NCBI RefSeq assembly: GCF_902809835.1
Contig: NZ_CADDWM010000014.1
Coordinates: forward strand, 248,001-312,000
DNA: 64,000 bases
Source of the DNA: Agromyces sp. Marseille-P2726
Lineage (GTDB): Bacteria; Actinomycetota; Actinomycetes; Actinomycetales; Microbacteriaceae
Direction of reading: 5' to 3'
The notes beneath the pieces were generated by a model. The model ran no database searches. It was not told where the DNA came from and worked only from the letters and a program-made list of their open reading frames with translations. The position numbers were made by a program, and so were the translations under genes. This document shows, one piece after another, positions 1 through 64,000 of the stretch. Within the stretch, counting starts at the first letter, position 1, and the number at the start of each line of letters is the position of its first letter.

Positions 1-1687
1 GCGGCCAGACGGACCCGTTGTGGTAGCTCGCCGGATTGTACGCGGCCATGTCGGTCCCGAGCGTTCGAACGCCCCATCCGCTGAACATCTCGGGCGAGAG
101 CAGGCGCTCGGCGACAGCCTCCGCCTTGTCATCGTCGACGATCCCACTCCAGAGGCAATGGCCCATGTTCGAGGCGCAGGCATCCACGGGCCGCTTGTCG
201 CGATCGAGCGCGACGGCGAAGTACCCGCGATCGGGGAGCCAGAACCGCTCGTTGAACTCGCGTTTCAGGTCGTCGGCGCGCTCCAGCCACGTGTGAGCCG
301 TGTCGTCATCGCCCCGGTGCGACGCGAGCGTCGCCCGGGCGACGAACGCCGCGTACACGTATCCCTGCACCTCGCAGAGCGCGATCGGCGACTGGGCGAG
401 CTCACCGTCGGCGAAGTTGATGCCGTCCCAGGAGTCCTTCCAGCCCTGGTTGATCAGGCCGTGCTCGTTGAGGCGGTGGTACTCGACGAATCCATCCCCG
501 TCCCGGTCGCCGTACTCGCCCACCCAGTCGAGCGCCCGGTCGGCGGCTGCGAGCAGGCCGTCGCTGTCGGCGGGAAGGCCGCCCCACCGGGCCAGTTCGC
601 CGAGGACGACCACGAACAACGGCGTCGCGTCGACCGTGCCGTAGTAGACCGAACTGCCGCCGAGCGCCAGGTTGGTGGTGGCGCCGAGGCGCACCTCATG
701 CAGGATGCGGCCAGGCTCCTCCTCTGACGACGTGTCGACACGTTCGCCCTGCAACTCGGCAAGTGTTCCCAAGGTGCCGAGCGCGAGGGACGGATCGAGC
801 GGCAACGCCATGAACGAGGTGAGCAGCGAGTCGCGGCCGAAGAGTGCCATGAACCACGGGACACCGGCGGCCATCACCGGACGATCGGGATGCGCAGGGT
901 CGAAGATCCGAAGTGAACCCAAGTCACGCTGGCTCTGGCGGATGACGCGCTCCATCGCATCGTCCTCGAGCGACGACACGGGCGAGCCCGACTGCCAGGC
1001 GAGGAACCGTCGCTGCGGTGCTTGCAGGTTGCTGTCCTCGCCATCGGGGCCGAGGGCGACGCCCGCCCCTTCCCCCGACGGTGCGACGCGGATGCCGCGA
1101 GACCACGTGCCGCGAGGCTCGAGGACCACGTCGAACGCGATCCGGTCGCCGCGGAACTCGGCTCCGTCGGCCGACACGAGCAGGCTCAAGCCGTCGCCTC
1201 GAGGGGGCCCGATCCGGAGCCGGCCCAGCGCCTCCTCCTGAATGGGGCGCGGCCGGCGGGAGGCCCGTCCCTCCTTCACCTCGAAGATGTCGGCGAAATC
1301 CGCCTCGATCACGAGCTCGATGGAGAACGCCATCGGCTCCCGGGAGAAGTTCCGCAGCGTGATCTCCTCGAGGATTCCCACGCCCACGCGTCGGTCGCGT
1401 TCGACGATCAGCGGCGTGTCGGCCCGACCCGGCACGTGCCCCGCTCGCCCGACCATGAACGCCCGGAACGGCTCCGAGCTCATGCACGAGAGCGGCTCGA
1501 CTGGAGAGCCGTCGACGAGCAGGTTCCATCGGGAGACGATTCGCGTGTCGCGGAAGAAGGCACCGTGCGGCAGCTCGGGCAGCATGTCGCCGTTCTCCGC
1601 GGACACGCAGAACGAGGTCCCCTCGACGATGGTGACCGCACCTGGCCCGGCCGAGTTCGCGAGTGTGTCCGTATTCCAACCAGTCAT
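1..1687 (-). CDS. Glycogen debranching-type enzyme (amylo-alpha-1,6-glucosidase family), C-terminus off the window
   Basis: The minus-strand frame starting with ATG at 1687 stays open to the left edge, giving 562 visible residues. An upstream GAGGTGG is a good ribosome site. The N-terminus (GTSFCVSAENGD, then FFRDTRIVSRW) matches the N-terminal beta domain of bacterial glycogen debranching-like proteins (GDE_N_bis type). At the left edge the frame reads NPASYHNGSVWPH, the SYHNGSVWP signature of the amylo-alpha-1,6-glucosidase barrel. Family members are usually around 700 residues, so the last 100-150 are probably missing. The expected role is debranching or hydrolysis of alpha-glucans, but many members of this family are uncharacterised. 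No signal peptide is seen. It has no co-directional partner here, since the next gene on this strand ends 148 nt upstream of it. Confident on family, less so on substrate. Confidence 0.85.
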   Translation of the reverse strand, partial: MTGWNTDTLANSAGPGAVTIVEGTSFCVSAENGDMLPELPHGAFFRDTRIVSRWNLLVDGSPVEPLSCMSSEPFRAFMVGRAGHVPGRADTPLIVERDRRVGVGILEEITLRNFSREPMAFSIELVIEADFADIFEVKEGRASRRPRPIQEEALGRLRIGPPRGDGLSLLVSADGAEFRGDRIAFDVVLEPRGTWSRGIRVAPSGEGAGVALGPDGEDSNLQAPQRRFLAWQSGSPVSSLEDDAMERVIRQSQRDLGSLRIFDPAHPDRPVMAAGVPWFMALFGRDSLLTSFMALPLDPSLALGTLGTLAELQGERVDTSSEEEPGRILHEVRLGATTNLALGGSSVYYGTVDATPLFVVVLGELARWGGLPADSDGLLAAADRALDWVGEYGDRDGDGFVEYHRLNEHGLINQGWKDSWDGINFADGELAQSPIALCEVQGYVYAAFVARATLASHRGDDDTAHTWLERADDLKREFNERFWLPDRGYFAVALDRDKRPVDACASNMGHCLWSGIVDDDKAEAVAERLLSPEMFSGWGVRTLGTDMAAYNPASYHNGSVWP

Positions 1688-1835
1688 GTTCCACCACCTC
1701 TCGGCCCCGGCGCGACGGACCGTCAGTCCGGGAGCCCAGGCCGCTTCACCGACACGCTAGGTACTCCGGGCGCTCGCGGCGAGGGGATTGACCGAGTTCG
1801 GGGCGTCGGTAAGCTGCGCGGAGAGCTCCCTCCGC

Positions 1836-2252
1836 TCAGGCCGCGGCGCCGGTGATGTTGACGAGCCAGGTGATCCCGAAGCGGTCGGTGAGCATGCCGA
1901 ACGCGTCGCCCCATGGCGCGACCTCCAGCGGCTGGATGAACGTGCCGCCGTCGGCGAGCTTGTCCCAGTAGCTGCGGAGGGCGGCGTCGTCGTCGCCTGA
2001 CAGCGAGATCGAGATTCCGGCGGGCGCCCGGAACTCCATGTGCTTGGGCGTGTCGGCGCCCATGATCACCATTCCCTGGGCGCCCTCGAGCTGACCATGC
2101 ATGATGAGGTCGTTCTCAGCGGGGTCCTGCGCGGCCTGGAAGTCGGCGAACGTGCTCACGTTGAGGTCGCCTCCGAACACCGACTGGTAGAACTCCAGGG
2201 CCTCGCGGGCGTTGTCCTTGAAGTTGATGTAGGGGTTGAGCGTCACGGCCAT
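1836..2252 (-). CDS. VOC family protein (PhnB-like glyoxalase fold)
   Basis: A 138-residue protein with start ATG at 2252 preceded by GGGAGGACACC. The N-terminus NPYINFKDNAREALEFYQ and the later GAQGMVIMGAD and DRFGITWLVN segments are typical of the PhnB/3-demethylubiquinone-methyltransferase-like branch of the vicinal-oxygen-chelate superfamily. These are small single-domain proteins that dimerise to build the active site. The substrate cannot be read from sequence. It is divergent from an ArsR-type regulator followed by an SRPBCC protein and a second VOC protein, so the four genes probably form a functional neighbourhood under that regulator. A longer open frame reaching 2801 on this strand is antisense to the regulator gene and was not used. 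Confidence 0.85.
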   Translation of the reverse strand: MAVTLNPYINFKDNAREALEFYQSVFGGDLNVSTFADFQAAQDPAENDLIMHGQLEGAQGMVIMGADTPKHMEFRAPAGISISLSGDDDAALRSYWDKLADGGTFIQPLEVAPWGDAFGMLTDRFGITWLVNITGAAA

Positions 2253-2393
2253 GGTGTCCTCCCGGGTGGGTTGAGATCGTCGCACATGGTGGGTGCTCGT
2301 CGCGGCACCCCGCAGTTCGCGACCGTTCGGTTCGTTCCGTCCGGTCCGATTCTGCTCCCGAGGGGCGCTCTCCGCGAGGGTCTCATCTGGCGG

Positions 2394-2422
2394 TTGACGC
2401 GGAGTCGGCTCCGTCGTATCGT
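2394..2422 (+). promoter_or_regulatory. Sigma70-type promoter for the ArsR/SRPBCC operon
   Basis: TTGACG (2394-2399) and TATCGT (2417-2422) are separated by exactly 17 nt and lie 50 nt upstream of the GTG at 2472. This is the cleanest housekeeping promoter in the window. The inverted repeat at 2424-2441 lies immediately downstream, over the expected transcription start. Confidence 0.6.
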
Positions 2423-2423
2423 A

Positions 2424-2441
2424 ATCAACCAAGAGATTGAT
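2424..2441. promoter_or_regulatory. Candidate ArsR-type operator
   Basis: ATCAA (2424-2428), 8 nt, TTGAT (2437-2441) form an inverted repeat in an AT-rich patch. TTGATCAA (2437-2444) is itself palindromic. The position just after the -10 box would let the downstream ArsR-type protein block initiation. Assignment is inference from position and symmetry. Confidence 0.4.
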
Positions 2442-2471
2442 CAAGCACCGGGTTGACGAAAGGAGGCGGTC

Positions 2472-2873
2472 GTGATCCTCGATCCCAGCGCCGACGACCG
2501 CCTCGATCGCGCCTTCATGGCGCTCGCCGACCCGGTGCGTCGGCGCATCATCGCCCGTCTCAGCCGCGGGCCCGCCACGGTCAACGAGCTGGCCGAGCCG
2601 TTCTCGATCACCAAGCAGGCGGTCTCGAAGCACATCCAGGTGCTCGAGCACGCCGGCCTGGTCACGCGAACGCGCGACGCACAGCGACGGCCGGTGCATC
2701 TCGATGCGGCGGGACTCGAGGCCCTGACCGCGTGGATCGATCGCTATCGATTGATCCACGAGCAGCGGTTCCGCAACCTGGACGCGCTGCTCGCCACCCA
2801 CCGCGACTCGCAGGTCGCGGCATCCGACGCCGGCGCCACCGCCGGCACCGCAGAGGAAGCGACTGAATCATGA
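2472..2873 (+). CDS. ArsR-family winged-helix transcriptional regulator
   Basis: A 133-residue protein from GTG 2472, with AAAGGAGG 9 nt upstream. Residues about 12-90 form a winged helix: ALADPVRRRIIARL, then VNELAEPFSITKQAVSKHIQVLE with the recognition helix, then a wing. No CxC metal site is visible, so it belongs to the non-metal group usually paired with AHSA1/SRPBCC proteins. The C-terminal 25 residues are low-complexity Ala/Thr/Glu. It overlaps the next gene by 4 nt (ATGA), so both are translated together. It is probably an autorepressor acting at the palindrome at 2424-2441 and possibly on the divergent VOC gene. Confidence 0.9.
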   Translation: MILDPSADDRLDRAFMALADPVRRRIIARLSRGPATVNELAEPFSITKQAVSKHIQVLEHAGLVTRTRDAQRRPVHLDAAGLEALTAWIDRYRLIHEQRFRNLDALLATHRDSQVAASDAGATAGTAEEATES

Positions 2874-3352
2874 CCACCACCACCAACCCCGTCACCGTGT
2901 CGGCCCCCGAAGGCCTTCCCTTCATCGACATCGAGCGCGAGTTCGACGCGCCGGTCGCCGCAGTGTTCAACGCCCATCGCGACCCCGAGCTCGTCCGGCA
3001 ATGGCTGGGCCCGAACGGGTACGAGATGACCATCGAGCGGTGGGACTTCACCACCCAAGGCGGCTATCGCTACGTGCACACCGACGCCGAGGGCCAGTCC
3101 TACGGCTTCAACGGCACGTTCCACACGGTGCGCGAGAACGAGTTCGCGATCCAGACCTTCGAGTTCGAGGGCTACCCCGACGTCGTGGCGATCGAGTCGC
3201 TGACGTTCGAAGACCTCGGCGACGGTCGGACCCGTCTGCGCATCCACTCCGTCTACCCGAGCGTCGAGTCCCGTGACGGCATGGTCGCCAGCGGCATGGA
3301 AGGGGGACTGACCGACGGCTACCGGCGTCTCGACGCACTCCTCGCGGCCTGA
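2870..3352 (+). CDS. SRPBCC domain protein (AHSA1-like)
   Basis: A 160-residue protein with a START/Bet v1-like fold. IDIEREFDAPVAAVFNAH and LVRQWLGPNGY near the N-terminus and GMVASGMEGGLTDGYRRLD at the C-terminus are the usual AHSA1 landmarks (first beta strand, the RxW turn, and the long C-terminal helix). Proteins of this group bind hydrophobic ligands; their ligands are mostly unknown. It starts inside the stop of the ArsR gene (4-nt overlap), the standard ArsR-AHSA1 pairing in actinobacteria. Confidence 0.88.
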   Translation: MTTTTNPVTVSAPEGLPFIDIEREFDAPVAAVFNAHRDPELVRQWLGPNGYEMTIERWDFTTQGGYRYVHTDAEGQSYGFNGTFHTVRENEFAIQTFEFEGYPDVVAIESLTFEDLGDGRTRLRIHSVYPSVESRDGMVASGMEGGLTDGYRRLDALLAA

Positions 3353-3358
3353 TGCGAA

Positions 3359-3376
3359 CGGATGCCGCGGCATCCG
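3359..3376. repeat. 18-nt perfect palindrome of the GGATGCC motif
   Basis: CGGATGCCGCGGCATCCG is fully self-complementary and lies between the SRPBCC and VOC genes. It is a head-to-head pair of the short motif that is over-represented across the window. It may fold as a hairpin in the operon transcript, but it is not followed by a U-run. Confidence 0.6.
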
Positions 3377-3418
3377 CCCCACCACCACACCCGTACCCGC
3401 AATCCACCGGAGGACACC

Positions 3419-3859
3419 ATGGACTGGACGCTCGAGGTCGTCATCGTGCCGGTCACCGACATCGACCGCGCCATCGAGTTCTACCGCGACCAGGTCGGAT
3501 TCGACCTCGACCACGACACCGTGATCGGCGACCAGCGCTTCGCCCAGCTCACCCCACGCGGCTCGGGCTGTTCGATCGTCGTGGGCACGCTCCCATCGCA
3601 GAACGAGATGACGCCCGGCGCGCTGAAGGGAGTGCAGCTCGTCGTGGCCGATGCCGAGGCCGCTCGCGCCGAGCTGCTCGCGCGCGGCGTCGCTGCGAGC
3701 GACATCGTCGTGTTCGATGAGCGCGACGGCGGCACCTTCTTCGGCTTCGAAGACCCCGACGGCAACTCGTGGAGCGTGCAGCAGATCAGGGATCGCGCCG
3801 AGCATCCGCTCATCCCCGAGGAGTCACGGCGGCCGTTCGGGGCCGAGCAGCAGGCCTGA
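3419..3859 (+). CDS. VOC family protein (glyoxalase/bleomycin-resistance fold)
   Basis: A 146-residue protein from ATG 3419, with GGAGG 5 nt upstream. An alternative in-frame GTG or ATG near 3362 would precede this site and lacks such a signal. Sequence landmarks are VTDIDRAIEFYRDQVGF at the N-terminus and FGFEDPDGNSWSVQQI at the C-terminus, the two betaalphabetabetabeta modules of a canonical VOC protein. Glu in the DPDGNSW context and the N-terminal His/Gln positions would supply metal ligands, but the substrate is unknown. It follows the ArsR-SRPBCC pair by 66 nt on the same strand and is probably part of that operon. Confidence 0.85.
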   Translation: MDWTLEVVIVPVTDIDRAIEFYRDQVGFDLDHDTVIGDQRFAQLTPRGSGCSIVVGTLPSQNEMTPGALKGVQLVVADAEAARAELLARGVAASDIVVFDERDGGTFFGFEDPDGNSWSVQQIRDRAEHPLIPEESRRPFGAEQQA

Positions 3860-4007
3860 CGCGATCACCCGAGGCAGCGGATGCCGCGGGCCGGCCTCCG
3901 GGTTCGGCTCGCGGCATCGGCTGTCGCCTCATCCCCCATTCGACACCCCACTGGGGCATTGCATCGCGGCGGATCGGCGTGGATCATGTTCCCGGGGGTT
4001 CTTCTAG

Positions 4008-4610
4008 ATGGGACGGCAGGCCAAGGCGACCTGGATCGGCGAACACGGCGCAGCCGATGTCATCCTTCATCTCGAATCGGGAGGGTTGCAGATCTCGGGC
4101 GAGCGTCGCCTGACGGTCCCGCGCCATGCCTGGTCGCAGGTCGAGGCGAGCGACGGCGTCGTCTCGTTCGTCGCCCACGGCGACACCTTCCGATTCCGGC
4201 TGGGCTCGGCGGCGTCCGCATGGGCGGACGCACTCGCGACGACGCCCCCGTCGCTGGCCGAGAAGCTCGGCGTGTCGGGCGAGGCGACCGTCGCCGTGCG
4301 GGGTGAGCTGCCGCGACCCGAGCTCGAGGAGGCACTCGCGGATGCCGCGCGCGTCGCGCCGTGGGAGGCCGACGTCGTGGTCGTGGTCATTCGCACCGAC
4401 GCCGAGCTGGCCTCGCTGCCCGTGTGGTTCCGGGAATGCGGGGTCGACACGCACGTCTGGATCGTGCATGGCAAGGGCCGCGAGACCAGGGCCCCAGGCG
4501 ACGACGCCGTGCGTTCCGTGCTGCGGCCGGCCGGCTGGCGCGACACGAAGGTGAGCGCGGTGGCCGACACGTGGTCGGCGACGCGGTACACGCCGGCGAG
4601 GGCATCGTGA
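4008..4610 (+). CDS. Conserved hypothetical protein with DUF3052-like C-terminal part
   Basis: A 200-residue soluble protein from ATG 4008. The first 85 residues look like a beta-rich substitution-type domain (ATWIGEHGAADVILHLESG). The rest contains WEADVVVVVIRTDAELASL, WIVHGKGRETRAPGDDAV and GWRDTKVSAVADTWSATRY. That last run resembles the end of DUF3052 proteins (helix followed by a DxKVxAVxxTWSxxxF/Y motif), small proteins of unknown role common in actinobacteria. No signal peptide or membrane segment is visible. The gene is followed after 7 nt by the PhzF-like gene and likely cotranscribed. The DUF3052 resemblance is from memory of the motif and needs a profile search. Confidence 0.75.
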   Translation: MGRQAKATWIGEHGAADVILHLESGGLQISGERRLTVPRHAWSQVEASDGVVSFVAHGDTFRFRLGSAASAWADALATTPPSLAEKLGVSGEATVAVRGELPRPELEEALADAARVAPWEADVVVVVIRTDAELASLPVWFRECGVDTHVWIVHGKGRETRAPGDDAVRSVLRPAGWRDTKVSAVADTWSATRYTPARAS

Positions 4611-4617
4611 CGGCGTC

Positions 4618-5475
4618 ATGACCCGACCGAGGGTGCTGCGCTACGCCGCGTTCGCCGACGATCCCGACGGCGGCAACCCGGCCGGCGTGGTGCTCGACGC
4701 GGGGGGCCTCGACGACGCCGAGATGCAGCGCATCGCCACCGAGGTGGGGTACTCCGAGACCGCGTTCGTCACCGACGAGTCGGGCGGTACCCGTGTCATC
4801 CGCTACTTCTCGCCCGTCGCCGAGGTGCCGTTCTGCGGGCACGCGACGATCGCGACGGCGATCGCGATCGCCGAGCGCGATGGGCCCGGATCGGTGCGCT
4901 TCGCCACGCCCGTCGGCGAGGTCGTCATCGAGACGGCGGCGAACGGTGCCGGACTCCGTGCCGCGTTCACCAGCGTCGAGCCCGCGACGGAGCACTTCCC
5001 CGAGTTCGTGCTCGAGGCGCTGCTCGAGCTCATCGGCGTGGACCGGACCGACCTCGACGAGCGGTATCCGCCGCGCATCGCGTTCGCCGGCAACCGGCAC
5101 CCGGTGCTCGTGATCGCACGCCCCGCCGTCTTCGACGCATTCACCTTCGACCCCGGGGCGGCACGCGCGTTCATGGATGCGCAGGAGTGGCCCGCGACGA
5201 TCACGGTGCTGCATCGCCTCCCCGACGGACCCGGGGCCGTGCTCCGATTCGAGGCGCGCAACATCTTCCCGGTGGGCCGGATCACGGAGGACCCGGCGAC
5301 GGGTGCCGCGGCGGCGGCGGTCGGCGGATACCTGCGCGACCTCGGCGCCGTCACGCCGCCGGCCCGCGTGCTCATCGAGCAGGGCCGGCACGTCGGTCGC
5401 CCGAGCGAACTGACCGTCGACATCCCCGAGCACGGCGGCATCGTCGTGAGCGGGCACGCCGTGCCGATATCGTAG
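4618..5475 (+). CDS. PhzF family protein (isomerase/epimerase fold)
   Basis: A 285-residue protein from ATG 4618. The PhzF signature is present: FADDPDGGNPAGVVL at the N-terminus, GYSETAFV with the putative catalytic Glu47, FSPVAEVPFCGHATIATA, and RITEDPATGAAAAAV near residues 220-235. The family shares the two-lobed diaminopimelate epimerase fold. PhzF itself isomerises a phenazine precursor, but most relatives, including this isolated one, have unknown substrates. No phenazine genes are nearby. Length is normal. It lies between a hypothetical gene (7-nt gap) and an aldo/keto reductase (6-nt gap), suggesting a three-gene unit. Confidence 0.9.
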   Translation: MTRPRVLRYAAFADDPDGGNPAGVVLDAGGLDDAEMQRIATEVGYSETAFVTDESGGTRVIRYFSPVAEVPFCGHATIATAIAIAERDGPGSVRFATPVGEVVIETAANGAGLRAAFTSVEPATEHFPEFVLEALLELIGVDRTDLDERYPPRIAFAGNRHPVLVIARPAVFDAFTFDPGAARAFMDAQEWPATITVLHRLPDGPGAVLRFEARNIFPVGRITEDPATGAAAAAVGGYLRDLGAVTPPARVLIEQGRHVGRPSELTVDIPEHGGIVVSGHAVPIS

Positions 5476-5481
5476 GCGACC

Positions 5482-6471
5482 ATGCAGACTCGAATCCTCG
5501 GCCGCACGGGCCGCAGCGTCTCGATCATCGGCCTCGGCACCTGGCAGCTCGGTGCCGACTGGGGCGAGGTCGACGAGGCCGACGCGCTCGCGGTGCTCGA
5601 TGCGGCGCACGAGTCGGGCGTCACCCTCTTCGACACCGCCGACGTCTACGGCGACGGGCGCAGCGAGTCGCTCATCGGTCGATGGCTTCGCGAGCACCCC
5701 GACGCCCGCGTCACCGTCGCCACGAAGATGGGCCGACGCATGCCGCAGGAGCACGAGAACTACTCGCTCGAGCACTTCCGCGCGTGGACCGATCGCTCGC
5801 GTGCCAAGCTCGGCGTCGACACCCTCGACCTCGTGCAGCTGCACTGCCCGCCCACCTCGGTGTACTCCGACGACCGGGTGTACGACGCGCTCGACACCCT
5901 CGTCGACGAGGGCGCCGTCGCGAACTACGGGGTCAGCGTCGAACGGGTCGAAGAGGCGCTCGCGGCCATCGCACGCCCGCACGTGGCATCCGTGCAGATC
6001 ATCCTGAACGCGTTCCGGCTGAAGCCGCTCGACGAGGTGCTCCCCGCTGCTCGGGAGGCCGGCGTCGGCATCATCGCACGCGTGCCGCTCGCGAGCGGGC
6101 TGCTCTCGGGCCGGTACACGCTCGACACCCGGTTCCCCCAGGACGATCACCGCAACTTCAACCGCCACGGCGAATCGTTCGACGTCGGCGAGACGTTCTC
6201 AGGGGTCGACTACGCGACCGGGGTCCGCGCGGCGGCCGAGTTCACCGAGCTCGCTCGTCGGGCCGCCCCCGACGCCACTGCAGCCCAGGTCGCGCTCGCC
6301 TGGGTCGCAGAGCAGCCCGGCGTCAGCACCGTGATTCCCGGCGCCCGCACCCCCGAGCAGGCGCGCGCGAACGCGGCGGCGGGCTCCCTCGAGCTCCCCG
6401 ACGAATTCGGCGCCGCCGTTCGCGAGCTGTACGACCGCGAGATCCGGGCGCTCGTGCACGACCGCTGGTAA
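5482..6471 (+). CDS. Aldo/keto reductase
   Basis: A 329-residue TIM-barrel oxidoreductase. Catalytic residues can be assigned: Asp51 and Tyr56 (FDTADVYGDGRSE), Lys82 (VATKMGRR) and His121 (VQLHCPP). The C-terminal ISTVIPGARTPEQARANAAA loop is the NADPH-binding region of this superfamily. It is expected to reduce aldehydes or ketones with NADPH in the cytoplasm; the substrate is not identifiable. It follows the PhzF-like gene by 6 nt and converges on the phosphoketolase gene across the palindromic element at 6483-6565. Confidence 0.92.
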   Translation: MQTRILGRTGRSVSIIGLGTWQLGADWGEVDEADALAVLDAAHESGVTLFDTADVYGDGRSESLIGRWLREHPDARVTVATKMGRRMPQEHENYSLEHFRAWTDRSRAKLGVDTLDLVQLHCPPTSVYSDDRVYDALDTLVDEGAVANYGVSVERVEEALAAIARPHVASVQIILNAFRLKPLDEVLPAAREAGVGIIARVPLASGLLSGRYTLDTRFPQDDHRNFNRHGESFDVGETFSGVDYATGVRAAAEFTELARRAAPDATAAQVALAWVAEQPGVSTVIPGARTPEQARANAAAGSLELPDEFGAAVRELYDREIRALVHDRW

Positions 6472-6482
6472 GGCGCTCCTGC

Positions 6483-6565
6483 GGGTTGAGGAGCCCGCAC
6501 CGCGGGCGTCTCGAAACCCGTCTTCGCGAGCGGTTTCGAGACGCGCCTTCGGCGCTCCTCAACCC
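6483..6565. repeat. Composite palindromic (REP-like) element between convergent genes
   Basis: Nested inverted repeats: outer arms GGGTTGAGGAGC (6483-6494) and GCTCCTCAACCC (6554-6565), inner arms GTCTCGAAACC (6508-6518) and GGTTTCGAGAC (6532-6542). Each half also holds a small hairpin of its own (GCCCGC/GCGGGC and GCGCC/GGCGC). It could fold as a multi-armed structure on either strand and is well placed as a bidirectional terminator. The last 7 nt overlap the end of the phosphoketolase gene. Related sequences occur at 15465-15608, 16590-16640 and 26761-27007. Confidence 0.75.
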
Positions 6566-9009
6566 GAAGAGGGAGCGGGGCGGAACCGCCATCCCGTGAG
6601 CCACTCGGGGTCCTCGCCGTGTTCGTAGGCGGAGTCGCGCGCCGCCGCCCTGGCGGCGTGCCACTCGTCGGCGACCTCGGCGATGCCGGGCTGCCCGGCC
6701 AGCCCGGGTACGCGGTTCAGCACGTCGAGCGCGAGCCGGTACCGATCCAGGTCGTTCAGGTGCAGCATGTCGAACGGCGTGGTCGTGGTGCCCTTCTCGA
6801 TGAAGCCCCGCACGTGCAGGTTCGCGTGGTTCGTGCGCCGGTAGGCGAGCTGGTGGATCAGCGACGCGTACCCGTGGAACGCGAAGATCACGGGAGACGA
6901 GCGCGTGAAGATCGCGTCGAACTCCAGGTCGTTCATGCCGTGCGGATGGTGCGACGGGTCCTGGATCCGCATCACGTCGACCACGTTGACGAACCGCACG
7001 CTGAGCTCGGGCAGCCGTTCGCGCAGCAGTTGCGCGGCGGCGACGGCCTCCATGGTCGGCACGTCCCCGGCGCAGGCGAGCACGACGTCGGGCACGGATG
7101 CCGCGGGGTCGCCGGCGTCGAATCCCGGCTCGTTGCCCGCCCACTCCCACACGCCGAGCCCGGCCGCGACGTGGGCATCGGCCTCGTCGGCGGTCAGCCA
7201 CTGCGGCTGCGGCTGCTTGCCCGCGATCACCACGTTCACCCGGTTCTGCGTGTCGAACGCGTGTCGCATGACCGCGAGCAGCGTGTTCGCGTCGGGCGGC
7301 AGGTAGACCCGCACGATCTCCGCCTGCTTGTTGACGACCACGTTGAGGAAGCCGGGATCCTGATGCGAGAAGCCGTTGTGGTCCTGGCGCCACACGTGCG
7401 ATGAGAGCACGTAGTTGAGCGAGGCGACGTCGCCGCGCCACGGCACCTCCTTCGCCGATTCCAGCCACTTCGCGTGCTGGTTGAACATCGAGTCGACGAT
7501 GTGGATGAACGCCTCGTAACTCGTGATGAGCCCGTGCCGCCCGGTCAGGAGGTAGCCCTCGAGCATGCCCTGCATCAGGTGCTCGCTGAGCGACTCGATG
7601 ACGCGACCCGACCTCGCGAGATGTTCGTCGAGCGGATGCAGGTGAGCCGCCCACACGCGCGCGGTCACGTCGAACACCGCCCCGAGCCGATTCGACAGCA
7701 CCTCGTCGGGCCCGAACAGGCGCACGTCGTCGGGATTGCGGCGCACGAGCTCGGCGAACCAGGCGCCCATCGTCGTCATCGCCAGCCCGCTCGAACCGCG
7801 CTCGTCGGTGTCGACCTCGAGCGCGAACGGCGCGGTGTCGGGCAGTTCGAGCGGCTGCAGGGTGCCGCCGTTCGCGAGCGGCATCGCACTCATCCGCAGG
7901 TCGCCGGCGGGCCGCAGCGCCCCGAGTTCGGCGACGGGGCGCCCGTCGGCGTCGAAGAGCTCCTCGGGACGGTAGGAGCGGAACCACTCCTCGAGCAGTG
8001 CGAGGTGCTCGGGGTTGTCGCGCACCCCGGCGAGCGGAACCTGGTGCGAGTGGAACGTCCCCTCCACCTGCACCCCGTCGACCACGCTCGGGCCCGTCCA
8101 GCCCTTGGGGGTTCGCAGCACGATGGTGGGCCAGCGCGGCGCTTCATCGTCGAACGCGCCCGTGGTGGCATCCGCCCGGATGTCGGCGATGCGGTCGTAC
8201 GCGACGTCGATGGCGTCGGCCATTCGCGTGTGCACGAGCATCGGGTCCTCGCCGTCGAAGCCGCCTGTGACGAGCAGCGGGTCGTAGCCGTTGCCCCGCA
8301 GGAAGTCGACGAGCTCGGGCTCGGGGATGCGCGCGAGCAGCGTCGGGTTCGCGATCTTGAAGCCGTTCAGGTGCAGGATCGGCAGCACAGCTCCATCGGT
8401 CACAGGGTTGAGGAAGGTGTGCGCGCGCCAGCTCGCCGCGAGTGGCCCGGTCTCGGCCTCGCCGTCGCCGATCACGCACGCGACGACGAGCCCCGGATTG
8501 TCGAGCGCGGCGCCGAAGGCGTGCATGAGCGAGTAGCCGAGCTCCCCGCCCTCGTTGATCGATCCCGGCGTCTCGGGTGCGGCATGCGACGGGATGCCGC
8601 CCGGGAACGAGAACTGGCGGAACAGCACCTCCATGCCGGCGCGATCGGCGGTGACGGCCGGGAACAGCTCGGAGTACGTGCCGTCGAGCCACGTGTTCGC
8701 AACCATCGCCGGGCCGCCGTGCCCGGGCCCGCAGACGTAGAGCGTCGGCGTCCCGCGCTCGACGATCGCACGGTTCAGGTGCGCGTAGACGAGGTTGAGT
8801 CCGGGCGACGTGCCCCAGTGGCCGAGCAGCCGCGGCTTGACGTCGTCGCGACCGAGTGGCGCGTCGAGGAGCGGATTCCGCATCAGGTAGATCTGCCCCA
8901 CGCTGAGGTAGTTGGCCGCGCGCCACCACGCGTCGACGATCTCCAGCGGTACGGATGCCGCCTCGGCCGCTCGTTCGAATCCCTCGCGCCGCTCGACTGA
9001 CTCGGCCAT
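6559..9009 (-). CDS. xfp: Xylulose-5-phosphate/fructose-6-phosphate phosphoketolase
   Basis: An 816-residue thiamine-diphosphate enzyme from ATG 9009 (GGGGAGA upstream); the longer frame to 9105 has no such support. Landmarks are [40 protein letters not shown], the TPP/Mg motif GDGEAETGP (about residues 180-188) and the [16 protein letters not shown] block of the second half. Family enzymes split xylulose-5-P or fructose-6-P with inorganic phosphate to acetyl phosphate plus glyceraldehyde-3-P or erythrose-4-P, a phosphoketolase shunt to C2 units. Length is standard. No acetate kinase or phosphotransacetylase gene is adjacent. It is a single gene facing away from the AEC transporter and converging on the aldo/keto reductase. 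Confidence 0.96.
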
Positions 9010-9131
9010 CGTCTCCCCGTTCGCTCGGCTCGGCGTGCCCTTCGAGCGTAGGCCGCGGAGGTGCGGTGCGACCAGCGATAGCGTGGGGCGATGGCCCACG
9101 TGCACGCGGCGACCGACGGTGGCGATCGCCG

Positions 9132-10052
9132 GTGATCGAGATCCTCACGGGCTTTGCGATCATCGCACTCGCCGTCGTCGTCGGCTACGTCACCGCTCGT
9201 ACCGGCATCCTCGGGCCGGGCGGCCGTCAGGTGCTGGCGCTGCTCGCGTTCTACGTGCTCGCGCCGTTCCTCCTGTTCTCCGTGCTCGCGACCGCCGACG
9301 TCGGTGCGCTGTTCTCGGCGTTGCTGCCCGTCTCGGCGGTGGCGGCCGTGACCATGATGCTGGCCTTCGCCCTCGTCGCGCTGCTCGCGTGGCGCCGGAG
9401 CATCTCGCACACCGTGATCGGCTCGCTCTCGTCGGGCTACGTGAACGGCAACAACTTCGGCATCCCGATCGCCGTGTACATGCTCGGCGACGCCGCCTTC
9501 GCCGCACCCGTCGTGCTGCTGCAGCTGCTCATCTTCGCGCCGTTCGCGCTCGCGACGCTCGGCGCGCAGGTCGAGGGCCGCACGTCGGTTCGCGCCATCC
9601 TGCGTTCGACGTTGCTGAACCCGATCATCATCGGATCGCTCGCGGGAGTTCTGGTGGCGGTGACCCGCATCGACCTGCCACCCATCGTCCTCGAGCCGAT
9701 CGAGCTCATCGGCCACGCCGCCGTCCCGGTCATGCTCATCTCGTACGGGATGTCGCTGCACGGCCAGCGTCTGCTCGCCGCAGGGACCGGCCGACGCGAC
9801 GTGCTGCTCGCCACGGCGCTGAAGCTCATCGCCATGCCCCTCGCAGCCTGGGCGTTCGGGCGGTTCGCGTTCGGGCTCGACGGCGTCGCGCTGTACGCGG
9901 TGACGGTACTGGCGGCGCTTCCCACCGCCCAGAACGTCTACAACTTCGCGCAGCGGTACGAGACCGCCGAGGTCCTCGCGCGCGACACGGTCCTGCTCAC
10001 CACGATCGGCTCCGTGCCCGTGCTGCTCGCGGTGGCGCTGCTCCTCGGCTGA
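9132..10052 (+). CDS. AEC (auxin efflux carrier) family transporter
   Basis: A 306-residue integral membrane protein from GTG 9132 ([20 protein letters not shown]), with about ten hydrophobic segments and the internal SYGMSLHG and [12 protein letters not shown] stretches typical of this family. The NxxxFGIP region and the polar breaks in both half-repeats mark the transport core. Bacterial members move small organic anions such as malate or malonate; the substrate here is unknown. It diverges from the phosphoketolase gene across about 120 nt that must hold both promoters. A longer frame beginning at 8955 would run antisense into the phosphoketolase N-terminus and is not supported. Confidence 0.88.
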
Positions 10053-10107
10053 GCGATCAGGGCAGGATGGTCGCGAGCACCGAACCAGCGAGCACCCCGG
10101 AGGCTGC

Positions 10108-10914
10108 ATGCCCTTCCTGACCGACGACGGACGCCCGCTCGACGAGCTGCTGCTGGCGCAGCGGCCCGCTGACGGGTATCGCTTCGAGGTTCGCGACGGG
10201 TTCGTGTACGACGACCCCGTGACGGGCCGGCGGTACCGGGTGCCGGCTGCGGCGGCAGCGCCGCCCGCGCCGTCCATTCCGCCGCCTGGGCCGTCGACGC
10301 CCCTCCGGGAGCGCCGGCACGGTGTCACCGACCTCGCGTCCGTGCCGATGTGGCTGTGGAGCTTCATCGCGAGCTACGGACGGCAGTCCGCGCCGGCGGT
10401 GCTGCATGACGAGCGGTCGACGGATGCCGCGGAGCTCGGCGATCGGCGTGCAGCGCTCGCCCAGCGCACCGAAGACGATCGCGTGTTCCGCACGGCGCTG
10501 CGCGAGCAGCGCGTACCGCTCCTGCGGGCGTGGCTCATGTGGGCCTGGGTCTCCGCGGATCGAGAGCGCGAGTTCGGCGGTGCCGGGGGAGTGCTGCTGC
10601 TCGCGCAGGTGGTGGTGGGCGCGCTGCTCGTGGTCGGAGCATCCGTCGCTGCGTTCTGGAACCCCTGGTGGCTGCTGCTCGTTCCCGTTCCGGCGCTCGC
10701 GGCGCTCGCGTGGCTCGCGAGGGGACTCGCCTCGCTCGTGCTGCTGCTGACGTACTCGAGCGCCGTGCTGACCCCCCTCATCGTCGTGCACGTCGCGTCG
10801 GTGGTGCCGTTCAGGCTCATCGAGGCGATCGTGGAGGTCGTGACGGGCGGCGACCCGGGCGGCGTGATCCGCCCGACGGCCGAGAGACCGCGGCGCGATG
10901 CCGGCGCCCGCTGA
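10108..10914 (+). CDS. Hypothetical membrane protein
   Basis: A 268-residue protein from ATG 10108 (GGAGG about 7 nt upstream). The N-terminal 80 residues are soluble and end in an Ala/Pro stretch. A middle region contains DRRAALAQRTEDDRVFRTAL. Three to four hydrophobic segments follow from about residue 155 (LLLAQVVVGALLVVGASVAA, LLLVPVPALAALAWLARGL, LVLLLTYSSAVLTPLIVVHV). The family is not recognised. It ends 15 nt from the convergent 697-aa membrane protein gene, leaving no room for a separate terminator. Confidence 0.65.
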   Translation: MPFLTDDGRPLDELLLAQRPADGYRFEVRDGFVYDDPVTGRRYRVPAAAAAPPAPSIPPPGPSTPLRERRHGVTDLASVPMWLWSFIASYGRQSAPAVLHDERSTDAAELGDRRAALAQRTEDDRVFRTALREQRVPLLRAWLMWAWVSADREREFGGAGGVLLLAQVVVGALLVVGASVAAFWNPWWLLLVPVPALAALAWLARGLASLVLLLTYSSAVLTPLIVVHVASVVPFRLIEAIVEVVTGGDPGGVIRPTAERPRRDAGAR

Positions 10915-10929
10915 GCTCGGTGCGCGAAC

Positions 10930-13023
10930 TCAGGCACCCCGCACGGTGCGGTCGTCGAGCCCGGCGGCATCGGGTTCGGGCCGCGGCACCCATCCGTGGA
11001 AGTGCTTCGCCCACCACGTCGCCCAGGCGCCCTCGGGGTCGAGCAGCGCCCTGCGCGCCGCGAGCTCCTGCGTGTACTCGGCGCTCTCGATCGCGACGCC
11101 GAGGCGCATGCGCTCGGCCGGGGGCAGGATCGACGACGGCGCGTCGAGCGACTCGCGCTCGGGCACGACGACCGGCGCCGGCGCGAACCGCGGCTCGGCG
11201 ATGACGAACGCCGCGACGACGATGAGCACGACGGCCCAGAACGCCAGCCACCCCGAATCCAGCGGCGGCTCGACCCAGTCGACGATGGCGAACCAGACGA
11301 CGAGGGCGGCGCCGGCCACGTAGATCGCGCGTGGGAGTGCGGTCAGCACCAGCCAGGTGCGCACGTCGAGGGGACACCGATCCCAGACGATCGAGCGTTC
11401 GGTCTGCTTCTGCATGAGCTGGTTGAGCCAGATGAGGAGCGCCGCGACGAGCGCCGAGGCCACGACCCAGCCGATGGGGGTCAGCCGCGTGGGATTCGCG
11501 TTCTCGTCGAGGAGGAACGAGACGAGGTTCAGCGGTGCCGATCCGTCGAGGCCGGGGATGAGCCCGATCACCCAGCCGATGGCACGTGCGACCGCCGTGA
11601 TGACCAGGGCCAGGAACGCCGACGCCCCCGACAGCCCGGGCAGGATCGCCGCGATCACGAGGGCGGCGATCGTCGACAGCCCGAGCGACTTCTTGTCGAT
11701 GACGACGAGGCGGTTGCGGATGTAGTCGACCGGCGCGGTGACCGTCGGGAAGTCGGGTCCGAGCAGGTGCCGCACGGTGGGCTCGACGACCTGCACCGTG
11801 TTGGCGAAGTACATGCCGTGGTCGAGGATCGGCTGGCTGGTGTTGTGCACGGCGTGTTCCTCGGGGCCGAGCGCGTCGGTCGCCGGCGACGGGAAGTACG
11901 CGGCCTGCCAGCGCTTGCGCGCCTCCCGCTTGGTGTCGGCGATCGGGCCGGCCGAGAACGGATCCCAGATCGCCCAGTGATTCGACCAGGCCACGCGCTC
12001 GTGCTCCGGCGCGTTCCGGTTCTTCTCGATCCACGTGTTCACGGGCGTGTACGTGTCCTTGCGACCCTGCCACTTCTCCCGGCCGAGCAGCACCACGGCC
12101 GCACCGACGGTCGTGAGCCGACGCACGTTGAGCTTCGCGGGCTCGAGCTCCTCGAAGAGCGCGAAGGTGGCGACGGCGGCCCCCTGGGAGTGGGCGAAGA
12201 GGTGCACCTCGCCGTCGTCGCCGACGAGCTGCTTCGCCCGTTCGAGCGCGTCGCGCACCACGAGCCGCATCGCGGACGCTCGAACGGGTCGCTCCTTCCA
12301 GGAGGCGACGTCGCCGATCGACTCGACGAGCTGGTCGAGCACGCCCTGGGCGATGTTCTTGAACCACGGGATGAGCAGCAGCGGGCTGAGGAGCGGGAGG
12401 ATCGGCGTGAGCACGACGCCGACCAGCACGAGGAACACCCAGACCACGACGTACGCGAGCGACGAGATGACGAGCCGCACGAGGTCGACGAGGAAGTTCA
12501 CTGGCTTCGGCATGAGCAGCACCTGCTTCGGGGCGCGAAGCCGGTGCACGAGGGTGAGGCACGAGAGCACGACCATCGTGTTCCAGAACAACCCGAGGCT
12601 GCGCGTGATCGCCCGCCACATGAACGGTACGGCCCACTTGAACACCTGTGCGCGGGTCATCGGCACGAAGGACTCCGACCACCTGGCCTCGAGGATCGCG
12701 ACGTTGCGCTCGACCGTCTCGACCGGGGCATCCGATGGGGCGTCGGGATCGCGACGCTTCGGGAACCGCACGGTGGCCGTCACCATGGGAACGTCGCCCG
12801 AGAGGTCGGACTCGTGGATGGTCACCCCGTGGGTCTCGTCGGCGCCGATCATGCGGTCGCGCGCGACCCAGTCCATGCGCTCGAGCAGCGGCTCCGCCCA
12901 CTCCAGCAGGATCTGGCTCCGATGGGCGTTGCCCATGCCGTGCACGACGACCAGCGCCGCGTCGAACTGGCCGGCCTGCGGCCGGGCGGTCGATTCGGAA
13001 CCCACATCGGGGGCGATCAGCAT
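10930..13023 (-). CDS. Large membrane protein with alpha/beta-hydrolase (lipase-like) motif
   Basis: A 697-residue protein from ATG 13023, with a strong AGGAGG upstream. The N-terminus ALVVVHGMGNAHRSQILLEW looks like the first strand and oxyanion loop of an alpha/beta hydrolase. HLFAHSQGAAVATFALFEEL around residue 275 supplies the GxSxG-like nucleophile elbow (here A-H-S-Q-G). Hydrophobic segments lie on both sides: about residues 140-165, 185-235, 455-500, 520-540, 560-585 and 600-620. The hydrolase core is therefore interleaved with membrane spans, which I do not recognise as a named family. A membrane-bound esterase or lipase is plausible; no catalytic Asp/His could be assigned with confidence. 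Confidence 0.75.
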   Translation of the reverse strand: MLIAPDVGSESTARPQAGQFDAALVVVHGMGNAHRSQILLEWAEPLLERMDWVARDRMIGADETHGVTIHESDLSGDVPMVTATVRFPKRRDPDAPSDAPVETVERNVAILEARWSESFVPMTRAQVFKWAVPFMWRAITRSLGLFWNTMVVLSCLTLVHRLRAPKQVLLMPKPVNFLVDLVRLVISSLAYVVVWVFLVLVGVVLTPILPLLSPLLLIPWFKNIAQGVLDQLVESIGDVASWKERPVRASAMRLVVRDALERAKQLVGDDGEVHLFAHSQGAAVATFALFEELEPAKLNVRRLTTVGAAVVLLGREKWQGRKDTYTPVNTWIEKNRNAPEHERVAWSNHWAIWDPFSAGPIADTKREARKRWQAAYFPSPATDALGPEEHAVHNTSQPILDHGMYFANTVQVVEPTVRHLLGPDFPTVTAPVDYIRNRLVVIDKKSLGLSTIAALVIAAILPGLSGASAFLALVITAVARAIGWVIGLIPGLDGSAPLNLVSFLLDENANPTRLTPIGWVVASALVAALLIWLNQLMQKQTERSIVWDRCPLDVRTWLVLTALPRAIYVAGAALVVWFAIVDWVEPPLDSGWLAFWAVVLIVVAAFVIAEPRFAPAPVVVPERESLDAPSSILPPAERMRLGVAIESAEYTQELAARRALLDPEGAWATWWAKHFHGWVPRPEPDAAGLDDRTVRGA

Positions 13024-13141
13024 GTGCTCCTCCTGCGTCGGTCGGCGCCCCGCTCACGGGCCTCTCGGCACGCTAGTGGGCCGCGCCCGGGCGGATCAAG
13101 CTTTCGGTGGTCCTCGACCGCCGGAAGCCCGATCACGACGT

Positions 13142-13157
13142 TCAGGGGTACCCCTGA
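13142..13157. promoter_or_regulatory. 16-nt perfect palindrome, candidate operator
   Basis: TCAGGGGTACCCCTGA is perfectly self-complementary and sits centrally between two divergent genes, about 120 nt from one start and 195 nt from the other. This is the geometry of a shared operator. No regulator gene is adjacent, so the ligand protein is unknown. Confidence 0.4.
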
Positions 13158-13246
13158 TGCCCCAGCCCGACGCCGTTCGTAACGTTGATCTCGGTCGCGC
13201 GCTGCCGGATCGCAGGGGGAACTGTCACGGTGGCGCCGACCCGACA

Positions 13247-13283
13247 GCCGGCCCGCACCTCCGAACGCGAGGTGCCGGCCGGC
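13247..13283 (+). other. Long leader hairpin upstream of the LGFP-repeat gene
   Basis: Arms 13247-13261 and 13269-13283 pair over 15 nt with one C-C mismatch around a 7-nt loop (CGAACGC). It ends about 70 nt before the start at 13352 and is followed by a pyrimidine-rich tract, not a clean U-run. It could be a transcript leader structure, an attenuator, or a terminator for read-through. Confidence 0.45.
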
Positions 13284-13351
13284 TCCCTCTTCCTCCCGGG
13301 CCCGGCCCGGCCCCCACCCCGGCACGGCCGGGCCGACGAGCGGAGAACCCG

Positions 13352-13837
13352 ATGGACCACTCGATCACCTGGAGCGACTTCCGCACCGCGGTGCGCTACG
13401 ACCCGACGAGTCCGCTGCTGCTGGCGGTCCCCGCGATCAGCGCGAAGCGCGCCGAGCATTCCTGGCTCGGTGAGGCGGTCTCGCTGCACACACGCGTCGG
13501 CGACGGCGAGGTGCACCGCCGCGAGTACGAGCGCGGCACCGTCTACTGGACCGAACGGCACGGCACGGCACTCGTGCACGGCATGGTTCGCGACATCTGG
13601 ACGCTGCTCGGCGGCGAGCGCTCGGCGCTCGGGCTGCCCGTGGCCGATGTCCAGTTCGACGCGACGAACGGTGAGTTCAGCGGATGCTTCGAGCACGGCA
13701 GCATCGTTTGGTCGCCCGCCCTGGGTCCCACCATCTCGGTGGCGGTGCCCGCGACCTCCGCAGCCGATGCGCTCGTGGACGGCGGGGACCTCGAGGCGGT
13801 CGGCGGCCCGAACGCGGATCTCGCACCCGCGACCTGA
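13352..13837 (+). CDS. LGFP-repeat-like protein
   Basis: A 161-residue protein from ATG 13352. The second half reads as an LGFP-type unit: VRDIWTLLGGERSALGLPV, then NGEFSGCFEHGSIVWSPALG. That matches the pattern helix, LGGxxSxLGxPxxD, FxxGxIxWxPxxG seen in actinobacterial LGFP repeats, usually found in envelope or peptidoglycan-associated proteins. No signal peptide is visible, so secretion is doubtful, and only about one complete repeat is present. It precedes the DUF3516 helicase gene by 38 nt on the same strand. Confidence 0.65.
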   Translation: MDHSITWSDFRTAVRYDPTSPLLLAVPAISAKRAEHSWLGEAVSLHTRVGDGEVHRREYERGTVYWTERHGTALVHGMVRDIWTLLGGERSALGLPVADVQFDATNGEFSGCFEHGSIVWSPALGPTISVAVPATSAADALVDGGDLEAVGGPNADLAPAT

Positions 13838-13875
13838 CACCGGGCCATCCGGCCGCTCGTGACAGACTCGGACGG

Positions 13876-16569
13876 ATGACCCAGCCGCTCCTCGATCGTG
13901 CCCCGCGCCCGTACGACGCCGACGCGATGTACGACGCGTTCGTCGAGTGGGCCGACGAGCGGGGGTTCGCGCTCTACCCTGCGCAGGACGAGGCGATCAT
14001 CGAGATCGTCTCGGGCGCGAACGTGATCCTCTCCACGCCGACCGGCACGGGCAAGTCGCTCGTCGCGGTCGCGGCGCACGCGGCATCCGTCGCCCGGGGC
14101 GGCCGCACCTGGTACACGGCGCCCATCAAGGCGCTCGTGAGCGAGAAGTTCTTCCAGCTGGTCGAGATCTTCGGCGCCCGGAACGTCGGCATGGTCACCG
14201 GTGACAGCTCGGTGAATCCCGATGCCCCGATCATCTGCTGCACCGCCGAGATCCTCGCCAACCTCGCGCTGCGTCAGGGCCCGGATGCCGCGGTCGACCA
14301 GGTCGTCATGGACGAGTTCCACTACTACGGCGATCCCGAGCGCGGCTGGGCGTGGCAGGTGCCGCTCATCACGCTGCCGCGGGTGCAGTTCATCCTCATG
14401 TCGGCCACGCTCGGCGACGTCACGGCCATCGCCGACGACCTCACGCGACGCACGGGTCGCGAGACCGCGCGCGTCATGGGGGTGGATCGGCCCGTGCCGC
14501 TGCACTTCTCCTACGCGAAGACCCCCGTGCAGGAGACCGTGGAGGAGCTGCTCGAGACCCGGCAGGCGCCGGTCTACATCGTGCACTTCTCGCAGGCCGC
14601 CGCCATGGAGCGGGCGCAGGCCCTGTCGTCGATCCGGGTCGTCTCGCGCGAGGGGCGTGACGAGATCGCCGACGCGATCGGCGGGTTCCGCTTCACGACG
14701 GCGTTCGGCAAGACCCTCTCGCGGCTCGTGCGCGCCGGCATCGGCGTGCATCACGCGGGCATGCTGCCGCGGTACCGGAGGCTCGTCGAGACGCTCGCCC
14801 AGCGCGGGCTGCTCCGCGTCATCTGCGGCACCGACACGCTCGGGGTCGGCATCAACGTGCCGATCCGCTCGGTGCTCATCACCGCGCTCTCGAAGTACGA
14901 CGGCCAGCGGATGCGGCAGCTCAGCGCCCGTGAGTTCCACCAGATCTCGGGGCGGGCCGGGCGTGCGGGGTACGACACGGCCGGAACGGTCGTGGTGCTC
15001 GCACCCGACCACGAGATCGAGAACGAGACCGCGATCCGCAAGGCCGGCGACGACCCGAAGAAGCTGCGGAAGATCGTGCGCAAGAAGGCGCCCACGGGAT
15101 TCGTCACCTGGGGCGAGGGGTCGTTCGAGCGGCTCGTCGCGGCCGAGCCCGAGGCGCTGGTGCCGCAACTGAAGCTGACGGCGGCGATGCTGATCAACGT
15201 GATCGGCCGCGGGGGAGACGTCGTCGGCGGCATCCGATCGCTCGTCTTCGACAATCACGAGCCGCGGGCGCGGCAGTACGAGCTGGCCCGGCGTGCGCTC
15301 GAGATCCTGCGGACGCTGCGCGCCGCCGGGGTGGTCGAGATCCTCGAGCCCACGGCGCCCGGGCGCCTCGCCGACCTCCGGCTCACGGTCGACCTGCAGC
15401 CGAACTTCGCGCTGAACCAGCCGCTCTCGCCGTTCGCGCTCGCGGCCATCGAGCTGCTCGACCCTTCTGCGGGTCGAGGAGGCCCGCAGGGCCGTCCGGA
15501 TTCTGCGGGTCGAGGAGGCCCGCAGGGCCGTCTCGATTCTGCGGGTCGAGGAGGCCCGCAGGGCCGTCCGGATTCTGCGGGTCGAGGAGGCCCGCAGGGC
15601 CGTCTCGAGACCGAGGGCCGTCTCGAGACGGCGACCGACGGCGTCGGCACGGGCCATTACGCCCTCGACGTCGTGTCGATCATCGAGTCGACACTCGACG
15701 ACCCGCGGCCGATCCTGTCGCAGCAGCAGTTCAAGGCCCGCGGCGAGGCCGTCGCCGAGATGAAGCGCGAGGGCATCGAGTTCGAGCAGCGCATGGAGGC
15801 GCTCGAGGAGGTGACCTGGCCCAAACCGCTCGACGAACTGCTCGCCCAGGCCTTCGAGACGTTCGCGTCGACCCAGCCGTGGGTGCTCGACTTCGAGCTG
15901 TCGCCGAAGTCGGTCGTGCGCGACATGTTCGAGCGCAGCATGTCGTTCGGCGAGTACGTGTCGTACTACCAGCTGGCGCGCAGCGAGGGGCTCGTGCTGC
16001 GGTACCTCTCCGACGCCTTCCGAGCCATCCGGCAGACGGTGCCGAGCGAGGCGAAGGACGAGGAGCTGCTCGACATCATCGAGTGGCTCGGCGAACTCGT
16101 GCGACAGGTCGACTCGAGTCTCGTCGACGAGTGGAACGAGCTCGTCGATCCCTCGAGTCACCTGCCCGAGGACGAGGCCGCCGTGGTTCCGCCGCCACCG
16201 CCGTCGGTGGTGACGAACCGGCGCGCCTTCACGGTGCTCGTGCGCAACGAGCTGTTCCGACGCGTGCAGCTCGCCGCGCTCGATCACGACGACGAGCTCC
16301 AGTTGCTCGACCCGGGTCCCATGTGGCCCGACGCGCTGAACCGCTACTACGCCGAGCACGATGAGATCCTCACGGGCGGCCCCGCGCGCTCGCCGCGGCT
16401 GGTCACGATCGACGAATCGGATGCCGCGGACGGCGTCTGGCACGTCGAGCAGACGATCGACGATCCCGCCGGCGACCACGATTGGCGCATCCGGGCGGAG
16501 GTCGACCTGCATGCGTCTGCCGAGGAGGGCGCTGCGGTCCTGCGCGTCACCGAGGTCGTGCGGCTTTGA
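13876..16569 (+). CDS. DEAD/DEAH-box helicase with DUF3516 C-terminal domain
   Basis: An 897-residue SF2 helicase from ATG 13876. Motif I is STPTGTGKS (Lys60), motif II MDEFHYY, motif III SATLGD, and motif VI HQISGRAGRAGYDTAG, in the expected order across two RecA-like lobes (residues 1-400). The C-terminal half matches the DUF3516 region of actinobacterial Ski2/Mtr4-like helicases. RNA or DNA unwinding is expected; the biological role is undefined. Residues about 531-578 are a four-fold 12-residue repeat encoded by an in-frame 36-nt tandem expansion (15465-15608), inserted just after FALAAIELLD. This makes it longer than I would expect for the family, and the insert is Gly/Arg/Pro rich, probably a disordered loop. 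Confidence 0.9.
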   Translation: MTQPLLDRAPRPYDADAMYDAFVEWADERGFALYPAQDEAIIEIVSGANVILSTPTGTGKSLVAVAAHAASVARGGRTWYTAPIKALVSEKFFQLVEIFGARNVGMVTGDSSVNPDAPIICCTAEILANLALRQGPDAAVDQVVMDEFHYYGDPERGWAWQVPLITLPRVQFILMSATLGDVTAIADDLTRRTGRETARVMGVDRPVPLHFSYAKTPVQETVEELLETRQAPVYIVHFSQAAAMERAQALSSIRVVSREGRDEIADAIGGFRFTTAFGKTLSRLVRAGIGVHHAGMLPRYRRLVETLAQRGLLRVICGTDTLGVGINVPIRSVLITALSKYDGQRMRQLSAREFHQISGRAGRAGYDTAGTVVVLAPDHEIENETAIRKAGDDPKKLRKIVRKKAPTGFVTWGEGSFERLVAAEPEALVPQLKLTAAMLINVIGRGGDVVGGIRSLVFDNHEPRARQYELARRALEILRTLRAAGVVEILEPTAPGRLADLRLTVDLQPNFALNQPLSPFALAAIELLDPSAGRGGPQGRPDSAGRGGPQGRLDSAGRGGPQGRPDSAGRGGPQGRLETEGRLETATDGVGTGHYALDVVSIIESTLDDPRPILSQQQFKARGEAVAEMKREGIEFEQRMEALEEVTWPKPLDELLAQAFETFASTQPWVLDFELSPKSVVRDMFERSMSFGEYVSYYQLARSEGLVLRYLSDAFRAIRQTVPSEAKDEELLDIIEWLGELVRQVDSSLVDEWNELVDPSSHLPEDEAAVVPPPPPSVVTNRRAFTVLVRNELFRRVQLAALDHDDELQLLDPGPMWPDALNRYYAEHDEILTGGPARSPRLVTIDESDAADGVWHVEQTIDDPAGDHDWRIRAEVDLHASAEEGAAVLRVTEVVRL
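15465..15608 (+). repeat. Four tandem 36-nt repeats inside the helicase gene
   Basis: Four exact-length units start at 15465, 15501, 15537 and 15573. Units 1 and 3 end in GTCCGGA and units 2 and 4 in GTCTCGA, so the array looks like a duplicated 72-nt doublet. Each unit contains GGGTCGAGGAGG flanked by TGCGGG/CCCGCA, matching one arm of the palindromic elements elsewhere in the window. Because 36 is divisible by 3 the frame is kept; the units encode SAGRGGPQGRPD or SAGRGGPQGRLD/E. Confidence 0.9.
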
Positions 16570-16589
16570 GGAGGGCGGGACCGAGACGC

Positions 16590-16640
16590 GACTGGTCTCG
16601 ATACGCGACCGACTTCGTCGGGCGCTACTCGACCCACGGG
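16590..16640. repeat. REP-like palindromic element downstream of the helicase
   Basis: GGTCTCGATACGC (from 16594), a small CCGAC/GTCGG hairpin around CTTC, then GCTACTCGACCC. It shares the GGTCTCGA and CTACTCGACC ends with the tandem units at 26761. Located 20-70 nt after the helicase stop in a 294-nt gap that otherwise shows nothing recognisable before the nucleotidase ribosome site. Confidence 0.65.
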
Positions 16641-16863
16641 ACCGACTGCGCGCATCCGCGCGTTCGACCGCGGCATCCGTGCTCATCTGAGCGCTCGAGG
16701 TGGATCTCGGGTGTCGACGGGGGAGGAATGCGCGCATTCCTCTTGGCAGAGGGGGAACCCGAACGTACGCTGCTGATGTCCCCTGCATTGCGTGTCAGGG
16801 GGCGCATGGCCGGGGGATGCGAATCCGAAGCTCCCTCGCGCGACTCGCAGAGGAGACAACGGG

Positions 16864-18837
16864 ATGCAATCACGTTCACGCAGGCGGATGGTCGCCGGGG
16901 CGGCGCTCGCCACGGCGACGGCCGTCGGACTCACGCTCGGTGCATTGGCACCGGCCCAGGCTGCACCGTCGCCGAAGGGCAAGGAAGCCCGCAGCGTCGA
17001 CATCAATCTGGTCACCATCAACGACTTCCACGGCCGCATCGAGCAGTCCGGCACCGCCGCCGGCATCGCCCGACTCGGCAGTGCCGTCGACGCGTTCCGC
17101 GCGCAGAACCCGAATACCGTGTTCGCGGCGGCGGGCGACCTCATCGGCGCGTCGACGTTCACGTCGTTCATCCAGCAGGACGTTCCCACCATCGAGGGCC
17201 TCAACGCGGCGGGCCTCGACGTCAGCGCCGTCGGCAACCACGAGTTCGACCAGGGCTTCGCCGACCTCACCGATCGCGTGATGCCGCTCGCCGACTGGGA
17301 GTACCTGGGCGCCAACATCCACGATGCCGAGACCGGAGAGGCGGCACTGCCCGAGTACTGGCTGCAGAAGTTCCAGGGCGTGACCATCGGGTTCGTCGGC
17401 GCGGTCACCGACGAGCTGCCCTCGCTGGTCAGCCCGGCCGGCATCGCCGACATCACGGTCGAGGCGCCGGTCGTCGCGGCGAACCGCGTCGCCGACCAGC
17501 TCAGCGACGGCAAGAAGAACAACGGCGAGGCCGACATCGTCATCCTGCTCGTGCACGAGGGCGCCGCGACGACGAACATCGCCGACGCCGTCGACCCCGA
17601 ATCGCGGTTCGGGCAGATCGTTCTGGGCGCGAACGACAACATCGACGCCATCGTCTCGGGCCACACCCATTTGGCCTACAACCACGTGATCGACGGTCGT
17701 CCCGTCATCTCGAGCGGCCAGTACGGCGAGCGCTTCAGCAACATGGAGATCTCGTACGACCGGGCCACGAAGTCCATCACCAAGATGGAGAACACCATCT
17801 ACACGATGGCCGTCGCGCAGGACTCGAGTGGCAACGTGACCCAGTGGCTGTACGAGCCCGACCCCGCGATCGTCCCGCTCGTGACGGCCGCCACCGCGGT
17901 GGCCGACGAGCTCGGCAACGTCGAGATCGGCATCGCGGAAGGCGCGTTCATGCGTGCCCAGCGCCCGGGTACCCTGCCGAACGGCCAGCCCGGCCTCGTC
18001 GAGAACCGCGGCGGGGAGTCCACGCTCGGCAACTTCGTCGCCGACGTGCAGCTCTGGTCGCTGAACGAAACCGATCAGGACCGTGGCGTGCAGATCACGT
18101 TCATGAACCCGGGCGGCCTGCGCGCCGACATCAACGCCGATGGCACCACGTACCGCGAGGCGGCCAACGTGCAGCCGTTCGCGAACACCCTGGTCACGCT
18201 CGACCTGACGGGTGCCCAGATCAAGCAGATCCTCGAGGAGCAATGGCAGCCGGCCGGTGCGTCCCGCCCGTTCCTGAAGCTCGGCGTGAACGAGGCGCTG
18301 ACGTACACCTACGACCCGACGGCCGCTCAGGGATCGCACATCACCGAGATCTTCCTGAACGGTGAGCCGCTCGACCTCGGGGCGACCTACAAGGTGGGCG
18401 CCAACTCGTTCCTCGCCTCGGGCGGTGACAACTTCGTCACCTTCCGTGAGGGCACGAACAAGGCCGACACCGGCAAGATCGACCTCGAGGCGATGGTGGC
18501 CTACTTCGAGGAGTTCGGCACGGCAACGCCCGACTACCGCCAGCGCGCGGTCGGCGTCGACGTGGTGAGCGTTGCCGGCGGTCAGGCGGAGGTCAACCTC
18601 TCGTCGCTCGACTTCAGCACGACCGAGCCGAAGGCCGGCACCGTGACGGTCGCGCTCGAGGACGGCACGGTGCTCGCCACCGCGACGGTCGACCCGTCGT
18701 TCCCGACGCCGAACACCTTCGACGAGATCGGGCGGGCCACGGTGACGTTCCCGATCCCCGCGGACGCCACCGCGGACACCCGGTTCGTCATCACCACCCC
18801 GACCGGCACGACGACTTCGTTCACGCTCCCGCTGTGA
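16864..18837 (+). CDS. Secreted 5'-nucleotidase / metallophosphoesterase
   Basis: A 657-residue exported enzyme from ATG 16864 (GAGGAGA upstream). A signal peptide covers residues 1-36, ending APAQAA. The metallophosphatase domain carries the dimetal motifs INDFHGRI, GDLIGAS, GNHEFDQGF and GHTHLAYNH. The 5'-nucleotidase C-terminal domain follows with NRGGESTLGNFVAD, MNPGGLRADI and ASGGDNFVTF. A last beta-sandwich-like extension of about 90 residues lies after position 560. No LPXTG or membrane anchor is seen, so it is probably released. Role: hydrolysis of extracellular nucleotides for phosphate or nucleoside scavenging. It is a single gene with a strong terminator. Confidence 0.95.
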   Translation: MQSRSRRRMVAGAALATATAVGLTLGALAPAQAAPSPKGKEARSVDINLVTINDFHGRIEQSGTAAGIARLGSAVDAFRAQNPNTVFAAAGDLIGASTFTSFIQQDVPTIEGLNAAGLDVSAVGNHEFDQGFADLTDRVMPLADWEYLGANIHDAETGEAALPEYWLQKFQGVTIGFVGAVTDELPSLVSPAGIADITVEAPVVAANRVADQLSDGKKNNGEADIVILLVHEGAATTNIADAVDPESRFGQIVLGANDNIDAIVSGHTHLAYNHVIDGRPVISSGQYGERFSNMEISYDRATKSITKMENTIYTMAVAQDSSGNVTQWLYEPDPAIVPLVTAATAVADELGNVEIGIAEGAFMRAQRPGTLPNGQPGLVENRGGESTLGNFVADVQLWSLNETDQDRGVQITFMNPGGLRADINADGTTYREAANVQPFANTLVTLDLTGAQIKQILEEQWQPAGASRPFLKLGVNEALTYTYDPTAAQGSHITEIFLNGEPLDLGATYKVGANSFLASGGDNFVTFREGTNKADTGKIDLEAMVAYFEEFGTATPDYRQRAVGVDVVSVAGGQAEVNLSSLDFSTTEPKAGTVTVALEDGTVLATATVDPSFPTPNTFDEIGRATVTFPIPADATADTRFVITTPTGTTTSFTLPL

Positions 18838-18858
18838 GCTGAGTCTCGACCCCTGCGG

Positions 18859-18888
18859 AACGGCCCCGGACGCGAGTCCGGGGCCGTT
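18859..18888 (+). terminator. Strong hairpin terminator after the nucleotidase gene
   Basis: A perfect 13-bp stem (18859-18871 with 18876-18888) closed by a GCGA tetraloop, starting 21 nt after the stop and followed by TTTC. This is the best intrinsic terminator in the window. Confidence 0.85.
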
Positions 18889-18938
18889 TCCCGTTGTCCC
18901 TCAGTTCCGGGACCATCAGCCCCGGAGTCCCCGACGGC

Positions 18939-18944
18939 TAGGCT
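18939..18944 (+). promoter_or_regulatory. -10 box TAGGCT of a probable leaderless promoter
   Basis: TAGGCT ends 6 nt before the GTG at 18951, so transcription would begin at or beside the start codon. No ribosome site would then be needed. Confidence 0.45.
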
Positions 18945-18950
18945 GGGAAG

Positions 18951-19550
18951 GTGACTTCCCGAGGCACGCGCGCAGCTCGCGGAGTGGCCATCGCCGCTCT
19001 CGCGACCTTCGTGGCCTCGCTCGCGCACACGGTCGGGGGTGGCACGCCGCCCGGACCGGTCGCCATCGCGCTCGCCATCGCGTTCTCCACTCCGCTCGCC
19101 ATGCTGTTGACCGGCGGTCGCGCGAGACTCCTTCGCACGTCGGTCGCGGCGCTGATCAGCCAGAGCGCGCTGCACCTCTGCTATGCGATCGTCGGCGGAG
19201 CATCCGTCGCCGTACCTGCGTCGGGGCACGCCGCCCACCTCGGCGGTGCGCAATCCGGCACCGTCCTGACTGCGCCGGTGATCGACCACGGTCACGCCCT
19301 CATGCCGCTCGCGCACGTCGTCGCCGCGGCGATCGTCGTGATCGCCCTCGCGTTCGGCCATGACGCCGCGCGTGCGCTGGCGCGGGTCGTCCACCTGTTC
19401 GTGCGTCGGCTCACCGCGATGCCGTCGCCTGTCGTCGTCTCGACGCCCCGCACCGCCGCGGATGCCTGGCTTCCGACGCTCCTCACCTCGTTCCATCGCA
19501 CCACGCTCTGGTCACGGGGCCCGCCCCGAGTCGTCGCCGTCGCCCCCTGA
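18951..19550 (+). CDS. Membrane protein of a probable copper-handling cluster
   Basis: A 199-residue protein from GTG 18951. Hydrophobic segments lie at about residues 10-26, 36-53, 62-85 and 112-135. Histidines cluster in SGHAAHLGG and DHGHALMPLAH on the predicted extracytoplasmic side or at membrane ends. It is followed after 79 nt by YcnI and CopC-domain genes, an arrangement frequent in actinobacteria. On that basis it may help metal uptake or sensing; this is inference. No family name could be assigned. The upstream TAGGCT suggests a leaderless transcript for this gene. Confidence 0.7.
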   Translation: MTSRGTRAARGVAIAALATFVASLAHTVGGGTPPGPVAIALAIAFSTPLAMLLTGGRARLLRTSVAALISQSALHLCYAIVGGASVAVPASGHAAHLGGAQSGTVLTAPVIDHGHALMPLAHVVAAAIVVIALAFGHDAARALARVVHLFVRRLTAMPSPVVVSTPRTAADAWLPTLLTSFHRTTLWSRGPPRVVAVAP

Positions 19551-19629
19551 GGCGACCCGCGCTCGACCCCATCCTCGCCGGATCCACGTCACCGTGCCGG
19601 CAGACGACCAGAAGAGAGATCTCCCGCAC

Positions 19630-20331
19630 ATGCGTCATGCACGCCTCACCATCGCCGGTCTCGCCGGCGGCGCCCTGCTCGCCCTCGCCGTTCCCACCGC
19701 GGCCCAGGCCCACGTCTCGGTGACCCCGAGCAGCACGGCCGCCGGCAGCTCGTCGGTGCTGACCTTCGCGTTCAGCCACGGCTGCGACGGTTCGCCCACC
19801 ACCGCGCTCACCTTCGACATCCCCGAGTCGATCGCCAGCGTCTCGCCGACGGTGCATCCCGGATGGACGATCGAGAAGATCGCCGACGGCGACCGCACCG
19901 CGCAGGTCGTGTACACGGCCGTCACCCCCGTCGAAGACGGCTTCCGCGACACGATCGAGTTGTCGGTCCGCCTCCCCGAGGACGCGGCCGGCGAGACCCT
20001 GGCCTTCCCCGTGCTCCAGAGCTGCGCAGTCGGCGAGACCAACTGGAGCGAGGTGGCCGAAGAGGGCGAGGCCGAGCCCGAGAGTCCAGCACCCACGATC
20101 CTCGTGACCGAGGCCACCGGCGACGAGCACGGCCACGGCGCAGAAGCCCCCGCTGACGATTCGACCGACGAGCACTCGCACGACGAGGCGACCGAGGTGT
20201 CGGATGCCGCGGCCACGACCTCGTCCGATGACACGATCGCCCGCGTGCTCGCCATCGGCGGCCTCGCCGTCGGAGTGGTGGGCATCGTGCTGGCGCTGAC
20301 CGCGCGCCGCGGCGCGACGAAGAAGCCATGA
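19630..20331 (+). CDS. YcnI-family (DUF1775) copper-associated protein
   Basis: A 233-residue exported, membrane-anchored protein. A signal peptide (residues 1-26, ending AQA) is followed directly by HVSVTPSSTAAGSSSVLTF: the mature N-terminal His is the copper-binding hallmark of YcnI proteins. The DUF1775 domain runs to about residue 155. A low-complexity acidic/His segment (DEHGHGAEAPADD, DEHSHDEA) follows, then one C-terminal transmembrane helix and a basic tail. It probably holds copper at the outer face of the membrane. The next gene (CopC domain) overlaps it by 4 nt, supporting coupled expression. Confidence 0.92.
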   Translation: MRHARLTIAGLAGGALLALAVPTAAQAHVSVTPSSTAAGSSSVLTFAFSHGCDGSPTTALTFDIPESIASVSPTVHPGWTIEKIADGDRTAQVVYTAVTPVEDGFRDTIELSVRLPEDAAGETLAFPVLQSCAVGETNWSEVAEEGEAEPESPAPTILVTEATGDEHGHGAEAPADDSTDEHSHDEATEVSDAAATTSSDDTIARVLAIGGLAVGVVGIVLALTARRGATKKP

Positions 20332-20909
20332 TCCGCCGCGCACTCGGGGCGGCGCTGGCCCTGGTGGCCTCGGTCGGCCTGGCGACCATGGTCGCGAGCC
20401 CGGCGTCAGCCCACAACACCGTCGTGGCCACCTCGCCGACCGAGAAGTCGGTCGTCTCGGAGCAGCCGGGCTCGGTCTCGCTGACCACGAGCGACGAACT
20501 CATCGACATCGGGGGTAGCACCGTGATGCGGGTCGTCGGACCCGACGGCCGGCACTTCGAGACGGCCTGCGCGACGGTCGACGGGGTCACCGCCGAGGTC
20601 TCCGCCGAGCTCGGCCAGGCCGGTCGATACACCGTGGAGTGGCAGGTCGTCTCGGCCGACGGGCATCCGATCTCCGGCGAGTTCGCGTTCCACTGGGCGC
20701 CGGCCGAAGGTGAGGCGCTCGCAGCTGGCTCCGACCATCCGGCGTGCGGCGACGCCACAGAGGAGTCGCCACGTGGCGAGGCCGAGTCGAGCGGGTCCGC
20801 GTCGGCGGCATCCGTCGCCCTCGGCGACGTGCTGTGGATCGGCGGTGGCGTGCTCGTCGTGATCGCGGCCGCGCTCGGCACGTGGCTCGTGGTACGTCGC
20901 CGAGCCTGA
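20328..20909 (+). CDS. CopC-domain copper-resistance protein
   Basis: A 193-residue protein with a signal peptide to about residue 27 (ASPASA) and a mature N-terminus HNTVVATSPTEKSVV, again beginning with His, the Cu(II) ligand of CopC proteins. The beta-barrel CopC domain ends with WQVVSADGHPISGEFAFHW, with the conserved DGHxxxG histidine. A C-terminal membrane helix (about 160-188) and RRRA tail anchor it. No fused CopD domain is present. It overlaps the YcnI gene by 4 nt; together they would bind or pass copper at the cell surface. Confidence 0.92.
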   Translation: MIRRALGAALALVASVGLATMVASPASAHNTVVATSPTEKSVVSEQPGSVSLTTSDELIDIGGSTVMRVVGPDGRHFETACATVDGVTAEVSAELGQAGRYTVEWQVVSADGHPISGEFAFHWAPAEGEALAAGSDHPACGDATEESPRGEAESSGSASAASVALGDVLWIGGGVLVVIAAALGTWLVVRRRA

Positions 20910-20954
20910 CCGCGGCCCTGGGGATGGTACGGCTCACCCGTCGGGGGTGCTCGT

Positions 20955-20960
20955 TACACT
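20955..20960 (+). promoter_or_regulatory. -10 box TACACT of a probable leaderless promoter
   Basis: TACACT ends 6 nt before the GTG at 20967 of the RecQ gene. A leaderless start would explain why no ribosome site precedes that GTG. Confidence 0.45.
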
Positions 20961-20966
20961 CGACGG

Positions 20967-22961
20967 GTGAGCTGGAACCCGGATCTCCACGGCGCCGACG
21001 AGGTGCCCTCCGATCCTGAGGCGTTCCCGCCGCCGCCCGACGACGAATGGGCACCGCCGCCCGACGAGTGGGCGCCGCCGGCCGAGGCCCCGGTGCCCCT
21101 CGATGCGGCCCCTGCCGAGGTCCGCGCCGCGCCGCGCCGCTTCGCCGGCGCCGACGACGCGCTGCACACCGTCTTCGGGTTCGAGTCGTTCCGGGGCGAG
21201 CAGGCCGAGATCATCGCCCACGTCAGCGCCGGTGGCGACGCCGTCGTGCTCGTGCCCACCGGCGGCGGCAAGAGCCTCTGCTACCAGATCCCATCACTGC
21301 TCCGAGAGGGCACCGGCGTCGTCGTCTCTCCGCTCGTCGCGCTCATGCACGACCAGGTCGACGCGCTCGTGCGCAACGGCGTGCGCGCCGGCTACCTCAA
21401 CTCGAGCCAGCAGCCGTTCGAGCGTGCCGAGGTCGAGCGCGCCTACCTCGCCGGCGAGCTCGACCTGCTCTACGTCGCCCCCGAGCGGCTCAACACCGAA
21501 GCGACGAAGCGGTTCCTCGAACGTGGGCGCATCGCGCTGTTCGCCATCGACGAGGCGCACTGCGTGGCCCAGTGGGGTCACGACTTCCGGCCCGACTACC
21601 TGGCGCTCGCCGAGCTCGCCGAGCGCTGGCCCGAGGTGCCGCGCATCGCGCTCACCGCGACGGCGACCGAGGCGACCCATCGCGAGATCACCGCGCGACT
21701 CTCGCTCGACGGCGCTCGCCACTTCGTGTCGAGCTTCGACCGCCCGAACATCCAGTACCGCATCGTGCCGAAGCTCGAGGTGCGCTCGCAGCTGCTCGAC
21801 TTCGTTCGAACCGAGGGCAGGGATGCCGCGGGCAACCCGGTCTCGGGCATCGTCTACGCCCTCTCGCGAGCGAGCACCGAGAAGCTCGCGGCGTTCCTGA
21901 CCGCGAACGGCGTGAACGCGCTGCCCTACCACGCGGGTCTCGATGCCGGCACGCGCCGCCTTACCCAAGAGCAGTTCCTCCGTGAAGACGGCGTCGTCGT
22001 GGTCGCGACGATCGCGTTCGGCATGGGCATCGACAAGCCCGACGTGCGGTTCGTCGCGCACGTCGACCTGCCGAAGTCGGTCGAGGGCTACTACCAAGAG
22101 ACCGGCCGCGCCGGTCGCGACGGCGAACCCGCCACCGCGTGGCTCGCCTACGGCCTGCAAGACGTGGTGCAGCAGCGCCGCATGATCGACGAGAGCCCGG
22201 GCGACCTCGCCCACCGTCGTCGCCTGAGCCAGCACCTCGACGCGATGCTCGCCCTGTGCGAGACCGTGCAGTGCCGCCGCCAGAACCTGCTCGCGTACTT
22301 CGGCGAGGCGAGCGAGCCGTGCGGCAACTGCGACACGTGCCTCGAACCCCCGGCCGCGTGGGATGGCACGGTCCCGGCGCAGAAGCTCATGTCGACCATC
22401 GTTCGGCTGCAGCGCGAGCGTCGACAGCGGTTCGGCGCGGGCCACCTCATCGACATCCTCCGCGGCAAGCAGACGCCGCGCGTGCAGCAGTACGGCCACG
22501 ACTCGCTCGCCACCTGGAGCATCGGCGGCGATCTCAGCGAGCAGCAGTGGCGCGGGGTCGTGCGCCAGCTCCTCGCGCAGGGCCTGCTCGCCACGCACGG
22601 CGAATACGGCACCCTGGTCGTGACGGATGCCGCGGCCGACGTGCTCTCGGGCCGCCGCACGGTCATGCTCCGCACCGAACCCGAGCGGGCCCCCCGCGCT
22701 CGCGGCGCGAGGCCGGCGCCCGCGGCATCCGACCTCGAACCGATGCAGGCCGAGCTCTTCGAGGCGTTGCGCGCATGGCGCGCCGGCGAGGCGCGCGAGC
22801 AGGGTGTTCCGGCCTACATCGTCTTCGGCGACGCCACGCTGCGCGCCGTCGCGGTCGCACGGCCAGAGACCCTCACCGACCTGAACGGCATCACGGGCAT
22901 CGGCGCCAAGAAGCTCGAGGCGTACGGCGACGCGCTCCTCGCGGTGGTCGCGAGCGCCTGA
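20967..22961 (+). CDS. recQ: ATP-dependent DNA helicase RecQ
   Basis: A 664-residue SF2 helicase. The first 50 residues are Pro/Asp/Ala-rich and variable. Then come motif 0 (FRGEQAEII), Walker A TGGGKSLCYQIP, DEAHCVAQWGHDFRPDY (motif II plus the aromatic-rich loop), ALTATAT (motif III) and QETGRAGRDGEPA (motif VI). The RecQ zinc module is visible as CRRQNLLAYFGE followed by CGNCDTCLEP, then winged-helix (RQC) and an HRDC-type end (LNGITGIGAKKLEAYGDALL). It unwinds forked and recombination intermediates in 3'-5' direction. Stand-alone gene with a probable leaderless GTG start. Confidence 0.95.
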   Translation: MSWNPDLHGADEVPSDPEAFPPPPDDEWAPPPDEWAPPAEAPVPLDAAPAEVRAAPRRFAGADDALHTVFGFESFRGEQAEIIAHVSAGGDAVVLVPTGGGKSLCYQIPSLLREGTGVVVSPLVALMHDQVDALVRNGVRAGYLNSSQQPFERAEVERAYLAGELDLLYVAPERLNTEATKRFLERGRIALFAIDEAHCVAQWGHDFRPDYLALAELAERWPEVPRIALTATATEATHREITARLSLDGARHFVSSFDRPNIQYRIVPKLEVRSQLLDFVRTEGRDAAGNPVSGIVYALSRASTEKLAAFLTANGVNALPYHAGLDAGTRRLTQEQFLREDGVVVVATIAFGMGIDKPDVRFVAHVDLPKSVEGYYQETGRAGRDGEPATAWLAYGLQDVVQQRRMIDESPGDLAHRRRLSQHLDAMLALCETVQCRRQNLLAYFGEASEPCGNCDTCLEPPAAWDGTVPAQKLMSTIVRLQRERRQRFGAGHLIDILRGKQTPRVQQYGHDSLATWSIGGDLSEQQWRGVVRQLLAQGLLATHGEYGTLVVTDAAADVLSGRRTVMLRTEPERAPRARGARPAPAASDLEPMQAELFEALRAWRAGEAREQGVPAYIVFGDATLRAVAVARPETLTDLNGITGIGAKKLEAYGDALLAVVASA

Positions 22962-22964
22962 GGC

Positions 22965-22970
22965 TAAGAT
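22965..22970 (+). promoter_or_regulatory. -10 box (TAAGAT) upstream of paralog 1
   Basis: Part of GGCTAAGATCAGCGCA, a block repeated almost unchanged before the second paralog and in degenerate form before the third. It begins 3 nt after the RecQ stop codon. No good -35 is visible. Confidence 0.45.
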
Positions 22971-23030
22971 CAGCGCAAGCGCGGCCCGGCGAGGCATCCG
23001 TGCACCACCCACTGCGTCGTAGGGAGTGTC

Positions 23031-23462
23031 ATGTCAGAGCAGTTCGGACCCCGGCGACCGCTCGGCGTCACCATCGTCGCTGCGCTGGCGTTCATCTCGG
23101 GCGCCTTCGACATCATCGGCGGCCTGCTGCTGCTTCCCCTCCAGGGCGACGCCGCCGTGGCCGACCGGTTCGGCGGAGCGGCGATGGTCGTGACGATGGC
23201 CGTGATCTCGACGCTGGTCGGCATCCTCACGCTCGTCGTCGCGTTCGGCCTCCTGGGCGGCAACCCCGTCGCGCGCATCGCGGCGACGATCCTGCAGGCG
23301 CTGTCGCTCGCGATGTCGATCTGGGTCGGCATCACGCAGCCGACGACGCTGGCCACCGAGATCCCGAGCGCGCTGCTCGCGGTCGCGATCGTGATCCTGC
23401 TCTGGACGAGCGACGCGACCCGGTACTTCCGTGGGCTGGCTCCCGACGAGCCGACGAGCTGA
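23031..23462 (+). CDS. Small four-helix membrane protein, paralog 1 of 3
   Basis: A 143-residue protein from ATG 23031 with AGGGAG 6 nt upstream. After a short polar N-terminus (RPLGVTIVAALAFISGAFDI) come four hydrophobic segments. The protein ends in VILLWTSDATRYFRGL, the same ending (ILLWTR..xxYFR) as the two genes downstream. The family is not recognised beyond small actinobacterial membrane proteins of the DUF7144 kind, a guess. It forms a tandem array of three with the next two genes, each with its own promoter-like block, so it arose by duplication. Confidence 0.7.
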   Translation: MSEQFGPRRPLGVTIVAALAFISGAFDIIGGLLLLPLQGDAAVADRFGGAAMVVTMAVISTLVGILTLVVAFGLLGGNPVARIAATILQALSLAMSIWVGITQPTTLATEIPSALLAVAIVILLWTSDATRYFRGLAPDEPTS

Positions 23463-23492
23463 CGCTCTCGCCGCGGCATCCGTCACCGCGCT

Positions 23493-23498
23493 AGCATC
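23493..23498 (+). promoter_or_regulatory. -10 box (TAGCAT) upstream of paralog 2
   Basis: Part of CGCTAGCATCAGCGCAGG, nearly identical to the block at 22963-22978 before paralog 1. Confidence 0.45.
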
Positions 23499-23546
23499 AG
23501 CGCAGGGCGTCGCCCGCCGCGGCGCCGAGCGAATGGGGTGCGCATC

Positions 23547-23960
23547 ATGGCTGAAGCAGTGGCTCGACCCGTCGGCGTGTCGATCGTCGCGGTGCTGGCG
23601 CTCATCTCGGGGGTCGTCGACATCATCAACGGCGTCCTCGTGCTGCTGGGCGGCGAGGATGCGGAGGCCGGGCTCGGTGGGTCGGGCGGTGTGCTCGCCC
23701 ACTCGATCGGCTCCATGGTGCTCGGCCTTGTCGTCGTGGTGCTCGCGCTCGGCCTCTGGACCGGCTGGGGACTCGCACGCATGATCGTCACCGTGCTGCA
23801 GGCGCTGTCGCTCATCCATTCCCTGTTCCTCGCGGTCGCGTACCTCGGGAACCCGGTTGGCGAATGGGCGAGCGTGCTCCTGTCGGCGGTCGTTCTGATC
23901 CTGCTCTGGACGCGACCGGCGAGCTCCTATTTCCGCAGCAGTCAGGCCGCCGCGCACTAG
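23547..23960 (+). CDS. Small four-helix membrane protein, paralog 2 of 3
   Basis: A 137-residue protein. ATG 23547 is preferred because the protein then starts MAEAVARPVGVSIVAVLALI, aligning with its neighbours; GTG 23538 is an alternative. It has four hydrophobic segments and the shared end LILLWTRPASSYFRSS. It aligns throughout with the genes on either side (RPxGVxxVAVLxxISGxxDIxxG core), showing tandem duplication. Its stop codon TAG (23958-23960) is also the first half of the TAGCAT -10 box of paralog 3. Confidence 0.7.
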   Translation: MAEAVARPVGVSIVAVLALISGVVDIINGVLVLLGGEDAEAGLGGSGGVLAHSIGSMVLGLVVVVLALGLWTGWGLARMIVTVLQALSLIHSLFLAVAYLGNPVGEWASVLLSAVVLILLWTRPASSYFRSSQAAAH

Positions 23961-23963
23961 CAT
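23958..23963 (+). promoter_or_regulatory. -10 box (TAGCAT) upstream of paralog 3
   Basis: Overlaps the TAG stop codon of paralog 2. The block ACTAGCATCGCAGCAGG resembles those before paralogs 1 and 2. Confidence 0.45.
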
Positions 23964-24011
23964 CGCAGCAGGCGCACCGTGTCCTGGCGGTGCCCGATCA
24001 AGGGAGTGGTC

Positions 24012-24413
24012 GTGGCCGGTTCGATCGATCGACCTGGGGGAGTCACCCTCGTCGCCGTGCTGACCTGGATCTCGGGCCTGCTCGACATCGTCAGCGGCAG
24101 CCTCCTGCTGTTCCAGACGAGCGTCAGCGCGACCGTCGAGCAGTTCGGCGGCGAGAGCCAGTTGATCGCGTCGGCACTGCTCACGATCCTCATCGGCGTG
24201 GTCGTCATCGTCGTCGCCGTCGGGCTGCTTCGGGGCAACAACGCCTCTCGCATCCTCATCACGATCTTCGAGATGCTCTCGATCATCGGCTCGGTGTTCC
24301 TCGCGATCGCGTATCCGGCCGGCGCCATCGCCGAGTACTTCAGCATCGCGGTCGCGGTGATCGTGCTCTTCCTGCTCTGGACGCGTCGGGCGAGCGCGTT
24401 CTTCCGCGGTTGA
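24012..24413 (+). CDS. Small four-helix membrane protein, paralog 3 of 3
   Basis: A 133-residue protein from GTG 24012, with AGGGAG 5 nt upstream. Same architecture: polar start RPGGVTLVAVLTWISGLLDI, four hydrophobic segments, and end VLFLLWTRRASAFFRG. The array of three suggests either dosage or slightly different partners. Copies are clearly diverged at residue level, so the duplication is not recent. Function unknown. Confidence 0.7.
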   Translation: MAGSIDRPGGVTLVAVLTWISGLLDIVSGSLLLFQTSVSATVEQFGGESQLIASALLTILIGVVVIVVAVGLLRGNNASRILITIFEMLSIIGSVFLAIAYPAGAIAEYFSIAVAVIVLFLLWTRRASAFFRG

Positions 24414-24427
24414 GCGTCATGACACCG

Positions 24428-24449
24428 AGCGGATGCCGCGGCATCCGCT
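24428..24449. terminator. 22-nt perfect palindrome after the paralog array, possible terminator
   Basis: A GCGGATGCC / GGCATCCGC palindrome, perfect over 22 nt (24428-24449), beginning 15 nt after the third paralog stops. It is built from the GGATGCC motif. As RNA it would be a long hairpin with a minimal loop; there is no U-run, so terminator activity is uncertain. Confidence 0.45.
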
Positions 24450-24542
24450 TGTCGATATCGCAATGCCCGGCTGAGGTCGCCTTGTAGGGTCTGAACAGGC
24501 GCCGCCGAGACCCCGCCGAGGCTGTTTGTGGGCGTCGCACGC

Positions 24543-24584
24543 CTCATTTCCAGGGCCGTCGGGCCCGTCCTACGTTGGAATGAG
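24543..24584. promoter_or_regulatory. Inverted repeat upstream of the acyl-CoA oxidase, candidate operator
   Basis: CTCATTTCCA (24543-24552) and TTGGAATGAG (24575-24584) form imperfect inverted arms (one indel) around a GGGCC/GGCCC hairpin, 34-75 nt before the ATG at 24618. The spacing and symmetry fit a regulator site or a looped leader; no regulator gene is nearby. Confidence 0.35.
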
Positions 24585-24617
24585 CCCAATCCACCTGACG
24601 AAGGACGTGTACTCACG

Positions 24618-26753
24618 ATGGTCGACACGGCATCCCGCACCACCTCCGAAACCTCCAGCGATCACGCCGCCACCGTGCCCGCAACGCCGTCGCACGACAC
24701 CGACGCCACGCCGATCCCCGGCGCACCGGCCGCTGCCGCACCCCGGGCTCCGAAGGTCGACGTCGAGGCGCTCGGACGCCAGCTGCTCGGCACCTGGGCC
24801 GACCTGCGCCTCGCCGCACGGGAGCGCGCAGCCCACCCCGACCTCCAGCGCATCGAGGGCCAGTCGATGGCCGAGCACCGCGACCGCGTACTGAAGCAGC
24901 TGCACATCCTCGTCGAGCAGGGCGCGGTGCACCGCGCGTTCCCGAAGGAGCTCGGCGGCGAGGCCGACCACGGCGGCAACATCGCCGCCTTCGAAGAGCT
25001 CGTGATCGCCGACCCGAGCCTGCAGATCAAGTCGGGCGTGCAGTGGGGGCTCTTCGGTGCGGCCGTGCTGCACCTGGGCACCGAGGACCACCACAGGCGC
25101 TTCCTGCCCGACATCATGTCGCTCAAGGTGCCCGGCGCGTTCGCGATGACCGAGACCGGGCACGGGTCGGATGTCGCGGCGATCGGCACGACCGCGACCT
25201 ACGACGAGTCCACGCAGGAGTTCGTGATCGACACGCCGTTCCGCGGCGCGTGGAAGGACTACCTCGGGAACGCCGCACTGCACGGTACGGCCGCGGTCGT
25301 GTTCGCCCAGCTCATCACCAAGGGCGTGAACCACGGCGTGCACGCGTTCTACGTGCCGATCCGCGACGAGAACGGCGAGTTCCTGCCCGGGGTCGGCGGC
25401 GAGGACGACGGTCTCAAGGGCGGGCTCAACGGCATCGACAACGGGCGCCTCCACTTCACGAACGTGCGCGTTCCGCGCCAGGACCTGTTGAACCGCTACG
25501 GATCGGTCGCCGAGGACGGCACCTACTCGAGCCCGATCTCGAGCCCCGGCCGCCGCTTCTTCACGATGCTCGGCACGCTGGTGCAGGGCCGCGTCTCGCT
25601 CGACGGCGCGTCGACGACAGCGGCCGCGATGGCACTCGCCATCGCCATCACCTACGGCAACCAGCGCCGGCAGTTCAACGCGGCGAGCGACGTCGACGAA
25701 GAGGTGCTCCTCGACTACCAGCGGCACCAGCGCCGCCTGCTCCCGAAGCTCGCGACGACGTACGCGCAGTTCTTCGCACACGACGAGTTCCTCCTGAAGT
25801 TCGACGCCGTGTTCTCGGGCAAGGCCGACACCGACGACGACCGTCAAGACCTCGAGACGATGGCCGCGGCACTCAAGCCGCTGTCGACCTGGCACGCCCT
25901 CGACACCCTGCAGGAGGCACGCGAGGCGACCGGTGGCGCCGGCTTCCTCGCCGAGAACCGCATCGTCGGCCTCCGACAGGACCTCGACATCTACGCGACC
26001 TTCGAGGGCGACAACAACGTGCTGCTCCAGCTCGTCGCAAAGCGCCTGCTGACCGACTTCTCGAAGCAGTTCGCCAAGGCGGATGCCGGCGCGCTCGCGC
26101 GCTACGTCGTCGCACAGACCGCCGAGCGCGCGTACCACGGCACCGGCCTGCGCCGCCTCGCCCAGACGATCGCCGACTTCGGCTCGACCGCTCGCTCGGT
26201 CACCGAGCTCCGCGACGAGGAGACCCAGCGCGAGCTGCTCACCGACCGCGTCGAGACCATGATCTCCGAGATCGCCGGACGCCTGCGCGACGCGCGCAAG
26301 CTACCCAAGGCGGAGGCGGCGGCTGCGTTCAACCGCAACCAGAACGAGCTCATCGAGGCGGCCCGTGCGCACGGCGAGCTGCTGCAATGGGAGGCGTTCA
26401 CGCGCGGCCTCGAGCGCACGACCGATCCCGGCACCAAGCAGGTGCTCACCTGGGTGCGCGACCTCTTCGGACTCGGCCTCATCGAGAAGCACCTCGCGTG
26501 GTACCTGATGCACGGGCGCCTGTCGCCGCAGCGCGCGCAGGCCGTGACCGCCTACATCGACCGCCTGCTCGAGCGACTGCGCCCGCACGCCCAGGATCTC
26601 GTCGATGCGTTCGGCTTCAAGCCCGAGCATCTGCGCGCGAAGATCGCGTCGGGCGCCGAGCTCGAGCGGCAGGAGGAGGCGCGTGCGTACTACGCGGCAC
26701 AGCGGGCCGCCGGTACGCTCCCCGTTCCCGAGAAGTCCGCGAAGCAGCGGTAA
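24618..26753 (+). CDS. Acyl-CoA oxidase (acyl-CoA dehydrogenase superfamily)
   Basis: A 711-residue flavoenzyme from ATG 24618. A 50-residue Thr/Ala/Pro-rich N-terminal extension precedes the fold. FALELGGEAD-type and PGAFAMTETGHGSDV (FAD/substrate loop) lie near residue 175. YLGNAALHGTAAVVFAQL, ATGGAGFLAENRI and YATFEGDNNVLLQLVAKRLL complete the acyl-CoA oxidase signature; the last contains the probable catalytic Glu (TFEGDN). The C-terminal third is the ACOX domain. It oxidises acyl-CoA to trans-2-enoyl-CoA, passing electrons to oxygen or, in some bacterial members, elsewhere. A single gene; no other beta-oxidation gene is present here. Confidence 0.92.
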   Translation: MVDTASRTTSETSSDHAATVPATPSHDTDATPIPGAPAAAAPRAPKVDVEALGRQLLGTWADLRLAARERAAHPDLQRIEGQSMAEHRDRVLKQLHILVEQGAVHRAFPKELGGEADHGGNIAAFEELVIADPSLQIKSGVQWGLFGAAVLHLGTEDHHRRFLPDIMSLKVPGAFAMTETGHGSDVAAIGTTATYDESTQEFVIDTPFRGAWKDYLGNAALHGTAAVVFAQLITKGVNHGVHAFYVPIRDENGEFLPGVGGEDDGLKGGLNGIDNGRLHFTNVRVPRQDLLNRYGSVAEDGTYSSPISSPGRRFFTMLGTLVQGRVSLDGASTTAAAMALAIAITYGNQRRQFNAASDVDEEVLLDYQRHQRRLLPKLATTYAQFFAHDEFLLKFDAVFSGKADTDDDRQDLETMAAALKPLSTWHALDTLQEAREATGGAGFLAENRIVGLRQDLDIYATFEGDNNVLLQLVAKRLLTDFSKQFAKADAGALARYVVAQTAERAYHGTGLRRLAQTIADFGSTARSVTELRDEETQRELLTDRVETMISEIAGRLRDARKLPKAEAAAAFNRNQNELIEAARAHGELLQWEAFTRGLERTTDPGTKQVLTWVRDLFGLGLIEKHLAWYLMHGRLSPQRAQAVTAYIDRLLERLRPHAQDLVDAFGFKPEHLRAKIASGAELERQEEARAYYAAQRAAGTLPVPEKSAKQR

Positions 26754-26760
26754 CTCCCAT

Positions 26761-27007
26761 TGGTCGAGTAGCGCCCGCGGCGGCGGCTCTGTTGGTCGAG
26801 TAGCGCCCGCCGGAGGCGGCTCTGGTGGTCGAGTAGCGCCCGCCGGAGGCGGCCGCGTATCGAGACCCGGTCCCCCGATCTCGAGACGCGTCGGCGCTTC
26901 GCGCCGGCGCTCCTCGATCAGCAGAGGGGTCGGCGCTTCGCGACGGCGCTCCTCGATCAGCAGAGGGGTCGGCGCTTCGCGCCGGCGCTCCTCGATCAGC
27001 AGAGGCG
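26761..27007. repeat. Two blocks of tandem palindromic repeats between convergent genes
   Basis: Block A: three copies of TGGTCGAGTAGCGCCCGCCG-type units starting at 26761, 26793 and 26826 (32-33 nt period). Block B: three 39-nt units TCGGCGCTTCGCGCCGGCG.. starting at 26891, 26930 and 26969, each with a CGGCGC-TTC-GCGCCG hairpin and CTCCTCGATCAGC. Blocks A and B are joined by GCGTATCGAGACC and CTCGAGACGCG and are opposite arms of one element type. It fills the gap between the acyl-CoA oxidase and ABC permease stops, where a bidirectional terminator is expected. Confidence 0.85.
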
Positions 27008-27841
27008 TCAGCGGCGCAGCCGCCGGTACGCGCCGGCCGCCAGCGGCAGGAACACGAGGGTGATGGCGAGCGGCCAGACGGATGCCGCGAGCACCGCGTT
27101 CTCGGCGAGCCACCCGCTCGTCGCTCCCGTCGGGTTGCCGAAGAGGACTCGAGCGGCCGTCGCCGTGGCCGACACGGGGTTCCACTCGGCGATCGCGCCG
27201 AGCCAACCGGGCATCGTCTCGGCCGACACGAACACGGTCGAGAGGAACCCGATCGGCCACACGAGCACCTGCACCGCGGTGACGGCGCCCGAGCCGCGGA
27301 GCCGCAGCCCGAGGAAGATGCCGAGCCAGAGCAGGGCGAAGCGGAGCCAGAGCAACAGGACGACGCCCAACGCGATCTCGGCCGGCCCGGTGGTCGGGCG
27401 CCATCCGATCACGAGTCCCCCGAGCATGAGCACCGCGAGGCTCAACGCCGAACTGGCGAGGTCGGCGAGGGCACGACCGAGGGCGACGGACGCGCTCGAG
27501 ATCGGGAGCGACCGGAATCGGTCGGTGATGCCGCGCCCGGCGTCCTCCGCCATCGCCGTCATCGTGGACTCGAGTCCGAAGAGCATCGTCAGCGCGAACA
27601 TGCCCGGAAGCAGGAACTGCAGGTAGTCGCCCCCGCCGGGCAGCGCGATCGCTCCCCCGAAGAGGAACCCGAACATCAGCACCAGCATGAAGTTGAAGGC
27701 GAGCCCGAAGATGATGCCCCACGGCTCGCGCACCCAGTGCAGCACATCACGTCGGGCGATGAGCGCCCCCTCGCGAAGCGCGTTCGGGCGGTGACCGCGG
27801 CGCACGGGTGCGCCGCGGAGCGTGCTCGTGGTCGTGGTCAT
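27008..27841 (-). CDS. ABC-2 type transporter permease (DrrB-like)
   Basis: A 277-residue membrane protein from ATG 27841, overlapping the ATPase gene by 4 nt (ATGA). About six hydrophobic segments; ARRDVLHWVREPWGIIFGL at the N-terminus and the GITDRFRSLPIS segment are typical of DrrB/NodJ-type permeases. The AEWNPVSATATAARVLFGN motif near the end is the family signature. With the DrrA-like ATPase it should form an exporter for hydrophobic drugs or lipids. Confidence 0.93.
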   Translation of the reverse strand: MTTTTSTLRGAPVRRGHRPNALREGALIARRDVLHWVREPWGIIFGLAFNFMLVLMFGFLFGGAIALPGGGDYLQFLLPGMFALTMLFGLESTMTAMAEDAGRGITDRFRSLPISSASVALGRALADLASSALSLAVLMLGGLVIGWRPTTGPAEIALGVVLLLWLRFALLWLGIFLGLRLRGSGAVTAVQVLVWPIGFLSTVFVSAETMPGWLGAIAEWNPVSATATAARVLFGNPTGATSGWLAENAVLAASVWPLAITLVFLPLAAGAYRRLRR

Positions 27842-28833
27842 CGTGGCTCCAGTCGGGGTTCGGCGGACGTGGCGGGGCCGGTGAGGTGCAGGAACACCTC
27901 GTCGAGCGTGGGTCGGCGCAGCACGAGGTCGTCGAAGGCGATGCCGTCTGCGTCCAACGCTCGGACGATCGGCGCGAGCGTCGCCGCGCCGTTCGCGACC
28001 TCGACGGTGACGGTGCGAGTGTCGAGGTCGACGGATGCCTCCGCCCCCGCCGCTCGCGCCATGGACGCGGCTGCGGCATCCGCTCGCCCCGCGTCGGCGA
28101 CCACCACCTGCACGCGGTCGCCACCGAGCCGCGCCTTGAGCTCGTCGGGCGTGCCCTCGGCGATGACCCGGCCGTGATCCATCACCGAGATGCGGTCGGC
28201 GAGCTGGTCGGCCTCGTCGAGGTATTGCGTCGTGAGCAGCACCGTCGTGCCCGCGGCGGCGATGTCGCGCACGGCCTGCCAGACGGTGGCGCGTCCGCGG
28301 GGATCCAGGCCCGTCGTGGGCTCGTCGAGGAACAGCACGGCCGGCGTCAGCACCAGGCTCGCGGCGATGTCGAGGCGGCGGCGCATGCCGCCGGAGAACC
28401 CCGAGACGGCTCGGTCCGCGGCATCCGTCAGGTCGAACGCGTCGAGCAGTTCGGCGCTGCGCTCGTGAGCGTGCGTCTTCGAGAGCCCGCTGAGCCGGCC
28501 GAAGAGCACGAGGTTCTGGCGCGCGGTGAGCGCCTCGTCGACCGCGTGGAACTGGCCGACGAGGCCGATGCGTTCGCGGACCGCGGCAGGGTCGCGCCGT
28601 ACGTCGATGCCGTCGATCGCTGCGGTGCCCTCGTCGAGATCGGTGAGGGTGGTGAAGCAGCGCACGGCGGTGGTCTTGCCGGCGCCGTTCGGGCCGAGCA
28701 GGCCGTGCACGGTGGCCGACTCGACGACGAGGTCGAATCCGTCGAGCGCGGTCGTCGTGCCGTAGCGCTTGGCGAGGCCGGCGCCGCGCAGCGCCGGTGG
28801 TCGAGGTGCGGTGGAGCCCATGGCTGTGTTCAT
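27838..28833 (-). CDS. ABC transporter ATP-binding protein (DrrA-like)
   Basis: A 331-residue ATPase. Walker A GPNGAGKTT, Q-loop GLVGQFHAVDE, signature SGGMRRR, Walker B VLFLDEPTTGLDP and the switch His replaced by the TTQYLDEADQLADR form of the DrrA family. The C-terminal 90 residues match the DrrA regulatory tail. The family exports daunorubicin-like compounds or lipids with the partner permease downstream. The gene diverges from a TetR regulator, with two related palindromes in the 74-nt gap, so it is probably induced by a ligand that releases TetR. Confidence 0.94.
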   Translation of the reverse strand: MNTAMGSTAPRPPALRGAGLAKRYGTTTALDGFDLVVESATVHGLLGPNGAGKTTAVRCFTTLTDLDEGTAAIDGIDVRRDPAAVRERIGLVGQFHAVDEALTARQNLVLFGRLSGLSKTHAHERSAELLDAFDLTDAADRAVSGFSGGMRRRLDIAASLVLTPAVLFLDEPTTGLDPRGRATVWQAVRDIAAAGTTVLLTTQYLDEADQLADRISVMDHGRVIAEGTPDELKARLGGDRVQVVVADAGRADAAAASMARAAGAEASVDLDTRTVTVEVANGAATLAPIVRALDADGIAFDDLVLRRPTLDEVFLHLTGPATSAEPRLEPR

Positions 28834-28845
28834 CGTCCACTTTCA

Positions 28846-28888
28846 GCGTACATCGTACGGGATTATTCTCGAACCGTACACCATACGG
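28846..28888. promoter_or_regulatory. Two TetR-type operators between exporter and regulator
   Basis: GCGTACATCGTACGG (28846-28860) and CCGTACACCATACGG (28874-28888) are two imperfect palindromes of the same design, centres 28 bp apart, in the only gap between the divergent ABC and tetR genes. The first overlaps the exporter promoter region, the second the -35/spacer of the tetR promoter (-10 TAGGCT at 28895-28900, 7 nt before the ATG). The layout is that of an autoregulated TetR-exporter pair. Confidence 0.7.
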
Positions 28889-28907
28889 AGAATGTAGGCT
28901 AGCCCCC

Positions 28908-29681
28908 ATGTCGACCGAATCGACCGGCCTCGGCGAACCCGACCGCACCCTGCACCTGCTGTGGCGGGAGCGGCTCGGTGAACCGGTGGGCTCCCGCGGC
29001 CCGAAGCAGCGCGCGAGCGTCGACGCCGTGGTCGACGCCGCCATCGCGATCGCCGATGAGGAGGGCATGGAGGCGCTCTCGATGCGCCGCATCGCAGAGC
29101 GGCTCGGGATGAAGCCGATGTCGGTCTACACCTACGTTCCGGGCAAGGCCGAGCTCATCGACCTCATGGTCGACCGGTCGGCGGGCGAGCAACCGCTGCC
29201 CGAGCCCGCCGGATCCCTACGTGAGCGGCTCGAGCAGATCGCCAGGCTCACGTGGAACGAGTTCCTGCGGCATCCGTGGCTGCTCTCGATCGATACGAGT
29301 CGCCCGCCGCTCGGGCCCAACGTGTCCGACCGCTGGGAGTGGAGCCTGAGGATGATCGAGGGACTCGGGCTCAGCGACCTCGACATGGACCAGATCATCA
29401 CGCTCGTCACCGGGTTCGTGTCGGGGCCTGCCCGCGCGTACATCGACGCAGAACGCCTGCATCGCACGACCGACGAGACCGACGAGGAGTGGTGGGAGCG
29501 GAACGCGCCGATCCTCGACCAGATCATGGAGCCCGAACGGTACCCGATCTCGGGCCGCGTCGGGCAGGCCGCCGGCGAGGAGTACGGCGCGCCCTCCGAC
29601 CCCGAGCGCGCCTTCGAATTCGGCCTCGCGCGCGTCATCGACGGAATCGAGGCGTACGTCGCATCCGCTTCGTCCCCCTGA
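28908..29681 (+). CDS. TetR/AcrR-family transcriptional regulator
   Basis: A 257-residue regulator from ATG 28908. Helix-turn-helix lies about residues 38-85: AIAIADEEGMEALSMRRIAE, then LGMKPMSVYTYVPGKAELID. The C-terminal part (LTWNEFLRHPWLLSIDTSRP, and the region after it) matches the actinobacterial TetR C-terminal domain that binds drugs. The gene diverges from the DrrAB-like exporter, and two matching palindromes lie between, so it very likely represses both. The ligand is unknown. The start is probably leaderless. Confidence 0.93.
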   Translation: MSTESTGLGEPDRTLHLLWRERLGEPVGSRGPKQRASVDAVVDAAIAIADEEGMEALSMRRIAERLGMKPMSVYTYVPGKAELIDLMVDRSAGEQPLPEPAGSLRERLEQIARLTWNEFLRHPWLLSIDTSRPPLGPNVSDRWEWSLRMIEGLGLSDLDMDQIITLVTGFVSGPARAYIDAERLHRTTDETDEEWWERNAPILDQIMEPERYPISGRVGQAAGEEYGAPSDPERAFEFGLARVIDGIEAYVASASSP

Positions 29682-29709
29682 AGCAGGCGCCACGCCGTAC
29701 CCGCAGCGA

Positions 29710-29751
29710 GAACAGGCGCGACGGGCCTGGTTCGGCTCCGTGAGCCTGTTC
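29710..29751. terminator. Inverted repeat between convergent tetR and small membrane gene
   Basis: GAACAGGC (29710-29717) and GCCTGTTC (29744-29751) pair over 8 nt around a 26-nt loop that can fold further. It sits in the gap between converging genes (stops at 29681 and 29765), so it may serve both. Confidence 0.4.
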
Positions 29752-29764
29752 TGACGACCGTGGA

Positions 29765-29938
29765 CTATTCGGCCGGCGGCTTCATGAGTGCACCCGCGGC
29801 CAGCCCGACCGCGAGCCCGGCTGCGAGCCAGAGCCAGAAGCCGGTCCAGAGGCTGATGCCCACGCCGACGATCACGCCGACTGCGAGCCCGACGATGAGC
29901 TGCTTGCGGCGTGCCGGGGTCATCGGTTCGCGAGCCAT
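29765..29938 (-). CDS. 57-residue membrane protein
   Basis: A short minus-strand frame from ATG 29938 to TAG 29765-29767. It encodes MAREPMTPARRKQLIVGLAV followed by two Gly/Ala-rich hydrophobic helices separated by SLWTGFW, ending MKPPAE. The basic N-terminus and two helices fit a small inner-membrane protein of the kind often annotated hypothetical in actinobacteria. It is the next gene upstream-free of mdh on that strand (mdh start is at 30971, further right; mdh stop at 29961), so it lies 22 nt downstream of mdh and could share its transcript. Confidence 0.7.
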   Translation of the reverse strand: MAREPMTPARRKQLIVGLAVGVIVGVGISLWTGFWLWLAAGLAVGLAAGALMKPPAE

Positions 29939-29960
29939 CCGTCCAGACTAGTCGCGCGTT

Positions 29961-30980
<1,020 letters not shown>

Positions 30981-31086
30981 CTACGCCGAGCCGCGGACTC
31001 GCGGCATCCGCGCCCTCGGCACGGCCGACGAACCGTCGGTCCGCGTGCGAACGAGTATGCTCGGGGCACCGACGGTGGGAGGTCGG

Positions 31087-31962
31087 ATGGTCTGGCGCAT
31101 CCGCACCGGTGAGATCGTGCTCAGCCTGCAGGGGGGCGTCGGCAACCAGCTGTTCGAGTGGGCGTTCGGGGCCGCGCTGCGTGCGAGCGGCCGTCGCGTG
31201 CTGTTCGACGCCGTTCGATGCCGCGGCGACCGGCCGCTCATGATCGGGCCGCTCCTGCCCGCCCGCGAGCGGCTCGCCGCACCCGTGGGTCTCGCGCTGG
31301 CCGGCGCGACGAAGGCGGGGCTGCTGTCGGACCGATCACGGCCCCGACTCGTGCGGCAGCGTCGTTCGGGGTACGACCCGTCGGTGCTCGAGCGGCTCGG
31401 CGGCACCTCGTACCTGCTCGGGTACTTCCAGTCGCCGCGGTATTTCGCGGACATCGAGCCCGAGGTGCGCGCGACGGTGCGCGATCTCCTCGACGGGATG
31501 CTCTCGCCGCAGGGACGGCGTCTCGCCGACGAGCTCCGTGCTGACCCAGATCGGGTCGCGGTGCACGTGCGCCGCGGCGATTACGTGAGCGATCCCGGGG
31601 CGGCCGCGCGACACGGCGCGCTCGGCGCGGGCTACTACGACCGCGCGCTCGAACGCGTCTCCGCGCTGGGCCGCACCCGCCGCGTCTGGTTCAGCGACGA
31701 CCTCGACTGGGTGCGCGAGCACCTCGCGCAGGACGGCGACGTGCTGTGCCCAGCCGACGCCACCCGGCAGGATGGCGGCGAGATCGCGCTGATCGCGTCG
31801 TGTTCGACGCGCATCATCGCGAACAGCAGCTTCAGCTGGTGGGGCGGATGGCTCGGGGCACCGAGCTCCCCGACGCATCCGGTGATCGCACCGTCGACGT
31901 GGTTCGCCGACGGGCACAGCGATGCGGGAGAACTGGTGCCCCGAGACTGGGTTCGGCTCTAG
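31087..31962 (+). CDS. Alpha-1,2-fucosyltransferase-like glycosyltransferase (GT11)
   Basis: A 291-residue enzyme. ATG 31087 is preceded by GGGAGG at good distance; ATG 31057 would add 10 residues. GT11 motifs are LQGGVGNQLFEWAFGAALRA at the N-terminus, VAVHVRRGDYV in the middle (the HxRRGDY GDP-fucose motif) and NSSFSWWGGWLG near the C-terminus. It transfers L-fucose from GDP-fucose in alpha-1,2 linkage. GDP-fucose would come from gmd and fcl at 46.5-48.6 kb, so it most likely fucosylates the exopolysaccharide repeat unit. It ends overlapping the convergent GH16 gene by 4 nt. It is transcribed away from the main operon, under its own promoter. Confidence 0.9.
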   Translation: MVWRIRTGEIVLSLQGGVGNQLFEWAFGAALRASGRRVLFDAVRCRGDRPLMIGPLLPARERLAAPVGLALAGATKAGLLSDRSRPRLVRQRRSGYDPSVLERLGGTSYLLGYFQSPRYFADIEPEVRATVRDLLDGMLSPQGRRLADELRADPDRVAVHVRRGDYVSDPGAAARHGALGAGYYDRALERVSALGRTRRVWFSDDLDWVREHLAQDGDVLCPADATRQDGGEIALIASCSTRIIANSSFSWWGGWLGAPSSPTHPVIAPSTWFADGHSDAGELVPRDWVRL

Positions 31963-32891
31963 CCCTGGTAGCTCCAGATCCGCACGTAGTCGACCTGGTA
32001 GTCGAGCGGCTGGGTCCAGTCCTTGTGGTTCGGGTCGGGCAGACCCCAGTACTGGGCGGACGGGCCGACGTGCAGGTTCAGGCGCACGTGCAGCGGGCTG
32101 CCGAAGTAGTCCTTGTTCCAGAGGTTCGGATGCGTCGCCGGGGTTGCCCGGGCCACTTCCTTGTCGTCCACGATGATGGCGGCGTAGGTCGGCGTGAACT
32201 CGAACGCGTACGTGTGGAAGTCCTGCCACGGCGCGGTGTCGTTCGCGAACTCGGTGTGCGTCCAGGCGTACTTCTCGTTGCCCGAACCGGAGGTCTGCGT
32301 GTGCACGGTCGTCGTCGCCGTGTCGATGCGCTGGCCGCCCGGTGCGGGACCATCGTTGTAGCCCCACGCCTCCATGATGTCGATCTCACCCGACTGGCTG
32401 TTGCGCAGCCAGAATGCGGCGAGCGAGCCGTACGTCTTCGGGCCGGTCGGCGTCTTGGCGCGGATCTCCCAGCGGCCGTACTGCTGGCTGTACGACATGT
32501 CGTCGCCGCCCAGCGAGCGCTGGTCCATGTAGCCGGTCTTGTGCGTCAGCGTCGGAGAGGCGCCCGCCTGCCCGGCCGGGCGGGAGATCGGCGTGTCGAG
32601 CCACTCGCCCTTCAGGTGCGCGATGCCGTTCTCGTCGACCGAAACCTGCTCGCGAGTTGGCACGGCCACGTCCTGCAGCAGGCCGAGGTCCGACCGGTCT
32701 CGCACGTTCCACTTCGCGGGATCGATGGCCGGCTGGCCGGTCGCCGAGTCGACGTAGTCGAACTCGTCACGCCAAGCGGGTGCGCCCCAGCCCGAGACGA
32801 CGCCGTCATCCACGCCGGGCTCCGGAGTGGGCGTGGGCGTGGGAGTGGGGGTCGGCGCGGGCTCCGGCGCGGGCCGAGACGACGCCGTCAT
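31959..32891 (-). pseudogene. GH16-family glycanase, catalytic part of a frame-broken gene
   Basis: The frame gives 310 residues: a Pro/Thr linker, then from PAWRDEFDYVDS onward a GH16 domain with the catalytic SGEIDIMEAWG motif (nucleophile and acid/base Glu in EIDxME), GSLAAFWLRN and a C-terminal VDYVRIWSYQG. These enzymes cut beta-1,3/1,4-glucans or related polysaccharides and need export. The only ATG in this frame (32891) lies in the linker and gives no signal peptide. The signal peptide and a carbohydrate-binding-like domain lie upstream in another frame (32806-33582). A net 1-nt change inside the palindromic linker at 32790-32938 would join them. Either a genuine frameshift or an assembly error; if intact it would be an exported exopolysaccharide-modifying glycanase. 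Confidence 0.8.
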
Positions 32892-32938
32892 CCACGCCCA
32901 CTCCGGAGCCCGGCGTGGATGACGGCGTCGTCTCGGGC
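32790..32938. repeat. 47-bp perfect inverted repeat in the linker of the GH16 gene
   Basis: Arms 32790-32836 and 32892-32938 are exact reverse complements over 47 nt, around a 55-nt centre. A 25-nt sub-unit (32792-32816) recurs directly at 32874-32898 and inverted at 32912-32936. In the gene's sense these read PETTPSSTP once and its antisense GVDDGVVS twice, so one linker segment has been copied in opposite orientation. The reading-frame break lies here. Confidence 0.9.
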
Positions 32939-33582
32939 GTCGACGGGGCGTTCGCAGTCAGCTCCGCGTCGAAGGTCACGTTGTGGGTGGCTCGCCAGTT
33001 CGACTGCACCTGCGCGGCGATCACGTTCTCACCGACGCGAAGCTGCGAGGCTGGCACGGTCACCTCGAACGACGCGGAACGTGCCGTGCTGCTCTGCGGG
33101 GCCGCCGTCGCGTAGCTCGTGTGCTTGATCTCTCCGGTCGGCATGTTGCGGCGCACGACCTCGGCGCCGTTGACGTAGGCGACGAGGCCGTCGTCGGCCC
33201 ACGTCGTCAGCGTCATGCCGGCGGCCGGCACCTCGGAGAGGGTGAACGTCTTGGTGAAGTAGGTCGCCAGCGGGCGGGTCCTGAAGTCGTTGTTCACCTT
33301 GGTGCCGAGTGAGCCGGTACCGATGCCGAAGCCGAGGGGCGCGGTGCCGGTGCGCCATCCGTTGTCGCCGTCGCGCCAGTCGGCGGCCGGCGCGGACGTG
33401 CCGCGATAGTACGACCAGTCGCCGCTTCCGAAGGCGACCTCGCCGGAATCGGTTCCGGTGGTCGACGCGATGGCGCCTGCGGCGATGGGGGAGAGTGCCA
33501 TGGCCGATGCGAGGGCTCCGGCGACGATCAGGCGGGATCGGGTGGTTCCGGCGGGGGTTTCCCTGTGCTTCGCGTGTCGCAA
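32806..33582 (-). pseudogene. Signal peptide and beta-domain part of the split GH16 protein
   Basis: The N-terminal half of the broken gene, about 258 residues. The likely start is TTG 33582 (LRHAKHRETPAG..); no ATG precedes the signal peptide RLIVAGALASAMALSPIAAG in frame. The mature part holds one beta-rich domain (residues about 45-205): GDWSYYRGTSAPAADWRDGD, WADDGLVAYVNGAEVVRRNM, PTGEIKHTSYATAAP. That same domain occurs twice in the 1220-residue protein at 42141-45803. It then enters the Pro/Thr linker, runs through the palindrome out of phase and stops at 32806. Divergent from the Wzz-like gene. Confidence 0.75.
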
Positions 33583-33742
33583 GTATTGCTCAACTATCTC
33601 GATTCGGTAACGAACAGCGCCCCACTTTACGTGACGGTTCCGGGAAGGACAAAATCCGCGCCGTATCCGTCGGCGGGCATATGCTGGGCACATTCCGACG
33701 GTGTCGACCGGTCGGAGAAGCAGCTGCGTGGAGGGAGCTGCG

Positions 33743-34507
33743 ATGCTCGAAGACGTGTACCGCAGCATCGCTCGCCAGTGGCGGGTGCTCGTCGTGGTGG
33801 CATCCCTCGTCGCGGTCGCAGCCACCGTGCTCGGCCTCATCTGGCCCGACCGGTACACCGCGACGGCCTCCGTCACGGTCGAGGCGATCCCCGCGGCCGA
33901 CGGGTCGACGCCCGACGTCAACATGGAGACGCAGCGGCTCATCGCGCGGTCGACCGAGGTGCTCTCCATCGCGGTCGACGAGATCGAGGACACGTCCGTC
34001 TCGGGCCTCCGGAGCCAGTTGGAGGTGACGATCCCTCGAGGCTCGCAGGTACTCGAGTTCCGCGTGACCACCGGCGACGCGGAGCGCTCCGCCGAGCTCG
34101 CGAACACCATCGCCACGGCGTACCTCGACCAGCGGACGGCCGCCGCGCAGCGACGCATCTCGGAGGCATCCGACGCGCTGGCGTCGACCGCCGAGGAGCT
34201 TCGCGCGCAGCTCGCGGCCCTGGAACCCGAGAATCCGCTGAGACTCTCCCTCGAGGGTCAGGTCCGCGCCCTCGACACCCAGCGTGCGGTGCTCATCGCG
34301 ACCTCGATCAACGCGGGCTCCCTCATCGATCCGGCGACGCCCCCCGAGGATTCCAACACCCCGGGCCTGTACGTCTTCGTCGGCGCTGGCATCTTCCTCG
34401 GGCTGTTCGTCGGGGCCTTCGTCGCCCTCATCTGGGACCGCGTGAAGGAAAGCCGCCGGCCCCGTGCGGCGCGGGGCGACGCCGAGAAGCGCGTCACCGA
34501 GGGCTGA
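33743..34507 (+). CDS. Wzz-like polysaccharide chain-length determinant
   Basis: A 254-residue protein from ATG 33743 with GGAGGGAG 6 nt upstream. A transmembrane helix at residues 17-35 (VLVVVASLVAVAATVLGLIW) and a second at about 210-232 flank a periplasm-side coiled region with repeated Ala/Glu heptads (RISEASDALASTAEELRAQL). This is the Wzz topology. No Walker motif is present, so it lacks the tyrosine-kinase domain that many actinobacterial Wzz-like proteins carry. It lies between the split GH16 gene (divergent) and the 14-gene operon (convergent, 14-nt overlap at the ends). It should set polymer length for this locus. Confidence 0.85.
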   Translation: MLEDVYRSIARQWRVLVVVASLVAVAATVLGLIWPDRYTATASVTVEAIPAADGSTPDVNMETQRLIARSTEVLSIAVDEIEDTSVSGLRSQLEVTIPRGSQVLEFRVTTGDAERSAELANTIATAYLDQRTAAAQRRISEASDALASTAEELRAQLAALEPENPLRLSLEGQVRALDTQRAVLIATSINAGSLIDPATPPEDSNTPGLYVFVGAGIFLGLFVGAFVALIWDRVKESRRPRAARGDAEKRVTEG

Positions 34508-35381
34508 GGACTTCCGCTCCCCAGAGCTCCTCGGCGATCTCCACCGTCGCACGGATGTGCTGCGGCGTGGATGCGCCGAACACCACGGAACGGATCTGCG
34601 GGCGCTCGCGCACCCACGTCAGCGCCTCACGTGGCGGAATGGCACCCGACGCGAACACCGACATCGCCACCGGCCGGAACTCGCGCGTCGCGAGCACGTC
34701 GTCGTACGCATGCATGCCGCCCGATACCCGGAATGCCAGCTTGTTCATGTTCGAGCACACGATGGGGTCGTCGATCCCAGCCCGCTCGAGCGCGTCGACC
34801 GCCATCGGCAGGTTCATCGTGATGAACCCCGGCTCCGCGCCGTACCGCGACCGCACATGCTCGGCGAAGATCGAGAACGCGGCATCGAACCGCAGGCCGA
34901 GGAGCAGGTCGACCACGATGTTCTGGAGGAACACCACGGGCGTCGCCAGGCCGTGGAACATCTTCATCTCGGCGTCCACGAGGAGCGTGATGAGCCCTTC
35001 GATGTCCTTGCCCGCGAGCGACCTTCCGCCGCGGAGCGCCGCGTTCATGAATCCTTCGTCGGGCAGGAAGCTCCGAAGCGCGCCCATCATGCCGAGTTCG
35101 GTGACGGCGTTCGCATACTTGTGGGCGTACGGCATGCACGGCAGGAAGGCGAACCCGGGGTAGTCGGCGGGATGCTCGCGGACGTGGTCGCAGACCTCCC
35201 CGATCCGCTCGTGCGTCGTGCACATGAACGAGCGCACACCGGCCTCGACGGCGTCGTCGATGACCTCGATGATCGCCGAGGTGTCCTGGAAGCGGAGCGC
35301 GCTCGCGTGCGCCCGCTCCTCCGACATGTGGTTGACGCCGAAGAACTGGTTGTCGCCGAGCAGGAGCCGGTCGAGCGTCAT
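34494..35381 (-). CDS. Aldo/keto-reductase-like TIM-barrel protein, unknown function
   Basis: A 295-residue protein from ATG 35381, coupled to the upstream oxidoreductase by a 4-nt ATGA overlap. The N-terminus LLLGDNQFFGVNHMS and the C-terminal IRSVVFGASTPQHIRATVEI resemble the ends of aldo/keto reductases (the GASTPEHI NADP loop). The catalytic Asp/Tyr/Lys/His set is not evident; the middle has FMCTTHERIGEVCDHV and FAFLPCMPYAHKYANAV. It could be a diverged reductase or a barrel that binds sugar. It is the last gene of the exopolysaccharide operon. Its final 14 nt overlap the end of the Wzz-like gene, antisense. Confidence 0.65.
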   Translation of the reverse strand: MTLDRLLLGDNQFFGVNHMSEERAHASALRFQDTSAIIEVIDDAVEAGVRSFMCTTHERIGEVCDHVREHPADYPGFAFLPCMPYAHKYANAVTELGMMGALRSFLPDEGFMNAALRGGRSLAGKDIEGLITLLVDAEMKMFHGLATPVVFLQNIVVDLLLGLRFDAAFSIFAEHVRSRYGAEPGFITMNLPMAVDALERAGIDDPIVCSNMNKLAFRVSGGMHAYDDVLATREFRPVAMSVFASGAIPPREALTWVRERPQIRSVVFGASTPQHIRATVEIAEELWGAEVLSPR

Positions 35382-36484
35382 CGGGTCCTCCTTCGCGCTC
35401 GGGTGAAGAGTCGACGGTCGGGGCGAGCGGCTGGGGCCGCCACGTGACGGGGTTCGTCGGTCGACGGCCCGCGCGCGAACCGCTCGATGAGGCGATCGGT
35501 TGCGGCGGCGCTGGCGAAATCGTTGACCGGTTCGAGCGCGGGCGAGCCGGTCTTGGCCGCTGCGACCGATCGCACGAAGTGGTCGATCTGCGCGCTGTAC
35601 TCCTCGCCGCGCAGGTAGTACCACACCGACGGCGTGAGCGTCGTCGTGTTGATGCTGTTCCACCCGACCCGGTACCCGTCGGGCACCTCGGCGGTGTCGC
35701 GGAAGTAGATCTCGCACTCCTGCCGATCGGCGATGATCTTGCCGCGTTCGCCCCAGAGCGTCATCTTCGTCGACATCTTGCGGTACGACTCGTCGGACCA
35801 GTTCACCGAGAGCTGGGCGCTGGCATCGTCGGCGTACCGCAGCGTTCCGTAGACCTCGTCGTCCGCCTCAGCCGAGAAGTCGCGCCCGAGCACGGTGCCG
35901 GTCACCGTCTCGGGTTCGCCCAGGTACCAGCACAGGAGGTCGAGGGGGTGCGCCGCGTAGTCGTAGAGGGCGCCACCGCCCGCGGTCTTCCTGCTCCGCC
36001 ACGTCTCGCCCTTGGGGCGCAGCACGACCGGCCCGTACGCCTCCGCGAGGACATGGCTCACGCGTCCGATCGCGTGCAGGTCGAGCAGGCGCTTCACCTC
36101 CCGGAACGTGCCGACGAACCGGTTGTGGTAGCCGACCTGCGTGACCAGGCGCGCGTCGGTCGCGGCATCCGCCAGCATGGCCGACTCGGCCGCCGTCAAC
36201 GTGAGCGGCTTCTCGCAGAACACGTGGATGCCGCGGTCGAGCGCGTCGCGGACCAGTACGACGTGCGACGCCGACGGCGTGGCGATGAGCACCGCGTCGG
36301 GGTGCTGGTCGAACAGGTCGGCCGAGTCGCTGAACTTGCGGAGGCCCGTGTACTTCTCGAGCACGTCGAGCAGGTACCCCATGGAATCGCAGACGCCGAC
36401 GACCTCGACATCGGGATGCGCCCCGAGGATCGCCAGGTGGGAGAGCCCCATCTTGCCCGCACCGATGACTCCGACCCTGATCAC
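35378..36484 (-). CDS. Gfo/Idh/MocA-family oxidoreductase
   Basis: A 368-residue enzyme from GTG 36484 (GTGA overlap with the previous gene's stop). GVIGAGKMGLSHLAIL is the NAD(P) loop; HVFCEKPLTLT carries the conserved Lys of the CEKP motif. A C-terminal substrate domain follows (GGGALYDYAAHPLDLLCWYL). Such enzymes oxidise or reduce sugar nucleotides, inositols or related polyols. Inside this operon it could make an unusual sugar or inositol-type alcohol. Basic C-terminal tail (RRLFTRARRRTR). Confidence 0.9.
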   Translation of the reverse strand: MIRVGVIGAGKMGLSHLAILGAHPDVEVVGVCDSMGYLLDVLEKYTGLRKFSDSADLFDQHPDAVLIATPSASHVVLVRDALDRGIHVFCEKPLTLTAAESAMLADAATDARLVTQVGYHNRFVGTFREVKRLLDLHAIGRVSHVLAEAYGPVVLRPKGETWRSRKTAGGGALYDYAAHPLDLLCWYLGEPETVTGTVLGRDFSAEADDEVYGTLRYADDASAQLSVNWSDESYRKMSTKMTLWGERGKIIADRQECEIYFRDTAEVPDGYRVGWNSINTTTLTPSVWYYLRGEEYSAQIDHFVRSVAAAKTGSPALEPVNDFASAAATDRLIERFARGPSTDEPRHVAAPAARPDRRLFTRARRRTR

Positions 36485-37116
36485 AGCGACCCCCTGACTG
36501 CAGACGACGATGTCACCGAGTGCCCCCATCGAGGGGGCGTCTGCGTGCCCCGCGACGGTTGCTGCAGGATCACCCGGATCGAACGCGCCATCCGGCGCAC
36601 TCGCGCTCGCGCTGCGAGACGCGACGGCGGCGTCGCGAGCACCGCGGTCGCGGCGGCGATGCCCGGCGTCGGCGGCGGCGTCAGCGCATGGGTCGCCACG
36701 CGGCCGTCGAGCATCGCGTCGAGGTAGCCCCACAGCCGTTCTCTCGAGGTCGCCCGGTGCACCGCCCCGAGTTGCTCGGCCCGGTCGGTGAAGATGAGCT
36801 GGTGCTCGTCGACCACCTCCTCGTGCACCGGAACGCGCGGCACCACGACGGGCACGCGCCCGATCGCACGCATGTCCATCACCCCGCCGGCCCCGCCCTG
36901 AAGCACCACGGCGTCGGCGGCGCGGCACAGCTCGAGGAGCTCGTGGTACGGGAGCACGTCGTGGTTCTCGGCGCCCGGAACGGGCCTGCCGGGGCCGTGC
37001 TGCACGATCACGCGCACGTCGGCGTGGGCGCCGACCCACGGTTCCATCCAGGCTCCCAGTCGATCGAACGGGAGGTGGTAGCTTCCCGCGCTGACGACCA
37101 CCAGTTGCTCGCTCAC
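36481..37116 (-). CDS. PssE-like glycosyltransferase subunit (GT28 C-terminal type)
   Basis: A 211-residue protein from GTG 37116, overlapping the PssD-like stop by 4 nt. LVVVSAGSYHLPFDRLGAW at the N-terminus and CRAADAVVLQGGAGGVMD, RVPVVVPRVPVHEEVVDEHQ in the middle match the GT28/Alg13-like nucleotide-sugar-binding half. The C-terminal tail (about 60 residues) is basic and variable. It pairs with the PssD/Alg14-like membrane subunit encoded immediately upstream to make one functional glycosyltransferase. Confidence 0.88.
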   Translation of the reverse strand: MSEQLVVVSAGSYHLPFDRLGAWMEPWVGAHADVRVIVQHGPGRPVPGAENHDVLPYHELLELCRAADAVVLQGGAGGVMDMRAIGRVPVVVPRVPVHEEVVDEHQLIFTDRAEQLGAVHRATSRERLWGYLDAMLDGRVATHALTPPPTPGIAAATAVLATPPSRLAARARVRRMARSIRVILQQPSRGTQTPPRWGHSVTSSSAVRGSL

Positions 37117-37562
37117 AACACCACTCCGATCACGTCGGCGTCGGGATAGACCTCGCGCAGCGACTCCCACTGCACGAGGAATCGGTCGGCGAAGGGGTAG
37201 ACGAGGCGTCCGCTGAGCGACGCGGTCGTGATTCGGTCGACGGGTTCGAGGAAGACCGTGGTCGCCCCGTACCGGTGCGCCTGCATGAAGAACGGCAGCG
37301 CGATCGCCGCGCCGGTGCTGAACACCAGGTCGGGACGCGTGTCGGCGAGCACGCGACGCGCGAGCCCGAAGTTCCGCACGAGGTTCGGCAGGTTCCGCAC
37401 CGTCGGGTAGTGCGCTTCGACGACGTGCTCGCCGACGAGCCGCGACCGCGCGTCCTCGGTGGGCAGCGTCACCCAGGTGCGGTCATGCGCCCCCCACCAC
37501 GCTCGGAGCGAGAGTGCCTGGGTGAGGTGGCCACCCGACGAGCAGACGATGAGCACCCGCAT
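37113..37562 (-). CDS. PssD/Alg14-like glycosyltransferase subunit
   Basis: A 149-residue protein from ATG 37562. CSSGGHLTQALSLRAWW is the Alg14/PssD start; DLVFSTGAAIALPFFMQAHR and VFLEPVDRITTASLSG follow. In this family the Alg14-like partner anchors the catalytic Alg13/PssE-like partner at the membrane. Tightly coupled to both neighbours (2-nt gap upstream, 4-nt overlap downstream). Length is normal. Confidence 0.9.
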   Translation of the reverse strand: MRVLIVCSSGGHLTQALSLRAWWGAHDRTWVTLPTEDARSRLVGEHVVEAHYPTVRNLPNLVRNFGLARRVLADTRPDLVFSTGAAIALPFFMQAHRYGATTVFLEPVDRITTASLSGRLVYPFADRFLVQWESLREVYPDADVIGVVL

Positions 37563-37564
37563 GG

Positions 37565-38488
37565 TCAGATCCCCTTCCCGAACCGGGCCGCGACCCGCGT
37601 GACCTGTCGCGGGGTGACGAGCCTCGCCGCGATGAGCAGGGCGAGGTAGGACTTCACCTGGGTCGGAGAGTGTCGCAGGGAGCGGCGGGCCCATCGGGCG
37701 CCGTCCCTCTGGCGTGCCGCTGACGCGCGTGCGAACGCGATCTGCGACTCGATCCGTGCGATGGCGCGGTCGCTGCGGCCGAAGGCGGGATGCTTCGCGA
37801 GCAGGTACTCGAGGGCGTCCGCGTAGTCGTTCCAGCGTCCGAAGAAGTACGACTGCCCCTGCCAGGTCACGCGCACGAACGGTCGGTCGACGACGTGGAC
37901 GGCACCGAGCTCCGACGTGCGCAGGAGGATGTCGTAGTCCTCTCCGTAGCTGCGCGGCAGCTCCTCGTCGATGAGGCCGATCTCGTCGAGCAGCGCCGAA
38001 CGCCGGAACAGGAAGCTCGAGGAGTGCAGTCCGGCGAGGCGGTCGTGCAGGAGCATGTCGTGCGTGACCCAGTCGGAGCCGACGAGGCGTTCATGCTCAC
38101 GGGTGCCGTCGTCGACGACCATCGCGGTCCCCACCAGCGCGGCCTCGGGGTTCGACCTGATCGCCCCGACCTGGGTCGCGAGCTTGCCGGGCAACCAGAC
38201 GTCGTCGTCGTCGAGGAAGGCGACGAGCTCGTGGCGTGCCGCGAGGATGCCCGTGTTCCTGGCGCCGGCGAGCCCCCGGCTGCGCTCGTTGACGACGCCG
38301 CGAAGGGCGCGCCGGGCTCGGAGGTCGACGGCGGGCAGCACGGGCTCGCAGGCGTCGAACACCACGACGACCTCCACGTCGCCGGCGTACTCCTGGTCGA
38401 GGATGCTCTGCACCGCGCGCCGCATCAGCTCGGGTCGCTCGTGCGTCGGCACGACCGCGGTCACGGGTGGCAACGACATGGTGCTCAC
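37565..38488 (-). CDS. Family 2 glycosyltransferase
   Basis: A 307-residue GT-A enzyme. GTG 38488 overlaps the flippase stop by 4 nt (GTGA); ATG 38479 is an equally possible start. VVPTHERPELMRRAVQSIL, AFLDDDDVWLPGKLATQV (the DxD metal motif) and YGEDYDILLRTSELG (catalytic region) are clear. No membrane helix, so it probably acts at the cytoplasmic face of the membrane on the lipid-linked repeat unit. Confidence 0.9.
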   Translation of the reverse strand: MSTMSLPPVTAVVPTHERPELMRRAVQSILDQEYAGDVEVVVVFDACEPVLPAVDLRARRALRGVVNERSRGLAGARNTGILAARHELVAFLDDDDVWLPGKLATQVGAIRSNPEAALVGTAMVVDDGTREHERLVGSDWVTHDMLLHDRLAGLHSSSFLFRRSALLDEIGLIDEELPRSYGEDYDILLRTSELGAVHVVDRPFVRVTWQGQSYFFGRWNDYADALEYLLAKHPAFGRSDRAIARIESQIAFARASAARQRDGARWARRSLRHSPTQVKSYLALLIAARLVTPRQVTRVAARFGKGI

Positions 38489-40014
38489 CCCGCCTGCATC
38501 GATCGATCGACCAGCCTGCGAAGGCCGGGCGCCTCCCGCCACAGTGACTCGATGCCGAGCCGCCTCCGAAGCACCCAGAGCACGGCGGCGTACACGAGCC
38601 CGACGCCGATCACCCCGCCGATGAGGGCGCTGGCGGACGTGCCGAACGCCAGCCGGGCGACGCCGAGGCCGACCCCGAAGACGATCACCGGCACGGCCAT
38701 CGCGGGGACGAGGGGCCTCAGGTAGGGGCCCACGCGCATCCGTCGGTGGACCTGCCAGGCGGCGATCGCCGTGTCGAGCAGGACGATGACCGCCCAGGTC
38801 ACGGCGGCGCCCATGATCCCGAGCACGGGCACGAGCAGCAGGTTGAACGCGACGCTCGCGGCGAGCACCACCGACTTGTTGCCGACCTGCCAGCTGCTGT
38901 GGCCGCCCTGGAGGATGATGCTCTGGAGCATGCCGGCGCTCGACGCGACCATCATCGCGCCCGCGAGGATGACGAGTGGCGCTGCACCCGACTCGAAGCC
39001 GGGTCCGAACAGCCCGAGGATCGCCGGGCCCATGATCGCGAGCGTGAGGTAGAACGGCCAGCTGATGAGGATCATCGCCCGGGTCACCGACGTGTGCAAT
39101 GCTCGGGTCGCCGACGACTCGCCGCGGGCGAGCAGTCGTGAGATCGTCGGCGTCACCGCGATGCGCATCGAGTGATCGACCACCTGACCCGCACGCACGG
39201 TACGGGTCACGATCGCATACACGCCGGCCTCGGCGGGCGAGGTCAGTGCCGCGACGATGAGCACGTCCGACCACTCGAGCAGGATCTCGAGCGACCCGCC
39301 GACTGCTCGCGCGGAGCTGAATGCCCAGAACCGGCGAGTCGCCACGGGAAGCGTCTCGAGTGCGTCGGCGCGCCGCCGCCAGTCCTGCACGAACGGACGC
39401 GCCAGCAGGGCGACGGCCACGACCAGCCAGACCGGAATGGCCCAGAGCCACGCCGCGAAGCTGCTGTAGGCCGAGCCGATGGCGAGCACCGCGAGGACGA
39501 CGGCCCCCAGACGGGCGATCGGATAGGCGATCGCGTGCGCCGCGGTGTAGGTGACGATGCCATCCAGCATGCGGGAGGACATCTGGAGGACCGCGAGCAC
39601 CGCTCCCGCGGGGATGAAGGGCGCCATGAGCCGCAGGTACCCCTCGAACTGTTCGCTCCCGCCGGGGGCCACGAGCCACCCGGCGAGCCATGGGGCCGAC
39701 CACCACAGCACGGCGGCGACGAGCGTCGACAGCACTGCGACGGGTACCGCGGCGATGAGGATCGTACGCCACGCCTCACCCCGGCGCCCGAACGCGTGCT
39801 GCTCGGACACGGTCCGCACGATCCCGCTGTTCGTTCCGAGGCGCAGCACCTGGCTCGCGATGGTGAAGACGCCGACCGCCTGGAAGAACAGGCCGGTGCC
39901 GTAGGTCCCGAGGGCGTTGCCCACGACGAGTGCGACGGCGAAGGCGGCGGCCGCGGCGACGACCGAGCCGACGAGGCCGAGCAGGCCGCTCTGCGCCAGG
40001 CGTTCAGTTCGCAT
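38485..40014 (-). CDS. Wzx-like lipid-linked oligosaccharide flippase
   Basis: A 509-residue membrane protein with 12-14 hydrophobic segments of the polysaccharide-biosynthesis (MOP) flippase superfamily. SVVAAAAAFAVALVVGNALG at the N-terminus and GYLRLMAPFIPAGAVLAVL are typical. It should translocate the undecaprenyl-linked repeat unit across the membrane. Overlaps the polymerase gene by 11 nt. Confidence 0.88.
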   Translation of the reverse strand: MRTERLAQSGLLGLVGSVVAAAAAFAVALVVGNALGTYGTGLFFQAVGVFTIASQVLRLGTNSGIVRTVSEQHAFGRRGEAWRTILIAAVPVAVLSTLVAAVLWWSAPWLAGWLVAPGGSEQFEGYLRLMAPFIPAGAVLAVLQMSSRMLDGIVTYTAAHAIAYPIARLGAVVLAVLAIGSAYSSFAAWLWAIPVWLVVAVALLARPFVQDWRRRADALETLPVATRRFWAFSSARAVGGSLEILLEWSDVLIVAALTSPAEAGVYAIVTRTVRAGQVVDHSMRIAVTPTISRLLARGESSATRALHTSVTRAMILISWPFYLTLAIMGPAILGLFGPGFESGAAPLVILAGAMMVASSAGMLQSIILQGGHSSWQVGNKSVVLAASVAFNLLLVPVLGIMGAAVTWAVIVLLDTAIAAWQVHRRMRVGPYLRPLVPAMAVPVIVFGVGLGVARLAFGTSASALIGGVIGVGLVYAAVLWVLRRRLGIESLWREAPGLRRLVDRSMQAG

Positions 40015-41374
40015 GCGCGCCTCCCCTCAGCGGGTCTCGCCGCCAGAGCGTCGACGACGGGAGGTACCGCTCGCGCAGCAGGAGGCCGAGGATGAGGCAG
40101 ATGGCGAGCAGGTGGCGATCGAGTCCGTAGAAGACCGCCACGACACAGGAGCTCACGACCGCGGCATGCAGCCACAGCGCGATCGTGTTGGGGGCGGCAG
40201 CCGTGCGGATCACGCCCCCGATGAGGAACCACGCGAACAGCGCGAGCCCCACGAATCCGAAGCAGAACATCGTGTTCCAGAGCGTGCCCTGGGTGCCGAC
40301 GGTGATCTCGCTCGTGAGCGACGGCCGCGGTGAGCCGAACCCGAGGATCGGCGATTCGAGCGTGCGCGCGAACGTCTCGTCGTAGAGCAGGCTGCGCCCG
40401 GTCGTGGTGTCCGCGACCTCCTGTCGGGCGACGATCGCCTCGACCGCGCCCGAGGCGGAGAGCAGGAACACGACTCCCGAGCTCAGGATGCCCACCACTA
40501 CGAAGGCGACCCACCGCCCCCGCAGCAGGAGCCGCACCGAGACATACGCGACGCCGATGATCAGTCCGAGGAACAGACCCCGGTTGCTCGATGCCACGGC
40601 CGGCGGCACCGCGAGTCCCGCCATGGCCAGGAACCAGCCGAAGGCGTTGACCGTGCCGCGTTCCAGCGCCGCGGCGATCGCAGCGGGAGTCAGGATGACG
40701 AGCGAGGCGCCCCACCCGTTCGCATAGGGGAACGGCGCCGACGGCCGCACGAACGGCTCCTCGGCGCCCCAGGGATCCTGCACCTCCGAGAACCCGGGGA
40801 ACACGAGGTCCTTCACGTACTCGTTCTCGAGCACGGATGCCGGGAGCACGCGCCCGATCGTCAGGGTGAGTTCTCCGTCGGGCCAGATCATGCCGAGGTA
40901 GCCGCAGACGATGATGAACCCCCACGTGAAGCTCAGGGCGGTCAGGACGCGTCGGACCGACAGCGACCGTGGCGCATTGAGGAGGTAGACCAACGCGATG
41001 GCGATGCCCGCGAACTGCGTGAACCGCATGCCGAAGCCGACGACCCGGCCGAGCGAGTCGAGCATGAGCGCGCAGGGGAGCATCCACACGACGAAGGCGA
41101 GCCATGGGATCGTGCCGGGCACGATCGACACACGGCCGCGCTGGATCAGATACGCCACCATCGGCACCGACATGATCTGCAGGTAGAACGGCAGCAATCC
41201 GAACGCCCACCACGCGGGCATGCCCCAGAGCAGCACGAGCACCGGCCACGCCGGGAGCTCCTTCCGCGCGGCAGGCCCCGTCGACGTCGGGGGTCGTCGC
41301 GAGGTCGCGAGGGCCGGCGACGGAGGAACCGACGTCTCCGACATCGGCACCGCGACTCGGGTGGCGGTCGACAC
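40004..41374 (-). CDS. Wzy-like O-antigen polymerase/ligase family protein
   Basis: A 456-residue membrane protein with about 11 hydrophobic segments and a large extracytoplasmic loop (about residues 160-220, AEEPFVRPSAPFPYANGWGA; O-antigen-ligase-like motif VASSNRGLFLGLIIGVAYV after it). A second loop near VADTTTGRSLLYDETFA resembles the catalytic loop of Wzy/WaaL proteins. It should polymerise repeat units on the outside. It lies between the CDP-alcohol transferase (3-nt gap) and the flippase (11-nt overlap). Confidence 0.85.
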   Translation of the reverse strand: MSTATRVAVPMSETSVPPSPALATSRRPPTSTGPAARKELPAWPVLVLLWGMPAWWAFGLLPFYLQIMSVPMVAYLIQRGRVSIVPGTIPWLAFVVWMLPCALMLDSLGRVVGFGMRFTQFAGIAIALVYLLNAPRSLSVRRVLTALSFTWGFIIVCGYLGMIWPDGELTLTIGRVLPASVLENEYVKDLVFPGFSEVQDPWGAEEPFVRPSAPFPYANGWGASLVILTPAAIAAALERGTVNAFGWFLAMAGLAVPPAVASSNRGLFLGLIIGVAYVSVRLLLRGRWVAFVVVGILSSGVVFLLSASGAVEAIVARQEVADTTTGRSLLYDETFARTLESPILGFGSPRPSLTSEITVGTQGTLWNTMFCFGFVGLALFAWFLIGGVIRTAAAPNTIALWLHAAVVSSCVVAVFYGLDRHLLAICLILGLLLRERYLPSSTLWRRDPLRGGAHAN

Positions 41375-41377
41375 GCG

Positions 41378-42115
41378 TCACTCCCGATGGGCCGCGACCG
41401 CGACCTTCGAGCGGGCGAGCCCACGGTACTTGCGCCCCATCGAGAGCACGGCGACCGCGGCCGTGATCACGAGCAGCGCCACGTACGCCGAGAGGAACAC
41501 CGCAGGCCAGGCGGCCGTGAGCACGATGAGGTAGAGCACGCCGACGTCATAGGGGAGCTTGGCGAACGACACCCAGACCGGGGCATCCGTCGACCCATCG
41601 GATGCCCCGGGTGCGAGCTTCTCGGCCAGGGTCTGCGCGAAGAACCAGGCCGATGCGAGCACCGAGAACGCCACGCCGATGCCCGCGAGCGCGAGCGATC
41701 CGGTCTCCCGCAGCAGGTACACCGTCACGGCGACGTGGAACAGCGGGAGGCGGAACGCGTCGATCACGTGGTCGAGCCACTCGCCCGCGACCGACCCGCC
41801 GCCCGTCAGCCTCGCGAGCTGCCCATCGGCCGAATCGAGCGCATATCCCGCCAGCAGCAGCACGCTCGCCGCGATCGCGGAGACGACGGATGCCTCGACG
41901 GCTGCGAGCACCACCATTCCGGCGAGGGACAGCAGCATGCTCACCGCCGTGACCTGGTTCGGGCTCCACCGTGCCACGTAGGCGACCGCTGCCGCACGGC
42001 GACCGAGCCCGCGGTTCACCCACCGGAGATAGGCGGGCACGCCCGCCCCGGGCTTCTGAGCCGCCGTCAGGCGCTCGAGGGCCTCCGGGTAGCTCCGGCG
42101 TTCGTCAGTCGCCAT
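41378..42115 (-). CDS. CDP-alcohol phosphatidyltransferase family protein
   Basis: A 245-residue membrane enzyme from ATG 42115. The family motif D(x2)DG(x2)AR(x8)G(x3)D(x3)D is fully present in DSADGQLARL through AGEWLDHVIDAFR (about residues 93-120). Four or more membrane helices surround it. These enzymes transfer an alcohol phosphate from a CDP-alcohol, or a phosphatidyl group, to an alcohol. Its place in an exopolysaccharide operon that also encodes a TagD/RfaE-like cytidylyltransferase suggests it uses a product of that enzyme, perhaps to add a phospho-alcohol to the polymer or a lipid. It need not be a housekeeping phospholipid enzyme. Confidence 0.88.
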   Translation of the reverse strand: MATDERRSYPEALERLTAAQKPGAGVPAYLRWVNRGLGRRAAAVAYVARWSPNQVTAVSMLLSLAGMVVLAAVEASVVSAIAASVLLLAGYALDSADGQLARLTGGGSVAGEWLDHVIDAFRLPLFHVAVTVYLLRETGSLALAGIGVAFSVLASAWFFAQTLAEKLAPGASDGSTDAPVWVSFAKLPYDVGVLYLIVLTAAWPAVFLSAYVALLVITAAVAVLSMGRKYRGLARSKVAVAAHRE

Positions 42116-42140
42116 CTGTCCATCCCCCTCGGCGGGCGGA

Positions 42141-45100
42141 TCATCGCACGGCCGTGAGCGTCAGCTCGAAGCTCGCGTCGGGCGTCGACCGGTAGTTCAG
42201 GTGGGTCGAGGCGGCCAGCACGTTCTGCCCGGCCACCAGCAGCGAGACCGGCACCTGCACGACGACGGGGTTGGCGTTCGCCGTGGTGGTGCGCGGCGCC
42301 GCCGTCGCGTAGGTGTTCTGGCCGAGCGTGCCGGTCGGCATGTTGCCGCGTGCGATCTCGGTGCCGTTCAGGTACACGACCACGCCGTCGTTGGCGATCA
42401 CGCTCACGGTCGCGGTCGCGAACTCGTTCGGATCGCTCACCGTGAACTGGTGCCGGAACTGCGCGCTGAGTGGCCGCGGGGATGGCGCGCCGACCGAGAT
42501 GTCGGTGCCGAGCGCCGATCCGAAGCCGAGCGGCGCGCCGCCCGTCGACCACCCGGAGTCGTCGTATCCCGGCTGGTTCCACGCGGCATCCCACGCCGTC
42601 GAGAGGTACTGCCACCGCCACTGGCTCCCCGCAGCGACGAGCGTGGCGTTCGGATTCGTCGGCTCACTCGCCGTCGTCGCCTGCGCCGTTCCCGGCGCCG
42701 AGAGGCGACCCGCCCCGTCGATCGCGACGACCGAGTACGAGTAGGTCGTCTCGGCGGTGAGGCCCGTGTCGGTGAACGAGGTGCCCGGGGCATCCACGCG
42801 CGTGATCTCCGTGCCGTTGCGCGACACCACGTATTCGTCGATCGACGCGGGTGACGGATGCGTCCACGACAGCTGCACCGACGACGCACCCGTCGCCGTC
42901 GCCGTCACGGTGGGCGGGGCCGGCGCCTGGCTCGTGCCGCGCTTCGCGTTGAATCGCAGGTCGAAGCTGGCGTCGGGCGTCGAACGGTAGTTCAGGTGCG
43001 TGGATGCCGCGACCACGTTCGTGCCGGCGACGAGGAGCCCGTCGGGCACCGCGAACTCGACGCGGTTCGCCGAAGCGGTCGAGGTGCGTGGTGCCGCCGT
43101 CGCGAACGAGTTCTGCGTCAGCGTTCCGGTGGGCATGTTGCTGCGCCCGATCTCGACGCCGTTGACGTACACGACGACGCCGTCATCGGCGACGACCGAG
43201 ATGACGCCGTTCACCACGGTCGCCGGATCGGTCACGTTGAACGACCTTCGGAACTGGGCGCTGAGCGGTCGTGGCGAAGGCGCTCCGACCGAGATGTCGG
43301 TCTGGATGAGCGAGGAGTTGAAGCCCAGGAACGACGGACCCTGCGACCACGAGGAGTCGTTGAACCCGCGGTCGTTCCATCCCGGCTGCCATGCCGCAGA
43401 CGTGTACTGCCAGCGCCAGGTGTCGCCCGTGACCACGAACGTCAGGTCGTCCGCCGACGGCGGTGCGACGAGCACGACCGTCGTCGTCGCGGAGCGGTTG
43501 CCCGCGGCATCCACGGCCCGCACGAAGTAGCGCGTCGGGGTGGTCGCGACGGGCACGGTCATCTCGGTGGCCGTCGTCGTGCCGATGGCCTTGTTGTCGC
43601 GGATCACCTCGTACCCGGTGACGCCGCGATTGTCGCTCGACGCCGACCAGCTGAGCAGCGCGGTCGTGCCGTTCACCGGCGTCGCCGAGGCACCGCCCGG
43701 TGTCGACGGTGCCGCGGAGTCGCGCATGGCGAAGCGGGTGAAGCCGCCGGCCCACTGGTTGACCTGGGCTGCCCGAGTCGAGAAGGCGAGGTCGCCGCCG
43801 ACCCAGAGCGTTCCCGTGGAGTCCTGGAAGAGGGCCCAGACGCCGAAGCCCCGGCGAGCCTGCGTGATGGGGTTGAAGTCGGCGATGTACCTCCCGGTCG
43901 CGGCATCCCACGCCCCGAACAGGTTGATGCTGTCGCCCTGGGTCCAGTTCGAGCCGATGTTGCTCCACGTGTAGGCGTCCTGGTAGGAGAAGTCGCCGCA
44001 GTGGCACCCGGCGAACACGGTGTCGGTGTTCGCCTCGACGACCTGGAAGTCGCCGCCGGCCTTGGTGATGCTGCCGCTCACCCGACTGAAGGTGTTCCGG
44101 TCGTACCCGAAGAGGCTGTGCTCGGAACCGCCGACGAAGACCCGACCGCTCGATTCGGCCACGCCGAGCTGCCAGCCGCGCGTCGGGTCGGTGGTGCTGA
44201 ACGTCGGTACCCACAGCGGCTGCGCCAACGGGGCGCCGGCCGCCGACGTGAACGCCGCGGAGTTGGGCGTCGAGGTCGAACCGCTCTGCTTGAAGTACCC
44301 CGAGAAGTACGCGCGTGCCCCGTCGGTCGCGGCTTCGATGCCGACGCTCGTGCCGTTGAGGTTGGGGTTCCAGTTGGTGTCGGGAGCGCCGGCAGCGAGG
44401 TTGATCCGGCCGCCGTTCCACGAACTCGACGTCACGCCGCCGGAGCCCACGAGGTGCGTGAACGCGCCCGACAGGTAGAGGTTCTGCCCGTTGACCGACA
44501 GACCGCGCACCTGAGCGGCACCGCCGGCCGTCCGGTTCTCGGCGTCGACCTGCCAGCCCGTCGTCGCACCCGTCGTCGCGTTGACGATGACGAACGCCGA
44601 TCGAGCGGCGCCGTTGGCCTGCGAGAACTGCCCGCCGACCGCGAGTCGGCCGTCGGGTAGGGCGGCGAGGGCCTTCACCTGGTTGTTCAGCACCGGCTGG
44701 AAGCCCGGGATGAACTCGCCGGTGTTGACGTCGAACGCGGCGAGGAAGTGCCGCTCGACCTTGTTCGAGCCGGTCGCGTTGAGTGTCCGCTGCACGAACT
44801 GGAAGTTGCCGCCGACGTACACCCGGCTGCCGATCTGCGCGAATGCCGAGACCTCGGTGTTGAGCTCGCCGTCGACGCCGTTCGCCTGCCCGGTGACGCC
44901 CCACACCGTCGGGCGGGCGTCGCTGTCGGGCATCGCGCGCAACGTCTGCGCAGGAGCGCCGGCGTCGGGAATGGCCGCGAAGGTCATCTGCGAGATGCGA
45001 AGCCGCGGCCGCAGGTACACCTGCGTGAACGGAATCGCGTTGCCGGCACCGTTCGTCGCCGAGTAGAGGTATGACGAGGCGGCGTTCTGCCCGGCGACCG

Positions 45101-45803
45101 AGGAGCCGTACCCGAAGCCGCCGACCCAGCCCTGCGCCTGGCGGACGTTCGTGTCGACCCGGCGGAACTGCGTGTTGTTGCCGAAACTGTTCGTCGTGCC
45201 GCCCGAGCCGGTCGTCGTGTCGAATCGCCAGCTGCCGACGGGGTGCTCACCCCGGAACGTCCAGATCCAGCGGTCGCGCCTCGGCATCGCGAAGCGAACC
45301 TCCTGCCAGGTCGTGCCGGTCGAGTTCGTCGCGCGGCGCAGCCGCACGCCGTCCGTGAGCGCGCTGACGGCGCCGTTGTTCAGCAGTCCGTCGACCGTCA
45401 GCGCCGGAAGCTGCGCGACGAGGAACGCGTTCTGCCCGGTGACGGTGGTTCGGAGGATCTCCGGCGTGCGCAGGCCGTTGTAGTTGTTCTTCCATCCCTC
45501 GCGACCTCGCCCGACGAGCACCCACCCGCCGCCGTCGGTGGTCATGTCGCAGTAGAACTCCGCGGGCGCCTTGAGGGCCGGGGTGAGCAGCCAGTAGATC
45601 CCGTCCGTGGACGCCGGATAGTTCTGCTTCGCCTCCCAGCACGAGCCCGCGGCCGTCAGCGAGGTCTTGCCGTCGGGCAGCGGATCGGCCGCCGTACTCG
45701 GGGTGGCGGTGAACATCAGCAGGGATGCCGCCATCACCGCCGATGTGCCGAGGGCGAGCGCAGCCCGCCTGATGTGTCCCGTTCGACGGGTCGCTGTGTT
45801 CAT
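42141..45803 (-). CDS. Secreted fibrinogen-like / propeller-like / FN3 multidomain protein
   Basis: A 1220-residue exported protein from ATG 45803. Signal peptide residues 1-38 (ending PSTAA). A fibrinogen-like domain at about 40-275: AEFYCDMTTDGGGWVLVGRG, WKNNYNGLRTPE. A region of repeated YVGGNF/LAVGGQF/YLSGAF-type blades, about 295-690, which looks like a beta-propeller. FN3-like about 693-785; then a beta-rich domain about 785-945 (GDTWRWQYTSAAWQPGWNDR, DDGVVVYVNGVEIGRSNMPT); FN3-like about 950-1045; and a second copy of the beta-rich domain about 1050-1220. No anchor is seen at the C-terminus. It is inside the polysaccharide operon, so it probably binds or organises the polymer at the surface, a lectin-like role (inference). 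The open frame continues upstream of the ATG but overlaps the next gene in another frame. Confidence 0.85.
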   Translation of the reverse strand: MNTATRRTGHIRRAALALGTSAVMAASLLMFTATPSTAADPLPDGKTSLTAAGSCWEAKQNYPASTDGIYWLLTPALKAPAEFYCDMTTDGGGWVLVGRGREGWKNNYNGLRTPEILRTTVTGQNAFLVAQLPALTVDGLLNNGAVSALTDGVRLRRATNSTGTTWQEVRFAMPRRDRWIWTFRGEHPVGSWRFDTTTGSGGTTNSFGNNTQFRRVDTNVRQAQGWVGGFGYGSSVAGQNAASSYLYSATNGAGNAIPFTQVYLRPRLRISQMTFAAIPDAGAPAQTLRAMPDSDARPTVWGVTGQANGVDGELNTEVSAFAQIGSRVYVGGNFQFVQRTLNATGSNKVERHFLAAFDVNTGEFIPGFQPVLNNQVKALAALPDGRLAVGGQFSQANGAARSAFVIVNATTGATTGWQVDAENRTAGGAAQVRGLSVNGQNLYLSGAFTHLVGSGGVTSSSWNGGRINLAAGAPDTNWNPNLNGTSVGIEAATDGARAYFSGYFKQSGSTSTPNSAAFTSAAGAPLAQPLWVPTFSTTDPTRGWQLGVAESSGRVFVGGSEHSLFGYDRNTFSRVSGSITKAGGDFQVVEANTDTVFAGCHCGDFSYQDAYTWSNIGSNWTQGDSINLFGAWDAATGRYIADFNPITQARRGFGVWALFQDSTGTLWVGGDLAFSTRAAQVNQWAGGFTRFAMRDSAAPSTPGGASATPVNGTTALLSWSASSDNRGVTGYEVIRDNKAIGTTTATEMTVPVATTPTRYFVRAVDAAGNRSATTTVVLVAPPSADDLTFVVTGDTWRWQYTSAAWQPGWNDRGFNDSSWSQGPSFLGFNSSLIQTDISVGAPSPRPLSAQFRRSFNVTDPATVVNGVISVVADDGVVVYVNGVEIGRSNMPTGTLTQNSFATAAPRTSTASANRVEFAVPDGLLVAGTNVVAASTHLNYRSTPDASFDLRFNAKRGTSQAPAPPTVTATATGASSVQLSWTHPSPASIDEYVVSRNGTEITRVDAPGTSFTDTGLTAETTYSYSVVAIDGAGRLSAPGTAQATTASEPTNPNATLVAAGSQWRWQYLSTAWDAAWNQPGYDDSGWSTGGAPLGFGSALGTDISVGAPSPRPLSAQFRHQFTVSDPNEFATATVSVIANDGVVVYLNGTEIARGNMPTGTLGQNTYATAAPRTTTANANPVVVQVPVSLLVAGQNVLAASTHLNYRSTPDASFELTLTAVR

Positions 45804-45819
45804 GATCAGCCTCGTCCTC

Positions 45820-46506
45820 TCACCCGCAGGTCGCGCCGTCGGGGATTTCGTGGGTGGACAGTCGCCAGAGGCCGTCGACGTAGACGGCTCCGTACAGGTG
45901 CACGACCGGGTGGCCCGGTCGGTAGAGCTGGTCGGCGACCGACTCACCGTTCGCGTCGAGCACGTCGAGGTCGCTCGTGTCGATGCAGACCTCGAGCACG
46001 GCCGTCGGAGGCGACGCCGCGAGGTCGATCGACTGCACGTCCACACTCGTGACGGTGGCCTCGCCGGTCTGCGTGTAACCGAGGTGCTCACGCTCGATCG
46101 CGAGCGCCTGGACCTCGCCCTCGACGAAGCCGGTCGCGACGGACTCGATGCCCTCGAAGCCGCCGTCGCCGCGCTGCAGCACCTCGTTGGTGGCCGCGAT
46201 GAGCGTCTCCACGCTGGTGACGACGGCTTCGCTCGCCTCGGCTTCATCGCCCAGGGGCGCCGGTGTCGGCATGGGGTACTCGAGCGGCGGGGGAGGCGGC
46301 TCCTGCTCCTCCTGCAGCGCGGCGTCGACGGGTTCGGTGCCGTCTTCCGGCGGTGGCGCGGCCATCCTGGCGATGCCGAATCCCGCGGCGACGACCGCGA
46401 GCCCGACGACGCCGGCGATGATCCAACGCAGCGGCCGAGGCCGCCGCGGGGGCTTCGGAGTCTCGGTCCAGTCCTCGGGCATCGGCTCGAGGTCCGACTC
46501 GGTCAT
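45820..46506 (-). CDS. Single-pass membrane protein with extracytoplasmic domain
   Basis: A 228-residue protein from ATG 46506, overlapping the fcl stop by 4 nt. The N-terminal 27 residues are cytoplasmic, then a transmembrane helix ([20 protein letters not shown]). A Pro/Glu-rich spacer ([19 protein letters not shown]) leads to a folded domain ([20 protein letters not shown] through the C-terminus, with two Cys that could form a disulfide). It looks like an NTF2/NTF-like outer domain, low confidence. It sits between fcl and the giant secreted protein and may link the polymer machinery to the envelope. Confidence 0.7.
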
Positions 46507-47498
46507 GGCGCACCTCCTGCGACGGACGGGGACGGGGCCTCGACCCGGGCCAGCTCGGCCATGTACTCCGCGTACGTGCGGCGGAGCCCGTCGGCGAGGG
46601 CGATCGACGATGTCCAGCCGAGGCGGTTGAGGCGCGAGACGTCGAGGAGCTTCCGCGGCGTTCCATCGGGCATCGACGGGTCGAACGAGACCAGCCCGTG
46701 GAAGCCGACGACCTCGGCGATGAGGTCGGCGAGTTCCCGGATGGTGAGGTCGGTGCCGCTGCCGACGTTGATGGAGATGCGGTGATCGCCGACCGTGGCC
46801 TCGTACTCGGCGCGGGGGCACTCCATGACGAAGACGCTCGCGGCCGCGAGGTCGTCGACGTGCAGGAACTCCCGCCGGGGAGTGCCCGTGCCCCAGACGA
46901 CGACTTCGTGCGCGCCGCTGACTCGTGCCTCATGGAACCGGCGGATGAGGCCCGGGATGACGTGACTGTTCAGGGGGTGGTACCGGTCGCCGGTGCCGTA
47001 CAGGTTGGTCGGCATCACCGCGCGGTAGTCGCGGCCGAACTGCGTTCGGAGGCTCTCGCAGAGCGAGATGCCCGCGATCTTCGCGATCGCGTACGCCTCG
47101 TTGGTGGGTTCGAGCGGCCCGGACAGCAGGGCTTCCTCGGCGATCGGCTGCGGCGCGTACTTCGGGTAGATGCACGACGAGCCGAGGAACAGCAGTCGCT
47201 CGACCCCGAAGTCGTGCGCGGCGCGGATGACGTTGGCCTCGATCATGAGGTTCTCGTACGCGAATTCGGCGGGGTACGTCGCGTTCGCATGGATGCCGCC
47301 GACCCGTGCCGCGGCGAGGTACACCTCGTCGATGGCCTCGGCGGAGAAGAAGGCCCGCACGGCGGCCTGATCGGTGAGGTCGAGTTGCGAACGGGTACGG
47401 GTGACGACCTCGCCTCGACCGAGCCCCGCGAGTCGCCGCGCGATCGCGGAGCCCACCATTCCGGTGTGGCCGGCCACGTAGATCCGAGGTCTGGCCAT
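46503..47498 (-). CDS. fcl: GDP-L-fucose synthase
   Basis: A 331-residue SDR-type enzyme from ATG 47498. [16 protein letters not shown] is the NADPH loop, [12 protein letters not shown] follows, [13 protein letters not shown] contains the catalytic Ser, and the YAIAKIAG motif holds Tyr-x3-Lys. [20 protein letters not shown] completes the family signature. It epimerises and reduces GDP-4-keto-6-deoxy-mannose to GDP-L-fucose. It follows gmd with a single-nucleotide gap; the pair gives the complete pathway from GDP-mannose. Confidence 0.97.
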
Positions 47499-47499
47499 G

Positions 47500-48621
47500 T
47501 CAGGCCTCCACCGGGATCAGTGCCGGATAGCCCAGCGACCGCAGGAGCGCCTGCTGCTCCGCGGCGGCGAAGTCGACGGACATCATCTCGGAGCACAGCT
47601 CGCTCGCGCCGATCTCGGGCAGCCACCCGAACTCGTGCCGGGCCTTCGACGCATCCCCGAGCAGGGTGTCGACCTCGGTCGGGCGGTAGTAGCGCGGGTC
47701 GACCCTCACGATGACATCACCGGCGTGGACGCCGGGCGCCTGCGAACCGATGACCTCGTCGACCACGCCGACCTCGTCGAGGCCCGAGCCCTCGAAGCGG
47801 AGCGTGATCCCGACCTCCTCGGCGGCCCACCGGGTGAACTGGCGTACCGAGTGCTGCACCCCACTCGCGATGACGAAGTCCTCGGGGGTCTCTCGCTGCA
47901 GCATCATCCACTGCAGTCGCACGTAGTCGCGGGCGTGGCCCCAGTCGCGCCGCGCGTCGAGGTTGCCGAGGTAGAGGCACCGCTCGAGGCCTTGAGCGCA
48001 GTTGGCGATGCCACGCGTGATCTTCCTGGTCACGAAGGTCTCGCCGCGCCGGGGTGACTCGTGGTTGAACAGGACGCCGTTGCAGGCGAACATGCCGTAG
48101 GCCTCGCGGTAGTTCACCGTGATCCAGAAGGCGAACAGCTTGGAGACGGCGTAGGGCGAGCGTGGGTAGAACGGCGTGGTCTCGCGCTGCGGCGTCTCCA
48201 TCACCTTGCCGAACAACTCCGACGTCGAGGCCTGGTAGAAGCGGACGCGGTCGGTCATCCGCAGGAGCCTGATCGCCTCGAGCAGGCGAAGCGTGCCGAG
48301 GCCGTTCACGTCGGCCGTGTACTCGGGCTCCTCGAAGCTCACGGCCACGTGCGACTGCGCGGCGAGGTTGTAGATCTCGTCGGGCTCGACGTCACGGACG
48401 ATGCGCGTCAGGTTCGTCGCATCGGTGAGGTCGCCGTGGTGCAGGATGAGCCGGCGGTGCTCGGCGTGGGGATCCTCGTAGAGGTGGTCGATGCGCTGCG
48501 TGTTGAACTGCGACGAGCGCCGCTTCAGGCCATGCACCTCGTAGCCCCGCTCGAGGAGGAACTCCGCGAGGTACGAGCCGTCCTGACCCGTGATCCCGGT
48601 GATCAGCGCTCGCCTGGGCAT
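47500..48621 (-). CDS. gmd: GDP-mannose 4,6-dehydratase
   Basis: A 373-residue SDR enzyme from ATG 48621 (TGATG junction with the upstream stop). [57 protein letters not shown] and [16 protein letters not shown] (Tyr-x3-Lys) are diagnostic of Gmd. [16 protein letters not shown] and [14 protein letters not shown] follow. It converts GDP-mannose to GDP-4-keto-6-deoxymannose, the Fcl substrate. No GDP-mannose pyrophosphorylase gene lies in the window, so GDP-mannose must come from elsewhere. Confidence 0.97.
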
Positions 48622-49112
48622 CAGTGCACGCCCTCCGCTCGAGCCGAGGCCTCGGCGTCGTCGGCGAGCACCGCGAGGGCGCGACGGAGGATCGTGCTCG
48701 AGGTCGTCATGGTGTACGGGAAGTACACGACCTCGACGCCGACGGCCGCGAACCGCCGCTCGAGGCGCCTGCCGCGCTCGGTGCCCTTCCAGTCCCCGCC
48801 CTTGAAGTACACGTCGAACCCGACCGCCCGCCAGGTGTCGAGCTTGTCGAGTTCGGTCTCGGCGACCGCATCGTCGACGTACCTCACGCTCCGCACGATC
48901 TCGATCCGCTCGTTGAGGGGGACGACCGGCAGTGATCCCTTCGTCGCACGCAAGACCTCGTCGGAGACCACGCCCGCGATCAGGAAGTCGCACTCGTTCC
49001 GCGCGTGCTTCAGGATGTTGAGGTGTCCGACGTGGAACAGGTCGAACGCGCCGCCCGCGTATCCGACGCGTCCGTCAGTCGGGCGCTCGCGGATGAGGCG
49101 TCGATCGGTCAT
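48621..49112 (-). CDS. Nucleotidyltransferase of the cytidylyltransferase (TagD/RfaE-C) type
   Basis: A 163-residue protein from ATG 49112, TGATG-coupled on both sides. [18 protein letters not shown] is the HxGH CTP/ATP-binding motif, [11 protein letters not shown] the substrate segment, [25 protein letters not shown] and TTSSTILRR match the last motif (ISTTxIxR). TagD relatives activate glycerol-3-phosphate with CTP, RfaE-C relatives activate heptose-phosphate; which applies here cannot be decided. The presence of a CDP-alcohol transferase in the same operon favours a CDP-activated alcohol. Confidence 0.88.
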
Positions 49113-50632
49113 CAGTACGCTCCGTCCCCTCGCAGGACGACGCGCAACGTGCGCCAGATCAGCATGAGGTCGCCCGTCAGCGACCAGTTCTCGACGTAAT
49201 AGAGGTCGAGCCGCACCCCCTCGTCCCACTCCAGGTCGCTGCGCCCGCTCACCTGCCACAGACCGGTGAGGCCCGGCTTGATCAGGAGGCGCCGATGCAC
49301 GTGCCCCTCGTACTCCTCGACCTCGCAGGTGAGCGGAGGACGTGGGCCGACCATGCTCATGTCACCGCGGAGCACGTTGAACAGCTGCGGCAGCTCATCG
49401 AGGGAATGCCGCCGCAGGAATCGGCCGACGGAGGTGACGCGCGGGTCGTCGTGCAGCTTGAAGAGCGGTCCCGACCCCTCGTTGAGCGCCGCGAGCGCCC
49501 GCAGCCGTTGGTCCGCGTCGGGCACCATGGTGCGGAACTTCAGCATCCGGAACGTGCGTCCGTCGCGCCCGACGCGATCCTGCGCGTACAGGATGGGCCC
49601 CGGTCCGTCGAGCCGGATCGCCACGGCGATCGCGAGGAGGACGGGCGCGATCACCAGCAGCCCGAGGCTCGCCGCCACCAGGTCGAAGCCGCGCTTCAGC
49701 GCGTGCTTCCCGCCCTCGAACTGAGGGATCTCGACCTGGATGAGCGGCAGTCCCTCGACCGGATGGAAGTGGATCCGCGGACCGGCCACGTCGGTGAGCG
49801 GACTGGAGAGCACCAGTTCGGCCCCGCTGCCTTCGAGCTGCCAGCTCAGCTCCCGGATGAACTCGCTGTCACCTGGCGTTCGTCCGGCGATGATCACCGC
49901 TTCGGCGCCGAGCTCGCGCGCCCGGTCGCCGACGTCCGGGATGGCCGCGACGACGGGGACACTCGTGCCGCCTTCATCGAAGAACGGATGACTCGGGGAG
50001 TTCGTCGCGACGCCGATCACCCGGTAGCCGACGCCACGGCGCTCGCCGATGCGGTGCACGACGTATTCGGCGTCGCTGGCCTCGCCGACGACGATGGCGC
50101 GAGCGAGGTACTTGCCCATTCGGCGCTGGGCGAGCAGCCACTTGCGCCAGAGCCAGCGCTCGAGCAGCAGGCCGAACAGCCCGACGGGAAGGGCGATGAG
50201 CACGAACGTCCGGGTCAGGTGCAGCCCCGCGACGAGCACGATCAACGCGAGGATGCCGAACTCGAACACCGTGGCGGTGGCGATTCGACGGTACTCCAGG
50301 GCGCCCATGCCGAGCACGCGGTCATCACGCGTGTGGGACGACGCGATGCACGCAAGCCAGGTGATGGCCGTCAAGCCGGCGATCGCCGCGTACTGCGACC
50401 TCGAGGCGCTCAGGACGGCGGGTTCGGTCGCGGGGCCGCCCGCCGTCGCCGTCGCGATGCTCGCGAAGACGACCGCCGTGTCGGTCGCGGCGAGTCGCCA
50501 ACGGATGGGCCGCACCCAGAAGGCGGCATTACCTCGGGCGACGGTGACACGTCGGCGAATCGCGCGCCCGCTCTCGACCGCAGTCGCCGAGGGGGCGAAC
50601 GGGGCTGCATCCGTCATTCTGGCCGACGTCAT
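49112..50632 (-). CDS. Polyprenyl-phosphate sugar-phosphate transferase (priming glycosyltransferase)
   Basis: A 506-residue enzyme. ATG 50632 is chosen (GGAG 7 nt upstream); ATG 50662 or 50617 are alternatives. Several N-terminal membrane helices are followed by a central Rossmann-like domain (ARAIVVGEASDAEYVVHRI). The bacterial sugar transferase domain from KRGFDLVAASLGLLVIAPVL comes next, with LKFRTMVPDADQ, HSLDELPQLFNVLRGDMSMV and KPGLTGLWQVSGRSD (catalytic motifs). It places the first sugar phosphate on undecaprenyl phosphate and starts the repeat unit. First gene of the 14-gene operon. Confidence 0.93.
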   Translation of the reverse strand: MTSARMTDAAPFAPSATAVESGRAIRRRVTVARGNAAFWVRPIRWRLAATDTAVVFASIATATAGGPATEPAVLSASRSQYAAIAGLTAITWLACIASSHTRDDRVLGMGALEYRRIATATVFEFGILALIVLVAGLHLTRTFVLIALPVGLFGLLLERWLWRKWLLAQRRMGKYLARAIVVGEASDAEYVVHRIGERRGVGYRVIGVATNSPSHPFFDEGGTSVPVVAAIPDVGDRARELGAEAVIIAGRTPGDSEFIRELSWQLEGSGAELVLSSPLTDVAGPRIHFHPVEGLPLIQVEIPQFEGGKHALKRGFDLVAASLGLLVIAPVLLAIAVAIRLDGPGPILYAQDRVGRDGRTFRMLKFRTMVPDADQRLRALAALNEGSGPLFKLHDDPRVTSVGRFLRRHSLDELPQLFNVLRGDMSMVGPRPPLTCEVEEYEGHVHRRLLIKPGLTGLWQVSGRSDLEWDEGVRLDLYYVENWSLTGDLMLIWRTLRVVLRGDGAY

Positions 50633-50744
50633 CGTCGGCTCCGAAGGGCGCACGCGCCGCATTCGTTCGGCGCTGAGAGTCGGGTTCGAGCGATCGGCGA
50701 GTCGGCTCGCCGACGCGGAGTGTTCACGGTCGGCCTGTTTCGGG

Positions 50745-50840
50745 TTTACTGCGGGTAAAGCCGCCTACTCGCCCGGGTGGGTACCCCGGGCAGTCCCGGG
50801 CGGGTAATCCCGGGCTGGGTGCGGAGCCGGTAATGCTCCG
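50745..50840. promoter_or_regulatory. Array of four GGTA-centred inverted repeats
   Basis: GGTA cores at 50754, 50780, 50803 and 50829 (spacing 26, 23, 26 nt). Each is flanked by symmetric arms: TTTAC/GTAAA and GCGG/CCGC, CCCGGG/CCCGGG, CCCGGG/CCCGGG, and GCGGAGC/GCTCCGC. The similar spacing, a little over two helical turns, suggests multiple copies of one protein-binding site, 120-210 nt before the first operon gene. Confidence 0.5.
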
Positions 50841-50941
50841 CCGGAGGGAATGCGAGCACCCTCTCCGGCTGTAGTCCGCGAACATCTGAGAAAAACTCTG
50901 GTTCGCACGTTTGAGAATACGGCTTCACGAGAGGCGCACCC

Positions 50942-50959
50942 AGTCCCCCTAAAGGGGGA
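50942..50959. promoter_or_regulatory. Palindromic hairpin in the operon upstream region
   Basis: GTCCCCC (50942-50948) and GGGGGAC (50953-50959) pair around TAAA. Possible operator or RNA hairpin; no partner is known. Confidence 0.35.
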
Positions 50960-50995
50960 CCGAATGCTCCTCTCGAAGATCAGGGGCGCTCCACC

Positions 50996-51031
50996 CGGAT
51001 GCCGCGGCGCGGCGGCGGGGCGCGGCATCCG
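50996..51031. repeat. GGATGCC-motif inverted repeat upstream of the hydrolase
   Basis: CGGATGCCGCG (50996-51006) and CGCGGCATCCG (51021-51031), 11 bp perfect, 14-nt loop, ends 20 nt before the ATG at 51052. If the hydrolase is leaderless (TACCGT at 51040-51045) this lies outside its transcript. Confidence 0.5.
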
Positions 51032-51051
51032 CGCATCGTTACCGTGTGGTC

Positions 51052-52119
51052 ATGAGAGACCTGTACCCGGAGATCGAGCCGCTCGAGACGGGCATGTTGG
51101 ATGTCGGCGACGGGCAGCACATCTACTGGGAGGTGTCGGGCAATCTCGCCGGCAAGCCAGTGGTGTTCCTGCACGGCGGACCCGGGGGTGGCACCACGCC
51201 CACCCATCGGCGGCTCTTCGACCCCGCCCGGTATCGGATCGTGCTGTTCGACCAGCGAGGGTGCGGGCTGTCCATCCCCCACGCCAGCCGGCCCGATGCC
51301 GACCTCTCCGCGAACACGAGCTGGCATCTCATCGCCGACATGGAACGGCTGCGGCGTCACCTCGGAATCGACCGCTGGATGGTCTTCGGCGGGTCGTGGG
51401 GAAGTGCCCTCGCGCTCGCCTACGCCGAGACGCACCCCGAGCGGGTCACCGAACTGGTGCTGCGCGGCATCTTCACCCTGCGTCGCTCGGAGCTCGACTG
51501 GTTCTACGAGGGAGGCGCCTCGGCCATCTTCCCCGACCTCTGGGAGGAGTTCGTCGCGCCGGTCCCGGTGCTCGAACGCGGTCATCTCATCGAGGCGTAC
51601 TCGCGCCTGCTCAGCAACCCCGATCCCGACGTGCATGAGCCGGCGGCGATCGCCTGGTCGCGGTGGGAGTCGTCGACCATCAGCCTCGTGCCCGACCCCG
51701 AGAACATCGAGCGCTACACGCAGCCCGAGTACGCGACCGCGTTCGCTCGCATCGAGAACCACTACTTCCGGCACGGCGGGTGGTGGGAGGAGGGTCAGCT
51801 GATCCGGGACGCCCACCGGCTGGCCGGGATTCCGGCGGTGATCGTGCAGGGTCGGTACGACGTGTGCACGCCCATGATGACGGCGTGGGACCTGCATGCC
51901 GCGTGGCCCGAGGCGGAACTGCGGATCGTGCCCGATGCGGGCCACGCGTTCGACGAGCCCGGCATCCTCGATGCGCTCATCCAGGCGACCGATCGATTCG
52001 CGCGGGGCGGCGACGGCGATGACGACGCAGCCGACTCGGATGACCCCGACGACGACGGGGGAACCGAAGCGGAAACGACGACGGATGTCAACGGGTCGGC
52101 AGAGTCGGCCCCGAAATGA
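51052..52119 (+). CDS. Prolyl aminopeptidase-like alpha/beta hydrolase (family S33)
   Basis: A 355-residue hydrolase from ATG 51052; the in-frame GTG 51046 is an alternative. FLHGGPGGGTTPTHRRLFD (oxyanion loop), LFDQRGCGLS, and FGGSWGSALALAYAETHPE with nucleophile Ser define proline iminopeptidases. VQGRYDVCTPMMTAWDLH and PDAGHAFDEPG carry the Asp and His. The last 35 residues are strongly acidic (GDDDAADSDDPDDDGGTEAE), unlike standard members, and look disordered. It removes N-terminal Pro from peptides. No signal peptide. Confidence 0.9.
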   Translation: MRDLYPEIEPLETGMLDVGDGQHIYWEVSGNLAGKPVVFLHGGPGGGTTPTHRRLFDPARYRIVLFDQRGCGLSIPHASRPDADLSANTSWHLIADMERLRRHLGIDRWMVFGGSWGSALALAYAETHPERVTELVLRGIFTLRRSELDWFYEGGASAIFPDLWEEFVAPVPVLERGHLIEAYSRLLSNPDPDVHEPAAIAWSRWESSTISLVPDPENIERYTQPEYATAFARIENHYFRHGGWWEEGQLIRDAHRLAGIPAVIVQGRYDVCTPMMTAWDLHAAWPEAELRIVPDAGHAFDEPGILDALIQATDRFARGGDGDDDAADSDDPDDDGGTEAETTTDVNGSAESAPK

Positions 52120-52141
52120 GGGCACGGCCGACCGTGCGAGG

Positions 52142-52147
52142 TAGCTT
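52142..52147 (+). promoter_or_regulatory. -10 box TAGCTT of a probable leaderless promoter
   Basis: TAGCTT ends 6 nt before the ATG at 52154, the same geometry seen before the 18951, 20967 and 51052 starts. Confidence 0.4.
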
Positions 52148-52153
52148 CGGATC

Positions 52154-53032
52154 ATGACGTTCAACCCGAACTCCGACATCAGCGGCGGCAAGGCATCCCA
52201 CCGAGGGCGCAACACCGGCATCGCGGTCGGAGGTGGGCTGGGCGTCGTCGCGCTGTTCGTGCTCTCGCAGTTCCTCGGCGTCGACCTCACCGGCCTGCTC
52301 GGCGGCGGCCAGGGTCAGCCGCCCGCGAGCGACTCGGCGCTCGAGCAGTGCCTGACCGGCCAGGACGCGAATGAGCGCATCGAATGCCGCATGCAGGGCG
52401 CCTCGGCCTCGCTCGAGGAGTACTGGCAGGAGGAGGCGCCCGCCATCGGGGTCGAATACGCCGGTCCGCAGAACTTCATCCTCTTCGAGCAGGCGGTCGC
52501 GACCGGATGCGGCAACGCCTCGTCGGCCACCGGGCCGTTCTACTGCCCGCCCGACCAGACCATCTACATCGATACGAGCTTCTACGACCAGCTGGAGAGC
52601 CAGTTCGGGGCGAGCGGTGGCCCCCTCGCCGAGATGTACGTCGTGGCGCACGAGTGGGGACACCATGTGCAGAACATCGCCGGGATCCTCCAGCGGGCGC
52701 AGGACGGCCAGACCGGGCCGACGTCGAACGCCGTGCGGGTCGAGCTGCAGGCCGACTGCTTCGCCGGCTCATGGGCGGCGGCGGCCTCGAGCACGGAGGA
52801 CCCCGAAGGCGTGCCATTCCTCCAGCCCATCTCGCGCGACGAGTACGCGCAGGCCATCGATGCGGCCGCGGCGGTGGGCGACGACCGCATCCAGGAGACC
52901 ATGCAGGGCCAGGTGAACCCGCACACGTTCACCCACGGGTCGAGTGAGCAGCGCATGCGGTGGTTCGAGACGGGGTACGAGCAGGGCGCCGGCGCATGCG
53001 ACACGTTCGGGGTGGACGGCTCCCAGCTCTGA
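52154..53032 (+). CDS. Neutral zinc metallopeptidase (YpfJ family)
   Basis: A 292-residue membrane-anchored protease. After a short polar N-terminus, one transmembrane helix (GLGVVALFVLSQFLG). The catalytic motif is VVAHEWGHHVQNIAG (HExxH), with QADCFAGSWAA downstream carrying the third zinc ligand region and Cys residues. PNSDISGG-type start and FTHGSSEQRMRWFETGYEQG end are the family's typical sequences. The catalytic domain probably faces outside. It follows the S33 hydrolase by 34 nt. Confidence 0.9.
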   Translation: MTFNPNSDISGGKASHRGRNTGIAVGGGLGVVALFVLSQFLGVDLTGLLGGGQGQPPASDSALEQCLTGQDANERIECRMQGASASLEEYWQEEAPAIGVEYAGPQNFILFEQAVATGCGNASSATGPFYCPPDQTIYIDTSFYDQLESQFGASGGPLAEMYVVAHEWGHHVQNIAGILQRAQDGQTGPTSNAVRVELQADCFAGSWAAAASSTEDPEGVPFLQPISRDEYAQAIDAAAAVGDDRIQETMQGQVNPHTFTHGSSEQRMRWFETGYEQGAGACDTFGVDGSQL

Positions 53033-53052
53033 TCGGGCGAGCGCTGCTCTGA

Positions 53053-53748
53053 TCAGTCGAGCGCCGAGACGATCGCCTGCCCGAGTTGCACCGGCTTCGT
53101 GAACTGCGGCCAGTGGCCCGTGGGCAGGTCGACGTAGTCGACGTGCTTGACCGCGGCGAGCTCGCGGGTCCATGGGGCGCCGGCGGCGACGGCCCCGGTC
53201 AGCACCGAGCTCGGGAACTCGCACGCGATCACGGTGATCGGCACGTCGTACCGCCGCTCGTCGCGGAGAACCATCGGATCGGATGCCGCAGCACGGGGGT
53301 GCGGAATGGCCCGCGAGCGGAACTCGGCGCGAAGCTCGTCGTCGAGGTCGACGAGATCGGGCTCCTCGAACACGCACCAGTCGGGCAGCGGTATCTCGCC
53401 GTCGACGACCGGGAGTTGGTCGTTGATCGCATCGCCATGGGCCTGAGGGCCCGCATCGACGTAGACGACACGCGCGATGCGGTCGGGCCGCGCGTCGACG
53501 ACGCCGTGCGCGATGGCGCCGCCGCCCGAATGACCGACGAGCACGACCGGCTCGTCGAATCCGTCGACGAGTCGCACCACGGCGTCGATGTGGTCGCGCA
53601 GGCCGACGCCCGAGCGGTCGGCGTCGACCGACTCGAGACCGGGCAGCGTCACGGGATGCACGCGGTGCCCGGCCTCTTCGAGCACGGGCGTCACCCGCTG
53701 CCACGACGACGCATCGAGCCAGAATCCGGGAATGAGGATGAGATCCAT
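53053..53748 (-). CDS. Alpha/beta hydrolase (esterase-like)
   Basis: A 231-residue protein from ATG 53748. LILIPGFWLDASSWQRVTPV and VVLVGHSGGGAIAHGVVDAR (nucleophile Ser in GHSGGG) are clear; the catalytic His is in LPTGHWPQFTKP and the Asp probably in the preceding strand. It belongs to the small esterase / arylesterase-like group of unknown substrate. It converges on the zinc protease gene (21 nt between stops) and diverges from the alcohol dehydrogenase gene. Confidence 0.85.
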   Translation of the reverse strand: MDLILIPGFWLDASSWQRVTPVLEEAGHRVHPVTLPGLESVDADRSGVGLRDHIDAVVRLVDGFDEPVVLVGHSGGGAIAHGVVDARPDRIARVVYVDAGPQAHGDAINDQLPVVDGEIPLPDWCVFEEPDLVDLDDELRAEFRSRAIPHPRAAASDPMVLRDERRYDVPITVIACEFPSSVLTGAVAAGAPWTRELAAVKHVDYVDLPTGHWPQFTKPVQLGQAIVSALD

Positions 53749-53930
53749 GCCTCGAACCTATCGACGGCCACCGACGTCGGACGCGCGTGCCGGTAGGCTC
53801 ACGGATGTCGCGGGCGACGCGCTGCGACGGATGCCCGCCCCGCGGCATCCGATCGTCGATCGGCACACTGCTGCCGCGACATCCGCGAGCCTCGGCTCGA
53901 CGACGGATCGACCCGAATCGGAGGACCCCT

Positions 53931-54971
53931 GTGCGCGCCGTGCTCTTCACCGCCTTCGGCGAGGCCCCCGCACTCGTCGACGTGCCCGAACCGGCATGTC
54001 CGCCCCGCGGAGCCGTCATCCGAGTGCGGGCGACCGGGTTGTGCCGCAGCGATTGGCACGCCTGGATGGGCCACGACGACACGGTCGCGCTGCCGCATGT
54101 GCCCGGGCACGAGTTCGCCGGCGAGATCGCGGTGCTCGGCTCCGCGGCCGCCGCCGGCGGCTGGAGGGTCGGCGACCGCGTCACGGCGCCCTTCATCTGC
54201 GCCTGCGGCCGCTGCCCCGAGTGCCGGTCGGGCAACGAACAGGTGTGCGACGACCAGTCGCAGCCGGGCTTCACGCACTGGGGGTCGTTCGCCGAGTACG
54301 TGGTGGTCGACGAGGCCGAGCTGAACCTCATCCGCCTGCCCGACTCGCTCGGCTTCGTCGAGGCCGCATCACTCGGATGCCGCTTCGCCACCGCCTATCG
54401 CGCGATCGTGTCGCGCAGCCGGCTCGCTCCCGGCGAGCAGGTCGCGGTGCACGGATGCGGCGGCGTCGGCCTCTCGGCGATCCTGATCGCCCTCGCTGCG
54501 GGGGTGAAGGTGTACGGCGTCGACGTCTCCGACGCGGCGCTCGCCGCGGCCGAGCAGCTGGGTGCCGTCCCCGTGCGTGGGGGCGAGGGGGCGGCCGAGC
54601 GCATCGTCGAGGCATCCGGTGGCGGCGTCGACGTGTCGGTCGACGCGTTCGGCAGCACCGAGACCTCCTTCGCCTCGGTGCGAAGCCTCAAGAAGCGCGG
54701 TCGGCACGTGCAGGTGGGGCTGATGCTCGGCGACAGCGCGCTCGCGGCCATGCCCATGGACGCGGTCATCGCGGGTGAGCTCGAGATCCTGGGCAGCCAC
54801 GGCATGGCCGCCCACGAGTACCCCTCGATGCTCGGCGCGGTCGCGTCGGGCGACTTCCGGCCGATCGAGCTGGTGGGTCGGCGCATCGGCCTCGAGGAGG
54901 TGCCCAGCGCGCTCGCCGCGATGGGCACGGCCGGAGCCTCGGGGTCGGGCATGACGGTCGTCGAGCTGTAG
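53931..54971 (+). CDS. Zinc-dependent alcohol dehydrogenase (MDR family)
   Basis: A 346-residue enzyme from GTG 53931 with GGAGGACCCC upstream. GLCRSDWHAWMGHDD (catalytic zinc Cys), PHVPGHEFAGEI (His/Glu), and the structural-zinc set CACGRCPECRSGNEQVCDD are all present. GCGGVGLSAILIALAAGV is the NAD loop. An in-frame ATG at 53805, 6 nt after a TAGGCT box, would add 42 residues (MSRATRCDGC..), but these look like non-coding leader; the family starts where GTG 53931 does. Substrate unknown. Confidence 0.92.
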   Translation: MRAVLFTAFGEAPALVDVPEPACPPRGAVIRVRATGLCRSDWHAWMGHDDTVALPHVPGHEFAGEIAVLGSAAAAGGWRVGDRVTAPFICACGRCPECRSGNEQVCDDQSQPGFTHWGSFAEYVVVDEAELNLIRLPDSLGFVEAASLGCRFATAYRAIVSRSRLAPGEQVAVHGCGGVGLSAILIALAAGVKVYGVDVSDAALAAAEQLGAVPVRGGEGAAERIVEASGGGVDVSVDAFGSTETSFASVRSLKKRGRHVQVGLMLGDSALAAMPMDAVIAGELEILGSHGMAAHEYPSMLGAVASGDFRPIELVGRRIGLEEVPSALAAMGTAGASGSGMTVVEL

Positions 54972-55002
54972 CGGCATCCGACCTGCGACGGGCGGATGCC
55001 GC
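54971..55002 (+). terminator. Hairpin terminator from GGATGCC motifs
   Basis: GCGGCATCCG (54971-54980) and CGGATGCCGC (54993-55002) form a perfect 10-bp stem with a 12-nt loop, beginning at the stop codon of the alcohol dehydrogenase. No U-run. Confidence 0.55.
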
Positions 55003-55047
55003 GAGCCGCAGTTCCCTCGTCGACCCGACCTCGGCCAGAATGAGGCG

Positions 55048-56076
55048 ATGGACCCGGTCGCAGCGCTCGAGGAGATCGCCTTCCTGCTGGAACGGGATCG
55101 GGCGTCGTCGTTCAAGTCGAAGGCGTTCCGGCGCGCCGCCGACGTGATCGGCGCGTATTCGCCCGACGAGCTCGCCGCACGCGTGCGCGACGGCACGCTG
55201 AAGCGCACGAAGGGCATCGGCGCGAGCACGTACGCGGTCATCGCCGAGGCGGTCGCCGGGCAGGTGCCGGCGTACCTCGCAGACCTGCGCGAGCGCAGCG
55301 GCCCCGCCGTCGCGGCATCCGGCGACGGCCTTCGCTCCAAGCTGAAGGGCGACCTGCACAGCCACACCGAGTGGTCCGACGGCACGACCCCGATCGAGAC
55401 GATGGCGCGCGCTGCGCAGCTCGTGGGACTCGAGTACCTCGTGATCTCCGATCACTCGCCGAACCTCACGATCGCGAACGGCCTGAGCGCCGAACGGCTC
55501 GAGCAGCAGCTCGGCGTCCTCGACGAGCTGAACGCCGTGACCGAACTCGGCGGTGGCGGCATCCGACTGCTCTCGGGAATCGAGACCGACATCCTGCTCG
55601 ACGGCACCCTCGACCAGTCGCCCGCCATGCTCGGCCGTCTCGACGTGGTGGTCGCGAGCGTGCATTCCAAGTTGCGCATGGAATCACGTGAGATGACGGA
55701 ACGGATGCTCCGAGCGATCGAGACCCCGCGCATGAACGTGCTCGGGCACTGCACCGGCCGGCTCGTCGAAGGGTCGCGCGGCACCCGACCGCAGTCGACG
55801 TTCGACGCACGAGCCGTGTTCGCCGCGTGCGCCGAGTACGACGTCGCGGTCGAGATCAACTCCCGCCCAGAGCGTCAGGATCCGCCCGACGAGCTCATCC
55901 AGCTCGCGCTCGAGGCCGGATGCCTCTTCAGCATCGACACCGATGCGCACGCGCCGGGGCACTTCTCCTTCCTCGACCTGGGCGCCGCGCGCGCGGAGGA
56001 CAACGGCGTGCCGGCCGAGCGAATCGTGACGACCTGGCCCGTCGAGCGCCTGCTCGAGTGGAGTCGGGGCGGCTGA
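55048..56076 (+). CDS. PHP-domain protein with N-terminal helix-hairpin-helix (PolX-like)
   Basis: A 342-residue protein. The N-terminal 90 residues resemble the DNA polymerase beta/PolX helix-hairpin-helix part (EEIAFLLERDRASSFKSKAF, RTKGIGASTYAVIAEAV). From residue about 105 comes a PHP phosphoesterase domain: LKGDLHSHTEWSDG, SDHSPNL, GIETDIL, VASVHSK, and IDTDAHAPGHF with the metal-binding His/Asp. The PolX nucleotidyltransferase palm is missing, so it is not a polymerase. A DNA-end or phosphate-ester hydrolase is plausible. Confidence 0.85.
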   Translation: MDPVAALEEIAFLLERDRASSFKSKAFRRAADVIGAYSPDELAARVRDGTLKRTKGIGASTYAVIAEAVAGQVPAYLADLRERSGPAVAASGDGLRSKLKGDLHSHTEWSDGTTPIETMARAAQLVGLEYLVISDHSPNLTIANGLSAERLEQQLGVLDELNAVTELGGGGIRLLSGIETDILLDGTLDQSPAMLGRLDVVVASVHSKLRMESREMTERMLRAIETPRMNVLGHCTGRLVEGSRGTRPQSTFDARAVFAACAEYDVAVEINSRPERQDPPDELIQLALEAGCLFSIDTDAHAPGHFSFLDLGAARAEDNGVPAERIVTTWPVERLLEWSRGG

Positions 56077-56301
56077 TCAGCCGGCGGGCGTGCCGCCGTC
56101 GACCGCGCTCATGACCGCGTCGATGTCGTTCTCGGACGCGGGCATGCCCGCCTCCGAGAGGCGTTGCCGCACCATCTCGCGCGTGCCGTCGACATTGCCG
56201 AGGGCGACGTCGGCGCGCACCTGCTGGATCACTCCTTCGAGCCGCTGGTCGTCGGTCGCCTCGTCGTGGCCGTCTTCGATCGGTGCATCCTGCGTGTTCA
56301 T
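56077..56301 (-). CDS. Small hypothetical protein
   Basis: A 74-residue acidic protein from ATG 56301 (MNTQDAPIEDGHDEATDDQR, then helical LEGVIQQVRADVALGNVDGT and MVRQRLSEAG). No recognised family, no signal peptide. Ends directly at the PHP-gene stop, antisense. The ribosome site is weak, so a later start is possible. Confidence 0.55.
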   Translation of the reverse strand: MNTQDAPIEDGHDEATDDQRLEGVIQQVRADVALGNVDGTREMVRQRLSEAGMPASENDIDAVMSAVDGGTPAG

Positions 56302-56454
56302 GCCCCAACCGTCGCACGGCGGGAACGGTCCCGCCTCCCCTTGACAGGTCGGTGCCGTGGTGCATCGGCTGGACCCCGCAGGGAGATCCCCGGGATCCCG
56401 TAGCGGCTCCCGCTGCGGGATGTCAAGGGTTCGGTGAATGGCCCGTTCCGGGTG

Positions 56455-56487
56455 CGGAAGGAGTATCTTCCGGGTTAGGAGGAGTAT
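56455..56487 (+). promoter_or_regulatory. Upstream element of the DUF4383 gene
   Basis: CGGAAG/CTTCCG arms (56455-56460, 56467-56472) surround GAGTAT, and GAGTAT recurs at 56482-56487, 21 nt later. GGAGTAT resembles the -10 of stress-sigma promoters in actinobacteria, but the -35 side is unclear. Confidence 0.3.
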
Positions 56488-56516
56488 CAGGCAACACACA
56501 GCGAAGGGAAGGAACC

Positions 56517-56984
56517 ATGAGTGCCACACGCGATACGACTGGCCGCACCCGCTACGCCGAGACCCCCATCCAGAAGACCGCCCTCATCCTCGGCATCGTC
56601 TTCCTCGTGGTCGGAATCGCCGGATTCATCCCCGGCCTGACGACCAACGTCGACGCGATGCTCTTCGCGGGCCACGAGTCGGGCGCGCTGCTGCTCGGGG
56701 TCTTCCAGGTGTCGATCCTGCACAACATCGTGCACCTGCTCTACGGCGTGGTGGGTGTCGCCGTCGCGATCAGCGCCGCGGCATCACGCAACTACCTCAT
56801 CTGGGGTGGTGCCGTGTACCTGCTGATCTGGCTCTACGGCCTGTTCGTGAGCGGTGACAACCCGGCCAACTTCGTGCCCCTCAACAACGCAGACAACTGG
56901 CTGCATCTCGGCCTGGGCGTGGTCATGATACTGCTCGGCATCTTCGTCGGGCGCCGGCGCACCGCTCGCACCGCCGAGGCCTGA
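56517..56984 (+). CDS. DUF4383 family membrane protein
   Basis: A 155-residue protein with four transmembrane helices. TPIQKTALILGIVFLVVGIA, the FASGHESGALLLG-like segment (here FAGHESGALLLGVFQVSILH), NIVHLLYGVVGVAVAISA and the C-terminal DNWLHLGLGVVMILLG match DUF4383. Function unknown. Ribosome site GAAGGGAAGGAACC precedes the ATG. Confidence 0.9.
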   Translation: MSATRDTTGRTRYAETPIQKTALILGIVFLVVGIAGFIPGLTTNVDAMLFAGHESGALLLGVFQVSILHNIVHLLYGVVGVAVAISAAASRNYLIWGGAVYLLIWLYGLFVSGDNPANFVPLNNADNWLHLGLGVVMILLGIFVGRRRTARTAEA

Positions 56985-57010
56985 CCGCCGCGCCGGGCCT
57001 TCCCGGTCCG

Positions 57011-57060
57011 ACATGACGGGGCCGGATGCCGCAGCCGCGACATCCGGCCCCGCATCATGT
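57011..57060. terminator. Bidirectional hairpin terminator
   Basis: GGGGCCGGATG (57018-57028) and CATCCGGCCCC (57041-57051) form an 11-bp stem with a 12-nt loop; outer ACATGA (57011-57016) / TCATGT (57055-57060) extend it. Located between converging genes. Confidence 0.75.
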
Positions 57061-57076
57061 CGGCTCCGAGCTGCCG

Positions 57077-57460
57077 TCAGGGGACCGGGTCGAGCCGGAG
57101 CGTCGTGGTGACCACCTGCGGTCCGACCACCGTGGCGACGACGCGCGGCGGATGGCTTCCGTACTTGGCGCGGTACGCCGCATCGAGGGCCTCGTGGAGC
57201 TCGGCGTCGGTGCCCGGATCGATGATTCGCACATCGCGCTCGACACCGCCTGCGGCGATACGGCCAGAACCGCTGCGCCGGGCGCGGACGAACCAGGGGT
57301 TGTCGGGTCCGTAGGCCGAACGCACGTAGAGCTCGTCACCGTGGCGGACGACCCAGATGATGATGTACGGGCGCAGGGAGCCGTCGGACCGCCGGGAGGC
57401 GATCCTCAGTTCTTCGGCATCGCCGATCGCCTCGAGGTCATCGTTGGTCCATCCGCTCAT
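57077..57460 (-). CDS. DUF2255 family protein
   Basis: A 127-residue protein from ATG 57460. WTNDDLEAIGDAEELRIASR, PYIIIWVVRHGDELYVRSAY and PWFVRARRSGSGRIAAGG match DUF2255, small proteins with a flavin-reductase-like split barrel. Function unknown. Confidence 0.88.
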   Translation of the reverse strand: MSGWTNDDLEAIGDAEELRIASRRSDGSLRPYIIIWVVRHGDELYVRSAYGPDNPWFVRARRSGSGRIAAGGVERDVRIIDPGTDAELHEALDAAYRAKYGSHPPRVVATVVGPQVVTTTLRLDPVP

Positions 57461-57516
57461 GTCGCGCTCCTCTCGCTCACCGGTCCCATTCTGGTCGCAG
57501 CCCGAGCGCGGCAGCA

Positions 57517-58401
57517 CTATTGCGGATGCAGGTCGATCTGTCGAGCGACTCCGGGGGCATCGGGATCGTCGACGATGGGCCGGTCCGCCATGAACAGGCG
57601 GATCACGTTGGCGAGCTCGTCGGGGTGGCTGAAGTTGATGGCGTGTGCAGCGCCTTCGATGACCACCAGCACCACTGAGGTCTCAGCCAGGGCGGCGACC
57701 TCCCGGACGGCGGCCGGCGGGGGCATCAGCGGGTCCTTGTCGCCGACCACGACCAGCGTGGGAACGCGCAGCTCCAGGAGTCGCTCGAGCGTCGGGTACC
57801 GTGTGAGCGCCCGGAACATCCGGAATGTGCTGTAGATCCCGAACCGGAGGTAGTCGGGCGTCGCGACCTTGACCATGCTGCTCGGCTCGCGACCCCCGTC
57901 GCGGGCGAGCTGCGCGATCGCGCCCATGAGCGGTTGGTTGAATCGTCCGCCGGCGGGTGAGACGAGCACCGCACGTTCGACCCGCTCGGGGAACTCGTAC
58001 GCGAACTCGCAGATGACGGGACAGCCCATCGAGTTGCCCACCAGCGTGGCCTTCTCGATTCCGCGGTCGTCGAGGAACGTGACGGCCGCACGCGCGAGGC
58101 CCGGCACGTCGAGCGCTCGGGGCGCCCGCCAGCTCAGGCCGAACCCGGGCAGATCGGGGACCAGGGTGTGGAACTCGCCCGCGAGCCGCTCCGCAGTCGG
58201 CAGCAGGTATCGGCCCGAGAGGCCGAAGCCGTGCAGGTGCACCATCGCGGGCTCGTCGGGCACGTCGGGCGACTCCCGATAGAAGACGTCGACGCCGTCG
58301 ATCGTCGTCCACCGCTCGGCGAGGGTCGACGCCGGGCGCTTCGGAGTGCGCCGCACCCGTCGTCGGGCGTCAGTCGTCTCGTCGGCGGCCCCCCTGGCCA
58401 T
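57517..58401 (-). CDS. Alpha/beta hydrolase
   Basis: A 294-residue protein from ATG 58401 (AGGAAG 9 nt upstream; ATG 58503 would extend it but overlaps the PspA gene). HLHGFGLSGRYLLPTAERLA, GNSMGCPVICEFAYEFPERV (nucleophile Ser) and VVGDKDPLMPP with the acid. EGAAHAINFSHPDELA carries the catalytic His. Last gene of the PspA cluster; substrate unknown. Confidence 0.85.
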   Translation of the reverse strand: MARGAADETTDARRRVRRTPKRPASTLAERWTTIDGVDVFYRESPDVPDEPAMVHLHGFGLSGRYLLPTAERLAGEFHTLVPDLPGFGLSWRAPRALDVPGLARAAVTFLDDRGIEKATLVGNSMGCPVICEFAYEFPERVERAVLVSPAGGRFNQPLMGAIAQLARDGGREPSSMVKVATPDYLRFGIYSTFRMFRALTRYPTLERLLELRVPTLVVVGDKDPLMPPPAAVREVAALAETSVVLVVIEGAAHAINFSHPDELANVIRLFMADRPIVDDPDAPGVARQIDLHPQ

Positions 58402-58447
58402 GACGATGATCTTCCTCGACGCCGTGGCCGACGTCAACGTGCCGGGA

Positions 58448-59221
58448 CTATTGCGCGCTCGGGCCCTGCCCGATGCTGAGCCATCCCGAGTCGCCGTCGC
58501 CACGGCGGTCGGCCGCTCCGTGACCCTTCTCGGCGTCGCGCATGGCCTGGAGTTGGCGCTCCACCTCGGCCTGGGCGCTCAGCGCCGCGAGCTGCCGGTC
58601 GATGTCGGCATCGGGCGCTGCGGTGAGGTCCTGGAGGGCGCCGCTCGCGAGCATCTCGTCGGTGGCCGCCGCCCGAGCCTGCATCTGTGCGACGCGGTCG
58701 CGAGCCCGGTCGAGGCTCGTGCCGATGTCGTTGATCGTCGAGCCGATGCCGGCCACCGCCTCGTTCGCCTTCACCTGCGCCTCGGAGGCGGTGTACGTGG
58801 CCTTGATCGTCTCCTTCTCGACCTTGAACACGGCGATCTGCTCGGCGAGCCGGCGTTCGCGTTCCTCCAGCTGCGCAGTCTGCTGCTGCATGCCCGCGTA
58901 CTGCTCCTGGAGCTTCGCGACCTGTCGCTCGATGAGGGATCGACGCTCGAGTGCAGCGCGTGCGAGATCCTCTCGGCCCTGCGCCAGGGCCTCGCGGGCC
59001 TGGCCCTCCAGGCGCTGGTAGCGGGCGCCCAGCTCCTGCCCCTGCAGGTCGACCCGCTTCTTCGCGGTCGCGACCTCCGCCAGTGCCTGTCGCACCTGCT
59101 GCAGCAGCTTCACCTGCTGGTCGTAGCTGTGGTCGAGCATCTCCCGGGGGTCTTCGACCCGGTCCAATGCCTTCGAGGTCTTGACCCGGAAGATGTCTCG
59201 CATCCGCGATGTGTTGCTCAT
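58448..59221 (-). CDS. PspA/IM30 (phage shock protein A) family protein
   Basis: A 257-residue coiled-coil protein from ATG 59221. RDIFRVKTSKALDRVEDPRE is the N-terminal amphipathic region; long heptads follow (QVRQALAEVATAKKRVDLQG through KANEAVAGIGSTIND). These proteins polymerise on the inner membrane under envelope stress. The C-terminal 40 residues are Gln/Gly-rich. 22 nt downstream of a 197-aa membrane protein, 46 nt upstream of the hydrolase: likely one operon. Confidence 0.93.
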   Translation of the reverse strand: MSNTSRMRDIFRVKTSKALDRVEDPREMLDHSYDQQVKLLQQVRQALAEVATAKKRVDLQGQELGARYQRLEGQAREALAQGREDLARAALERRSLIERQVAKLQEQYAGMQQQTAQLEERERRLAEQIAVFKVEKETIKATYTASEAQVKANEAVAGIGSTINDIGTSLDRARDRVAQMQARAAATDEMLASGALQDLTAAPDADIDRQLAALSAQAEVERQLQAMRDAEKGHGAADRRGDGDSGWLSIGQGPSAQ

Positions 59222-59243
59222 GTTCGGTCCCTTCTCGAAGGTG

Positions 59244-59837
59244 TCAGGCGGTCGGCCGGATGATTCGCGGTCGCGCGTCGGGGTGGTCCCGCTGGTTCAA
59301 CGTTCGCAGGTGCTGCACCCCGGCGTGCAGCGCGACGACTTCGTGCTCCACATCCGTGTGGAGCGTGGTGAGCGCGTCATCCGAGACGTCGCCGAGGCCC
59401 GAAGCCACGGCCGCGCGGAGTCGGTGGATCAGGTCGGCGACCTGGTCGACCCGCCGGCCGGCGGCCGGGAGCTGCTCGGCCAGCACCGCGGCATCCGTCT
59501 CGCTCTCCATCAGCCGCAACTGCAGGTCGAGCGCTTCGCCCTCGTGCCGGATCCGACGGAAGAGGCGGTCGACGTCTCCGCGCGGAGCCTGCCCTCGACC
59601 CGCGACCTCGACCGCGGCGCGTCCGCTGTCGAGCGAGTCGTGCAGCCGAACGCGCAGGCGAAGCACCTTTCCGCGCGCGCCGGAACTGAGTCCGGCGCGA
59701 GTGCGCAGCACCGCCCCGCCGATCGCACGGCTGCGGCGGACCCGCCTCGCGATCGCCCGGGCGACGAAGAACACCGTGGCCAAGGAGACGGCCATGATGA
59801 TCAGGAGCGCGAGCAGCACGCCGAGAATGACGTCCAC
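59244..59837 (-). CDS. Membrane/coiled-coil protein of the PspA cluster
   Basis: A 197-residue protein from GTG 59837 with GGAGG 8 nt upstream; the ATG at 59876 lacks this. N-terminal membrane helix (ILGVLLALLIIMAVSLATVF), then a basic stretch and helical, probably coiled-coil regions to the C-terminus. No family name. Its place before pspA suggests a membrane partner or sensor. Confidence 0.75.
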   Translation of the reverse strand: MDVILGVLLALLIIMAVSLATVFFVARAIARRVRRSRAIGGAVLRTRAGLSSGARGKVLRLRVRLHDSLDSGRAAVEVAGRGQAPRGDVDRLFRRIRHEGEALDLQLRLMESETDAAVLAEQLPAAGRRVDQVADLIHRLRAAVASGLGDVSDDALTTLHTDVEHEVVALHAGVQHLRTLNQRDHPDARPRIIRPTA

Positions 59838-60022
59838 AGTGACCACCTCCACCCTTCGGAGGCGCCTCGCGGTCACCCGGCGTGCGTCGTCGGCTCGGCC
59901 GACCCGCCTTCGTCGTGCATCCCTCCAGCGCCACTCAGGCTCGAAACGCGATATAACGCAAACCTACGCCAGCTTCGTCCTGAGCGTTAGCGTCTGGAGG
60001 ATATTCGAAGCTCCCGCCTCGG

Positions 60023-60532
60023 TCAGGCGCGACGGAACCCCTCCGCCTGCGTCTCCTCGGCAGCGACGCGCACACCGTAGTGATACGCCAGTTTCCCGCC
60101 GAGCCAACCCGAGACCCCGATCGCCGCGAGTCCGATGATCGTGAGCACGAGTCCGATGATGCTCACCTCGTCATGGTCGGATGCCGCCCGCACGAAGTAG
60201 TTCACCGCGAAGAGCACCACGGCACCCAGGTTGAGCAGCATGTGGGTGAGCGCGGTGCGCTTGGCGACCGTGTTCGAGGGGATGACCGAGTAGTCGAGGA
60301 ATCCGAAGATGGCGGCGAGCAGGGCGCCGATCACTCCGATCGCGATCAGCACCTGGGCGCCGAGTGCGTACGGCGTGGCATCCTCCACGACGAGACCGAT
60401 GAGGTCGAAGATCAGGCTCGCGATCCAGGTGCCGATCGGGATGGTGACGAGGATCGGATGGAACGGATGGCCGTACGGTCCTGCCAAGGGAGTGCGGGGC
60501 TGTTTCGCCCGCTGCGACTGCGTCGTGTCCAC
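60023..60532 (-). CDS. DUF2231 family membrane protein
   Basis: A 169-residue protein from ATG 60532, four hydrophobic helices. GPYGHPFHPILVTIPIGTWI is the characteristic HPxHP DUF2231 start; the Asp-containing GFLDYSVIP and THMLLNLGAVVLFAVNYFVR follow. Function unknown. Lies upstream of, and on the same strand as, the PspA cluster (185-nt gap). Confidence 0.92.
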   Translation of the reverse strand: MDTTQSQRAKQPRTPLAGPYGHPFHPILVTIPIGTWIASLIFDLIGLVVEDATPYALGAQVLIAIGVIGALLAAIFGFLDYSVIPSNTVAKRTALTHMLLNLGAVVLFAVNYFVRAASDHDEVSIIGLVLTIIGLAAIGVSGWLGGKLAYHYGVRVAAEETQAEGFRRA

Positions 60533-60751
60533 GGTGTCTCCTTCTCTCGTGCGGGCGTGCCCACTCGGTTCAGGTCATCGCCTCCGGTGCTCCTCGTTCT
60601 ACTCGGGAGCCGATGCGCTTCCCAGCCCCTTGACTTCCGATCCGCGCATGGATCCCCCGGTGGTCTCGCCGCCGGCATCCGAGTACAGTCGCAGGAAGCG
60701 GCGGCCCTCACCGCCGCGACCCCGTGGTCGAGCCGAGGTGGTGAGCCACTC

Positions 60752-63520
60752 GTGGGAGCGAAGGCCCAGGCTGATCGACGCCTGACGGACAGGCGAGACG
60801 AGCGCGCCCGACTGGACCAGTTGATCGCCCACGCGCATGACGGCACGAGCGGCGCCCTCGTCGTTCGCGGCACGCCCGGAATCGGCAAGACCGCCCTGCT
60901 CGACTACCTGTTGCGGAACGCTGCCGGATGCCGCATCCTACGAACGGATTCCGTCGAATCGGAGATGGAGCTCGCCTTCAGCGGACTGCACCAGCTCTGC
61001 GCGCCGCTCCTGGATCACCTCGACAGCCTCCCCGAACCGCAACGCGATGCCTTGGCAACGGCGTTCGGCCTCCGAGCCGGCAACCCGACCGACAAGTTCC
61101 TGGTGGGGTTGGCTGTGCTGACGCTCCTGTCGCACGTTGCGGAGGAGCAGCCGCTCGTCTGCCTCATCGACGACGCGCAGTGGCTCGACCGGGTCTCGGC
61201 GCAGGTGCTGGGCTTCGTCGCGCGGCGGCTTGCCGCCGAGTCGGTGGTCCTGGTCTTCGCAGCGCGCGACGGCGAGGACCTTGCAGAGCTCGCGGGTCTG
61301 CCGGAGCTGACGGTCTCGCCACTTCGAGACCGGGATGCCCGTGCTCTCGCTGCGGCGGTGATTCCCGGTCGCCTCGACGAGTCGGTGCGAGACCGGATCA
61401 TCGCAGAGGCCGGCGGCAATCCCCTCGCCCTGCTCGAGCTTCCCAAGTCGTGGTCGGCGTCGGACATCGCCGGCGGCTACGGTCTGCCCGACTCGGTATC
61501 AGTACCCGCCCGGGTGGAGGAGAGCTTCCGCCGTCGGCTCGACGCGCTGCCTAACCCGAGCCGGCAACTCCTGCTCATCGCCGCCGCCGAGCCGGTCGGC
61601 GACACCGACCTGATCCGCGCCGCCGCCGAACGGATGGGCATCGCCCCCGATGCGGCCGTCCCAGCGAGGGCAGCCGGACTGTTCGACGGCCGAAGTGAGG
61701 TGGGGTTCCGGCATCCCCTCGTGCGCTCTGTCGTCTATCGCGAGTCCGACGTCGGCGACCGTCGGCGGGTCCACGCCGTCCTGGCCGAGGCGACGAATCC
61801 CGAGGCCGATCCCGATCGTCGGGCGTGGCACCTTGCGGCCGCCAGCGACGGTCCCGACGAGGAGGTCGCGTCGGCATTGGAGCATTCCGCCGGGCGGGCG
61901 CAGGCCCGCGGCGGTCTCTCGGCCGCCGCGGCCTTCCTCCAGCGCTCCGCGGCATTGACACCCGAGCCCGAGCGCCGCACGGCGCGTACCCTGGCCGCCG
62001 CTCAGGCCTGCTTCCAGGCAGGCGCGTTCGACGACGCGCTGGCACTGCTCGACAGGGTGGAGGGCGGACAGCTGAACACCGTCCAGGTCGTGCTGGCCGA
62101 CCTGCTTCGCGCGCATGTCGCCTTCGCATCCGGCTTCGGCAGCGAAGCTCCGCCGATGCTGGTGAAGGCCGCCCGCCAGGTGGAGGCGTTCGACCCGGAA
62201 CAGGGGCGCCAGACCTACCTGATCGCCTGGGTCGCGACGGTCTTCGCCGGGCACCACGCCGGCCCCGACGATCTCGCCGACCTCTGCCGGACCATCCTCT
62301 CCCTCCCACCTCGACCGGGTGAACCCCGTGCGCTCGACCTGCTCTTGGAGGGTGTCGCACGATTGATCCTGGAGGGACATCGCGCGGCGGCCACCACGCT
62401 GCAGCGCGCGGCCCAGGCGCTCGCGGGCATCGGTGCCGGGGACGTCATCGCGTGGGGATGGGCGGCGACGGCGGCCACGGATGCCACATGGGATCCCGAC
62501 GGCACCAGGTCGATCGCCGAGTCGCAGAGTGCGATCTTCCGGCGGGCGGGGGCCCTCGGTCAGTTGTCGATTCCCCTTGCCGCCCTCGGAAACGTCTCGG
62601 TGTGGACCGGGGACCTCGCCGGCGCCGCCTCGATCGCCGCCGAGGCCACCAGCGTCGCGGCGTCGATCGGGAGCCACTTCCCGCCCACGGTCGCACTCCG
62701 GCTGGCGGCCGCTCGGGGCGATGAGCGTGAGGCGGAGGCGCTGATCGGTGAGACGCTGTCCGCGGCGGGCCGAGGCGGGCAGGGGATGGCTGCGACCAAT
62801 GCCGACTGGGCCGCCGCGGTGCTCTACAACGGCCTCGCCCGATACGGCGAGGCGATGGCCGCCGCCGAACGCGCGACGTCGGCCACGTCCGAGCCGTTCG
62901 TCTCGGTGTGGGCCCTGCCCGAGCTGGTGGAGGCGGCTGCGCGCGCCGGGGACTCGCAACGGGCGGCCCAGGCGCTCGCTCGGCTGGTCGAGACCACGCA
63001 GCCCTGCGACACGGACTCTGCGGCTGGGATCGAGGCCCGTAGCCGCGCGCTCGTGAGCGAGGGCGACGCCGCGGAGGATGCCTATCGTGAGGCCGTCCAC
63101 AGGCTGGGTCGCACGCCGCTCCGCCCGGAGCTGGCGCGGGCGTATCTGCTCCACGGCGAATGGCTTCGTCGCGAAGGACGCCGTATCGAGGCCCGCGATC
63201 GCCTGCGTACCGCGTCCCGGCGGTTCACGGCGATCGGGAGGGACGCCTTCGCGGGGCGCGCCCGCCGTGAGCTCGTCGCCACGGGTGAGCATGTCCGCAG
63301 GCGGGGGCCCGGCACCCGCGACGCGTTGACCCCGCAGGAGGAGCAGATCGCCCGCCTCGCACGCGACGGACACTCGAACCCCGAGATCAGCGCCCAGTTG
63401 TTCCTCAGCCCGCGGACGGTGGAGTGGCACCTTCGCAAGGTCTTCCACAAGCTCGGGATCGCCTCTCGCAAGGAGTTGCGGCAGGCCCTGATGGCGACTC
63501 GGACGGTGATCCTGAACTAG
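60752..63520 (+). CDS. LAL-type LuxR-family transcriptional regulator
   Basis: A 922-residue regulator; GTG 60752 is the likely start (start not certain). VVRGTPGIGKTALLDYLL is Walker A near residue 45; LVCLIDDAQWLDRVSAQVLG is Walker B; a STAND/AAA module of about 380 residues is followed by a helical, TPR-like middle. The last 65 residues are a LuxR helix-turn-helix: LTPQEEQIARLARDGHSNPE and SPRTVEWHLRKVFHKLGIAS. Large LAL regulators respond to small molecules or ATP state. No target genes are obvious; it converges on the MDR gene. Confidence 0.93.
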   Translation: MGAKAQADRRLTDRRDERARLDQLIAHAHDGTSGALVVRGTPGIGKTALLDYLLRNAAGCRILRTDSVESEMELAFSGLHQLCAPLLDHLDSLPEPQRDALATAFGLRAGNPTDKFLVGLAVLTLLSHVAEEQPLVCLIDDAQWLDRVSAQVLGFVARRLAAESVVLVFAARDGEDLAELAGLPELTVSPLRDRDARALAAAVIPGRLDESVRDRIIAEAGGNPLALLELPKSWSASDIAGGYGLPDSVSVPARVEESFRRRLDALPNPSRQLLLIAAAEPVGDTDLIRAAAERMGIAPDAAVPARAAGLFDGRSEVGFRHPLVRSVVYRESDVGDRRRVHAVLAEATNPEADPDRRAWHLAAASDGPDEEVASALEHSAGRAQARGGLSAAAAFLQRSAALTPEPERRTARTLAAAQACFQAGAFDDALALLDRVEGGQLNTVQVVLADLLRAHVAFASGFGSEAPPMLVKAARQVEAFDPEQGRQTYLIAWVATVFAGHHAGPDDLADLCRTILSLPPRPGEPRALDLLLEGVARLILEGHRAAATTLQRAAQALAGIGAGDVIAWGWAATAATDATWDPDGTRSIAESQSAIFRRAGALGQLSIPLAALGNVSVWTGDLAGAASIAAEATSVAASIGSHFPPTVALRLAAARGDEREAEALIGETLSAAGRGGQGMAATNADWAAAVLYNGLARYGEAMAAAERATSATSEPFVSVWALPELVEAAARAGDSQRAAQALARLVETTQPCDTDSAAGIEARSRALVSEGDAAEDAYREAVHRLGRTPLRPELARAYLLHGEWLRREGRRIEARDRLRTASRRFTAIGRDAFAGRARRELVATGEHVRRRGPGTRDALTPQEEQIARLARDGHSNPEISAQLFLSPRTVEWHLRKVFHKLGIASRKELRQALMATRTVILN

Positions 63521-64000
63521 GGCACGGCGGTCGTCCTTGCGGCCGCGGGCGCGGACGCCCCCGCCCCGGCCGCAGCCACGAGCAGGGCGACCCTGCCGGG
63601 CCCGCCTCGGGGCCCGGCCCGCCCGTACACCTCCGCGCCTCTGGCGAGCGGTACGACATCCGAGATGATCGGCCGGAGATGCCCCGCGTCGATCAACCTG
63701 CCCAGCTCCATCAGCTGCTCCCTGTCGGGCCTGACGACGAACCAGATCGCCTGCCGCCCCTCGACGGGGTCGCGCCCCGGCGGACGCGGAACGGCGATCG
63801 ACACCAGTCGGCCTCCGGGGCGCAGCACGCGCCAGGACCGCTCCCAGGTCTCGCCACCGACCGTGTCGATGACGAGATCCATCTCCGACACGACCTCCTC
63901 GAACCGGCCCGTTCGGTAGTCGATCACGTCCCGGGCACCGAGGTCACGAACGAGGTCGGCATCGCGCGACGCGCTCGTCGCCACGACGTGAGCACCCCGC
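63517..64000 (-). CDS. MDR-type (zinc-binding/quinone) oxidoreductase, partial
   Basis: The frame enters at the right edge (reads RGAHVVATSASRDADLVRDL) and stops at 63517, about 160 residues visible. The GAHVVATSAS after the missing NADPH glycine loop, DVIDYRTGRFEEVVSEMDLV, and DTVGGETWERSWRVLRPGGR are the second half of medium-chain quinone-oxidoreductase-like enzymes. The catalytic N-terminal half lies outside the window. Its stop and that of the regulator share the CTAG palindrome. Confidence 0.85.
   Translation of the reverse strand, partial: RGAHVVATSASRDADLVRDLGARDVIDYRTGRFEEVVSEMDLVIDTVGGETWERSWRVLRPGGRLVSIAVPRPPGRDPVEGRQAIWFVVRPDREQLMELGRLIDAGHLRPIISDVVPLARGAEVYGRAGPRGGPGRVALLVAAAGAGASAPAAARTTAVP

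Follow-up and report, generated by a model that had tools for sequence, protein, structure and literature searches.

The 64-kb window, by which we mean the whole stretch of DNA that was analysed, carries 14 minus-strand genes running from 50632 to 34494, whose junctions range from -11 to +25 nt (Table 1), which bears out the single probable operon proposed in the initial annotation. The starts of the family 2 glycosyltransferase gene (38479) and the pssE gene (37116) were read from the sequence and candidate starts, and the long open reading frame 42141-46247 was resolved into two genes (45820-46506 and 42141-45803). As a Wzx/Wzy-type locus, it has a clear priming transferase and clear glycosyltransferases, a Wzx with a weak match (and none in Pfam), and a Wzy that matches nothing in Pfam or NCBIfam and is assigned by character only; some other loci that carry the nucleotidyltransferase described below do have Wzx, Wzy_C, and Wzz matches. 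Homologues of the small membrane protein were found in 8 of 55 sampled genomes. A scan of positions 50500-51100 for a sigma-70-type promoter and a terminator returned nothing, and neither Rfam (gathering threshold) nor a tRNA scan gave a hit anywhere in the window.

Table 1 Genes of the minus-strand exopolysaccharide operon, in order of transcription
Coordinates	Strand	Product	Evidence
49112..50632	-	Polyprenyl glycosylphosphotransferase, starts lipid-linked repeat unit	TIGR03025 419.7 bits (cut-off 295.55); PF02397
48621..49112	-	Cytidylyltransferase-like nucleotidyltransferase (NTase), proposed CDP-alcohol maker, core module	PF01467 59.7 bits over 21
47500..48621	-	GDP-mannose 4,6-dehydratase (gmd), locus-specific	TIGR01472 566.5 bits (equivalog cut-off 415)
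46503..47498	-	GDP-L-fucose synthase-like (fcl), locus-specific	NF047922 489.2 bits (cut-off 500)
45820..46506	-	Small membrane-anchored protein, 228 aa	Single hydrophobic segment at about residues 25-51
42141..45803	-	Large secreted beta-propeller protein, fn3 and fibrinogen-like regions, core module	1220 aa
41378..42115	-	Six-helix CDP-alcohol phosphotransferase (CDP-OH), Kennedy-type Glu112/His116, core module	PF01066 31.7 bits
40004..41374	-	Wzy-like polymerase	Label of the initial annotation; position and hydrophobic character only
38485..40014	-	Wzx-like flippase	Weak spore_V_B match, 46.3 of 372.3 bits
37565..38479	-	Family 2 glycosyltransferase	PF00535 80.9 bits
37113..37562	-	PssD/Alg14-like glycosyltransferase subunit	PF08660 52.2 bits; PssD NF041549 108.9 bits (cut-off 110)
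36481..37116	-	PssE-like glycosyltransferase subunit, GT28 C-terminal	PF04101 29.1 bits
35378..36484	-	Gfo/Idh/MocA oxidoreductase, optional module with 34494..35381 gene	PF01408 88.8 bits
34494..35381	-	Gfo/Idh partner, possibly aldo-keto-reductase-like	60-71% identical homologues in other loci

The NTase, CDP-OH, and Gfo/Idh genes named in the initial annotation were all recovered where it had placed them, with PF01467, PF01066, and PF01408 matches, respectively. The NTase has HVGH at residue 27, HxGH being the motif of the PF01467 cytidylyltransferase-like family. It falls under the cut-offs for TagD (TIGR01518, 61.3 of 165.4 bits) and RfaE domain II (TIGR02199, rfaE_dom_II, 75.3 of 181.5 bits), and the solved chains nearest to it are an ethanolamine-phosphate cytidylyltransferase (3elb), an entry titled phosphoenolpyruvate phosphomutase (5x3d), and TagD (1coz).

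The CDP-OH protein carries an intact motif at residues 94-119 (DSADGQLAR-8-GEWLDHVID), and the superfamily motif (DxxDGxxAR...GxxxDxxxD) is present in 58 of 60 CDP-OH homologue calls, the two calls without it being dropped from later work. All 58 motif-bearing calls share a Kennedy-type G-E-x-x-D-H-x-x-D, compared to 0 of 26 other actinobacterial CDP-OH family members; the same holds for 49/49 in a set of named loci, which repeats some genomes of the main set and was thus not summed with the 58. The Glu/His pair within it is that of the eukaryotic Kennedy-pathway enzymes CHPT1 and CEPT1. The initial annotation had not mentioned this pair. Those eukaryotic enzymes have ten transmembrane helices (PMC10182977, PMC10156783), whereas the bacterial protein, 245 aa long and encoded in exopolysaccharide loci, has six in its predicted model, as is typical of the PF01066 superfamily membrane fold. 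It also differs from archaeal AF2299 (4o6m) and IPCT-DIPPS (4mnd), which have no Glu/His pair in the alignments, and the latter joins cytidylyltransferase and transferase in one chain, while here the PF01467 protein is separate.

Across 394 Actinomycetes genomes, CDP-OH was detected in 50 and NTase in 56, and all 50 CDP-OH genomes contained the NTase (p 4e-57, kinship ignored). The two genes lie less than 2 kb apart in 27 of the 49 pairs besides that of the host, and 2-25 kb apart in another 16. Similarly, 150 genomes of the host's family yielded 47 with NTase, 46 with CDP-OH, and 45 with both, where the 47 exclude 10 of 57 genomes whose NTase matches were weak, at E about 1e-13 to 1e-15, by a cut-off picked after the gap was visible. 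The loci differ widely in the genes they hold (55 sampled genomes), as would be expected if exopolysaccharide loci simply collected unrelated modules, but the 50/50 co-occurrence and the close spacing make this explanation scarcely credible. The reading of NTase and CDP-OH as a CDP-alcohol pair was upheld, as they are co-conserved and carry motifs consistent with making and using a CDP-alcohol.

The pair had also been proposed to belong to a fucose-containing polymer, with co-occurrence with gmd and fcl suggested as a check. Here, gmd passes its equivalog cut-off and fcl falls just short, but each was found in only 6 of the 55 sampled genomes; the CDP-alcohol part is real and mostly recurs without fucose genes. 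The Gfo/Idh gene (9/55), which the initial annotation had included, and its partner (10/55) were rejected as core components. The partner, the last gene of the operon, had no match in Pfam or NCBIfam searches; a PDB profile search yielded nothing reliable (best E 0.014), and the aldo-keto-reductase-like label is guesswork based on its weak matches.

Directly upstream of CDP-OH lies the gene of a large, secreted-looking beta-propeller protein, a partner that the initial annotation had overlooked. By eye, its N-terminus is signal-peptide-like, and neither a lipobox nor a common sorting tail was seen at the propeller ends inspected. When modelled with AlphaFold (pLDDT 70), the propeller domain resembles WD40-type propellers, and a fold search with this model gave generic propellers among the 50 matches listed. 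A full-length propeller domain is encoded in 48 of the 50 CDP-OH genomes, no more than 25 kb away in 46, and 11 genomes have one without this CDP-OH protein. These counts use a cut-off of E 1e-80 set after two tiers were visible (116/394 genomes match at 1e-30 and 59 at 1e-80), and the profile favours NTase-locus genomes because it was built from 22 of their proteins. Of 80 named loci, each at most about 20 kb, 19 contain all three families, including those of Streptomyces griseus, Arthrobacter agilis, Frigoribacterium faeni, a Leifsonia strain, and a Clavibacter strain (74 of the 80 had an NTase called by our own gene caller). With gene starts from the same caller, the propeller gene overlaps CDP-OH by 4 nt in 4 of 12 loci of the host's type, and NTase by 4 nt in loci L118 and L119.

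We then compared the divergence of these proteins, using for the locus sets (30 and 12 loci) only loci with every part called on one piece and leaving aside three NTase calls, of which one was cut and two were degenerate. Distances of CDP-OH and propeller correlated in 30 loci (rho 0.65) and in 36 genomes (rho 0.71), while those of NTase and CDP-OH did so poorly in the 30 loci (rho 0.10) and weakly in 53 genomes (rho 0.22, Mantel 0.008). In 12 loci with one common Wzx family, all pairs correlated (0.53-0.88; NTase-CDP-OH 0.79), so cassette inheritance explains the correlations equally well, and in 8 loci with the propeller more than 3 kb away the CDP-OH/propeller correlation was 0.22 and not significant. 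Given this Wzx/Wzy control, specific CDP-OH/propeller co-evolution was dropped, and the correlation is no proof of contact. The tight gene coupling and correlated divergence might still suggest that the propeller protein is what receives the phospho-alcohol, or a lipid derived from it, either to anchor it in the membrane or as a surface modification. We consider this very improbable, since the correlation is non-specific, the eukaryotic relative has its site on the cytosolic side while the propeller is apparently secreted, and its ends show neither of the two signals sought above.

As to the alcohol, the initial annotation had favoured inositol or another polyol. The closest NCBIfam matches are indeed inositol-related, though all below cut-off: for CDP-OH, archaetidylinositol phosphate synthase (49.1 of 180 bits) followed by DIPP synthase (28.8 of 580), and for Gfo/Idh, inositol 2-dehydrogenase (114 of 355). 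Among the 150 family genomes, the Gfo partner was found in 13, and all but one of them also carry the NTase. On the other hand, inositol is unsupported because the host genome (99.67% complete) has no inositol-1-phosphate synthase (Ino1, PF01658), and Ino1 is likewise missing from 22 of 46 NTase-bearing genomes, host included. PF01658 detected the Corynebacterium glutamicum control, which PF07994 had missed, and the search was redone accordingly. The IPCT/DIPPS system, by comparison, has its own Ino1 supply of inositol 1-phosphate. Inositol could be imported, yet together with the rarity of Gfo/Idh and its partner in the sampled genomes, these data make imported inositol, or a polyol made by these two enzymes, improbable. 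No alcohol-making enzyme is common to most loci in the 55 sampled genomes, and with no Ino1 in the host, a universal precursor is therefore simplest; the CDP-alcohol is most likely CDP-glycerol.

Genomes with NTase and no CDP-OH offer hints on the acceptor. A LicD-like protein adjoins the NTase in 4 of 6 such genomes of the Actinomycetes set, overlapping it by 4 nt in 3, an assignment based on a short match (27.8 bits over 31 residues) and on what we take to be a LicD motif. A six-frame PF04991 search (E 1e-4) found nothing in 28 genomes, host included; since it also overlooked LicD-like proteins such as that of G302, the host may encode such proteins. In another genome, G142, NTase and propellers were found but no CDP-OH; roughly 20 kb from its NTase lies a gene for a CDP-glycerol-type transferase (PF04464, 96.4 bits), a placement that may be coincidence because PF04464 is common (29/46 genomes), mostly alongside CDP-OH and often distant from the module. 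The host genome has no PF04464 match, and in G129 and G432, NTase is present with no transferase found in the sequence pieces examined.

We hypothesize that the three-gene module of NTase, CDP-OH, and propeller in Wzx/Wzy-type exopolysaccharide loci decorates the polymer with a phospho-alcohol, a reading to which we give an even chance. Mechanistically, the NTase would couple CTP to an alcohol phosphate that is common in cells, sn-glycerol 3-phosphate being the most likely one, and the six-helix transferase would bind the resulting CDP-alcohol at the cytoplasmic face of the membrane. Glu112 and His116 would activate an acceptor hydroxyl, most likely on a sugar of the undecaprenyl-linked repeat unit, with release of CMP, so that the unit would receive its phospho-alcohol prior to Wzx flipping; the secreted propeller may then recognise, anchor, or process the finished polymer.

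Most described CDP-OH enzymes have lipid acceptors, which makes diacylglycerol the natural rival. In a bacterial Kennedy pathway, diacylglycerol or some other lipid could accept the alcohol from the CDP-alcohol and become a phospholipid with a special head group, required for exporting or anchoring the polymer. We regard this as rather unlikely: the Glu/His pair belongs to diacylglycerol-acting enzymes, but the transferase sits amid glycosyltransferase, Wzx, Wzy, or Wzz genes in the annotated loci (a subset), and in NTase-only genomes the partners are LicD-like or PF04464 proteins, whose described substrates are glycans or polyols. A precedent for a lipid acceptor is a Bacteroidetes inositol-lipid cluster with the same nucleotidyltransferase and CDP-OH pairing, which is proposed, though unconfirmed, to form PI from CDP-inositol and diacylglycerol (PMC9246714). 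As described there, that cluster includes MIPS and a HAD hydrolase, whereas the module here comes with exopolysaccharide genes and a propeller.

Decoration of the polymer would have parallels in known surface systems. In LicC/LicD phosphocholine and Gct/TagF-type phosphoglycerol systems, a small NTase makes the CDP-alcohol, which is moved to a surface polymer, and the choline case has binding surface proteins. Here, the transferase is instead a membrane CDP-OH enzyme, and LicD-like or PF04464 genes were observed next to the NTase only in loci without CDP-OH. The Skillet-1 lipocone operons also combine a membrane enzyme with a secreted protein, in some cases with beta-propellers, but their enzymes belong to another superfamily (PMC12419801), and the module here showed no lipobox-like sequence. 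In open PMC full-text literature, we found no paper linking CDP-alcohol phosphatidyltransferase to Wzx or Microbacteriaceae, or DUF5122 to exopolysaccharide. Possibly, and we advance this only tentatively, the module represents an undescribed class in which a six-helix CDP-alcohol:glycan phosphotransferase with the Kennedy Glu/His pair places one common phospho-alcohol on many exopolysaccharides, with a dedicated secreted propeller as receptor. The Kennedy-enzyme Glu/His pair extends to a widespread bacterial family, and three co-conserved families with no assigned joint role gain one testable function. If the acceptor is a glycan, the module would be an extra solution, besides the LicD and TagF types, for placing phospho-alcohols on surface polymers, and it would come with candidate receptors; such a propeller receptor system, if true, would match, with unrelated components, the pairing of phosphocholine with choline-binding proteins.

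The 14 minus-strand genes read by the initial annotation as one probable fucose exopolysaccharide operon do follow one another closely (junctions of -11 to +25 nt) in a window of about 70% GC from a 3.56 Mb genome. Its nucleotidyltransferase (NTase), CDP-alcohol transferase (CDP-OH) and Gfo/Idh oxidoreductase genes lie where that annotation had placed them, and the long frame 42141-46247 was found to hold two genes, the second encoding an apparently secreted beta-propeller protein. Just outside the operon is a GH16-type glycosyl hydrolase gene, possibly for a polymer-trimming enzyme. RecQ-like helicase and lactate/malate dehydrogenase genes share one flank of the locus and occur also in another sampled locus (L085), where the dehydrogenase adjoins the NTase; this flank is possibly a fixed site for exopolysaccharide cassettes.

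Features in the window and in related loci (L numbers)
Feature	Coordinates	Match or character
Operon, minus strand	50632 to 34494	14 genes
NTase	48621-49112	PF01467
Propeller protein	42141-45803	1220 aa; propeller, fn3 and fibrinogen-like regions
CDP-OH	41378-42115	PF01066
Gfo/Idh oxidoreductase	35378-36484	PF01408
Last gene (Gfo partner)	34494-35381	
Glycosyl hydrolase	31959-32891	GH16-type
Lactate/malate dehydrogenase	29961-30971	
RecQ-like helicase	20967-22961	
Second NTase-like gene	L130:7924-8322	degenerate
Second NTase-like gene	L151:9820-10311	degenerate
Fusion beside NTase, no CDP-OH in genome	L128:8130-9689	LicD-like + methyltransferase-like
Fusion beside NTase, no CDP-OH in genome	L136:3263-4831	LicD-like + methyltransferase-like
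Fusion beside NTase, no CDP-OH in genome	L137:8407-10035	LicD-like + methyltransferase-like
Fusion beside NTase, no CDP-OH in genome	L138:8214-9791	LicD-like + methyltransferase-like

The pairing of NTase with CDP-OH is real. Among 394 sampled Actinomycetes genomes, CDP-OH (E <= 1e-12) was present in 50 and NTase (E <= 1e-22) in 56, and all 50 CDP-OH genomes carried NTase, in a test that ignores phylogeny. Similarly, of 150 sampled Microbacteriaceae, 47 gave a strong match for NTase and 46 contained CDP-OH, with 45 genomes containing the two together (again ignoring phylogeny). Leaving aside the source genome, 49 pairs were spaced by <2 kb (27), 2-25 kb (16) or more (2), or lay on separate contigs (4). 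The degenerate NTase-like genes of two genomes, which lack the full HxGH motif and immediately precede CDP-OH, are perhaps regulatory or scaffold copies. An NTase 70% identical to that of the window, in a record titled Caulobacter sp. S45, reflects contamination or transfer.

Homologues of the secreted protein recur across these loci. A propeller-domain profile, built from such loci and with its cut-off chosen afterwards, detected 59 of the 394 genomes (E <= 1e-80), 11 of them without this CDP-OH protein (NTase present in two). Full-length matches occurred in 48/50 CDP-OH genomes, at <=25 kb in 46/50 and <=5 kb in 24/50; in one of the two others, a cut-off propeller gene adjoins CDP-OH at a contig end. 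At the 12 loci of the window's type, the propeller gene immediately precedes CDP-OH at spacings of -4 to 185 nt (the two overlap by 4 nt at four of these loci), and at two further loci (L118, L119) it overlaps NTase by 4 nt (gene starts from our own caller).

Across 30 loci, distances correlated for CDP-OH and propeller (rho 0.65) and hardly at all for NTase and CDP-OH (0.10). Every pair correlated among 12 loci with a common Wzx family, and the CDP-OH/propeller correlation was not significant at eight loci with the propeller >3 kb away. We read these sequence distances as suggesting that loci are inherited as cassettes; perhaps the NTase product is identical everywhere and other parts track the polymer.

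Six Actinomycetes genomes have NTase without this CDP-OH protein. In four (G194, G241, G272, G302), NTase adjoins a gene for a fusion of LicD-like and methyltransferase-like parts, and three of these gene pairs overlap by 4 nt. The LicD match, scored for one fusion, was short (27.8 bits vs 22.6) and was missed by our six-frame search; it is supported by the stretch YGALLGAIRxGxMIAHDSDTD, which we take to be LicD-type. In a fifth genome, from the same genus as the source, propeller genes separate NTase from a PF04464 gene (96.4 bits) that lies some 20 kb away. The pieces read from the sixth (G432) and from one family-sample genome (G129) held no replacement transferase.

As for the alcohol, the earlier suggestion of inositol fits poorly, since inositol 1-phosphate synthase was absent from the source genome and 22/46 NTase-bearing genomes (for the family, 20 of 22), while the control, C. 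glutamicum, was detected. No alcohol-making gene was common to most loci (families partly annotated), and the simplest choice of precursor is glycerol 3-phosphate, which is universal. Imported inositol, ethanolamine phosphate or others may serve instead. Because the source genome gave no match to PF04464 transferases or, in an insensitive search, to LicD, the CDP-OH protein is the sole candidate CDP-alcohol user found there.

Neither the fucose genes nor Gfo/Idh appear to belong to the CDP-alcohol module: gmd and fcl were each found in 6, Gfo in 9 and its partner in 10 of 55 sampled genomes, as lower bounds from pieces of <=20 kb each, with module-free genomes outside the comparison. Gfo and the last gene are nevertheless a tight, highly conserved pair of their own (homologues 56-66% and 60-71% identical to the window copies, respectively), and NTase is present in 12 of 13 family genomes carrying the last gene. 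Overall, NTase, CDP-OH and the secreted propeller protein make up a conserved CDP-alcohol module, whose product and acceptor, like the propeller's role, we infer, and which is hosted by many exopolysaccharide-type loci, the fucose-type operon of the window being one.
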